Positions 1-64,000 of a stretch of 64,000 nt of DNA are shown here, one piece after another. The stretch is from Amphirosellinia nigrospora (lineage: Eukaryota; Ascomycota; Sordariomycetes; Xylariales; Xylariaceae): assembly GCA_004123355.1 (NCBI GenBank), contig SCHM01000002.1, positions 2,728,001 to 2,792,000 on the forward strand, written 5' to 3'. Each line of letters begins with the position of its first letter. The first letter of the stretch is position 1. The notes beneath the pieces are model-generated. The model made no database searches. It saw nothing but the letters and a program-made list of their open reading frames with translations, and was not told where the DNA came from. The position numbers and the translations under genes were made by a program.

Positions 1-1798
1 TCACCCACGTCGCCACCGTTGAACTCGATCTCACTATACAATACTCATTTCAACCGACTGTATTAAATATACTATATGCACGGTCTACTAGATGACAACG
101 TCTTGACCTGGGGGCGTAGGAAGTAGTATTAGTAGGACGAGGAAATAAAAGTGTGTGTAAAACGGTTCTTGGGATGGCGGTCATCGCTTGTGGGGCGGAT
201 CACAAAAGAGCAGGGCAGCATCTTGACCCTGGCCCCTGACCCTTGCTCCCGTCACTGCAGCTAAAATGTGCGTATGGCTTCCCGCAAATACCTCAGTTAC
301 AATCGTGTTTCAATCGAGACCTCTGATGCTACACTGTACGAGAGCATAAACATTAAGGGCTGTGCTGCGTTCGTCAAAGTGCATGTTTCCGGCGTTTTGC
401 AATGGTAATCTAATCTAAGTATCTTGCAGCAAATGAAGTGCAAATTTGAGGATGCCGTACTGGTGTGAGCTCTCCCATGTCCTTCTGAGGTACTTTGGGT
501 ACTGCATCTTTCTGATAATGTTGTGCAACAGCAATAGCAACAGCGGCGGAATAGAGCCTAGGAACCGAGGGCCTAGACCGTTTATTTCGCAGCAGGGGCA
601 ATATGACATCTACTAAGTACTGTATGTATGTGCCCATGCTAGTGCTGGCAACCGACAACGTAGTGTATCAAAACATGGGATGGCGGTATCGTCATCGTCA
701 TCGTCGCAGCGCCAATCTCAAATGTGTACTGACTGCATGAAGGACAGGGAACCTGTTATGCTGGTCGCCTGCATTCCGGCCGCTCAGTCTCAGTTCCCGT
801 CGTCTAGCTAGTCTTCGTGGATGCAATCTCGCCGTTGGCGCCAACGGTCAAAACCTGTTTAGTGAAATTGCAAGTGTGTATACTATGTAGTTGGGTGTAG
901 AACAGTGCACCCACACAATGATACATCGTGGGGACAAGCTTGAAAACGAAACTGGCGGCGAAGCGATATGCACTCACGATGCTGGTGTCGGCGGGGTTGA
1001 GAAACACCGACTCGACTGCCACGCAGCAGCTCAGGTGTTCTGTTTTCTTACACTGCAGCTAGCCGGCACGTAACTCGGCGCTGAAGCGGAAGAAGACGAA
1101 GCAGCGAACGATCGATCCCCACCAGGTGCCGGTAGTAGTCTAGTCTGGCGTTGATAGCCGAACGTGTCACCTTATCCGTTCGGATTATGTGAAGTTCCAT
1201 CTGTCGCCAAAGTACTTATTCATTCGGACTATTTTGTCAACTTCTCACAGTCTCTGGTAGATCATTCTATAGATATAAGGAGATCCGTATCCCTTGCGAG
1301 TTCAGCAATTCTTTCTCACGCTGGTGGCGCAGAGTAAGTGTGGCCATCTCCTTCTCCGCTTTCGGACTTGCACCGGTGCAATTTGACGTGTTGCGTACGG
1401 CGCACCCTTGCATCACCCAGTTGGGCTTTTTTTGGCTGTCTGATGCCGACTCCAATCAATATTAGTCGCTGTGGTGCGGCTGATTGGCATCGTGAGCACC
1501 TCTGGTATTTGGAACACTGCTTTAGACACGCCGGCCGCGGTCCAGACTCCCATCGATGCAGCCCCCTTGGGCATGCAGGCAGGGCGATCTGAATGAGGAC
1601 AAAACCAGTGCAGGATTTTAGGACCGAAGCGGAAAAGGGAGAGAGAAATCCAGCTCGTCGGCGTCGATTTCGCAAGAAAAAGAGATACGATACGATGTGG
1701 ATAGTGTTTGTTCGGAAGGCAGTCTTGAAACATGGAAGATAGCCGTAGTGGTACTGAGCAGTGGATACTGCCGCCACGCCACTACAAGCCACAGCGAC

Positions 1799-1842
1799 GA
1801 CTACTGTGATACTTGACTACTGCGATACTTGACTACTGTACG
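1799..1842. repeat. Short tandem repeat, about 17-bp unit
   Basis: The phrase GACTACTGTGATACTT is followed directly by a near copy and a partial third copy (about 2.5 units). It lies in non-coding DNA and shows no function. Confidence 0.75.
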
Positions 1843-2794
1843 GGACATTCTGACAGAGGCGGGCCTTATTTTGGATATCGATGGACTACTTTAATGGTCC
1901 TGGTTATGCAAGTCCGCAAGAGCCTCATTCTTTCATCACGCTGACGTGATTTCCCGTTGTTTCGGCCTAAGGTAAAGGTACCGATGAATAAGCACCCGGC
2001 ACGCTTTCCTTTGCGTCATCTATATCTTCCCATTTTATGCCAGTTTATCCATTCTTCGAAATTAATCATGAGTCTTTTGGATAGCACCTATCTATTGTAA
2101 TATACTATCCGCTTTATCGCTTGATTGCGACCGAGGTCGTACAGCTCGTGGTTGGCAAGACGCGTGTAATAGTTCGCCACGCTACGAGTCTGATGGCGTG
2201 AAACCATGGGTACGACCAACATGTGAGGCATACATGTTGAGCAAACAGTATGATGTACCCTAGCGAAATGGCGGTCAATCATTCAAGGACTCGGGCTTGC
2301 GAAGCTCGGGAGCCATTCGGAATAGCTATAGGTTTACACCGTAAGATAATAGATGATACATTGCACTATATCTTGCCTTCTACCGCATAATGTGTGACAT
2401 GGGACGCTCGAAATAGCTGGCATACGACTGAGGAAATCGGGGTGTCGAGGCGTTTCAATGTTGGCAATGCTGGGTCTGGTAAGTAAGTAATATAGTAGCA
2501 CATAGTGGACGGGTCGACGCCTAACCCGACGAGGTGGTTTTTTTCTGTATAACATGACCGGTTTCCACATTCACACTCGGTTGTCCAACGCATCATACGA
2601 TGTTGTGCACAGCCTAGCGTGTATCTAAAGGGAAGCTCCGTATAATGAAGACTCTAGTATGGTTCATACAAATCCTGTCCATGCAACCAGCTGGTCAGCA
2701 TTCATAGTAGTGTACAGCGGGCCGTTGTTAGTTGAGGCTACTACTTATACATGGCATGTCAAAGGTGATGCGGATCTTGCCATTCTAGCATACA

Positions 2795-3375
2795 TTATAC
2801 TACATACCTAGGTAGTATACTACATGCTTAGGCTTAGGTGTGTGCAAACGAAAGACAGGGATTTTGGGCACGTACGAATTAGCGTGACTGGCAGTGTATA
2901 CAAAGTTCCAGACCCCCACAGTATATGCAAGTAGTGGCACTGGGGTCGGCGGCAGGCTACCTAAGGTAAGTACCTAAGGTAAGTATGTATGTAAGTCTAG
3001 TTCACCACCCCACTGACAACAGCGACTTTTTGACGTTGGACTGATTCCGTCGTAGGCTAGAGATCTTGGTTAAGCTTGGCCGAACACATACTCATTTGCG
3101 CTACGGCCCTACCACTGATTCTTTATTGTCATATGGATAAATCGTGGCACTTTACCATGTTAGAAAACTAGGGCTCTTATCAAGCCGCACTGTGACGTTT
3201 CTAAAACACCTTTCCTACCTCCTATAAGATCGGAATAGCCCAACTAATTCCAAGTTCTCGTCCTAGGCGCACACACAGATAAAGAGATAAGCTAACTAGT
3301 ACAAGTACCTCCCACTGAGTACCTAAGGTACATATAGTAGTCATGTAAGGATCTAGGTAGGCTAGGAGTACCTAA
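2795..3375. repeat. Cluster of ACCTAAGGTA / ACCTAGGTA palindromes
   Basis: At least six copies or near copies of the palindrome TACCTAAGGTA or its contracted form ACCTAGGTA occur here: near 2809, two spaced copies near 2960-2985, one near 3318, and half-sites near 3352-3375. They are mixed with TATGTATGTA and TAGTATACTA stretches. Dispersed short palindromes of this type are frequent between genes of many Sordariomycetes; that link is from general knowledge, and their role is unknown. Confidence 0.55.
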
Positions 3376-4684
3376 CCAATGTGGCGCTACTATGTATACT
3401 TATATATATAGCGAGATTACCCTACATAAGATAGGATACCTGTCCAAGGTACTCATGAAACGGTGTAAACACCGTAGCATTATCTTAGCTCCCTGCATGT
3501 GTACACCCTTGTCCTTACCTGTGGCTGTTTAGACACTATCTAGGTAAAGTTTTGGTTGTCAAATGTAGGCATGGGTGTGGTATAATCATGTCCTATTTCT
3601 TGAATTTTTGTTTTGGAAGACACGACTGGTTGTGAGGCTGCCTCCTACGTCCGTAAGCATTTCATCTCATATAGTTGTAGTGTTAGTCGCTTCTTAAAAA
3701 CGGGCCAATCGCAATATCTCTTGCTGTGGTGTTAAGATGAATTGAGTTGGTTGATGTTGGAGCCAATCAACATAAAATTCAATATGTCGCAATCAACTTT
3801 AATCCTCACAATAGACTGTGATAAGGGTGTCAAGACCAACTAAGCAAATAGACTAACTCATCTCGCTTACTCAATGTTCAGAAACGTTAAGCCAAGTAGC
3901 TATCTAATATATACCAATGGTAAATGTAACAAAAGACATATTGCATCACGGATATATCAACTGTATTGTAGTGGACAAGAGAGATGCTGCCCAGGGTAGT
4001 ATTTCATATCATCATCAGTGGAAAGGCGATAAACCAACACAACCAGTTATCATTAAACAGAAGCAACTTCCAACATACCCAGTTATTTCAAGTAACTGGC
4101 CGCTGCCATTTAAGCAACCTTGATGCTTGCTTTGCTAATCCCTACCAACACTCAAAAGCCTCATAGGGTGAACCAGCATTTGTACTACAGTATTATCTCT
4201 CTCTAAAGTGACATTCATGTGGCCGTGGCAGTATACTCTCTTAAAAGAGGCTTCAAATACCCAGAAGCAAAGAACGAGGGGCGGTTGTACTTTTGTCGCG
4301 ATGATGATCCGCACTGTAGGATACTGCTGTTGGAGGCGGCTTGCTAATGTTGGCTGGGCTGGGTACGTATAGTAGTGTACACGCGCCCGTCGCAACCGTC
4401 ATTGGCTCACAAAGGCAAAACAGGCTTCTCGGGGCTCGGCAGGCTAGGCACATGCAGCTAAAGAGCAGATCGCAGCACGGCCTGGCTTCATGTATACTTC
4501 GTACTTATCAGCACATCTCTATCAAACCACCTGCAGGGGCGCCCAATTGATAGTGGTCTGGATAGTGGGAGATATTGGGAGATATTCTTTACCGTCCATA
4601 CTGCATCAAGATAGCGTACAGTACCTAGCGTGTAGCCCAGGTGGGGCGAGCTAGGAATCCGCTTCTGATTGCATGGCTTACTCA

Positions 4685-4726
4685 ATCCCTAGCAGACCCT
4701 AGCAGACCCTAACAGACCCTAGCACC
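4685..4726. repeat. 10-bp tandem repeat (CCCTAGCAGA)
   Basis: Three to four successive units of CCCTAGCAGA, one reading CCCTAACAGA, lie about 400 bp upstream of the kinase start. The sequence is only loosely telomere-like and no TTAGGG phase is present. Confidence 0.8.
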
Positions 4727-5118
4727 TTAAAATGGGGCCTGCTGCACGGACGTGTGGTGTGGTGGGTAGGTACGAGAGAGCAAGTCTCTCTAGCTCGTCC
4801 GGTATCACTGTGGACATACTGTGCGGTTGTTGCGACCTTCAGGGCTCTCTCGGGTTCCTCCCATGCACAGCACCACCTTCTCCCAGCACACCCAAAGACC
4901 AAAGACCCAAAGACCAAGCCTTCCGCCACCACTCTCAATACCTCAGTATCGCCTCTTTTCCACGATTTCTATTCTCCGACCTCTACCATACTCAACAAAA
5001 CCTTGTACACCTTTTGTCAATATCTCGCCCCTATCTCCCGCATTCGATTATTCTCAATTCAATTTCCTTCTTTTTTTGGTACTTCGGTCGCAATAGTGCC
5101 CAGTACAGTGTCTCAACA
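4727..5118 (+). promoter_or_regulatory. Promoter and pyrimidine-rich leader of the CaMKK-like kinase gene
   Basis: This stretch precedes the kinase start. Its second half (from about 4855) is rich in C and T with few G, typical of fungal promoter-proximal and 5' untranslated DNA. The repeated phrase CCAAAGACC near 4888-4915 is a local duplication. Open frames of 90-133 residues overlap here in all three frames, but none continues into the kinase frame through a visible splice site, so they are not called genes. Confidence 0.45.
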
Positions 5119-9090
<3,972 letters not shown>

Positions 9091-10414
9091 TGGGTGCCAA
9101 TGATACCATCCACTGTACAACCCCCCCCCCCCCTTCAATCATGATTTACTACCTTGTCTCAAGGACAAATGGCTGGAAACCTCCACGGGCGTCATCTACG
9201 AAGTCATTCAAATGACATAGCTGTCTCGGGACTTGAGTAATCAAAGCAAATGTCCTCTAATCTCAGCAATACAAATAGCATTTAGAAAGAGGAGGAAGTT
9301 TGAGGTTGTACATGAATGCCGAACATAAGGATAATTTTATACGAGACACGCAGAGCGCGGGAATCCGCACTTCACGAGATGCACATTCGTACGTCAGCAT
9401 GATTGATGAAGTTCGAGTTGAAGGGTTGGCAGTCATCCAGTCCGGTCCCTTTCTTGACATGCTTTGCATACCGATCAGCTACGTCTCCCAAACACTTCAC
9501 GCATTGCACACTACGGACAACTATCCAAGCCGGGCCTCCCGCTCATGACGCCCGATTATCCCGGGCCGGAATATTTGTTATAGGAACATATTACTTTATT
9601 GGCGGCATATTTGGCGAAATGGGCAATTTGCATCAGAGAGCGGGTAGCATTAGGACTGGAAGGGCGGCACTTGTTGAATTCATGTATAAGTGACAGTTTA
9701 CGCTGATAGATCATGATCTGTGGAGCGTGCATTCCATTGGAGTTCTTGATTCATAGTTTGCCTAAAGAAATTGTCCCGTTGTTTGACTGTAACAACTGCT
9801 ATTATTATAAGTTTTGACTCATATCTTGTGTGTTTGGTATATATAATAGTTTTGACTTATCAAAATTTCAGTATAAGTTGGTCACCAATCATCACAAGTC
9901 CATTTTTATTTATCCACTATAACAAATAAAATAACAAGAATAACCCAGCCCACATCACTTCGGAAGCCAAGCCCTCTGACAGCAGAAACCCCCGGCTTCC
10001 CTGGCGCAAAAGATGTGTCTGTGTATATCGAGAGATAGGAGACTATCCTATTCTAAACCCTCGTGTGCCAACAAGTATCATATTATACCCGTACCTAGAG
10101 ACCCCAACCATCCCAATTATTAGTCAGTTCGGCAACAATCACACTGATCGTCTCTCATGCTTTCATTTACCCAATGTAATTTGTATTGATTGTTGGTAGA
10201 CCTTGGTTGGGGAGCGGGGTAGACGGCTCTCCTCCGTCACCGGTGTACATGGTTGGCCGGTAGCGGCCGTGAATATGGAAGCGAAACTCGGGACACGAAT
10301 CTTCTAACAGACATAATGTCATTTGTCTCATTCTATTCTATGGGTATTTCTTCTTGGAAGAGTAAGGGGTAGGGTAAGGCAAACACCAACGATCACATCT
10401 GTGGGTAACCCATT
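9091..10414. other. Intergenic region between kinase and MFS genes
   Basis: It holds the kinase 3' flank, including a run of 13 C residues at 9121-9133, and the MFS promoter. The open frames at 9300-9693 overlap in two frames and resemble no known protein. The 9780-9950 stretch is AT-rich and has two near copies of AGTTTTGACT(C/T)AT. No RNA gene was found. Confidence 0.5.
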
Positions 10415-11977
10415 ATGCACACCGAAGGAACTCAAGATGCTCGACCGCACAACGTCCAAAATGGAAGCCCGGCGCAGAACGACGCGTTGCCGGAAGGGGA
10501 CGAATACACGATATTCACTCCTAGCATACGGAAATTTCTCGTTGTTTTCTTGGGCGTCGTGATGACACTCTCGACCCTCACTGCCACAATCTACTTTCCC
10601 TTGATCCCGATGCTCAGTGGCCAGCTCTCTGTATCAATACAGGCCATAAACCTCACGGTCACGGTCTACGTCATATTCCAGGCCGTCACGCCGGCCGTGT
10701 TTGCGTCCTTGTCGGATTCCTTTGGTCGTCGTCCGGTGCTACTGGGCATCATCTTGATATATGCTTCCGCAACGCTCGGTCTCGTCATCAATTCTGATAG
10801 CTACAGCGTGCTCATTAGTCTTCGAGGCTTGCAGAGTATCGGCGGCTCCGCAACGCCACCGCTTGCGTATGGAATTGTCTCCGATGTCGCGGTTACATCC
10901 CAGCGAGGAAAGATGCTGGGGCCGATGCTGTCTATTTGTAATGGGATATCCGCCGTAGGCCCGGTCATCGGGGGCGCCGTGGCTCTGGGACGAGCGGCGT
11001 GACTTGGGTGTTCGCGTCGTTGCTTGTCATTGCGGCGGTATGCCTTGTAGTGGGGGATGCGTGCTGCCGGAGACTGCGCGGCGCATCGTGGGTAATGGCA
11101 GCAAGCCCCTGCCGGCATCCACAGGACATGGTGGGCTCTTATCCGGGGCGGTGCCCAGCGCCGGAAATCAGATGTTGAAATCTCTCATTCAGCAGAGCAA
11201 GTTCGTCCTGTCGTCGAGAACAAAAGGCGATGGACTATATTCTCGGCCCTCGGCGCGTTTCGCATCATTGCCATCCCCGACGCCACGGCGGTGCTGTGGA
11301 TGATAGGTACGTCGTATTCGGTATATTACACGTTTCAAGTCGCGATACCAGTCATCTTCGCGGAGGTATACCACTACAACGAGCTACAGATAGGGCTCGC
11401 GCTCCTGTCGGGACTAGTCGGGCTGACGATAGGAGGGATCGTCGCGGGGAAATTGCTCGATAGGAACTACGCTCACGTAGCAAAGGCAAAGGGCATCGAC
11501 ATCGACCACAAGAAGGCCCAGGATCTATTTCACTTCCCCGTAGAGGCCGCTAGGTACAGGAATTACGTCCCCTTTGTTGTCTTGCAGTTACTCCTGGTCG
11601 TTGGATACGGATGGGCGGTGACTTATCGCGTCCACCCTGCGGTTCCCATTATCCTGCAATTCTTCATCTGCGCCATCTCGACGCTGCTGAGTCACACTGC
11701 GAGTGCATTATTGGTCGATATATTTCCCGACCAGTCCAGTACCGCTTATGCTGCCGCGCAGGCTGTGAGGTGTGGACTGAGCGCGGTGTCTTCTGCTACT
11801 ATACAGCCGTTGATTGATGTGCTTGGGAGAGGATGGTATTTCACGGCTTTTGCTCTCTTCGTCAGTGTAAATGGGTTAGTCGCTGTTGAGGTAAGCCGGA
11901 GATGGGGTATGAAATGGCGACAAGCAAGGAGTACGGCCCCGGCCGAAGAACGTCCAATTTCTGATCCCAAACTGTAA
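10415..11977 (+). CDS. MFS drug:H+ antiporter (DHA1, Qdr-like), three frame slips
   Basis: This is a 12-helix major-facilitator transporter of the DHA1 drug:proton antiporter family, predicted in the plasma or vacuolar membrane, exporting small molecules in exchange for protons. The hydrophilic N-terminus (about 45 residues, ending EYTIFTPSIRKF) leads into helix 1 (VVFLGVVMTLSTL). The loop 2-3 motif A, SLSDSFGRRPVLLG, lies at about 10709-10750, and motif C-like SAVGPVIGGAVAL at about 10951-10985. The central cytoplasmic loop runs to ENKRRWTIF (about 11220), followed by six more helices and a short polar tail. The frame shifts near 10990, 11055 and 11125, always within otherwise conserved sequence, so the full product is about 520 residues, the usual length. 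No intron is evident. Substrate cannot be read from sequence. It is convergent with the ketosamine kinase gene downstream. Confidence 0.85.
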
Positions 11978-12293
11978 ATTGTCTTGGCAGCTAATCTCGC
12001 GATCCTCAAGGTAGAATTATCAATACGTAGAACACTTTTAGGTTACACACTCTTTAAGTTCAGATGTAGAAGGAGACGAATTCCATAAATTCTCAATATA
12101 TTCCTTCATTAGTGTCATGAACCTAGTATATGATGGGCTATAAGACCTTTGTTGTTGCACGAAGCTCTACAACTATCCTGGTGAGTAACCGTATATATAC
12201 AACAGTCTCTTTGTCTGTGTGCTTGCGCTTCGTGACAGTCGGAATTCCTCACTGCGCGCGATGGACTTCCCAAGCACTCTGTTATTCCGTCCC
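11978..12293. other. Convergent 3' intergenic region
   Basis: This 316-bp spacer separates the ends of the MFS (+) and ketosamine kinase (-) genes. It is AT-rich near 12040-12110. The small open frames on both strands are shadows. No terminator-like hairpin stands out. Confidence 0.5.
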
Positions 12294-13639
12294 TCAAATA
12301 AGGCCTTCAGCGAGATGGGGAACAATACAGGCGCCAGTGATTGATGGGTCAATTCTTGGGTCGTACTCATCGATACCATCAATTGGGGCATATTTCTCGC
12401 AGAGATAACACATGTTGTTATACGCACTATTGCACACAGTTAATTTTAGAAAACACGTAGACAAGGCATATGTTCTCGTGGCTGATGTTACTCACGTCTT
12501 CCTGAGTGCACTTCCAGGGTGCCCAGCAGAGTAGTTTATCGCCCCTAGATTGTGAAAAAAGGGGTCAGTGCTCTCGTCCCTTTTAGTTCCCGCTAGTTGT
12601 TTCTTACCTTTGAGGCTATAGAGTCTATTTCGGTCATCGAACTGGTCCGCAGGCTCGGCTGCAGGGTAATTTCGTAAGTACTGTCTTGTGTACAGCTTCG
12701 ATCTAAAGACTGAGCTGAATTCGCATCGCCAATGTCCCAGCTCCATCTCGTTGTGAGCAAAGTAAGAACCTGCATCAAAGAGCAAAGTATACCCTGTCTC
12801 CATATTGATACCCATGTTTCCTTCCCATAAATCGCCGTGTATTATGCAGGGCTTGAGTGTTTTCCCGTTGGCTTGAAGTGGTTCTAGGAGTATAGGAATG
12901 ACCTTCGAGATCACTTGATCAATCGCGCGCTCAAATTCAGGCCATGGGCCATTCCTCTCCAAGTCAAGCTTGCATACACCGAGAAGGAGGGTTTTATAGA
13001 AAACTGCCCAACTTTCCTCCCAATCCACAACATGAGCTCTATCTCCATCGCATGTCTGAACGTGGAAACCGAATTTCCAGTGGCCGAGCTCAACTTGTGC
13101 ATCTCTGCAAGTCTAGCAGTGAACTCAGCTGGATCTGGTGCTGCAGTCACATCCATGTCGATGAACTCGGAGAGGTAGAAATAAGTCTCCGGCTGTGAAA
13201 CATGATATTTCCCGAACCCAAAAGGCTCGGGTATGAAATCCGACTGTTTTTCATATATCAACTTCGACGACTCATATTCTCCGCGCAACATGATGCGGCC
13301 AATCTCGCCATATGCGACCTAGAGGAAAGTCCTGTCAGCCCTAAGATAATCGCAAATTCTAGTACTCATGGGACAGGACCTTGACGAAGAATTGTCTCTC
13401 TTTTCCATCCTGCTCTACTCCAACTAGTTTTCCAGTGATTGTCCATGCGCTGGTGCCAAAGTTTTCAACCGAAACGAACTCGACATCCTTAGGCAGGGCT
13501 GGATAGAAGGCATTAGGCATCCGTTGCATACACTTATTCGGGACGGGAGCCGACCTTCGAGAACGGCCTGGTCAATTGGAAACACTCCATTGAGCTTGGC
13601 AAGAATCTGCTTGATTGTGAGTGGCGAAGTCATGATCAT
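12294..13639 (-). CDS. Fructosamine/ketosamine-3-kinase family protein (FN3K-like), five exons
   Basis: Members phosphorylate the sugar of Amadori products on glycated proteins, destabilising them (protein deglycation repair). Exons on the minus strand: 13639-13555, 13498-13380, 13318-12608, 12544-12496, 12426-12294; introns are 56-69 bp, with branch-like CTGAC in the second and third. Key parts: N-lobe VENFGTSAWTITGKL and QFFVK lysine, GRIMLRGEYES, then the catalytic HGDLWEGNM (about 12835), LFDAGSYFAHNEMELG (metal-binding DxGxxxxHxExD-like) and the C-terminal YLCEKYAPIDGID. One frame slip near 13075 fits loss of a T in a T-run; all other exon joints keep phase. Length is about 365 residues, slightly longer than human FN3K. 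The first two introns use unusual GTC donors (GTCGGC, GTCCTG). It is divergent from the NLR gene. Assignment to the family is firm; the actual glycated substrate is unknown. Confidence 0.85.
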
Positions 13640-14824
13640 TCATATGTTCCTCGTGAAGGTCTCTCGTGAGGTTTGAATGGAATGCGAAGGGTGAATTTGT
13701 TCTATGAAATGCGATACGGTATTTATGTGCCAACTATACGGTCAGGCTTCAATCTTCTGGGGTATTCGAAGCCCCCGCTCAAAGGATCACGCACACTATC
13801 GAGTTCCTCGGTTGGCTTGTTATCACAAATGGGAGGCTGTCACACGGACCAGCCACAGGACTTAGCAGCAGAAGCCACACAGACTCCTGGAGAGTCTTGG
13901 AAAGTCCTGGAAGATCGATATTACTATGATCATTTTCGTGGGCTGAAACGGGCGTATATTGACTCAATAATATTGGTTAGAATAGCTTGAGGGCGTGGGC
14001 GAGGTTGCATTGAAGTCAGAATTAGGAAACCAGAGCCCCTAGAGACCCCGAGGAGATTATCAGCTGAATTGAACTCCGAATTCCAAGCACTTGAGCACAA
14101 GCCCTTGTCACAGCGGCTATCATATACAGGTCGGCAGGATGTAGGAAAGAAAGAGTACTGTTACTCACGAGGCTGCCATATGAATTCAAGCAGGAAAATA
14201 GGTGTTGATCAGTCTCGAAGCCTTTTTGCCACTTTATAGCCCCTGTTTAGCAAGTAGATATGGCGGACTTCCTACCAAAAATTCCCTGCCTGTAGAAGCC
14301 CTAGCGTGACACTAAAGAATTATCATCCTGCCGATCTGTAGGAGGTGATATCGTACTAGTCTGTGTTAGGATATGCTGTTGGTTGAGGAATGTGACCCTG
14401 GTGCATTATGCGCAGGGGCCTATTTCTCTCATCCTTCCTAGCTCTATCTATACCTGAAGCTCCAGTAGAGATTCATCGCTGACTTATCCAATTCTCACTG
14501 GCAAGAGAATGGCTGCATTATTGTTGGTCGTCCTGCAATATTTGGCGACTGATATCTTTGATGCGACCATAAACTAAACTCAAAGTGACATCAAAATTTC
14601 CTAGGGCCTGTAAGCTAGCGTTCCAAGAGAAGATACAATAGCCTTAGGACTGCGCACACAATGGTTCGCGATCGTCATTTTCTACGTTATACTCAAATTA
14701 TGTGTCTAACTATTTGCCGTACTAACTTGGCCATGCTGGCTAGTTCAGAAGGACACTCGCCTATGGGAGGAAGCGAAGCAATGACTCAAGGAATGCCGAT
14801 AACCCAGATCATGACCATTCGTCC
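13640..14824. promoter_or_regulatory. Shared divergent promoter region of FN3K-like and NLR genes
   Basis: This 1.2-kb spacer separates two genes transcribed apart. It contains the short repeat GGAGAGTCTTGGAAAGTCCTGG (13891-13912, two near copies of a 9-mer). The open frame ahead of 14825 (14661-14861) overlaps the NLR start in another frame; an upstream NLR exon could end near 14750, but no clear splice pair was found. No TATA box can be named with confidence. Confidence 0.4.
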
Positions 14825-17800
14825 ATGCGAGACCCATCTCCCAACTCGACTTCCAAACTGAGTCAGAACACCTTGGAGCGACAATTTGTGGGCGGCAAAA
14901 CCAACATCGAGCAACAACAACATGGAGGCGAAGAGTCGTACGTGGATCCTACAAGCTTAAAGGTCGTACACAGGCCGTCAACAAGCCGTCGTGTCGATAT
15001 CATTTTCGTCCATGGTCTCGGAGGCGCCAGTCGAAGAACATGGTCGAAGCACGGCAACCCCAGTCTATTCTGGCCCGCAACATTTCTCCCACTCGAGCCA
15101 GATATCAAAGAAGCTCGGATTTTGACTTTTGGGTATAATTCGAATTTCCGACCTGGAAGTGGAAAGAGCAAGATGTCCATCCTCGATTTCGCGAAAGACC
15201 TGCTATATGATATGAAGTATGCAGTAGATGAAGAGCCTATATCAAGCCACGAGAGCCTCCGGATGGGGGAAGTTAGTAATACGATACCTAAGATGTTAAC
15301 TAGACACTGATTTAGTTTTAGCGCCCGATAATCTTCATTGTCCATTCGATGGGCGGTCTTATTGTCAAAGAGGTATTAGCCAAGATGCCAGCACCGAGCC
15401 GCACTTGAGCATTTAGCTAATTACTTCTCCCTGCGCACTAGGCTTACATGCAGGGGCAAAATGATCCAGCATATGCTGAAATTATTGAAGCAGTCTCTTC
15501 AATCATATTCCTCTCGACACCACATCGTGGCACGAATCTAGCAGAAACATTAAATCGTATACTGCGCGTATCTTTTGTTAGCAGCCCTATGCAATTCATT
15601 GCAGAGCTATCTGCTGGATCGCAAACACTCCAGAAGCTCAACGAACAATTCCGCCATATTGCTCCTAGGTTACAGGTAGTCTCATTCTACGAGACCCGCC
15701 CTACATCGATGGCTAAAGCTCAAGTGGTAAGTGGTGCCCTTCCAGACTGATCCATTAAGTAGTTAACTTAAACTTACATATATATTACAAGATGGTTTTA
15801 GAAAAAGATTCCTCTGTTCTCGGGTACCCTGGGGAAGTGTCCAAGCCCCTAGATGCTGATCATCATGACGTTTGCAAATTCGACGGCCCAGAAGATCCGC
15901 GATATATCGCAGTCCGAAATGTTTTAAAGTCACTAGTTGGAAGGGCGGGAGAATCAAGTGAGGCACTATTTTTTTTTACACCGGTGCACCTCCGTAATTG
16001 TACTAACGAGGTGCCTTGAGATACAAATGTCGAAGATAAAACTAAAGACACCAAACTCGGTGGACAACTCAACTTTGAGGACTATCTCTCCGTACACGAG
16101 ACTCCTGATAGCGATTATAACTTTTTTCGCGACCGATGGGTATCTGGCACATGCAAATGGATTCTTGATCATAAATCTTTTACAGAATGGGTGGAAGATC
16201 AACATTCCAAACCACGAGTCCTTTGGATACACGGCAATGCAGCCAGCGGCAAATCCATTCTCTCTTCCTTTATAATTGATCACCTAGTTCAACGCAAATT
16301 ACGATGCCATTACTTCTTTATACGCTTTCTAGATCAGAAAAAACGAACTATAAGTATGGTGTTGAGATCTCTGGCGTGTCAACTTGCCAACTCCATTCCA
16401 GCCTATGCGAAAAGCCTCAGCCAATTAGAAGCCGCCGTCGCGGACCTCAAAAATGCAGATTACCGAACCGTCTGGCAGTGGCTTTTTAAACAGACTCTAT
16501 TCCAGCTAGAGATCGAGTCGCCGATCTTTTGGGTTATAGATGGCGTTGATGAAGCAGACAGTCCAAGTTCTATTATACGATTGTTGTCAGAACTATCTCT
16601 AACGAGCATACCTTTACGGATACTTATTGTCAGCCGTAAAACACATGAAATATCATCCGCTTTCCAGAAGCTCGGAAAACAAGTTCACATGGAGACGATA
16701 CGCACTGAAGGCAACGCGGATGACTTTCAGTCTTACATCAGTCATGAGATGGACCTCGCTGGAGATGATTCCTATTTGGATGAAGTCTCCTCGAGGTTGC
16801 TTGATCGAGCGAAGGGCAACTTTCTATGGTTGCATTTGGCCGTCCAGAAAGTTAACAGTTGCTATACGAAACAAGACGTCGAGCACGCTATGGACTACCT
16901 CCCTTCGGGGATGGAGGCCTTATATGATCGAATGTCACTTTCCATACAATCGCAGGCCAAAGAAAGTGATCGCCGGCTGGGTCGCAATATCCTTGGCTGG
17001 ACTGCTTGTGCCCAACGACCCATGATAGTCGAAGAACTTAGTGATGCTCTAGCCAATAATGGCGTCCTAGAGATTCATAGGACAATCGGTGATCTATGCG
17101 GCGGCTTTGTCACTGTTGACCACGAGGGAAAAGTGGCCATGGTACACGAAACAGCACGAGAGTACTTGACTAGAAGAAGCGACGAAGATCGCCCGCTTGT
17201 CATTGACCAAAAGTTGACTAACTATCAATTGTTGAAGAGGTGTATAGCGCGCCTCACGGATCCGATGTTACGAAGCCAAATTAACCGAAATCAGCAATCT
17301 GCTTTTCTTGACTATGCTATGGAAGCGTGGTTCATTCACTTCGCCCGGTCATCAACATCTGACCCTGATGTTCTAGAGACAGTAGTGAAATTTCTTCGCA
17401 GCCCACACGTCCTTACCTGGATATATGTTATTGCCAGGCGAAAGGAGTTACAAATTCTCGTTGTAGCTTCTCGTCATATGACAGATGTTGTACTGAAATT
17501 GCGGGTAACGGGTATTGACGAGACGTTAGCACAGCATAGGGCCGTTGATGTCATTGAAAGTTGGGCAACAGATCTAATCAAGATTGTCGGCAAGTTTGGA
17601 AATACCCTTAAGCAATATCCCGACTCCATCTATAAGCTTGTCCACCATTTTGCCCGGAGGATTCAATCATATACCAGCAGTTCGGCCGTAAGGAAAGCAG
17701 ATCACTTCATGTCTCAGGCTTCGCGAGCAACACATGGGATGACTGCCTTGCACGCTTCACTTTAGACCAAGGAGCAGTCGCTTCGTCAGTCATTGCTGCT

Positions 17801-19888
17801 GGAAGTCGCATAGCCGTTCTCGCCAACGTTCGAAAAACCGGTCACGTCATCATCTACCGAGCAGCCACATTTGAAGAACAGCGACGAGTTACTCATCCCG
17901 AGCGGGTGTTCAAAATTCAGTTCAATAAACTTGGCACTCTCCTCGTTAGCTATGGTTATATAACCACTCGAGTTTGGGATATGACAACCGGGGAATGCAT
18001 TCAAACTGTCAAAAATCCGTCCAAACGACCCCGACCGCAAACCTTGCTATTTTCTTCGGATAGCAGTACGGTTCTGGTTGGAAGTGAGGACAGATGTGTG
18101 AGGTCATTTCTTTTAGAGAGAACGCTGTGTGAATGGACTACCAAGGTGCAGATTGACGAACAGACCCTTGAGAATACTACTCTTAATTTCCCAATGTGTT
18201 CTGCTTTAAGCCCGGACGGAAATATGATAGCATTTGGATACCGCGGCCACCCGGCCACATGCTGGGAGCTGGAACCACCCATGCTGCTTGGCCAGTGCAA
18301 TATGACACTGGAAGCTGCTGACATGACGATTCAGGATAGCACGTGGGGTGAAGTGTTCCAACTCGCATGGCATCCACTCAGCATTGAAATCATCGGCCTC
18401 AATCAGGTTGGTCTCCTATTCAGGTGGGATCCATATGAGGAAGAGCCCAACATGACAACCCACACAGGAGCAGATTATTTCGCCCTCAACCAGGACGGTT
18501 CTCTTATAGTCACTGGCGATGCTGTAGGGACGGTGAAGATACTCGCAACAGCTGATTTCTCCTTACTTTATCAACTTTCCTCTCAGGATCCAATTTCGTA
18601 CATGTCTTTCAGCACAGATTCACGGCGCATATACGATATCCGCGGGGTATGGTAACGTCTGGGAGCCAAACACATTGGTGCGCCTGGCTGATAGTTCCGA
18701 GTACCCCGATCACAACAGTGATATGTACAGCGAAACGGAGAGTCTCGCCAAGATCTCTCTCAACATAGAACATCACTTTGCTAGAGTCGACAGTGTCATA
18801 GCCCTCGCCGGTCAATCCGTCGGCCCACTGTACTGTTATGGTACAGAGGATGGCGTTGCAGTCTTAGGCGAGGTGGGACGTGGTCGGGTTTGCGAGCTAG
18901 AGCGACTGAAGAGCTACATGTCAATCGAGCAAGTTGCTTGGAGTGACGATGGTCGACTAGTTGGGTTGGTGGACTTAACTGGGAGGCTATCAATTAAACG
19001 AGTTACCAAAGCTAGCGACAATCGGGATAGTTGGCAAGTGCAGGAGGAATTTGACATTTCGATACCTACTAGCAAAGGACCTATCACTCAGTTGATTTTC
19101 CATCCCGTGGGAGCGAATTACTTGCCTCCACCCCACGACACTTTTCTCAGTCAATTTGAAGTCGCGAGTCCTCAAAGAAGCACCACTGCCACCGTCAATA
19201 GGAGAAGGTCAAATGGCTCTGCCATCCAACAACGGTAGAATACCTACTAAGTTTCGGAATTATGGCTGTCAGGGTATTTGATTGGGCCACCCTCAAAGAA
19301 GTCGAGATTTACAAATACTCTCCGCCTAGAAGCCCAACGTCCTCGACAACGTTGTCTACTTTGTCCTCGCACGAAAACCAACGAAGCTTCCAGAGGGACG
19401 CTGAAAAGCTCGGTAGGGTATTTTCTAACGTCGACTCTCCCCATATATTATTACAAGTATCCCAGTCACCAACATTGGGTCAACTCGAAACGCAATATCT
19501 ACTATTTGATGTAACAGAACTTCAACTCAGCTTGCCAAGAAGTCATACGAATATGGGCAACGGCAACATCACATACACATTAGTTCCCCCAGATATTACA
19601 AGCCGTATACGTGAGCCACTAGGGTTTCTGTCTCATCGAAGGCTCGTTTTCCTCGACGTCGATCGTTGGATATGCACCTGGCGTCTTCCGGCCTTACTTT
19701 CAGCGCGCCCACAACGAATTCGAGGTTCCAAGTCTAGTCTGGCTGATATTGAGCAGTACTATTTTCTTCCTGGGGATTGGGTCACTGCTAACGAGGCACA
19801 TCTATGCACTGTCCTGCCGGATGGGACGCTACTCTGTCCACGGAACGGAGATGTAGCTACGGTGCAGTCCACTAAACTAAGGAAATAA
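14825..19888 (+). CDS. NLR-like protein: SesB-type alpha/beta hydrolase + NACHT + WD40
   Basis: A fungal NOD-like receptor of the type linked to non-self recognition. Exons: 14825-15271, 15322-15372, 15442-15726, 15792-15957, 16021-19888; the fourth intron has a perfect TACTAAC branch (16000-16006). The N-terminal serine-hydrolase domain shows FVHGLGG (about 15010), the nucleophile elbow VHSMGGLIVKE (about 15340-15372) and STPHRGTNLA. The NACHT begins with the P-loop GNAASGKS (16233-16256), Walker B FWVIDGVDEAD (about 16528-16560) and the sensor-like RILIVSRK. A helical part (to about 17640) leads to the standard linker and a divergent WD40 propeller (about 17780-19800), closing with LPGDW...LCPRNGDVA at the C-terminus. 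The frame slips at about 17642, 18645, 19110 and 19240, but the domain series is complete, about 1600 residues. The true start may lie upstream of 14825. The trigger and the role of the hydrolase are inferred only from the family. Confidence 0.88.
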
Positions 19889-20679
19889 AGAGCGGTACTT
19901 ATTCCTTTGATTGTCATAGGAACAGGAGACTGGGATGCTCTAGTCTAATCAGATAATTGTAATATATTGTTGTGTAAATTTACTTCTAACCCTTCTACGA
20001 AAGCAAGCAAAATAGAACTAGATGTGACAGTGATGTCACGGCATATGGCCGCAGTTAAGAATATCCAACCGAGTCAACATAAGAGAACTATTGATGTAAT
20101 ACTGTGTGAATATACCGACAGACTGGAACCCCATCTAAGACAGGAAGCCAACATATCATGCATACTATCACATGAGTATGATTATCTCTATACGAGACTT
20201 TAGCTATCTGCCTACCCGCGTGTTTCCTGATACTCTGAGATGATAATATGAAAGTATAGGCGGCGTTGTAGTATAAACCTAGATGTGATAATAATACCTT
20301 GGTTATGGTATAAAAACTATCAGCACTAACGAAACCACGGAAAATGAGCTGAGGAGGAGAGAAAGGCCAGAGAGGTTGACCTAGTGGCCGGAATTCCACA
20401 GCGGCTCGGTTCGGAGGGGCAGGTGAAGGTGGGGTTGAGACGGCGCACGCCCCACCACCGAACAGGCCAACGTCTCGAAGCTAAAGTGCACCCCACGTTT
20501 CCAAAATTACAGCCAGCACATGCATCTTCATCTTCACAACTGCTAATCCACCACCACCACCTCGACAAGCATCGCACTCCGCCATATACCAACACGATAG
20601 CGACGCTCAAAGCAGAGCTAACTCTAGATATCACGCTCCGACGGACCAAAGCCGACACAGGAGGAAAAAGCACATCACA
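19889..20679. other. Intergenic region upstream of SRP19
   Basis: It contains the NLR 3' flank and the SRP19 promoter and leader. AT-rich DNA (19960-20340) changes abruptly near 20390 to GC-rich, purine-then-pyrimidine sequence with CCACCACCACC near 20550, which fits a 5' untranslated leader. No RNA gene was recognised. Confidence 0.5.
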
Positions 20680-21575
20680 ATGTCGCACGCAAGGATAGAG
20701 GAGGTATCCGACAGCGACGACGACGTCTCGGACCCCAGCGAGGGCGACATCGACGACTTCCGAGACTCCGACATCCTGCGCGCGATCCCCACAAAGTCAA
20801 CACCCTCCCAATCTCAAGCCATCGCCACCCCACCGCCGCAGCAGCAACAACACACGCAACAACAAGCCCCCCAGCCGGGCCTGCAGCCGGCCGACATCAA
20901 AGACTACCAGATGCTCTACCCAGTCTACTTCGACGCGACGCGGACGCGCGCGCAGGGCCGGCGGGTGTCGTCGTCCCTCGCCGTGAAGAGCCCGCTGGCG
21001 CGCGAGATCGCCAACGCGTGCGCGGCGCTGCGGCTGTCCCCGGTCTTCGAGGCGCACCGGACGCACCCCAAGGACTGGGCGAACCCGGGGCGGGTGCGGG
21101 TGGCGCTCAAGGAGGCGCGGGCGCGCAACCACCCGGTCAAGAACAAGCACCACCTCTACGTCGTCGTGGCCAAGTACCTCCAGGAGCACCCGACGACGGA
21201 CGACGCGCCGGCCCTGCGGCAGGGGATGCGGGGCATGGGCCTCGGCAGCCTCGGGGGCGCCGCCGGCGGCGACCTGTACGCCGACGGGAAGCCCTGGCCG
21301 CGCCCCGCCGTGCCCAGGGCGTGGAAGATGGGGAGCTGCTGCCCGCTTACTCGGCCGCCATGACGGGTGGCGGCGTCAGTGAGAATGCGTTCAAGGATAT
21401 GATGCGTGAGATGCAGAATCAGGGAGGGCCGGGTGGGATGCCGGGTATGCCTGGTATGAACGCGGACATGATGAGCATGTTGCAGGGCATGGGCATGGGC
21501 GGAGGAGGAGGTGGTGGTCCTGCTATAGGTGGGAGCGAGGGTGGTGGGAAGAAGGGGAAGAAGGGCAAGAAATGA
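20680..21575 (+). CDS. SEC65: Signal recognition particle subunit SRP19 (Sec65), one frame slip
   Basis: It binds SRP RNA and helps SRP54 assembly for co-translational targeting to the endoplasmic reticulum; it is assembled in the nucleolus and acts in the cytosol. The acidic N-terminus (SDSDDDVSDPSEGD) and a glutamine-rich stretch precede the SRP19 domain: YPVYFDATRTRAQGRRV (about 20917-20967), REIANAC, the HPKDWANPGRVRV loop and KNKHHLYVVVAKYL (about 21140-21180). The C-terminal part is Gly/Met-rich and ends in a lysine tail (GGKKGKKGKK), common in fungal orthologues. The frame changes near 21333, where a run of four G stands and five would keep the frame into ELLPAYSAAM. With that, the length is about 298 residues with no intron. 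Strong GC3 bias marks the first 600 bp as genuinely coding. It is expected to be essential, which argues for a sequence error, not a dead gene. Confidence 0.92.
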
Positions 21576-21954
21576 GAGATCATATCGAGGGTCAGTTCGC
21601 CGGGTCGTAGCCTGATAAGAACAACAACATTGTTTTTGAAGCATATCAATTGCTCAAGACTGGCTGTCTAATAACTGCTCGTGGCTTACATAAGTTCGTG
21701 AGTTAGATTACACAAAATCACAATGAAGAGCACCGACATTACAATGTGAAGACGAAATCAAAGTGGTACAGCCGACCAACTGGCTTCAATAGTTCCTACA
21801 CACTTTTTAATGATACAATACAAAGGGTATCTAAAGTCGTCGTAACGTCTTAACAGAACAACTGTAGCCAAAACCCAAACTCAATTTTGGAGATACCTAG
21901 TTGGCTAGCCTGATTTGTTCTTACAATCATGACCAGAACTTTCGAGTTGTTCAT
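21576..21954. other. Convergent 3' region between SRP19 and dynactin
   Basis: A 379-bp AT-leaning spacer holds the two 3' untranslated regions. AATAAA-like AT stretches occur near 21810 but no strict poly(A) signal can be assigned. No gene. Confidence 0.5.
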
Positions 21955-24900
21955 TTACAAGACAAGCCGTCCTTGCATCCCTTCCCACTCCCGCGATCCC
22001 ACGATCTGAACTTCGTTACCACTGCCGGGGATCAATTTGCCATCAATATCGGGGAGGTGGATCTGCAGCCTTGCCGCAGCTTTCCTCATTTTCGTATGAT
22101 CTAGTCCCGCCCGCGGCCTTGTTGTTGCTTCATCACAAGTGTCTTCTGTACGACAGAGTTCTCCCAACTCTTCCAGGCTGCGAAGTCCTCCAGCTTGGCG
22201 GCATGGTATTGTGGAGTCACTCTGGCAGGTCGCCATGCCAGCTTGTCCTTGGGAAGAGCATTCAAATTGTATACAGTGGCAGAAGTGGCCATATATAGGA
22301 GCTCGGACAGTACGTCTTTACCCTCGGCGGTAATTAAGGCTTTCCTCTGTTCGGCAATTGAAGTAGGCTTTGTAAGCGGCTCAGCGAGCCAGTCATACTT
22401 CGGCTGCTCGGTCACCCGTGCTCGGCGATTATCTTCTCTCAGATACCGTACGGCAGCCTGCAAGTTCCCGATGTCGCTCTTGAGGCGTCCATCTCACGAG
22501 CCGTAGCAACTGCACGTTCCTGGCCTGCCTTAGCACCTGCCTTGTCAGTCGCATCACCATAGGCTCTGCTGTCGCCGGCGATCTTCTTCCACTTGTCACG
22601 GTCTGCTTCGAGGGTCTTGGCTTCACGGTCTTGTTGCTCGATATCTTTCTTGAGATTGTCCACCTGACTTTGAGCATCTGCTATCTGTGCCTCGAGATCT
22701 GACATGCGAGAGGCCTTGGCATTGGCATCGCGCATACGCGCTTCGAGAGTTTCGATACGTAGAGTAGCAGTGCTGAGATTCTCATCCCGTAGGGCAATTT
22801 CACGACGAGCCTGGTTATAATGCTCCTTGACTTGACGCAATTCTTCTTCGGCATCAACAGGAATAGTTTTGAGGGCCTTAAGCTTTGAGCCCGGAGAATC
22901 CAGGGTTCAGGGTGCGTTCGAATTCTTGGGTTTGTGATAAGTCGGCGCAGACAGCGGCTAGATCAGTCACTTGGTTGGTAAGAGTTCGGATCCTAGACAT
23001 AAGCTGAGAACAAATCTGACTCCGCAGATGAGAAGGTGGCCGTAACTGTCTTCTGCACAGTAGCTGACTTCCGCATGTGTGAATGGCTCGTCACGCCCTT
23101 CTATAGGAGTAACTTATACAAGTCGAGACCAATGGTACGAGAATATCTCCTAATTCTCGACTAGCAGCTTCACACTGTTCGAAAGCCTCCAAAGTGTCGG
23201 GAGTTAGAGCAAGCGATCTCGCTCTAAGATCTTCGAGAGACCGGACTGCCTTGGAGACAATGACTTGGCGCTGCGCGTCTGGCTAATGACCGATCTGCGC
23301 GCTTGGCAAAGTGCTGGGCAAGTTCATCATCTTCCTCATTCGCCGGCACCATCCTCTGCACCATTTCTTTCGTCACGCCAAAGCTGTGGCGGCCGACTCC
23401 AGGTGACTCTGCATCAGCATCTTATCTACATCCGCAAAGCTCTCGAGTCCTTCAGAAATATGGACTTCTCCGAGATGGGTCATGAGAGCAATAGAACGCT
23501 GTAGTTCATCGGCACACTGCTTTTCCTTAAGTTCATCCTTCTTGAGACCTTCAATCCAGTTATTCAGAGCTCGTTCAACAGGCTCAAGCTCGTACAAGGC
23601 GGCTTGATACTTCGCAAATTCCGCCAAAGAGCAGTGGCTGATGCCATTGAAAGCGATCGCACATTGAAGCTACCCACGTGAGCTTGTCTATCACATCACA
23701 ACCAGCAAACACATCGTCCTCGTGCCCAGGATGTGCCTGGCTAACTCGTTCCTTGATGAAACCATGGAGAAGGTTCGCCTTGAACGACAGTCGAGTAACC
23801 GCAACAGGGCGAGAACAGAGTCTCTGTCGGTGCTAAAGCTTTCTGGCAAGAAGAGCTTAACGATATCGAGGTGTTGCTGTGCTTCTTGAGCCCCCATTCG
23901 CTGCATCTCCAGGTCAATGGTCTTAATCTGGGTCTTGGCAGCGGAAATTTGGAGTTTCTGGTTAAGGTCATCATAAGACGGGCGTTGCTATTAAGCTGCT
24001 CTGATTCAGCTTCATTAACAGCATGAGAGGCGCGCATATCCTCGAGATCCGACTGCAGATTTGTGACAAGCTCCGGAACCGGGATAGCGTGTACTCGAGG
24101 TCTCCAACAGCATCGTCCTTTTCCACTGCTCGCCGAGCTTGTTCAGTAATAATGTGTCTTTGAAGTCGAGCTCTTCTTGCATCTCTCTCTCATTCTGGAC
24201 ATGATTCACTTCAAGTTCATCGTTGATTTCCTTCAAGGCCTCGAGATCCTCAATTACAGCTTTGAGTTCCTGGATCTGTTCGGACTGCTGAAGCTTCTCA
24301 TAGCTCAACTGTTCAATCATAGCTTCAGCTCCCAAGTTGTCGTCGAGTTGTTGTCGTAGGTCCTCGGCGCGCAATTCCGATTCAACAGCTTCTCCTTGGC
24401 GATTTGATACTGCTCCTTGATCGCTTCAAATTCTCCACATCCTTCTCTAGAGACTTGATCTGGGCCTTGTTCTCTCATCCTGCTCCTGGGTAATATCCCG
24501 AAGCGAATCAGAGCCTCACGCAGCCGCTCATTGTTCCGTTCCATCTGCAGCCCCCAGTGCTCGCCCTCTTTCGGGGGACATACCCTGCGAGCTCTGTGTT
24601 CTCTTCCCGCAAGATTTCAACCTCCAACTCAAGTTCCTTGCCTTTTGCTTCAAGGCCTCGAGTTCAACTTTGAGAACCTCGGCTGTTTCCTCGGCCATCT
24701 CACGGTCTAGCGTTGCCAGCTCCATGATGGGTCATGTCGCTTGCAGTTCTTCCTGGTTCAGCGTACCTCGGCTCCTCACTTGTTTCCGCATGCAACTTCT
24801 TGAACGTAGTCTGGAACTTGCCCTCATCTTCTTATTGATCGTCTCAACTTGTCGCGTTGCTCTTGAATCCGCCATCTCTTTGAGTCTATCGCGATTCGCC

Positions 24901-25939
24901 TCTCTTTCTCTCGAGAATTTAAGCTTTGTCTTCAATCTTCGTTCTCTCTGCTAATAGCATTACTAGCTGCCGTTCTAGGTGTTTGTACTCGCTGACCCGG
25001 GTGTTCGAGAGCTTGTTGCACTTGTTGGTGTTGCGAGGCTGTGGCAGTGGCGCCAGATGCAGCTTTCCAGAGCCTCGTTCGAGACCGTACGGGGCTAGTT
25101 GTCTGTTCTCCGTCCTCTTAAGGGGAACTGATTCTGACTATCCCCAGCTTCATTACCTAAGATGGACTCGCGGATATACTCTCCCAGAGTTAGGCGAGCA
25201 AGTCGTTGACCAGGACCTGTCGACACCTTCCCCGCAGGCTTGTGACCAGGTGTTGTTCTTGTAGTCGTTGGAGCAGAGGCAGAGGGCCGGCGTCTCGCCC
25301 CAGCCGCAGGGAGAGCAGGTGGCCCCATAGATGTCCTCACCCCAACCGATGGCCGAGACTTCGCTCCAACACCTGAGGGCCGGGGATTCGAAGGTGTAGC
25401 GGTTCGGGACGTCACCGCGCTTGACGGCGCAGTGCCTAGTTGTTTCGTGGGCGACTTTATGGGAGACTGCGACTATACAATCGTTAATTCAATCAATCGT
25501 TTGGCCATAACAAGAGCATAACACAGCATACCCTGACTAAACTAGATGGACGGGATGCGCGTGGCACGGGACTCGGACTGGGCGCATTCAGGCTCATTCG
25601 CTTCCCCAGTTGGGTCGTTGACGGAATTCGGCCGTCCCATAGTGCCAGGGCCGACATTGCTCGCTCTTGATGATGCCTTGCGAACAGGAGCCGTCTTGGG
25701 GGCGGGAGGAGGGGCCGGCTGCAAGACTGCGATGGTGGTAGGCCGCACAAACATGCCCCTGCCGGGCGAGCAGTCGAAGTACCGCTCGCCCTGGACGGCG
25801 CCGTCGTTCTTGCCCGAGTCATCGTCGAGCTCGACGCCGACCCAGTCGCCGACGGCGAAATGGGTCTGGCCGATGAGCGAATGGTGGCGTTGCGGCCATC
25901 GCTTAGCTGGATGTACTGCCCAACTGCTATCTCGGACAT
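21955..25939 (-). CDS. Dynactin large subunit p150Glued (many frame slips)
   Basis: It links cytoplasmic dynein to microtubules and activates dynein-driven transport of nuclei, endosomes and vesicles. The start MSEIAVGQYIQLSDGRNATIR (25939) opens an N-terminal CAP-Gly domain with HFAVGDWVGVELDDDSGKNDGAV; the GKNDG motif that grips microtubule and EB1 tails lies at about 25800-25815. An intron lies at 25473-25531 (donor GTATGC, acceptor TATAG). A basic Ser/Thr/Pro-rich linker follows (KSPTKQLGTAPSS..., about 25460-25150), then long heptad-rich coiled coil (25.0-23.95 kb), the conserved dynactin domain with HLDIVKLFLPESF (about 23870-23830), more coiled coil (22.85-22.45 kb) and the C-terminal RKAAARLQIHLPD and VQIVGSREWEG. 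Ten or more frame changes break the frame, some perhaps unrecognised introns. The summed length is about 1300 residues, as in other filamentous fungi. Neurospora calls this gene ro-3. Confidence 0.88.
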
Positions 25940-26700
25940 GTTTGTTGCTCTACCATCGGGCCTGTGCTGGTCGTTTAGGCATGGCGAGCCGCCGAGGACG
26001 GGTTGGATGCTGGTGAGCTAGGTGGAAAGAACCCGAGCTGGCGCTATTTGGCTTGTGTTTGAGGTTGAGGGTTGCTTTGTTCTAAGTGGAACGCGTCGTC
26101 AACTTATTCGATTACGCGACTTGCACAAGTCGGTGTCATTGTACAATATACAGTGTATGATAGTTGCGATACTGTCTTCACCGCACAGTGTGCTGGTCTC
26201 ACCTGACCACCACATTTCAAGTCATACTAAGTCAATATATTGTCTCTCATACTCAATAATTCCGGAACATTCTTCTGTGACACTACTCTTATTCTCCCTT
26301 TTTACATCCTGAAGTTAGGACACATAGGCTAGCTTTCATCCTTACACCACATTTATCTTAGTCTACATCACCCTTCACCATAGAAAGTTACCTCTATAAT
26401 GATCAGCTGAGAAGCAACAGCTATAATATTTCAAGCTACGTACAATTGTATGTATGTATTATGTGATATGCCATTATCCAAGCTCAAAGCCAAACCGTAG
26501 ATACAATGATTCAAGTTGAAACATACGTACTGTCACATCCCTCCTAAATAGAAGCAGGTTGTCAGGGAGCTCCCCCCTTTACCTCATCTCTCTTATTCAA
26601 GACATACCTCAATATTTCACTTTCCTCGTTTTCATTGAAGCCAGAGTTCTTCCACAATTCAATAACTCATAAAGCTATGACGCTCAGCCCCAGCCCAACC
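25940..26700. promoter_or_regulatory. Dynactin promoter region up to the AT-rich block
   Basis: This 760-bp stretch has normal host composition and keeps CpA and TpG, so RIP has not spread here. No other gene is visible; the open frame at 26022-26312 has no recognisable content. Confidence 0.5.
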
Positions 26701-26757
26701 CCCGGAGTCAACGATTTCTTATTTAGGAAGGATCTTAGCTCTAGAAACACTGTTTCG
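26701..26757 (+). repeat. Left edge inverted repeat of the AT-rich block
   Basis: The sequence starting CCCGGAG and containing GATCTTAGCTCTA matches, in reverse complement, 61636-61694 at the far edge: about 45 of 59 aligned positions by eye, including a perfect 13-mer and a perfect 7-mer. Similarity seems to continue weakly inward. No target-site duplication is visible immediately outside. Confidence 0.65.
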
Positions 26758-28122
26758 TGAGTTTGTTTTAGGAGTTATATACTTAATTTAGTATACTAAC
26801 ATATTATATTTACTTTATTTAATTTATTTTTTATATAAAGCTAAACTTTTTTTGTTTTAGTGTAAAGTTAGAACTTAAGTTCTGATTTATTATATTGTAT
26901 GCTTTTTTATTATAATCTAGTTTAAAGTAGAACTTAGGTTTTAATTTATAATATTTGCTATATGTTTTTTTATTATATTAACCTATTAAAAAAAGTACTA
27001 AGGCGATACTAGCTAACAATATAAGCTGGAGTAATTATATAATAAAGTTCGGAGGGAGGAGGGAGAGATTTTAATCGTAGTAACTATTAAATGCCTAGTT
27101 TTTACCTAGATTATATTATTATTAGGCTATAGAGTTTAAGTATTAAATTAAAATATTATTATATAAGTATTATTATTTTTAAGCTTTATAAAATTTTTTA
27201 AGCTAAAATTTTTACCGAAAAAGTAGTAAAGGCGCGTTAATATATAACTAGCTTAATATTATTTATAAATAATATTTATTTTATTTAACTATTAATTAAA
27301 GTTTAAATAAACTAATAATTATTAGTTAAAAATATCGATAATTATAGCGAAGCTTAAGAATAATTTTATTTAGGATATATATACGAACTATAATATATAA
27401 TTATTTAATTTTATAAAGAAACCTAGCTAGTATTTAATAATACTGCTAGGTATATTTATTAAAAAAAACTTAAAAACTTAATATAAGATTATTAGCGATA
27501 TAATTATATTTAATGTTATTTTTAGCGATTTATAATATAATTTAGAAGTTTAAAATTATTATTTTAAAATTAGTTTAAACTATATTATATAATAAAGCTT
27601 TAGTTATATTTGCTATATATATATATTATTAGGTATATTTTAGTAAAATCTAATATTTTATGCTTAGGTGCAGTAAAAGCTTTTATAGTTATAATAATAA
27701 GGATAGCTACGTTAAAGGCGTAAAATATATAGTATTTTAGAAAAATATATAAATATTTTGTTTGCTAAAATAGTTATAATAATTTATTAGCTAATATTAA
27801 AATAAATTTAAAAAATAATCTTTATTAGCTATTAAATAATAGTAATATTACGGCTAATTTATATTATACGCTTATAATTTAGTCTTAATAGCGCTAAACT
27901 ATAAAAACAAAAATTAATTTTAAGTTTTTATATAATAAAATATAAATTTATAAATATAATAAATATAAACTCGAGAATTTTAAATAGTTTAAAAATAGTT
28001 AAATAAAAGTTAAAAGGTTATTTTGTTTAGATAAAATAATAAACAAATAGTTATATAAGTTTACGAAAGTTTATAAAGCTAAAAAATAAATATAAAGCTA
28101 TTTCGAATATAAAAACTATAAT

Positions 28123-28304
28123 ATTAAAGCAATTATATTTTTAATTTAATTACTTTAGCTAATTATAATATTAAAATAATTATATTTCTTAATTTAATTA
28201 TTTTAGCTAATTATAATATTAGATTAATTATATTTCTTAACTTAGTTTTAAGTTTAGTTGCCTTAGCTAACCATAATATTAAAGCAATTATACTTTTAAT
28301 TTAG
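28123..28304. repeat. Tandem repeat, about 47-60-bp unit, four copies
   Basis: Units begin ATTAAAGCAATTATA or ATTAAAATAATTATA and end TTAGCTAA(T/C)(T/C)ATAAT. The copies differ mainly by transitions, plus one internal 12-bp insertion. Confidence 0.8.
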
Positions 28305-29001
28305 TTTTTTTTTTTATATATAAATATTTTTTTTTAATAGAAATTGTTTTTTTTTTTTATTAACTTATTTATAATATTTTTATTTATTAATTTATTTTAT
28401 TATTAAGCTTTGTTTTTCCTAGCTATTATCGAGTTATAAATTATAGTTTTAGTAAAAGCTTTAAATAGCTAAAGTTTTTAAAGTTTAACGATTCGATAAA
28501 AGTAAAAAATATTATTTATTTAGCGATTTTTGAGCTAAGGTTTTATGCCGGCGTATTATTTTAGTCCGAAATAAAGCTTATTATAGTAATATTTATTAAA
28601 AAGCTATTCGAAAAAACTATTAAATTAAAAAATAAAAAGTTTATATTTTTTACGTTAGTATATAATTTTAGCTATTAAATATAATAATAATATTTTGCTT
28701 AAAGTTTAAAGCTAAATATACGTTTTTATAACGTTATAAAATAATTATTTATTTAAACTATAATATATATATTATATTAAGCTATATATAATAAAATATA
28801 AACTAGCGCTAAATTAAAACTAGGACTTAGAATTAATTTTGCTTAAATTTTTATAAGTATTATAAAAACGAACTATATAATAGCGGTGCTCCGAACAGCA
28901 AAAAAAATAGTATTTAGCGTATATATAGGCCTGCTGCTTTTATAAGCTTTAAGGCTATTTATAGTTTCTTTTAAAGTATTATATATTATAGCAAGCTTAA
29001 A

Positions 29002-29145
29002 AAAACTAGGCTTATAAAAGCCAGGCTATTTTAAATTAAAGCTAGGCTATTTTAAACTAAAGCTAGGCCATCCTAAGCTAAAGCCAGGCTATTTTAAACT
29101 AAAACTAGGCTATTTTAAGCTAAAGCTAGGCTATTTTAAACTAAA
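29002..29145. repeat. 21-bp tandem repeat, six copies
   Basis: Six units of exactly 21 bp (GCTAGGCTATTTTAAACTAAA and variants) run from 29020 to 29145, with a partial copy ahead. The unit is a multiple of three and keeps more C and G than its surroundings. Confidence 0.88.
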
Positions 29146-30746
29146 ACGTTAGTTAAGCTATTATTTAAAAATTAATTCGGTACTTATTAAAAATTGTTTA
29201 AATTAAGCAAAAAAAAATTAAGCTTTAGTAGTTCTTTTGCTTATAGTAATATTTTTATAAAATAATTTAGTTAAAAATAATATAAAACGCTAATAATTAT
29301 TTAATATATTAATAAACGTAACGTTATTTTAATATATTAGCGGTTTTTTGCTAAATTATATAAAATAGCTCGTTTAATAATTAACGTTAAATAATCGAAA
29401 AATTTAAAATATATTAAAAAGCGGGTAAAACTATATATTATTTAGTATTTTAAAAATAAAATAAAAAAAGCTAATAAATACGAACTATTAAATTTTAGCT
29501 TTATTAAAATAATTATTAATAATAAATTATATAATTATAAAGCTATTATTATATTTTTATTATTATATTAAAACTATAGAACGTTTTTATTATAGTATTT
29601 TTTAGTAGTTATAGTATTTTATAATATAACGAAAAAAATTTTTTTTTTAATTATTATTAAAAGTTTATTTAAAAAAAATATTTTTGCTTTTTTTTTTTAA
29701 ATATTATTTTTTGCTTCGAAAAATAAAGTATAAATAAAAAATCTTTTAATTTTAGTTAATATTTTTTTTAAAACTTATAAAAATAAATATAATAAATAAA
29801 CCGAAAAATTTAAGCTAAATAAGCTTAATTTTAACTTTATAGAATTAATAATTTTATAATATATAATTTAAGAAAAAAAAATAAAAAAGCGCTAGCTAAA
29901 ACGTAAAATATATTATTAGCGATAATTTTAAGCTTTTTTATATTTTATTTAAAAAATACTTATTATTTATAGCTTTATATAAAAATATAACTATAATATT
30001 ATAATATTATTTAGTTTTAATAAATATTTTAATTAAACAAGTTTTAACCGGTTAAAAATTTCGATAAATTTTATTATATATAACTTTTAATTTAATATTT
30101 ATTAATAATATTTATTAAAACTATAATATAAAAAAGTTAGCTAAAATTTATAAGCAAATATTATTAGTATTTTTTTTATTTTTTTTAACGTTTTTATTTA
30201 AAAAATAAAAAAAAGTCTAGCTTTTTAAAAAAAAAGCGAAAAAGCTATATTAATATTTAAATTTTTTTAAAGTTTTTATAAAATTAAATATATTTTTTTT
30301 TAAAGCTATTTTATTTTAAACTATAAAAAAAAAACCTTAAGAAATTAATTAAAAATAACTAATTAAAATATATAAACTTTTTTAACTTAATAGATTTTAA
30401 TTATAGCTATAAATCTAAATAAAATAAAAACAATATTTAAATAGCTAAAAATTATTAATAAAACTAAAAGCTTAAACAAATATTATATAGCTTTTGTTAA
30501 AATTAACTATATTTTTATAAATTTTATAACGTTCGAACAAGCTTAAAAAACAAACTATAGTTTTATTTATTTATTTTTTACGGAAAACTTGGGCTATTTT
30601 TATACCCGGGCGTAAGCTATAGCTAAAAGTTTTATTTTTAATGCTTGCTCTAAGTTATTATAATCGCGATTATATAAAATAAAAAGCTTTTTTATATATA
30701 AAACGTATAAAAAAGACTTTTTTTTCTAAGTTTTATTTTAAAGCTA

Positions 30747-31560
30747 TTTATAAATATATTATAGATTTTAAAAAAAGTATTTATACTTAGGTTATATTTT
30801 CTAATATATATTTAATAAGCAGGCTTTAAACAATATATAAAAATATATATAAACTTTAAAAAAAATGTTTATACCTAGGTTATACTTTCTAATATATATT
30901 TAGCAAAGCAAGCTTTAAATAATATATAAAAATATATATAAATTTTAAAAAAATATTTATACTTAGGTTATATTTCCTAATAAACGTTTAGTAAAACAAG
31001 CTTTAAACGGTATATAAAAATATATATAAACTTTAAAAAAGTATAACTACTTAAGTTATACTTTTTAATAAACGTTTAGTAAAACAAGCTTTAAACAATA
31101 TATAAAAATATATATAAACTTTAAAAAAAATTTATATTTAAATTATATTTTTTAATAAACGTTTAATAAAATAAACTTTAAATAATATATAAAAAACATA
31201 TATAAACTTTAGAAAAAATATAATTATTAGGTTATATTTCTTAATAAACGTTTATTAAAGCAAGCTTTAAAACTTATATAAAAAACATATATAAACTTTA
31301 AAAAAAGTATAAATATTTAAGTTATACTTAATAAATTTAACGAAAAAAGCTTTAAAATCTATAAAAAAAATATATATACTTTAAAAAAATATAATACTTA
31401 AGTTATACTGCTTAATAAACGTTTAGCGAAAAAAGCTTAAATAATATATAAAAATAAATATATATTTTAAAAAAAGTATAACTACCTAGTTATATTTTAT
31501 AAAAACGTTTAGCGAAAAAAGCTTTAAAACATATAAAAAATATATATTAAGACTAAAAGC
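30747..31560. repeat. Tandem array of about 87-bp units, nine copies
   Basis: Each unit has an ATATATATAAACTTTAAAAAAA start, a CTTAGGTTATA middle and an AATAAACGTTTAG...AAGCTTTAAA end. Unit starts fall near 30747, 30838, 30927, 31015, 31103, 31190, 31279, 31362 and 31447. Later copies become shorter and more diverged. Confidence 0.88.
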
Positions 31561-31884
31561 TTAACGTTTAAATAGTATATTATTTATAAGTTAAATTAGT
31601 TTAACTTTGATTAAAATAGCGCAAGAACTACTTATATATTACGCAGGTCTAGGTTTAATATATTATACAATGCTATTAAAAGTTTGCTAAACATTGCATT
31701 ATAAAGCTAAAATAATCATATAAAGCTAATAAATTTTAAGCAAATATTAAACTAAACTTAAATATTAAAATATTTAGCTTTAATTATAAAAGTTTTTATT
31801 TAAGTTATATAGCTATAAAAAAAAATATAATAAAATTTATATTTAAAAGTAGTTTAATAAAAATAAAATATAACTAAAGCTTAT

Positions 31885-31950
31885 ATTTAAATATTTAAAA
31901 TTTAAAGTTTAATTTAGCTAATAATTTTTTCGGGTTTTTAAAAGCTTTAG
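31885..31950 (+). repeat. Internal copy of the block's right subterminal sequence
   Basis: The phrase TAAAGTTTAATTTAGCTAAT with its flanks matches 61470-61535 in the same orientation, the internal copy being the more RIP-mutated. This suggests two elements of the same family, or a former long terminal direct repeat. Confidence 0.6.
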
Positions 31951-34900
31951 TTTTTTATTTTAATTTTAATATAACTTTTATATTTTTAATTTATAGCCGA
32001 ATTTAAGATTTTTTTTTTATAAACTTTTTAAAATATAATCTTCGAAAAAGCTTAAGGCTATTTTAAATAATATAATAATAATATAATATATTTTAGCTTA
32101 CGAAAATAATCGAGGTAATAAGTTTTTAAGTCCTATAAATTAAAAGTCTATATAGCTTTTATAGCTAGGTTTTATAGCTAGTCGTATATAATAATAAAAA
32201 AAAAGAATTTTAAGCATTAAAAACATAAAATCTACTTTTTAAAGAATAAAAAATTAAATTTATAGCACTTTTAGCACTATTATTATTTATTAGTTAATTT
32301 AAACTATTTTAACTTTTATTTAATCCTTATTATAGCAAACATAAATATAACTAATAATATAGTAAAATAAAAAAAATTATTTTATTATTAAGCTATAATT
32401 AATTAAATAATAAACTAAACAGTTAATTTATTAAGCGTATTAATAAATAAATAAAGTTATAAATAATTTATAAAAATATATTAACTAGCTAACTATTTAA
32501 TTTATTAAGCTATTTTTTAGCTGCTATAATTGTTTAAAAAACTTTAACGCTTTATTATATTAATATAAATAAAAATATAAATAAAATATAAACCAAAATA
32601 TAAATAAAACGCGGGTAAATATAAAAAAAAAACGTATTTATTATAACTATTAATAAATTATATTATATATTAATAATATATATATTTTTATAAGTAATAA
32701 TAGTATAATAGAAAAACTAACTATATAGCTTTTTAATATTTATTTAATAATATATTTTTGCATAAACGCTTTTTTTATATTATTTCAAATATATTAAAAC
32801 TAGCAGCTAATATATATTATTTTAAACTTAACGTAGTTTTGTCGGTAAATAAATTATAATATATATTTTATACATTTTAAGTTTAATTTTAATAAATTTA
32901 TAAAAAGTTTTTATAATTAAATTATTATTAGCTATATATATAGTAATAAATATTAAAGCTACGCCGTTAAATAGTTTAAAATTAAGCGCTTTTATTTATT
33001 ATTATAAATTTTGCTTTTTTTTAGGCAAAAAAAATTATTAAAATGTATTATAAACTATAAATATTTTATATTAATATTTAAGTTTAAATAAATAGCGGAA
33101 TAATATATTTATAAATAATTTTAACTTTTTAATAAATAAATTATTTTAAAAGCTTTAAAAAAAATAGCTATAAATATTATTTAAAAAAGTTCTAATTAGT
33201 TTTATAAGCTAGTTTAATATAAAATTAAAATAATAAACCGATAAGTTTATAATAATAATAATATAAAAAAAAAAAGTTTAAAATTAAGAAAAAAAGCGTT
33301 TTTTTTAAACCGGATTTTAAAAAAAAAAAAAAAAAACAATAAATATTTTAGTTTTATTTTTTAATTTTTTATAAATCTAAATAATAATATATAATAATAT
33401 ACGCTAGCGTTATTTAGCTTTTTTATTAGCTATTATTTATATAATTGCCAGGAAAATTATATAATAATACGTTTTAGTTTATATATATATATTTAAATAT
33501 TTTTATATTTAGCTGTTTTATATAAAAATTATAATATTTTTATAAAAAAAATTATAAAGTAATAATAAATAGCCGGCGTTTTTTTACGCCCGCTATTATT
33601 ATATTAGCGCTAAAAGCTTAATAATTTTAAACGTTTTATATTTTTTAGCTTATTTTAAAAGTATATTAAATAGCGTTTTTTATAATATTAAATATAGTAT
33701 AGCTTTTAGTTATTATTTATAAAATAGCAAAAAAGCAAAAAAATAATAAGTTTTTTTTTATATAGCTTAGCTTTATTAGCGATTTTTAGTTTATGTTTAT
33801 TTTAAAAAACCTATTTAATATATAAAAGCTAATAATAATAATTGTTAGTTTTTATATTATAATTTTATAAAAATAAAATATAAATATTTATTATTATATA
33901 AATAACTAGTAAAGTTATTTTTGTAGCTTTATATAATTATATAGCTATATATAAAAGTTTTTTTGTTTAATCTGGTTTTTAATTTTTATAAGCATTTAAT
34001 ATAGCACTAAGTAATAAGCGCTATAATAAACGGTTGCTTTTTTTATTTTAACTAAAGCTAATATTTATAGCAGTTATTATTTATTTTTGTTTTTTAATAT
34101 ATATAGTTATTTTTGCGCTTTTTTTTACTGTTTAGTCCGATATTTTATATTTTAAAAGTTTAATTAAACTAAAATTATTTTAAAAAAAAACTAAGCTTTT
34201 TTTTATATCGGAAAAATTTTTTTTAATATTAGTTTTTTATCGACCTATATATTTAGTTTATATATACGATTAATTATTTTTTTAATTAAATAGTTTTAAT
34301 TAATTTTATTTTAGCTATTTTACGCTAAAGCTATTTATAAGCTAAACTTTATAATATATATATATAGCTTTTTTATATTTTATTATTTTATTTTATAGCG
34401 GTTTTAAAACGTTATATTTTATTAATTAATATATATTATTAAAAACTATTTTTAGTTTAATAAAATAATTTTTATAAAAATTTCTAAAAACTAAACGTTT
34501 TAACTTTATTAATATAAGCTTTTTTTATTTCGTAAATATATATTATTATTATTATTTTTAATAAATTAGCTTTTATATAAAAAAATAATTGTTCGGCCGC
34601 TTATTTACCCGTTTTAAAAAATTTAATAGTTTTATTAAATTTTTTATTTATTATAAATATAAACGTAAGCGTAAATATTTTGCTAATTAAAAACTTATAT
34701 AACGATTAATATTTAAACTACTTTTTTTTTTTTTTATTGTTTAGTTTATAATAAATAACGCTTTTAAAGCGTTTATATTATCGGCTATATATTAAAAGTT
34801 TTTTAAATATTTTATTTTTAGTAACGCGTATAATTTAATAATATATTTATACGTTAAATAAAGCTATATAAAAAAGTATTTAAGTTATAGCGGGCTATTT

Positions 34901-36283
34901 AGCTTTATAATATATTAAAAAATTATAATTTTAATTTTATTAAATATTTAAACTACAGATTAAAAGCTTTTAATAAAACTAAAAATTTAATTGTTTTTAT
35001 TTTTTAGTTTTTAATTTTATATTTTTTTTTATAATATTACTAAGATTTTATTATATAATTTTTTTATTTATTATTTAAAAATATATATTTTTTTTTTAAA
35101 GCTTTTTATTTAATACTAAGTTTTATAAGTATAATATTTATATTTAGAAATTTTTAATATTATTTTAATAATATATTGCTTTTTAAAATATATTTATAAT
35201 AGTTTCGGTTAAATTATTTATTTTATTAAATATATATAATTTTTTCAAAATAAAAAATATATTTTATTATTTTTAATATATTAATAATTTTAAAAATAAT
35301 AATATTTATATATAATATTAAAATAATAATATTAAAAATAATAGCTTTATTATTAATAAGCGTATTATTAAAAGTTAATATTTTTTATATATAAGTTTTT
35401 TTATGCTTAAAAATAAATATAAATAAAAAGCTAAAAATATTTTTATAGCTAATTAGCTAGATTTTATAGATAATATATTATTAACGAAGTTATATTAAAT
35501 ATATTTTATCGAAAAAAATAAGCTATAATTATATAGCGAATAAAAATAACTAAATAATTATTTAATATATTAAGGCTAAAAAAGTATAGCGTAAAAAAAT
35601 ATTAAATAAATATACTAAATAGTTAATAATAATGTATATTACGAAAGTTTTATTAGCTTTTTATAAATTTTTTATAAAAGTTATAAAATATAAAAAAAAA
35701 AAAAAAAAGCTATAATAATTATTAAGATTTTAGTTTTATATATAAAATATTATAATAGCTATTTTATTATTTATTTAAAAGTTTATTTTTTATTTTTTTT
35801 TTTTAATAATATATAATAAAATATATTAAAAGTTAAAAAATAATACTATTTTAAAAATTTTACTATATTTATTTCAAAAATAAGTTTTATATAAGCTTAT
35901 ATAAACGCGCTAAAAAGCTAAGTTTTATTTAAATATAAAGCAGCTAAAATAAATATTTTTAATATATAAAAAAAAACTATTAACTTATTATTAAAAACTA
36001 GTTAAAATTATATATAAAATATTATAGTTATAATAATTAATATAATTATATATTTTTATATAAATAATATAATTATAATATTATATTAAAAAATAATAAG
36101 TATATATTTTTTTAAGTTTATAAGTTTTATTTTTTTAATAGCGTTAAATTTTATATTAAATGTTTAAACGCTACGCTTTTGTTTAAATAAACAAAGTTAA
36201 ATATTATTTTTTTGCTATAATATAATATTATTAGTTTTAACGTTTTTATTTTTATTATTATAATTAATATTATTTTGTTATTA

Positions 36284-36332
36284 TTTCGTTATTATTATTG
36301 TTATTATTATTATTATTATTGTTGTTAGCTTA
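36284..36332. repeat. (TTA)n microsatellite
   Basis: An imperfect run of TTA/TTG triplets of about 16 units lies 200 bp from the left LTR. Confidence 0.8.
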
Positions 36333-36527
36333 TTATATTATTATCTAGCCCAAGTAGTATTATATAGCTTATTTAAGAAAGCGTTTTTATTTTATTAGTT
36401 AAACTAAAAAATAATTAATATATAATTTATTTCGAAATATTATTATATAAAATCTATAGCTATTTTAATTTTTTAATATATTAAACTATATAATAATTTT
36501 GAATTTTTTACTTAGATTTTAGTTATA

Positions 36528-36732
36528 ACTATTACACTTTACACAAAATAGAAAGCGTAGCTCTAAAATAGTGTTTATTCGTACTAAATCTACAAGTAAA
36601 AAAGGAATATATATAAAGAACCTGCGCAGCAGGTTCCGAGCTAAATACTATAGTGTAGCCCGCAAGGGCCATAGCCATAAAAATTACGGGTGCTATAGCA
36701 CCAGCTACTTAGCTAGCCACCACCCGTAACTA
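36528..36732 (-). repeat. LTR (3' LTR of the minus-strand Gypsy fossil)
   Basis: This 205-bp copy matches 43065-43269. It includes GCAGGTTCCGAGCTAAATAC and CTTAGCTAGCCACCACCCGT. It retains CpA/TpG far better than the interior. Confidence 0.9.
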
Positions 36733-39700
36733 CCCCCCCTTAAAAAAAAATAGCTTATTTCGAAATATCTACTATACTCGAACTAAGTACTTTCTAATAA
36801 AAAAAAATTACTTCAAGTTTTTACTAATTAATTAATCGCAAAGCTTTCGTTCCATAAATCATCGAACCAGTTTTTCTACACTTAATTATTATAAATCCCT
36901 AACATATTTGCCTTTATTAAACCCGCCTACGCTTTCTCTTCTTTAAACTTTATATAACTAATTTATTATTATCGCGTACAATAAGTTAAATTCATCCTTT
37001 ATAGCAGCTTCCTTTTATACGTTCAATCGTAATAACAGCCCCGCTATATCTAAGTTAAATTCGTAATACTTTTACAGCATTTTAGTACTATTTTTAAAAT
37101 TCTCGGCTAAATACTACTCATTATCCGCCTCTTATTTTTTCTACATAACCTAATATTATAGCTTATAGTAATAAATCTTAAATATACGTACTTTTTCAAC
37201 AACGAACTTTTCTTTATCGCTTTTAAGCTCTATTATTTTACCTTAAAGTTTTTACCGCTTACTCGGACAATAAATTATTTAAATACTTCTTAAAACAATC
37301 TATATAATATTTATTAGTCGCCCTCTAAAATAAAAATACTTCTAACGTAAAAATATTACTAATATTATATTCTTTAATCTTAAACTTTTACTACGTTATA
37401 AAATAATCTAGCTTATTAAACAGTTTATTAGTTTTCTAGGATTATTTTTTTTTAAAATAAAAATATAATCCCTTACGCCAAAATTAAAATTTTACGTCCT
37501 TAATTCGCCTATTGCGTTATATAATCCTGCGCATACGCTAAATATTATTTAGCAACTCTACATATTCCGCGATTTAACATATTCTATATTACGCGTTTCG
37601 CGCAAATTAGCTTCGCATCATAATAAATCGCATATCTTATTTTTAGCTATCTTATTCTCCTAGTCGAAATAAAACAGCATAAAAAAACCTATCTCTATTT
37701 CATAAAGTACCATACCCGTTAACTTATAAGCAGCGCAGCCTACGCATAATCTATAGCTAATATACAGTCTAACTAATTTTTAGTAATAATTTATATATAG
37801 CTTTAACCGCTAATTTAAATATTCGTTTATAATTTTAGCCTAGCTTACAGTTTTATAATACTAGCAAACGCCAATATATCACTACTCCTATAATTTTATA
37901 TAACTTATTTATAAAAAACAATATAAACTATAACCCTCGATTAAATATAAGCATAGTTAAAACGCTAAACATACAAAACGGGCCTTCGTAATATATACGC
38001 GCAACATTAGCTATAATAGCTTTATTATACACAGCATAGTTTATATACGTTTATTTAATCTATTTACTATAACAAGCGCGTTATTATAACTATATTATCC
38101 TTAAATATTTGTTTAAAATCAACTATATTTTTAAATTTTATTTAATATCGATAAAAAAGTTAGCTTTCTTAGCGTTTTATCCTTAAAACTTTTATAAAGC
38201 AGCATTTTATACAATTATCCATATATTTATTATAATCTTTATTAAGCCTAGCTAAATACTTTGCGCTAATAAATCGTCGCGTTTTATTTTTTTTTAAATA
38301 TATAGTTAGTATTTTATTATATACTTTAAATTAGTCGAATATAGAAATAAAAAAATTAAATATAACTAGCTTCTTTTAATATATAATTAGGTTATTTTTA
38401 AAACTCTAAAAGTTAAAATCGTCGCTTATATAAATACAAGCTTTTTAGCAATAGATTTTTATACTAAATATTATATAATTCTTAACTAAAGCCCAATCAA
38501 TTAATTAAAAACCTAATAATCTTTTAGCTTTTTATAAAGCAACAATATTAATACTATAGCCAAAAATTATATTATCTAAACTAGCGCGACTATACTTTAT
38601 ATAAGTTTAAAAAAAGTTAAATAGCGTTAAACTTTTTGCTTTTTTTTCTAAATACTTAGTTTTTTACTTACGCAACAATATATCAGCGATTATATTCTCC
38701 TTTTTTAAACAATAAATAATAAATAATACTCCAAAAATAAATAATTTATCCAGCTTACTATAAATTATATTATTTTTTTACTAAAGTATTTTAAAGCTTT
38801 ATAATTAATAATAACTAAAAATAGTTCTAATCGCGGTTTTTAATTAGTTTTAGCTACTACTCTTTTAACGTTAAAATAACAATAAACATTTCTTTATTAA
38901 ATATTCCGTAGTTTAACTTAGCATTATATAAAGTTTTAAAATAATAGCTTATAAAATACTATTTACTATTATTATATAATTATATAGCACTTTAGCAGCT
39001 ATTTTATTTAAAGCGTCCGTTTTTACCTTAATTAGCAGGCTATAATTATAATATCACAAAATTAGCAATAAAATTAAATATTTTTTAGCCTTTTAAACGC
39101 TTTATCGTACTTTATTATCCAATAAAACAGTTTATTTTTCTTAAAAATTTATTAAAAAATAATAATATAACTATATTTATAAACAAATTTACAATAAAAT
39201 TATAAAAGCCTAAAATAAATTATATACTTTTAATAATAATTAAAAGCGCTTAATTATATATTACTTATATTTTCTTAAAGTTTACTTATACGCCTTATAT
39301 ATTTATAATATACCTAAGGAATTTAGTTTCCGTAATATAAAATTCTAATTTTTTAAAATTTACTTATAGCCCAGTATCCTTTAGCTATTAAAAAACTTTT
39401 TTATATATATTTTATATTTTTTAAAATTATTTAAATAAATTAAGATATTATTTACATAAATACTATAAAAATCGTTAAAATAATTAAACAAAATATTATA
39501 TAATATATTACAAAAATAAAAATTTATTAATAAAGCTAAAAACAATATTTTATACTAATAAGCTTTATTTTAGTATAAAATATAATAAAATCTTTATCGC
39601 TAGCGCTTATCCGGATATAATAAAATGCTTAACGTACGTTAATTTTATAAAAATTTTCGCTTTAGCAATATAATAAAGTTTTTTTAATTAAAAGCAAAAA

Positions 39701-42700
39701 TAATAATCTTTCTATAAAATTTCGTTTAGTTTTTAATAATTAACATAAAATCTTAAACCGCTATTGTTTAGCTTAGCCACAAATAGCACCAAAGACGCGT
39801 AAAAAACGCCGCTAAGTTTAATAAAACCTTTATAAAAATTATCCACCAAATACTCCTCATAACTTCTAATTCGTTTAAAAATATTTTATACAAAAAGCTA
39901 TATCCTAAATCGTCAAATAACTTCTTTTGCAAATTCTATCTTATAGTTTACTTAAGGCCTATAAAAAACAAAATATTAGAATTTACTTTATTAAAAATAT
40001 AAAATAAGTTATAGTACTTTTAAATATAAGTTCTAAAGCCTTCTACTTAAAATCTTTATTTTTTTCGTCTAAAAAATCCTTAATTTTCGCTCCGCAATTA
40101 CCTTATTTTTTATAAACGCTAATAATTTATACTTGCCGTTCCGATTTATTTTTTAAATTATATTTTAAAAGCAATAATATTAATTCTAATTTTTTACGCT
40201 CGAACGTTATTTATATTAACCTATACCGTTTTACTATATTTAGTAAAGTTTATTAATATTTAACTTTTATTCGCTAAAAATAGTCGGGTTTTCTTATATA
40301 AATACTATTTGCCGCTTTTTATCCTTTTTTTTTTTAAAAAAAAAATAAAATAAAGTTCTTATTTAAGTTATATTATATTTTAGCTAAGTTTATAGCAATA
40401 AAATTACCCCGTTTTAATACTTACTATTCTTTAGTGCAAAGGTTTTTTATTATTATACTAAAGCAGCCACTTTTTAATATTTCTTTTTTTTATACTTCTA
40501 TTAAAGCCGGCGTTTTTCCGGTTAATATTACGTTAATATAATAAATAGCGCAAGCAAATATCTATTTTATTTATAACTATATTATATTCGCTATTTCTAT
40601 AAAATTAAATAAAAAATCTAATAGAAAAAACAAACTACGCTTTTTTATATTAGGAAAAACGTTATATTTTCGAACTATAATTATTCTAATATAATATTAA
40701 TATATTAAAAACGAATATAAAAACTTAACAAAAACTATAACCGTAAATTCGTAAAAATAATTAATAAGCTTATAAATATTTTAATTACCGCTATTACGTT
40801 ATATTTAACTACTTTTTTTAGTTTAAATTAATCGATAATAAATAAATTAAAATATTATATTATTTTTCAGCAAAAAACATACTTATACTTAAATATAAGC
40901 TCGCTCTTATATTTCCAAAAATATTACAAATAATTAATAAAAGTTTATTATATTATCGAACAAAAATTAAAAAAAGTTTCTTTCCGAAAAAGCTATTTAT
41001 AATATTATTTCTAACTATATATTTCTAAAAACTTCTTTAAGCAAAAGTTAATTTTTCTTAAAGTTAATTTTTTATTTATTTATTAAATCTTATTTTTAAT
41101 AGTTTTACCAACCGAAGGCATTTCTATCCGAGATAATACTTAATAAATAAATACGTACCTTTATTTAATAACTATTACTACTTTTAAAAAATATTCTTTA
41201 ATAATATAACCTAGCTACTTATAGTAAAAACATTTACTTTTTAAAATAAACTTATATATTTATTAAATATTAAACGTAAACCGCGCGTTATGCTTAAAAA
41301 CGTAAAAATACTAAAAATACAAATTATAAATTAATAATACTACGCCTAAAACCGGTGCCTTTACTACTACTATAATTAATAAAGTTCTACGCGTTATATA
41401 CCTTATAATTATATTACGTTTAAAATCTTTTAAATATATAGTATACTATTACATATAATACTTAAAAAACGCGTCGAAATTTATATTAAGTTAAAATACT
41501 CCGAAATAACTTTATTGCTTAGCACATAAAAAATTTATTTTTAAATTCTTTTTCTATTAGTTCGTAAATAGTTTTATTCGCTAACAAATTATATAAATTA
41601 ATTTTAAACGCGCCGAACTTATTTAATCGTTAAACATTGCTAATTTTTAATAGCTTTTTTTACTTTATCCGCAAAGTTAATATTTATATAACTATCCTAT
41701 AAATACTATAATAGTTAAGTCGAAATAACTAACTAATATATAAAGGTAAATAATAGCTAAATATAACTAAAGGTTAGTCGTAAAATATTACTTAAATAAA
41801 ACTTAATATTAACTATTATAGCCGAATTACCGGCAAACTAGTTTATATTATTCTTAATATAATTATTTATACAGTACTAAACCTTAAATATAACTTCGTT
41901 TTTCTTAAAATTATCGAAAAATAAATATATTAATCTTAATAGTTTTATAAATATTACTTTTATACAATCTATTCAAGTAAACTTAAAAGTTATACTACGT
42001 TAAAAAATTAAATCAACTATATATTAATTAAAATTATTTAATTAATCTTATAAACAATCGCAATCAATAATTATATCTATTAATTTACATATTAAGCGTT
42101 TTAATATATCTTAGTTAAAATTATACGTTATACAACTACTTTTAAGTATAGCACTTATATCAGCTAAAATACTATCGTTAAAAATTAAATTAATTCTTAC
42201 TTTAGCTTGTTTTAAAATATCCTTTAGCTTTTATACTTTATTTTTATAATTAAAGCTAAATATTTCTAAGTCCGTAATTTCTTCTATACTTTTATTAGCT
42301 AAATAGTAAGCCCATTCGATTATAACGTTAAAACGCTAACTTACAGCAATAAATAACTTATATAAATCGAATTTATTACCGATTAAAAAATTAATAAAAT
42401 TTTTTAAACTTAAATTCCTACTAAAATATATCGAAATTATTATAAAGCTTGCAAAACTTTTCTTTATTTATAAGTCCTAACGTTTTAAATATAGCTGCTT
42501 TAACTTTATCAGTTATAAAAGAAAATAAAAAAAAAATTATTACTTTTTAAATAATAAGCTATAAACTTTTCTAGCAGCTTATAAGTTAAATTAACTAATT
42601 TAGCTTTATTATTATAATAACGTTCTTTAATAAACTTTTCGCTATTAATTTAACAATTAAATTCTTTAACATATCTAACGAAATTATTTACTTTATTTTC

Positions 42701-43064
42701 GTTATCAATAATAACTATACTTTATTCTAGTATATTATATATAAAATAATAACAATAACTTATGTCTAGCTTTACTATAAAGTATTTTTTGTGTTTTAAA
42801 GCAAAAGCTTTAATTATATCTAAAAAAAAGCGTATTTTTTTATAAGCCTTTTTTTTAACTTTTGCACGTTTTTCTGCTAAGCATGCTATAATATATAATA
42901 TATTAATAAGTTAAAGTCTTAGCTAATATATAGCGCTAAATTAGATCTCATAGTTTAGTTAGATCTAAAAATATAAATCCTTTTATAAATATTATAACTT
43001 ATTAGTTAATTAGTAAGAAATAATTAAAAACAGTCTTTATACCTTAATAAATATTAACTTATAA

Positions 43065-43269
43065 ATTATTATACTTTATATAAAATAAAAAGCGTAGCTC
43101 TAAAATAGTATTTATTTATATTAAATTATAAGAAAAAAAAAGTATATATATAAAGAACCTACGCAGCAAGTTCCGAGCTAAATACTATAATGTAGCCCTG
43201 CAAGGGCCACAGCTACAAAGATTACAATGCTGTAGCACCAGCCACTTAGCTAGCCACCACCCGTAACTA
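43065..43269 (-). repeat. LTR (5' LTR of the minus-strand Gypsy fossil)
   Basis: This is the 205-bp partner of 36528-36732, ending in the same CCACCACCCGTAACTA. A target-site duplication is not certain. Confidence 0.9.
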
Positions 43270-46200
43270 TAGCTGCTAAAAAATTAATTAATTTTATTTT
43301 AATTTTAGCTAAGCGTTAAAATATTATTTAAAAACAATAAATATTATTAAAAATAGCTATATCTAAATTAGTATAAAAAAAATAAAAGCTTATTTAGTTT
43401 ATATATTTTATAAAACCTTTAGTTTTAAAGAAAAAAACAATTATTTTAGCTAGTAGTTCCGGGCAAAAGTTAAAAAGCTTTTTTAGTATATTTTATAGTA
43501 TTAAATAATATAATAATAATAAAATTGCTTAATAAAATATAATTATAAACGTAAAAATAGCTAGGTTAAATATAACTATAAACGTAAATAATAGTTAATA
43601 AACTATTTTATTAATAAAATAATAATTTAATTTTTATAAGCTAAAATAAAGTCTTTATTATATTATATTAATATATTATTATTAATAAAAAGCTTATTAT
43701 TTAGAAATAAATATAATAAATAGAATTTTAAATAACGATTAGTTTGTTTTATATTTTTGTTTAATATTATTAAAAATTTTCTATATTTTTTGTTTTAATT
43801 ATTATAAAAAAATAAAATTTATTTAAATTTTATATTTTAAAGCTTTATTAATAACATTGTTTAATAAATAGTTTTAATTTATATATTTTTTTTTTTACTA
43901 GTTTATAATATTATTTTTTAAGTCCTATTATTTTTATTAATATTTTATAAATATTATATATTATTTTTTAACGTTTTTTATAAAAAGTTTTTTTTTAAAA
44001 TATTAGCTAGTTTTATTTAAATTAAGTTTATTAAGTTATTACGCATAGTTTTTAAATATAATTTTTATAACTTAATAGTACGCTATATTTTTTTACTTTT
44101 TTTTTATTGTTATAATCCGGTGCTTTTTTTAAATATAAGCTTATATATTTATAAGGTTACTAAAGCTTTTAATATAATAGTATAGCTAGTAAATAATAGC
44201 TAAGCGGCAAATAATACTTATTAAATAGATAATATCTTTAGCTAAATAACAGGATTAAAGGAAACAAAATCTGTAGGAAGTTTATTTTTAAACGTAAAAT
44301 ATTAATACTATAGTAGTTAGCTAGATAATATTTAAAAAAGCTTATAGGATTATTATAATATAAATATTTAAATCGAGCATTTTTTAAATATAATAAAAAG
44401 CGTACTATATTAAGTTAAATATGCTAGCTTATTAAAAAGCTGCCTATTTATAATACCTTATTTATTTATATTAAATAAAAAAGCTATAAAGGCTATATTT
44501 TAGCAGGATTATTTATTTTCTAGCTATATAAAAAAGTATATTTTTTTTAATAGTCCTAGCGATATATAGTAGTATATATATAAAATCGGCTCGAAAACGA
44601 TATAATTAAAATTTTATATATAAAAGGTTATAATACTAATAAAAGCTATTATAATATTAATAAAGTTTAATTTTAATAAAATTATTAAATTTTACGCCCG
44701 TTTATAGCTATTTGCTAAATTATATTATTGCCCGGGCTATTATAATAATATAGTTATTAAAAAAATATATTTACTGTTATATAATTAAAAAGAATTTGTT
44801 TTATGTAATATAAATATAATTTATTTACCGAACGATTCTCAGTTTACTAGCAAATAAAATTTAAAATTTATAATATAATAATTATTTTTAGCTTTAACGT
44901 TGCTAATTTTTAAGCTAAATAATATATATACTAGAATATATTATTTTTATTTTTAAAACGTTATTAGTTTTAGCGATATATTTTTAAAGTTTTTTTTTCT
45001 GCTATATATAAAGCTATATAATATTTTTTGCTAGCCCGAGTATTTTTTTAATTAAAAACATATTATATATTAATATAATTTTTATAAATTAATAATATTT
45101 AAGCTAGTAATTTTTTTAAGTGCTATTTAAAGCTAACGTAATCTTAAGATTAAATAATAATATAAGCAAGCTAAAGCACTAATTAGCAAAAGTAACTAAA
45201 GCTGTTTAAGCGGCTATTTATTGTTATAAGCAGCCCTAAGTGCTTAGAGTCCTAGTAGCAGATTAAAGGTTTATTATGCTTTATCTAGAATATACTTAGA
45301 AATATTATATAACCGTGAGGTTTAATAGATATTAAGTACTAGTAGCTCCTAGTATATAAAAGTAAACTTAATTGCCGATTTTGTTTTAATACTGCTTTTG
45401 TAAGTATTGTTAAAAGTTTTACGTATAGCTAAAAACATAACTATAAAAGTATTTATATTTAATGATTTTAGTATAATAATATTGTTTAATATTTTATTTT
45501 TTATTAATTATTTATTTAATGTTTAAATATAAATAACTTATTTTTATAAAAATATAATATATTTTTAGATTTTAATATATTTATTTTATATTTTAATTGA
45601 AACTATAAAAAAGTATAAATTATTAAACTTATAATAATATTTTATTTATATAGTTTTATTTTTATAATATTATTATAGTACTATGTATAAAAAGCTTATT
45701 TAATACGTTATAGTTTTTATATTTTAAATTTTTTAAAATATTTTAAGTATTAAGTATTATTTTATACGCCGGACAACCGGATAGTTAACTTGTTATGTTT
45801 TTTTAATTTCATTAACTTTAGTTTTATACCTAGCCAACTAGTCTCTTAAGTATTATTATTTTTTTTTTAACTAAATTAGTAGATATAAAATCTTATAATA
45901 ATCTAGAACTACCTAAAAACATATTTACTTATTGCTTAAGCATATATTTATTTTTAAATATAAACTTAAAAACCTAAGCATATATTTAATATTTATATAT
46001 ATATTTAATATATATTATATATATTTATAAATTTTTTACTATTTTTTAGTACGAACTTTTTATATATAAATATATATAGTTACGTTAAATAGTATTTTTA
46101 TACTGCTAAGCTATTTTGCTAAGCTATAGTTTTTATTTTATATATTTCTAGCTTTTTAAAGTACGTACGCTATTAAGGTTTTCGTATAAATATTATATTA

Positions 46201-47213
46201 ATAATATATATTTATATTTCGGTAGTTTTTATTGTTTTCGATAAGCATTTTTAATAAATATCCGGATATTCGAAAAAATATTTTTTAATGTTTTAATAGC
46301 TATATTAATATTATAAACGATATAATACTAAGCGTATTAAATAGTATAATATATTACGAGCTATTAAATTATTAAAATTTTTTATATAGTAGTACTTTAA
46401 AATAAATTAACATTAATATTAAGTTTTCCGTTAATTTAAAACAACGAATTTCTTAAAAAAAGATTAAGATTAAAAAAGATGATATATATAATAAACCTAA
46501 ATAAAAACTAGAACTGCAGTTACGCATTATTTAATAAATAACGATATATTATTAATTTAATTTGACTGATAAAATAAACAAAAAGAATAAAAAGCAAAAA
46601 ATACGTAGGGCGATATAAAAATAAAAAAGACCAGGAAGAGTAATAGAGAAAAAAAAGGAGAAATCCCTTATACCAGGCAAGTGCGTTATATAACTACGTA
46701 AAGTTTTAGTTTTAGCGATTATATATAAGTATATAGAGCTAGTTAGTTAGATATCTATATGTATTTTAACTTTTGTTTTTATGTTTTAACCCGTTTTTTT
46801 TACGCTAACTATATAATATATTTAGAAACTAGTTCTTTTATATAGCTTTTATAAGTAAAATAAAAAACGTGGTTTTAAAAATTTAATGAGTTTATATGCT
46901 ATAAAAAAGGTTAATATAAATATGTTTATTTTTAGGTTTAATAATAATAACAAGTATTTAAGGGCCGCTTTATTAATATAAGATATGTTTTGCGTTTTTT
47001 TTATTTTTTTGCTTCGTTGGAATATAAAAAAAAAGCTATATATAATTAATATTAAAAGTTAAACGAACTATATTAATTTATGCGCGCACAGCTTAATCCA
47101 CTATTACAGTCGCTTCTAACTAGCTTATTTTCCAATTTTGTTACCTGGAATATTAGTTTATAACGTTTAAACGGAGATATCTTAATCTATTTAACGTTAG
47201 AATTTATGCTTTT

Positions 47214-47310
47214 TCCTATAACAGCAATAACAACACAACAATAACACAACAGCAACACAATAGCAATATAACAGCAACATCAATAGCAACAATAATAACA
47301 AATACTGCCC
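47214..47310. repeat. Low-complexity CAA/CAATAA repeat
   Basis: Repeats of AACAGCAACA/ATAGCAACA type. Its reverse complement gives a Leu/Val/Cys-rich open frame of 61 codons that is a composition artefact. Confidence 0.75.
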
Positions 47311-47723
47311 GATCAAACTATAGCTCTGTTCTTGATATGCTATATTACCGCCTGTTACTTGCGCATATGTGTTTAAAAACATATGGATTTATAACAATAA
47401 AAAAAGGCCTATAACGAAGCTAAACTATAATTCGGTTGTTAATAAGCTTATAACTGCTTTTTAAATATATATATTATAATATATATTTTTAATAAAAACC
47501 GTCCATTATAGGGCTAAAATAGTTCGATTAATAAGGTTCTAACCGCTTGTTTTATATACACGTTTAAGCATTTCTACTTTTATTACGTGGTTATAGCACT
47601 AATAGTTTCTACCCGTTGTTTTAAAACTTTACTATAATTAGCAAAGTTAAATAAAAAGTAATTAAATTAAAAACTAAAATAAGTTTACTTTAAATATAAT
47701 ATAGCCTTTGTTTTATTTTGTTG

Positions 47724-48140
47724 TTTAAAAAGCATATTTTATTTTATTTTAGCTTGGCTATTTAATATAAAATAGAAAATGTTTTAAAGCGGCGAAAATA
47801 AAACAAAGTATAAAAAGAAACTTTAGTGTTTAAACTACGGTTTAAAAAGCATGTTCTGTTTTATACTAGCCTAGCTACCTAGTATAAAACAGAAAGTGCT
47901 TTAAAACGGCGATAATAAGACAAAGAATAAAAGAAACTTTAGTGTTTAGACAGCGCCTATATTTTATTCTAGCCTGGCCACCTAGAACGAAACAAAAAAT
48001 GCTTTAAAGCAGCGATAATAAGACAAAGAATAAAGGAAACTTTGGTGTCTAGACTACGGTTTGAAAAGCATGTTCTGTTTTATTCTAGCCTGGCTACCTA
48101 GAACGAAACAAAAATGCTATTAAACAGCGGACACTTAGGG
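47724..48140. repeat. Tandem array of about 117-bp units, each with a hairpin
   Basis: Four units start near 47724, 47841, 47953 and 48060. Each holds an inverted repeat: in unit 2 the arms TTCTGTTTTATACTAG (47854-47869) and 47879-47894 pair perfectly over 16 bp around a 9-base loop; unit 4 keeps the fold with a changed but still paired base. Each full unit also holds GCTTTAAA(G/A)C and ACAAAG(A/T)ATAAAA. The array is less RIP-mutated than its surroundings. Confidence 0.88.
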
Positions 48141-49857
48141 AATAATGTATTAGTTAGCAATATATACGTTATATTTGAAAATCTGTTTTTAATAATATGT
48201 ATGCCTATGTGTATATATATATATGTTATAGGGGAAATTTATATATAAAGGTATTATTATTGTTCTTGCTATTAATTAGTTCTTGCTTATAACTTGCGAT
48301 TTAACTACGCTAGTATTATATGTTCTTTAAACTTTTTTAATATAAAAGCGAACTTTTTTACGAAATATATTTAGCGTTACGTTATTAATTATTTTTAGAT
48401 AATATATTTGCGGTAAATAGTTTATTTAGGTTATAACTAAAATATAGTTTTATTCGAGCTATAAAATTAAAAAAATATATTAGCTAGCTAGTATATAAGT
48501 TTAGCTATAGTTTATTTATATATAGCGTATTAATAAGCTATTTATTTATATATACGGTAATAATAAAGTTAAAAATATTATTAAATTTAATTTTAAAAAT
48601 TAATAATAGCTTTTATTATTATTTTAAAAGATTAGTTAATTAATACGTTTTAAAAACCTATATTAGCTAGAGTAATTTTAAAATTGTATAGCTTTTATAG
48701 ACTTTAATTTAAAACTAGCGTAACTAAGAACAATATATTTAAAAAATAAAAAAAGTATATATAGCAAAAGCCGGGGTTATAAATTAAGGTTTTTTAATAA
48801 TAAATAATTAGCCCGAGCATAAGTACTAGCTTTAGCCCTAGCCCTAGCCCGAACCTAAGCCCTAGTTTTATAAGCTTAAATATAGCTTTGTTTATTTATA
48901 AATAGATAATTTATTTAGTAATTAATATATTTTAAATATTTTAACCCGCTAGCTTTCGTATATTAGCTTTAACGGTTATTATTATTATATTTTTGTTTAA
49001 CTTGCTAAATTTATATAACTGGTTATTTTTTAGCTAGTATATTTGTTAATAGTAATAGCGCTACGAAGTTTTTCTATTAAACGATTATTAGTAAAGCTAA
49101 TTTTTTATATTTTAGCTTGTTTAGTAAATAATTTAGGCAGAATGCCTAGTTTGCCAGCTATATTTTAACGTTTTTGGAAATATAATCGTATATAGTATTA
49201 TTGTTTTAATAGCTAAATATTTATGCGGCCGAACTTATATAAAGTAGTATTTTTAATAATATTAATAATAATTTTAGCTTAATATTTTATAAATATTTAT
49301 TAAAATAGCTAGCTAAATATTATATAATTAGCGCGTTATTTTTATAAGTTATTTATTTTAATTTTTTAGCGAAAAACCGCTTATTATAAACGAGCTTTTT
49401 ATTAGTTAAAAGTTGTTTATTATAAATAAAGTTCTTACGAATTTAAAAAATCCGAATATAATATTATTTATTAATATACGGCTTTTTTAGCTAAAAATAA
49501 ATCTTTAGTAAACTATATTTTATAAAATATAACTTTTATTAACTATATTTATAAGCTATTAGTTTAAAAGCGTAATATAATAGTTTAAAAGTATATTATA
49601 ATAGTTTAAAGGCTTATATATTTTACTTAAAAATAATACTAAAGAAATTATATTTTTTTTACGAAATTAATATAAAGCTTTTAATAAAGCTAGTTTTTTT
49701 ATTATTACGTTTAAAGCTTTTAAAAATTTAGTATTAAATTAAAAATATTTATATTTAAAATTTTAGAAATATTTAATTATAAGCTTTATAATAATTTTAA
49801 TAAGTTTAACGTTATTATTAAAACTAGCTTTTACGTTTAATAAAATATTACTAAAAA

Positions 49858-50300
49858 TTTTTATTTTTAAGCTTTTAATTATAACTAACGTTTTTTTTTT
49901 ATAAGTTATATTTTAAAGTAATATTTTAATAAAAAGTTTTGCTTTTAAGCTTTTAGTTATAACTAACGTTTTTTTTTATAATATAATTATGCTTAAAATA
50001 ATATTTCGATAAAAAGTTTTGTTTTTAAGCCCTAGTTATAACTAACGTTTTTTTTCCGTAACGTAATTATGCTTAAAATAATATTTTAATAGAAAATCTT
50101 GCTTTTAAGCCCCCGGCTATAATTAATGTTTTTTTTTTATAACGTAATTATGCTTAAAATAATATTTTAATAAAAAGTTTTATTTTTAAACTTTCGGCTA
50201 AAATTAATATTTTTTTTTTATAACGTAGTTATATTTAAAATAATATTTAATAAAAAATCTTATTTTAAATATTTTAGTTATTATTAACGTTTTTGCTTTA
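49858..50300. repeat. Tandem array of about 80-bp units, five to six copies
   Basis: The units share TTTTAAGC, TATAACTAACGTTTTTTTT and ATTATGCTTAAAATAATATT. Some middle copies keep C-rich variants (AAGCCCCCGGCTATAA); copies toward the right end are more AT-shifted. Confidence 0.87.
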
Positions 50301-51310
50301 TAGCTTTATTATATTATAAATATTATAATAAAAAATATTTATAAGTATATTTTTATGCCGGATATATTTTATTAAAATAAAGTTATTTTTTTATTATAAG
50401 CTTTAAAAAGAAAAAAATAGTTAAAAAAAATAATATTAAAAATCGCTTTTAAATAATTTATAAGCTTATAAAGCTACGTAAATAACGTAAAAAACGTAAA
50501 AAACGGAATAAAATAAAAAGTTAGTTTAAAAAACTAATAAAGCTATTTTAAACTTAGATTATAAGCTTATAAGCTTATTAAAACTTTATAAATATATTAA
50601 CCATATATTATTTGTTTAAAAAAAAAGAATTTATAAATTTTATTATTATTTTAAATTAGGTATTTAAAGCTTTAAAGCTAAAAATAGAAATTAATAAAAA
50701 AAATAATTTCGCGTTAATTATATTATTTAATTTGGAATATTTTTTATAAAAATATATATATAATTACTAAAAACGTAGTATTATAGTACCCTAAGGTAGT
50801 TAAATAAAACGTAGTAAAAAATAGTAGTCTTAATTTTGCTGCTTTTATAAAGTATTAATAATATTTAAATATTTATACTAATATAGTATAAAAAACTTCG
50901 TTTAATATATTTTATATATTTAGGTAATTTTATATAATAGTTATGGATTATAGTACTTATAATTTTTATTTGCAATAATTATTATTTGTAGTAAATAATA
51001 TTTGTTAGTAAATAAAGGTAGGTACGGGTAATAAATGCACTTGCCCTATTAAATCGCGAATATATAAGTAGCTACTTATAGCGTAAGGTTAGATTTTCCT
51101 TTTTTCCTTTTTATTTATAGATTTTATATGTAATATATTATATACTAGAGCCTTGTTTTTTTATAGTATATAAAGCGTAATAGTTATGTTTTATATAAAA
51201 AATAAAGGGAATTTTTTAATTAAAAGGAATATAATATATTAATAAGAATTAATAAAACTTAAAAACTTCTTAGCTTGTATATTGAATATAAAAGTAAGAT
51301 ATAGAATGTT

Positions 51311-51440
51311 AAAAATAAGGATTAAAGACTAGTTAAACAAAGAAACTCTATGTATATTGCTATATAGTTACGTAAAACCTACAGAGATGATTTTATTAGT
51401 TTTTTATGTAATAATAGATATTTATACCTTACTTTTATAA
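51311..51440 (+). repeat. Dispersed repeat, copy A
   Basis: It begins AATAAGGATTAAAGACTAG and matches copy C (59724-59835) in the same orientation and copy B (53694-53806) inverted, at about 70-75% identity by eye. A and B face each other 2.4 kb apart and could be ends of one inverted-repeat element. Confidence 0.65.
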
Positions 51441-53693
51441 GGATTGTAATATAAAAAGAATTTTGTTTATATTTTTAAAGTTTGTTGTTAGATAAAACTA
51501 TACTGTTTTAGGACTTAAAAAAATTAATATATATTTTTTGTTTTATTATAAAACTAAAATAAGACCTATAATAACTATTTGTTTTTTAAATATAATAATA
51601 AATTAGTAAAAATAGGTAAAAGTAAGTGTAGCTAAAATAGTATGTTTAGTTTTTAATAAAGATATAGCTAGATATATATTTTTTTATGCTTTTATTTTAT
51701 TTATTTTGGTTTTTTATAAGCTATACTAGATTTAGAATATTGTTTATTGTTTTTTTTTTGCTTTTTGTTTACGGGCAAAGTTAATTCGGCTTTTTTAAAA
51801 GCAGTTAAATATATTTTATAGCAAAAAACAATTTATAAATAATTTTTACTAAAAATAAAAATATTAAAATTATAATAATAAACTAAATTATATATAACTT
51901 AAATATGCTTAAAGCTAAAAAAAAAATTATAAAATGCTAATTTTATGCTAATATTATAATTAAGTTTAGCTATTATAAAATAATATTAAATATTTTAAAA
52001 AAGCTAATATTAAGAACGGAAGTATAACTAAAGCTTAAATAATTAGCGCTATTATTTAATATTAATATAAAGCTATTAACCTTAATAATATAAGGCCTAT
52101 TATAAAAACCTTAACGTTGATAAAACCGCTAACAAAAATAAAACTATTAATAAAAGCACCGATAAAGTTTTAGAAACCTTTTTTTATACTTCGAACCTAG
52201 GTTTTTTAACGTTTGATAACATGCTTTTTTTAACCGGCGCTACTACTAAGTATAGTATGTATATTTTTATAATTTTAGAAAGTATTAGCTGTTAATATTT
52301 ACTTTATTAAAATAATTGCCTATAAGCTTTGTTTAAGCATAAGCCCGAAGTCTTTAGTTTTGTTATAAACGTGTATACTAAGTAATTAGGTTTTTTTTAA
52401 GTTTACGCTATTTTTCTAAAATATAAAAATTATATATTTAATAAAAAAAAAACAGAATTTTTTATATTAAAAATAAAAATATAAAATAAACGGCCTAACT
52501 AGCTTTATTATTTATTAGAACGTATTAAAGCTAAAAATATTATTAGATATATTTAATAAAATAATTAAAAATTAATATAATTTAATATTTATATATAAAA
52601 ATATAACTATAAAATTAATAAAGCTGTTTAATAAATCGGCTTTTATTGTTTATATAGTTATTTTATTTTTTAATTTAGCGATATTAACGTTAAAACGTTA
52701 TTAAAGCTTTATATAAATTATACTTTAAATAGGATATATATTATAAGTTATAAGATTAAATAGATTATTTTTTATAAAGGTTATAATAAAATATTATATA
52801 AAATATACTAAGCTATAGAATTAAAAGTAAGACTTAGTAAGCATAGGTATAATAGATTTTGGGTTTAAGTTTATTTAATCGATTATTATTTGCAAATGGG
52901 CGGAGCCCTTTTAATGCTTACTTTTAAATTTATTAATAATTTTTAAATCCGAATTTTTAAAATTATGTTCTAAATTTTTATATAAAATTTTTCGGTTATA
53001 GTTGCTTAGCTAGATTTTTTCTTTTTAAATTTATTTTAGATTTAGCTATTTAGTTTTAATTTTTATTTAATATATTTATTATAGTTATTTATAATATTTT
53101 TTAGCTGCGGTTTTTTTATTTTATAAATGGTGTTAGTTTTATTTATGCTTTATTTGCTTTTTTTTATTTAATTAGCTTAGTTTTATTTTTTTGCTATTAT
53201 TAGCGGCTATAATAATCTTAAATTGTTCGAAAAGGCTTTGTTTAGTACGGATTTTATTAAATAAGTTTATTATTTTATAACGTAAGTTAGCTTATATAGC
53301 TACGTAGTTTTTTTTTATTTAAGGAGTAAAAGAAAAAGACCGTATTTATATAATAAGCTTTTGTATGTTATTAAAACATTTAGTAAGGTTGTTGATAGTA
53401 ATATTAAGCTTGGATATTATTAATTAAATGATTTTATTATTATTTTTTAATTTAGGTTAGTATTGTGTAGTTATGCTTAAATTTTTTGTAAAGTTGTAAA
53501 AAGCTAGATTTGTCCGATTTTTTGTTTTTTATTAGCTTTGTTACGCGATTTTTTTAAGAAATAAAATAGTATAAACTTGTTTAGTTTTTACGTTTAAGCT
53601 TTTATTATTTTTTTATTTAAAGGGTAGTATTATATAAGCAAAAGCAGCTATATGCTAAAAAATAATGTCCGGTGTAATAAAGAGGCTTTGCGA

Positions 53694-53806
53694 ACTTTGT
53701 AAAAGTAAAGTATAAATATTTTTATTGTACGGAAAACTAATAAGGTTATTTCTGTGGGCTTTATATAACTATTTAATTATATAAGTAGAAAGTCTCTTTG
53801 TTTCCA
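53694..53806 (-). repeat. Dispersed repeat, copy B (inverted)
   Basis: The reverse complement contains ACAAAGAGACTTTCTACTTA and ACTTTACTTTTACAAAG, matching copy A closely. It ends 81 bp before the left LTR of the plus-strand Gypsy fossil. Confidence 0.65.
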
Positions 53807-53887
53807 ATAACATAGGTTGGTTTAATAACGTGTGGCTAGTGACTAGGGGTAACGTATGCCTCCGTGGTATCTATCCTTAAAACCATG

Positions 53888-54097
53888 TGTGGCTCCAGGG
53901 TAGCAACTGGCAAAGCCCTAGCGGGCACTACAAGCCAGCCCCACCCCACAGCTATAAGTATTTAGCCCACTACAAAAATTAGACTTAACCCTTTATTTAA
54001 TCAACCAACCTAGTATATTAAGAACTAATCTACACAGCCTAAACTATAATAATAAAAGCCCCGTAGGTTACTTAATATAGGTTGCCAAGCACGTATA
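53888..54097 (+). repeat. Left LTR of the plus-strand Gypsy fossil
   Basis: This 210-bp LTR contains GGGTAGCAACTGGCAAAG and ATAGGTTGCCAAGCACG and has CpA-rich sequence well preserved. It pairs with 59443-59652. Confidence 0.92.
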
Positions 54098-57000
54098 AAT
54101 AGCTATTTGCGCAGCTTTACAGCTTTTATTTAAAACTAGTTGCGCGATTATAAACAACCCTATAGCCGACCAACCTATAAAAATCTAACCCTACGATTAC
54201 GCCAATCAAATACCTTATCGAAACCTATCCTAAAAAATATACCTTATAATATCTATCCTATATATAATAGCGGATTTTACGGGAGCCTATTTCGAAATAA
54301 AAAGTAGCGGCTTTATAATAAATACAAGCAGCCTAGCGTTAAATAACTTAATAAATATTTTACTAGCTATAAATATAGCAAGCTATAATACCTGTATTAA
54401 TATATTAGCAATTAATATAGCTAAACGAATCGACTAATTAAAAACGAAAATAAACTTATAATTCGAAGCTATACTAATAGAAATAAAAAAAGGTTTTTAA
54501 GAACTAGGTTTATAAAACTAAGGTAGTAGTACTACAACTATACTAACAAGTGCAACAATAAGACTAATAATAACCCTAGCGCTACTAGCTCTAGCAAATA
54601 TATTAGCAAGTATAATAGTAAACTTTTTATACGTATTTGTAAGTATTAAAAAAATAGATAAAGCATATATGCGATAACTAATTAGCGTAATTAATTAAAA
54701 ACGATTAAAAAACCTTTCGTTAAACCTATAGAAATATAAAAGCTTAAATTTTATTTAAACCTAATAAAAACAGCAAATTTAAGCTATTTTTTTTAACGTA
54801 TTTTTAGCAAACAATGCTATTAAGCTAAACAAGTGTAAGAACAAAAATAAAGTAATTATACTATTTAATTTACGTTTAATTCGAGCCGATTATACTATAT
54901 TAAATAAAGTACGCTAAATCTAGGTACAACTAATATAAGCTTTAATGCCTTATGAATTATAAACTAAAAAAGTTATGCTTAAATTAATAAGTGATTTTTA
55001 ACAAGTAGCGCTATTTATTAAAAATAACAATATAGCAGCCACTTAGATCGACTTTTTAGAAATAATAATCTAAATATTAAATATTTATAACGTATTGTAT
55101 AGCTTTTTAATAGTATTTATAAAACTATTGCTAGTTTAAAACGAAATATATATAAGCTATTTTTAAAAACTATAAAAAGTTTTTTATTAACTGCTAAGAA
55201 ATACTTAAAACATTTAGCAAATATATAATATTATAATTAATAAGCTTATTATATATACCCTAAGTATTTAGCTTAATATAAAGCGTTTTAGCAAAAAATA
55301 AAACATAAGTTAAATTATAAAAAAAACAATATAAGTATTAAAAATAATTATTATAATTTTTATAAAACTAAAATTTATAGTACCCCGAGATTATTATATA
55401 ATTTTAAAATATAATAATACTTTACTATAATTATAATATTACTGGAAGTATAGCAGGTAAACCTGCTGTAAGCTAGATCTAATTAGTCGATAATACAAAA
55501 ATAACCTTGAAAGTACTAATATTTACTATTTTAAACCTTTGTACTAATAACCGGAAGGTTAGCTATATTACTAAAGTTAATAGTAATAATATGGAATAAT
55601 AAAACTGCAATAATAAATATGTAGTAAAAATAACAAATAACGTATATTTTAATTATAGCAAGCCTGGCTATTAGGCTAAAGATTGCTGCGAAAAAGTATA
55701 ATAGTTTAAAATAACAAAACTATAAAGCTAGTCCGGCTAATCTGTTATGATTAAAAGTACGCTATATTGTAATAATTTAGCTAATAAGTTTAAAAAATTT
55801 AGAACTAAATATAAGTTTTTTAAAAGCAAGCTGTAAAAGTGAGTATATTTTACGGAAAATAATAATAAAAACTCCGAAAAACTTAAATAAAGTGCTACGG
55901 AACGCTTAAAAAACGATTAGATCGATTAAAAACTAAAAAATTTATTCAATAAAGCTTAAGACAGCTTTGTTTATATAGTTAAATTGGATAAAAGTAATAA
56001 AATAACCCTAAAAAAAATAAGTTAAAATATAGTTATAACGACCGCTATAACTTGTTTTAAGCCCGACTAAATAACGGTAATACGTTTATAATATTTAGGA
56101 CTACGGTTATATAAGTTGTTATATTTCGCAATTATTAATTTTAAAGCTTTAGCCCTATAAATTATAAAATAAAATATTATATATAGCATTAGAAAAATTA
56201 GACTAATAGTTATAAAAAACTACGAAATTATAGTATAGTTTGTAATAATAAAAAGTACTATAGAATTTTAGACCGTAATTAGAAGCGTTATATTAAACCG
56301 TATGTTTTTTAATAATATAATTTTAAAGAAGCGTATTTTTTATAAATAAAGCAGCGTTTTCGGCTATATAAAAAATACCGAAACAATTAAACTAATAAAA
56401 TTTAACAGAGCACTTTTATTTGAACTTTTAAAACGGTTATTAACTAGTATAGCTATAAAAATAACCTATAACGCGAAAAAAATAAAAAAAACAAAAGTAA
56501 TTTAGTATAAAAATATGCTAAAAGACCTTTAAATAGCAAATAAATAAGCAAAACTAGTAAAACGATTCCCCGGCCTATTTAATCTAGCTAAATAACGTAC
56601 TGATATTATAGTACGTATAAAATATTATATTGATACTAAAGATAGCCTACTAATAAAGCTACTATTTTGTAAGTATAGCTTTATATAAAAAAAAGCTATA
56701 AAAAATTCGTTAAAGCATACTTAAGTATTTATATTAAAAAAGGTATAAGATTATAAGGCGCGCTAATATTATTAACCTTAAAAAAGCGACCTAGCGAAAC
56801 TACTAAGCTTAACTTTAATAACTAAGAAAATATTATATAACGATTTTATTATAATTATAAAAAACTAAATAAATTACGAAAAAACAAGCTTACTTGTTAC
56901 TAAACGCTGCGGACTAAATATAAAGGGCCGTAGGTTATAAGTAATATATTTTCGTAGATTTTAAAAATAAATATTAGTATATAGGAGTATATAACCTTTA

Positions 57001-59442
57001 CTGCAAAAAAATAGCATTCGTAACACCTTTCGGGATATATAAATAGCTAGTTATATTTTTTGGACTTTATAACGCACTAGCTATTTTTTAGGCTTTAATA
57101 AAAGAAATCGTAAAGCTTTTTAAAGAATAGCTAGCAAGCTTATTCGATAATATTTATATTTAAGGAAAAACGAGGGAAAAACTATATTAATAGTGCTATA
57201 TATTATTCGAACAACTAGCGTAATATAGTATAATAATTAACCCTACGAAAACCTTAATATTTGTTAATTAAAATATATTCTTAAGATTTTATATATTTTA
57301 AAAAGAATTAAAGCAAACTTAATAAAAATAGCCGTAATAAAAGATAAACCGATGCTAAAAATAACTATTAAAATATGCGGATTCGCGAATATAGCAAGCT
57401 ATTTAAGCACTTAATTAATAAATATTCGCTAATTGTAGCATTATTTATAATATTAATAAGAAGACCGAAAAACTAATTAGTTATATTAAATATAAAAGCT
57501 TAAAAAGCTTAACAAACGATTAAAAATACGATAACTATAATATTAGTAATTAAAGCATTTAATTAAAAGTTGCTTTTTATAATAGATACGGATTTTAGCT
57601 AACTATATGTCGGGGTATACTTAATATAGCCGTTTTTATAGAAAAAAAATAATATTTTATTTAATAATATATTTTTCTAAAAAGCTAAATAATTATTAAA
57701 CGCGTTATTTAGTATAAGAATAAAAGCTTTTAGCTATTATATTAATATTATAATACTAGAAGCACTAAGTAAAAAGAAAAAAATAACTGTTTGTACTAAC
57801 TATAAATTATTACTTACGATAAAAAGCAAATCAAAACAACTAGTATAAATAGTTCGATTTTTAAATATTATTAAGCATTATAGTATATGAATTATATATC
57901 GTATAAGTAAATTAAACGTGCTAGCTAATTAGCTATCGAGACTTTTTAAAATAATTTTTTTAATAATAGAAATAACTTTAAAACGTAAATATTACCGAAT
58001 ATAGAAAAGCAGTTAGTTAAACTGCTGTAATAGCTAAACCGTATAAACTTATAAGCTATATTTAAGTTCTTAAAATTCGATAGCAAGTTGCTATTAAATT
58101 TAGAAGCTTAGTAGGTAATTAAGCACTTTATTATATATAAAAAAAAACTATATAAAATAGTTTAATATTAACGGACCCCTAAAAACCCCTTATATTTTGT
58201 AAGAATAGCATATTAAGCGGTAGCGCTTTTAAAAATCCCCGAAATACTAGAATTACTGTAGAAGGTTAAAATATATACGTTAACTTAGGGCACGCTATAG
58301 TTAGCATTTTAATACGCGAAATTAATAAGCAGTATTAATACCCGGAGATTACGCTAATAGCATAGCAAGCTGTAGTAGAATATAAGCAATATTAATTAAT
58401 AAAGTTATTACTAACGATATTACTAAACTTATAATTTATAGTATTATTACTACTGCTAATACGTTGGGTAATAAACTATATATTTATAGTATAACTAAAA
58501 ATATTAGTATGTATAAAATACGCTATAATATAAGTAAAAGTAGCTATAATACCCGATATATTATTTTTAAGCACGATACTGTTAATTATTAAAATCGAGG
58601 AAACTTTTAGGTACTTAAAGGAATAAATTAATAATAATAGAAGCGCGTTCGTAGGTAAAGAAATAATTTAATAGTATTAAGGCAAGGGATTTATAGTTAA
58701 GCTTATTATATTTAGAAGACCTAGAGGCAATAGTAAAGTAGAAAAAGTAAACGGAGACTTTAAGCAAATTATATTATAAGAAGGTCTAGTATATAAATAC
58801 CTTAATGTAGCTACTTTGTTATAAGTAGCTGTAAATATTTACAATTGGATACCGAAGTTAAGTAGCTATAGCAGCTATTTTTTTTATTTGGTATTTAACT
58901 TTTTTAATAGTAGTTATTTGTTGAAGTTTTTAAATACGTAAGGGACTTAACTAAGGGGGAAAAAGTCGAATTTTAGCAAAGCTTAGTAAAAAATTACGAA
59001 GTATTTATAGTAAAGAACTATTTTAATAGTTTAAAAGCTTTTAAAAACTAGATTAAAGCTTATTTATAGGAGAAAAAAGGATTAATTTAAACTTATGTAA
59101 CCGGAGACTAGGTACTGCGAGTACGCTAGCGTAGTAATAAAATAAAACCTTTTTATAACGGACTATGGGCTATAGCAAGTTGTTATTATAGCAATATTTA
59201 TAGGTTACGGAGCTCTGGCAGAATTTAACTGCTAAGTAAATATAATAGAACTAACTTGTTTCCTGCGTATAGCAATAATAGCTATTTTATACGGAGCTTA
59301 TGGTACGCTAGCTAGACGATGCTGGAGAACGATCGGAGGCGCTTAAAGGCAATAATAAAGTAGCTAAATTATAAATAGTTTTATTATAAAAATACTGGTT
59401 GAGATAGATAACTAAGGGTAGTTATTTGAGGAAGGGAGTGGT

Positions 59443-59652
59443 TGTAGCTCTAGGGTAGCAACTGGCAAAGCTTTGGCGGGCACTACAAGCTAGCCCCACC
59501 TTATAGCTATAAATATTTAGCCCACTATAGAAACTAAACTTAGCCCTTTATTTAATTAACCAACCTAGTATATTGAGAACTGATTTATATAGCCTAAACC
59601 GTAATAGTGAAAGCCCTGTAGGTTATTTAATATAGGTTGCCAAGCACGCACA
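59443..59652 (+). repeat. Right LTR of the plus-strand Gypsy fossil
   Basis: This 210-bp partner of 53888-54097 has the same length and about 85% identity by eye, with differences mostly transitions. It ends GCACGCACA. Confidence 0.92.
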
Positions 59653-59723
59653 CATGTGGGCTAAATATTCTAGCGGTCAGTACCTATGTTTAAGATCTAT
59701 TTCTTTGTTGGTTAACTAGTGCC

Positions 59724-59835
59724 AAGAATAAGGATTAAAAACCAGTTAAACAAAAAGACTTTTCGTATATAGCTATATAGTTATATAGAGCTTACGGAAA
59801 TAATTTAATAATAAATGTTTACCTTGCAAAAATTA
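59724..59835 (+). repeat. Dispersed repeat, copy C
   Basis: It starts AGAATAAGGATTAAAAACCAG, 72 bp after the right LTR of the Gypsy fossil. Same orientation as copy A, inverted relative to copy B. Confidence 0.65.
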
Positions 59836-61469
59836 TAGCAAAAGGTTTTAATAAAAGGTATTTTATAAAGTATTAAGAAATTATTAAATTAACGGCTAAT
59901 TTACTTTTAATAATGTTAGCTATTTTTTTAGCCGATATTTAAGTTTAGGAAATTTTTAGCTTTATATAATATTTAAAATATAAATTAGTAATATTTATTT
60001 TTTAAAACCTATAAAAACGTTTTTTTAATTTTAGCACTTTTTATTAAAATTCTAGCTCGATTTTATAGCTATTATAAACTAGAACTTTACTATTATGTTT
60101 TTTTATTATTAATCTTTTATTAAAATTATAAAGTTTATTATTAATAAAATAGATTTTAATACTATTTTTAATTTAGTAAAAGCTTTTAATTTATTAAAAG
60201 CGTTTTTAAAAAAAAAAGCATTTAAAATATTATATATATTTATTTATTAGCGGTATTTTCGGAAGTTTTCCGAAAATCTTTTAGTTTATTATATAAAGCA
60301 TTTAAAATAAATAATTTTTTTAGCTTAAATAAAATAGCTAATTATTAATTTATATTATTTTAGATTATTGTTTTTTTTCGGGGTTATTATTTATTTTTTT
60401 AATAATTTAAATAATAAAAACGCAATATTTATAATATTTTTTTATTTTTATTATTTTGCGAACTTTAAAACTATATTATTAGCGTTATAATTAAGTTTAA
60501 AGCGATTTTTAGCTAATATAAACTATTTTTAATTATTTATAGCTTACAGCGTATAGATTTTTTATTTTTTAAAAATAAAAAGATTTTTTTATTTTAAGTT
60601 GTTTTTATAAATAGCCGGTTTAGCGTTTATAAAATTATACTAAATAGATCGATTAATATTTAAAAAAAAGTTTTAAAAATCGAACATATAATTATTACGT
60701 TTTTTATTTTAAAAAACCCGGCGTATATTTTTTTTTATTCGTAAAGCAATATTAACTTATTTGTTTTATATATTTATATTTTTTATAAAAAATATTTTGC
60801 TAGTTTAATATTAATTTTTGCTTTTTTTAAAAAATATTATATATTTTAATATAAAATTATAAGTTTAATTAAGCTTTATATTTATTAAAAAAATATTTCT
60901 AAAGCAAACTATGCTGTTTTTTTTTTCGCTATAGCTTATAATATAATAAGCTTAATAAAAAAAATTCTTATAAAGCTAGAACGTTATACAATAAATAAAT
61001 AGTAGCTAATAATTTAAACGTTATTATTATTAATTATTTATTAAAAAAAATATACAACTATTAAAAAAACGGATTAATAAACGCTTTTTTTTTTTAATAA
61101 AATATAAAGCTTAAACAATAAATATTACAATAGCTATAAAAAAACGCGCTATATTTAACTATTTTAACGTTAATATATATTATTTTTAGCTATATAAAAA
61201 CCCGTTTTTATAAAACTACGTTAAGGCGAAAAAATTATATAATATTTTAGATTTCGATAAAAAAACTAGCTAAACGTCCAACTATAAATAATTATTAACG
61301 TTATACTAAATTATACTAACGGAAAAATCAATAACGGTATATATTATTAAGCGGACTATTTATTTAAAATACCGTTTTTATAATAATATTACGTACAAAT
61401 ATAATTACTTCGTTTTATTACTTTTATTCTAGAGTAAATAATAAGCTGCGGTTAATATGACAAAGTGCT

Positions 61470-61535
61470 TAAAATATAAAGTTTAATTTAGCTAATAATC
61501 TCTTTAGGGTCTCTGGTTTCCTAATTCTAACTTCA
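61470..61535 (+). repeat. Right subterminal sequence, also present near 31.9 kb
   Basis: It shares TAAAGTTTAATTTAGCTAAT and flanks with 31885-31950; this copy is less mutated (CTCTTTAGGGTCTCTGG follows). Confidence 0.6.
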
Positions 61536-61610
61536 AACTTTTAGTAAAAACAAAAAAAATGTTTAAAATATACATACTACGTTAGCATATTTAACGCTTA
61601 TTAACTTAAT

Positions 61611-61654
61611 AGCTCTAAAAACATATCTTTAAAGCTCTAGAAACATGTCTTTAG
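61611..61654. repeat. Two 22-bp direct repeats with inner dyad symmetry
   Basis: AGCTCTAAAAACATATCTTT and AGCTCTAGAAACATGTCTTT stand back to back. The second unit, with the following AGAGC, forms an imperfect palindrome (GCTCTAgAaACATGTctTtAGAGC with 9 of 12 half-site positions pairing), and it sits against the right edge repeat, as transposase-binding sites often do. Confidence 0.7.
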
Positions 61655-61694
61655 AGCTAAGATCTTACCTAAAATAGCAAATTATGCCTCCGGG
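61636..61694 (-). repeat. Right edge inverted repeat of the AT-rich block
   Basis: The reverse complement starts CCCGGAGGCATAATTTGC and contains TAAGATCTTAGCTCTA, the partner of 26701-26757. It ends 33 bp before the stop codon of the HMG-box gene. Confidence 0.65.
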
Positions 61695-61727
61695 AGCTTA
61701 AGAAAAAAGGAGAAAGGTAAGTCAAAA

Positions 61728-63589
61728 TCACACATTTCCAAAACCAGCCGTGAAACTCCCACCACGCACCCACTCAGCAATCTCAAAGCCCAGCCTCCGC
61801 TCGAGCTTCTCATCCACGCGGGCCCCCTCCGCAATCCGGAGGACCATGATGCCCGGCCGGCCATCTCGACACTATTGTTATTCCCGACTCCGCGGTCTTC
61901 CTCCGCTGTCGTCCTCTTGACGCAGACGGTGAGGTCCGCGCCCACGATGCCGCGCCACAGCGTCGCCACCCACTGCCAGTGGTCGTCGGCGCGGTACGCG
62001 TCGTTAACGTGCAGCGCGCCGGCATACCGGTCCGAGAACGTCAGACTATAGCCGTCGGAGAGGATAGCGATGGGCAACCTCGGCGGCACCCCGCTCCCCT
62101 CGCTCCGCCTTCACCACCAGATTGTGCAGGCGGTGGGTGGCTCGTGACGTACCGTATGAGGTCCTCCGACGTCTTGTGCCACTTGAGCATGCGCGCCACG
62201 TACCCCGCGATCGGGCTGATGAGCGCCGGCGTTTCTTCTGCGCCGCCGCGGCGCCAGCGTTCTCGGGCTCCCCTTTGACCGTGGCGGCGTCCTCGGCGCC
62301 GGCGCCGGCGTGCGGCTCCGGGCTCGAGTGCGCGATGGCCGTGCTCGTGTCCTCGGACCACACCTTCACGGCGAACTCGGCCGACACCGACAGCGCCCTC
62401 TCGATCACGGCCGCCACCTCCTTCAGGACGGGCGTCGGCGCGCCCTCCACGGCGATGATCGGCCCCGCGTCTCGAAGTGCGGGCCGCCCGGACCGGGCGG
62501 GCGCAGGGGCGGGCCGATGGAGCGCAGGACCTCGAGCTTGAGGAGGAATGGCCATTTTGCGGCATGGGAGAGGTCGGAGCGAGGGGCTGTGGCTGTGGCT
62601 GCTGCGACTGTGGTTGTCTGGCGGGACCGCCGCCCGGATTCGCGATGCCGAGGCTAGCACCGTGGGCATGGTGTGATTGAGCAGGGGGCATGCCTTGTCT
62701 GACGCTCTGTTCCGGGTTCATCGTTTGTGATTCGTGTATCTGTGTCTGTAGCGGCGGTAATCGAAGTGACTCGTCGAATCCGCCGTTCGGCCGGCTGGGA
62801 GTTGCCGATGCGGGTTGGTACAACATGGATTGCCGAGGGGGCGGTGGAGGTTGCATGTGAGGATTACTTGGATGGACCGCATAAATCCTTGACGGTGTGG
62901 CATGGGCGGTCGTGGAAGGTGTCCCGGACCATAGCCGGTTGCTGACATGGGCGGTCCGCCCACTGAGGGCCGTTGTTGATATCGAGCGTCGACGGGAGCA
63001 TAACCCATGTGCGGAGATCCGGGCACATACACCGGCGGGCCATTATAACGCCGCCTTTTCGTGTCGGGCGGGATCCCAGAGAGAGGTCCGGCAATCGGTG
63101 ACATCGAGTACTCCTCGTCGATGTCTCCAAGTTGTGGGTGTGGGTATCGTCGGACGTGGCCGTCTATCGACATGCCGCTGGCGCTTGAAATGGATCCATG
63201 CCTCGGGTGGTCGTTGTTCATAAATGGTTGCATATTCTGTGGTCGTTTAGACGGCGGAGGCGACGCCACGCCAAAGGGTGTCGTGGGAGTTCTGGGTGTG
63301 GCGATGTAGCGGCCGCCGCATTTAGGACAGCGTCCGGGCGTGTCTCCGCTCGAGGACGTCGGTCGACCGCTGCCGTTCTTGCCCCCTCGTCGGGGCTGGT
63401 ATCGATAGCCGGGGTACTGGCGCTGGTGGCGGATCTTCTCCTCTTCGGCAAGCTGTTTCCATTCGTTCTTGACGCTCTCGGGCTGCTCGCGCCACTTCTC
63501 GCCTATGAGCTTGGAGATCTCTGGGTTGGCGAGGCCTGGATGCTGAGAGGCGAAGTGGCCCTGCCAGGCTTGTCGATAAAGGATGAATG
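61728..63589 (-). CDS. HMG-box transcription factor (Ste11/ROX1-like), 5' exon missing, frame slips
   Basis: A sequence-specific HMG-box regulator; relatives in ascomycetes govern mating, sexual development or hypoxic genes. The exon starts after the acceptor CAACAG (63590-63591) inside the HMG box: AFILYRQAWQ, then NPEISKLIGEKWREQPESVK, EWKQLAEEEKIRHQ and YPGYRYQPRR, which is followed by the family's CPKCGGRYIATP element. Long Pro/Gln-rich low-complexity sequence follows, then a conserved C-terminal domain (GPIIAVEG, VIERALS, LSDGYSLTFSDRYAGALHV, MVLRIAEGARVDEKLERRLG). The stop TGA lies at 61728-61730. Frame slips occur near 62855, 62545, 62230, 62060 and 61840, again without RIP signature. 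The visible part is about 620 residues. The N-terminal exon lies upstream of 63590, perhaps beyond the window. Start of the HMG box itself is therefore not seen. The exact orthologue is not resolved. Confidence 0.83.
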
Positions 63590-64000
63590 CTGTTGAGGAG
63601 GCAAAAGAACCACGCACAAAGGTCAGTCGAGCTCTTTTCTCGTGTTCTTGTGCATGCCTTTTTTCTTTCTCGTGTATGTGTGTTGGTTTTTGTTTGCCTT
63701 CAACTAGAAGGCTTGTGTATGAATAGGGGGTTCAAACATTCGAATTCATTCCTTGTGTGTAAACGCAGAAAGAAGTCAAGACAATAAGCCAGGGTCTCAC
63801 CCCCTTTCATTTTTCACGCCACCCGTAAGACACAAAACGGAGCTTCTTGAACAAAGAGCCATATCCGAGTTGTCATCTCGGGACCGAAAACTTTTTCAAG
63901 ACCCGGTCCAGGCAAGAACTGACGGGTAACTAAGAAAAGGGGGGAGACGCAAGATCGAGAGAGGCTGGAAAATGAGAAAGGGTCGACAAACGAAAACGTG
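63590..64000 (-). other. Intron and/or leader upstream of the HMG-box exon
   Basis: On the minus strand the branch-like CTCGACTGAC (about 63620) and acceptor CAACAG (63590-63591) show that an intron enters from upstream. A possible donor GTGAGA lies near 63799, but no in-frame exon matching the start of an HMG box is found before it, so the first exon may lie beyond 64000. No other gene is visible. Confidence 0.5.

What the first reader, a model, noticed from the sequence alone, without database searches (positions are those of the whole stretch)
26701..61694. 35-kb RIP block is bounded by an inverted repeat at its outer edges
26701-26757 and 61636-61694 are inverted copies (about 45 of 59 positions by eye, including a perfect 13-mer GATCTTAGCTCTA and 7-mer CCCGGAG), and both lie exactly where composition switches from host to RIP type. 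A random nest of retrotransposons would not be expected to have matching inverted ends. This could be a very large TIR element, a TIR transposon later filled by retrotransposons, or two inverted copies of one small element marking the edges.
Basis: partly seen in the sequence, partly recalled or inferred. Interest (0 to 1): 0.72.

Follow-up and report, generated by a model that had tools for sequence, protein, structure and literature searches.

The report
Giant mutated mobile element, 22.5 kb
The odd AT-rich block is one copy of a very large (about 22.5 thousand letters) dead jumping element that recurs about twenty times in this fungus-like genome with the same two ends, was later wrecked by what looks like the genome's own repeat-mutating defence, and in this copy was also hit by two smaller retrotransposons.

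Summary
The edges are inverted copies (score 50; best of 2000 shuffles 34). In the same genome the left edge has 23 matches and the right edge 22 primary ones; 18 of 23 left edges have a correctly facing right edge within 130 kb, 15 of them within 50 kb (random: mean 0.5, maximum 4). The six tightest full-size copies, read inside, are colinear with the window block. The block is a ~22.5-kb element, limits 26691-61704, into which two LTR retrotransposons (~6.7 and ~5.8 kb, each with a short target duplication) jumped. Transition-dominated differences and very low G+C indicate RIP after spread. Seventeen of 17 testable insertion sites show no target duplication; the outer 10 bases of the two ends differ. 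No protein domain is recognisable in three copies, but the control shows RIP would hide one. Best mechanism: rolling-circle-like DNA transposition, inferred; superfamily undetermined. Copy-length matches were found on C4, C6, C8, C10 and C3 (apparent duplicate of the C4 end), not on C1 or C5.

The parts
26691..61704 (+). whole block: one copy of the ~22.5-kb element plus two nested LTR retrotransposons
   Evidence: homology limits against other copies, edge pairing, net length 22501
26691..26790 (+). left terminus: tip (C)AGCCCAACC, CCCGGAG at +10, 13-mer GATCTTAGCTCTA at +40, then short tandem units (GTTTCGTGAGTCT-like) whose number varies between copies
   Evidence: tandem units read by eye
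61605..61704 (-). right terminus: tip TTCTTAAG (reading inward), CCCGGAG at +10, GATCTTAGCTCTA at +40, then ~21-base tandem units
   Evidence: tandem units read by eye (L016)
26691..36529 (+). element, first segment (RIP-type mutated, 14% G+C), includes ~88-base tandem array at ~30737-31558
36530..43268 (.). nested LTR retrotransposon 1, ~200-base LTRs, target duplication ATAAC/ATAGC (36525-36529 and 43269-43273); no recognisable protein
   Evidence: LTR alignment and uninterrupted sites in four other copies, letters checked, absent from the six copies read
43269..53889 (+). element, second segment (19% G+C), includes ~81-base tandem array at ~49806-50339
53890..59652 (+). nested LTR retrotransposon 2, ~210-base LTRs, target duplication CATGTG (53884-53889 and 59653-59658), weak reverse-transcriptase RNase H match (E 0.0022, below the curated cut-off)
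59653..61704 (+). element, third segment with right end

Best explanation
Shown: the block is one copy of a dispersed family of ~22.5-kb DNA elements with fixed, inverted-motif-bearing ends; the family occupies about 20 sites, the copies read inside are strongly mutated in the manner of RIP, and in this copy two LTR retrotransposons inserted into it. Inferred: the family moved as a DNA transposon whose transposase recognised the subterminal CCCGGAG and GATCTYAGCTCTA motifs and the short tandem units beside them. Inferred and less certain (about 0.4): because the two tips differ from each other, ends are exact, and insertion makes no target duplication and shows no clear target preference, it moved by a single-strand, rolling-circle (HUH, Helitron2-like) route rather than by DDE cut-and-paste. 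Its genes, if it had any, could not be read. The confidence given is for the structural part.
For: Edge pairs: 18 of 23 left ends face a right end within 130 kb, 15 within 50 kb, against a mean of 0.5 at random. The six tightest full-size pairs span 22.0-23.8 kb. These six were read inside and align end to end with window segments 26691-36.5k, 43.3k-53.8k and 59.7k-61704 at about 75-88% identity in the longer pieces; transitions outnumber transversions from about 2:1 in pieces that span tandem arrays (393:207) to 38:1 (192:5). Flanks differ between sites, so these are insertions, not segmental duplications (exception C3/C4 start, two shared flanks). Contrast at the ends: in 20 of 20 fetched left ends the bin 380-480 bases inside is 4-27% G+C against 31-57% in the ~400 bases outside; 19 of 22 right ends show the same kind of switch. 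No TSD: best consistent count for k=3 is 2 of 17, equal to shuffled pairings (mean 2.1); the two LTR inserts in the same mutated DNA do show TSDs, so TSDs would be visible. Outermost 10 bases of the ends match at 2 positions, while motifs at +10 and +40 are shared.
Against: No transposase, HUH or helicase domain found: six frames of three copies against Pfam gave only chance-level entries (E 0.13 and 0.8), and Helitron_like_N is not found anywhere in the genome, though nothing rang in its control genomes either. Insert 1, clearly LTR-shaped, also gives no Pfam match, so this negative is weak. The subterminal motifs lie at the same distance from both ends, unlike the asymmetric ones described for fungal Helitron2. 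No 3-base periodicity of retained G/C was seen in the interior, so it may be largely non-coding. Three of 22 right ends do not show the G+C switch: L016 (the 3-kb copy), L023 (abuts another copy), L028 (AT-rich on both sides). Ten of the 17 other paired loci were not read inside, and one more (the 3-kb one) was read and is internally deleted. No empty-site strain was available.
Confidence: 0.9

Rival explanations
1. A classical TIR (DDE) cut-and-paste transposon of unusual size whose target duplications are absent or were lost.
For: Inverted motifs at identical distances from both ends and a short internally deleted copy with both ends, C6:5846729-5849807, 3 kb, look like transposase sites and a MITE-like derivative.
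Against: No consistent duplication of 3-10 bases in 17 of 17 sites; tips differ in 8 of 10 outer bases. DDE elements normally make TSDs and have matching tips (general knowledge).
Confidence: 0.27
2. A Starship- or Crypton-like tyrosine-recombinase element.
For: The genome is rich in DUF3435 genes: 36 matches; such elements are large and fungal.
Against: By position none of the 36 matches lies in element sequence shared between copies; the one cluster inside a copy's span (C10:493926-495223) lies in a ~30-kb stretch absent from the copies read. No direct repeat at the borders. RIP could hide a captain.
Confidence: 0.1
3. A linear DNA plasmid or virus-like molecule with inverted ends, captured at breaks by end joining.
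For: No TSD and no clear target preference; partial tip duplications beside the ends at 3 of 17 sites (window left, C4_9588 left, C6_4084 right; seen by eye, chance not computed) resemble filler DNA.
Against: Ends are exact to 1-2 bases at 17 sites, whereas end joining usually trims (general knowledge); no viral or plasmid domain in Pfam scans, a weak negative.
Confidence: 0.15
4. A chance nest of retrotransposons with coincidental or independent small edge elements.
For: Two LTR elements are indeed nested inside.
Against: Interior colinear in six other copies; 18 of 23 left edges paired.
Confidence: 0.01

Closest known systems
Helitron2-type fungal Helitrons (FoHeli3-FoHeli5 of Fusarium oxysporum; PMC5148889, passages seen)
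   Same: Helitrons make no target duplication; no insertion preference could be established for that group; short inverted repeats near the ends (13-16 bp there, 13 bp here); dissimilar tips.
   Different: 9-11 kb there against 22.5 kb here; other tips (TGCCT / CTCCTGT there); asymmetric repeats there, symmetric here; Rep-helicase gene there, none recognisable here.
Starship elements (PMC12506042, passages seen)
   Same: Very large mobile DNA element in a filamentous fungus; this genome carries DUF3435 genes.
   Different: No DUF3435 found in the element, no direct repeats at the borders, about 20 copies, smaller than the 170-196 kb example in that paper.
ToxhAT/ToxTA, 14-kb transposon of wheat pathogens (PMC6737239: search listing with start of abstract only; renamed in PMC12506042, passages)
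   Same: Large DNA transposon of filamentous fungi; its paper treats inverted repeats and RIP (term counts in the listing).
   Different: TA target duplications reported there; none here. Sequence similarity was not tested.

Membership tests
Helitron2 / Helentron | no target-site duplication | tested here: met
   no consistent TSD in 17 of 17 copies; equals shuffled pairing
Helitron2 / Helentron | asymmetric terminal inverted repeat (3' one ~20-40 bp inside) | tested here: not met
   motifs at +10 and +40 from both ends
Helitron2 / Helentron | Rep (HUH) and Pif1-like helicase gene | tested here: inconclusive
   no Pfam match in three copies; PF14214 none (control silent), PF05970 only on C1; RIP hides domains
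Helitron2 / Helentron | terminal hairpin(s) | tested here: inconclusive
   single-strand folds of the window's ends: z +1.05, -0.89, +0.98, -1.93
Helitron1 | 5'-TC ... CTRR-3', insertion between A and T | tested here: not met
   tips (C)AGCCC and CTTAAGAA, no A/T preference
Starship | DUF3435 captain near the 5' edge | tested here: inconclusive
   36 matches in the genome, none in shared element sequence, but RIP could hide one
Starship | direct repeats at the borders | tested here: not met
TIR (DDE) DNA transposon | inverted repeats at the very tips | tested here: not met
   2 of 10 outer bases match
TIR (DDE) DNA transposon | target-site duplication | tested here: not met
TIR (DDE) DNA transposon | DDE transposase | tested here: inconclusive
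   no Pfam match in six frames of three copies; KDZ family absent from the genome but its control was silent too
RIP-inactivated repeat | transition-dominated differences between copies and depletion of CA/TG | tested here: met

The most novel reading that the evidence does not exclude
A previously unnamed superfamily of giant (22.5-kb) DNA transposons that inserts without target duplication or clear preference through dissimilar tips with symmetric subterminal recognition motifs, and whose spread was confined to one half of the genome (C4, C6, C8, C10 and not C1, C5), pointing to chromosomes of different history within one genome.
Probability: 0.25. Interest if true: 0.7.

Novelty: new variant of a known kind. 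Interest (0 to 1): 0.45.

Why it matters
In a genome with RIP-type mutation it shows that a long AT-rich block can be one giant transposon copy rather than a random retrotransposon graveyard, and gives end sequences by which such blocks can be recognised. Exact ends without target duplication are rare among large eukaryotic DNA elements (general knowledge), and the chromosome-restricted distribution makes a testable statement about the history of this genome's chromosomes.

Tried and rejected
Pfam over six frames of three copies (C6_7791, C4_3426, C4_9588) found no transposase (the only two entries were at E 0.13 and 0.8, chance). The same scan of the two LTR inserts found only an RNase H relic in insert 2, so RIP'd DNA defeats this test.

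Stop-density and 3-base periodicity tests for coding stretches: no consistent long signal in the element. Insert 2 does keep periodicity (chi-square up to 41), so the test can work at 25% G+C. Peaks in the element: L056 4201-5100 (47, 41) is a simple (GCAATA)n repeat; near window 51.6-52.3 kb two of the three copies tabulated show a peak (L056 23 and 21, L059 43) and L056 a minus-strand frame with few stops, but the window itself does not (8-12) and the pooled test does not. A coding relic there is possible; it matched no Pfam family.

DUF3435, KDZ, Helitron_like_N and PIF1 families in the whole genome: none in shared element sequence; for KDZ and Helitron_like_N the control genomes were silent too.

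Rfam on the window: nothing. Hairpins at the tips: not better than shuffles, except a modest fold of the right end's tandem units (7 of 200 shuffles as good).

Target duplications of 3-10 bases at any offset within 8 bases: none consistent. The pair C4:6394659/6471586 was dropped from the 18 pairs because its right tip is missing; 17 were counted.

Host identity was not determined ('fungal' is my inference from RIP-type mutation, DUF3435 and genome size). No empty site could be checked: no related genome is held.

Full report
Observation. The edges at 26701-26757 and 61636-61694 are inverted copies (local score 50 against at most 34 in 2000 dinucleotide shuffles, and the best of 2540 comparisons within the window). 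From these true ends CCCGGAG begins at +10 and GATCTTAGCTCTA at +40 on both sides, whereas the outer 10 bases match at only 2 positions; 39 of the first 60 positions match without gaps. The base composition changes from host type to strongly AT-rich, CA/TG-depleted sequence at the ends.

Do the edges recur as pairs? The window lies at C4:2728001-2792000 of a 48.1-Mb, 11-contig genome. The left edge has 23 matches, 22 of them over at least 74 of 81 query bases and one partial (C1). The right edge has 26 matches, of which 22 are primary and 4 are short secondary ones. Eighteen of 23 left ends face a right end within 130 kb, 15 of 23 within 50 kb; placing the 22 right ends at random on the same contigs gives a mean of 0.5 and a maximum of 4 in 2000 trials. 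The five unpaired left ends are two on the 18-kb contig C3 (same flanks as the start of C4), one at C4:26765 that faces the contig start, one at C6:6065137 with right-end matches at C6:6107936-6108483 that stop short of the tip, and the partial C1 match, which I could not fetch. Paired spans are 3.0 kb (an internally deleted copy), then 22.0, 22.3, 22.5, 22.8, 23.8, 23.8, and 29.8 to 117.7 kb. Around the ends G+C switches in 20 of 20 fetched left ends and 19 of 22 right ends; the three exceptions are the 3-kb copy, one end that abuts another copy, and one (C10) that is AT-rich on both sides.

Interior. Of the 17 other paired loci, the six tightest full-size ones and the 3-kb one were read; ten were not. 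The six are colinear with the window in three segments, ~26691-36530, ~43265-53828 and ~59690-61704, at about 75-88% identity over the longer pieces, some with inserts of their own of up to ~1.8 kb; one (C4_28) keeps ~100 more bases around the second break. Transitions outnumber transversions in the long pieces, from about 2:1 where a piece spans a tandem array (393:207, 532:212) to 38:1 (192:5); within the arrays, where register is uncertain, some short pieces have more transversions. G+C is mostly 5-20% per 500 bases in these copies and 14-19% in the three window segments. This is the pattern of repeat-induced point mutation acting after the copies had spread. The window copy differs by two inserts. 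Insert 1 (36530-43268) has ~200-base long terminal repeats and a 5-base target duplication (ATAAC/ATAGC); insert 2 (53890-59652) has ~210-base repeats, a duplication CATGTG, and a weak RNase H match (E 0.0022, below the curated cut-off). Taking their lengths away leaves 22501 bases.

Insertion mode. For 17 pairs with both tips present the flanks were compared at all offsets within 8 bases: no consistent duplication of 3-10 bases (best 2 of 17 at k=3, shuffled mean 2.1; k=2 is uninformative since it reaches inside the element); the most informative flanking column near the ends has 0.39 bits, against 1.55-1.87 in most columns of the tips. The LTR inserts inside the same mutated DNA keep visible duplications, so the absence is not a RIP effect. 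At three of 17 sites part of a tip is repeated just outside the element (window left CAGCCC, C4_9588 left AGCCCAACC, C6_4084 right AGCTTAAGAA; seen by eye, chance not computed). Next to the shared motifs both ends carry short tandem units whose number varies between copies (by eye).

Coding content. Six frames of three copies scanned against Pfam gave only two chance-level entries. The control is poor: insert 1, plainly LTR-shaped, also gives nothing, and insert 2 only a relic. Stop density and periodicity give no consistent long coding signal; a hint near window 51.6-52.3 kb in two of three copies is not borne out by the window copy or the pooled test. So the enzyme is unknown and the negative is weak. 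DUF3435 has 36 matches in the genome; by position none lies in the shared element sequence. One cluster (C10:493926-495223) lies within the span of the C10 copy but in a stretch of about 30 kb that the copies read lack.

Mechanism. Exact ends, dissimilar tips, shared subterminal motifs, no target duplication and no clear target preference argue for a single-strand, rolling-circle route as in Helitron2-type elements, whose FoHeli3-5 group shows 13-16-bp inverted repeats and no established insertion preference (PMC5148889, passages). Against: the symmetric position of the motifs and no recognisable Rep-helicase. I put this mechanism at about 0.4, an unusual TIR element at 0.27, end-joining capture of a linear molecule at 0.15, a tyrosine-recombinase element at 0.1.

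Distribution. An interior query (44000-45200) has 22 matches at E <= 1e-40 (14 on C4, 5 on C6, 2 on C8, 1 on C10); these contigs hold 22.7 of 48.1 Mb (47%); 40 of 49 candidates were scored. The left-end search, in which all 23 candidates were scored, agrees: 22 full ends on C3, C4, C6 and C8, and one partial on C1. If copies were placed independently, 22 of 22 would have a probability near 7e-8 (my arithmetic); copies near contig ends may not be independent. C1 (at least 13.5 Mb) and C5 (at least 7.2 Mb) show only short partial matches (in some only 40 of 120 and 40 of 422 candidates were scored). I cannot explain this.

Verdict. It is a very large DNA element family without target duplications, of undetermined superfamily, and RIP-mutated in each of the seven full-size copies read (window included).

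Noticed in passing
genome contigs C4, C6, C8, C10 versus C1, C5: All 22 interior matches listed (40 of 49 candidates scored) lie on C4, C6, C8, C10 (47% of the genome); C1 and C5 show only short partial matches. Unexplained.
   Followed up: partly
C3 (18134 bases) and C4:26000-29000: C3 carries the same two left ends with the same flanks as the start of C4 (L043/L054, L048/L049): probably a duplicate or alternative version of that contig end.
   Followed up: partly
C9, C10, C11, C6:207-583 kb: Many DUF3435 (Starship captain-type) matches, some with long open frames, mostly on C9, C10 and the start of C6; the small contigs may be accessory chromosomes.
   Followed up: no
window 61465-61536: A ~72-base unit near the right end also occurs at 14 dispersed places on C1, C4, C5, C6, C9 at 78-81% identity, and about 65-70 bases here are missing from five copies: perhaps a small mobile unit.
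   Followed up: partly
window 53695-53828 and 59690-59800; 51310-51450; 33857-34002: A ~110-base repeat occurs in several places in the element, once as an inverted pair that LTR insert 2 splits; similar stretches lie on C5, C6, C9, C10 and others: perhaps a MITE.
   Followed up: partly
C4:3598222-3634091: This copy's middle piece matches in the orientation opposite to its ends, suggesting an internal inversion.
   Followed up: no
L073 (C6:5845729-5851729): 3-kb internally deleted copy with both ends; it holds an ~0.8-kb stretch of host-like G+C with two 170-base direct repeats, 99% alike.
   Followed up: partly
C4:26765 and C4:28614: Two left ends lie head to head about 1.85 kb apart near the contig start.
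   Followed up: no
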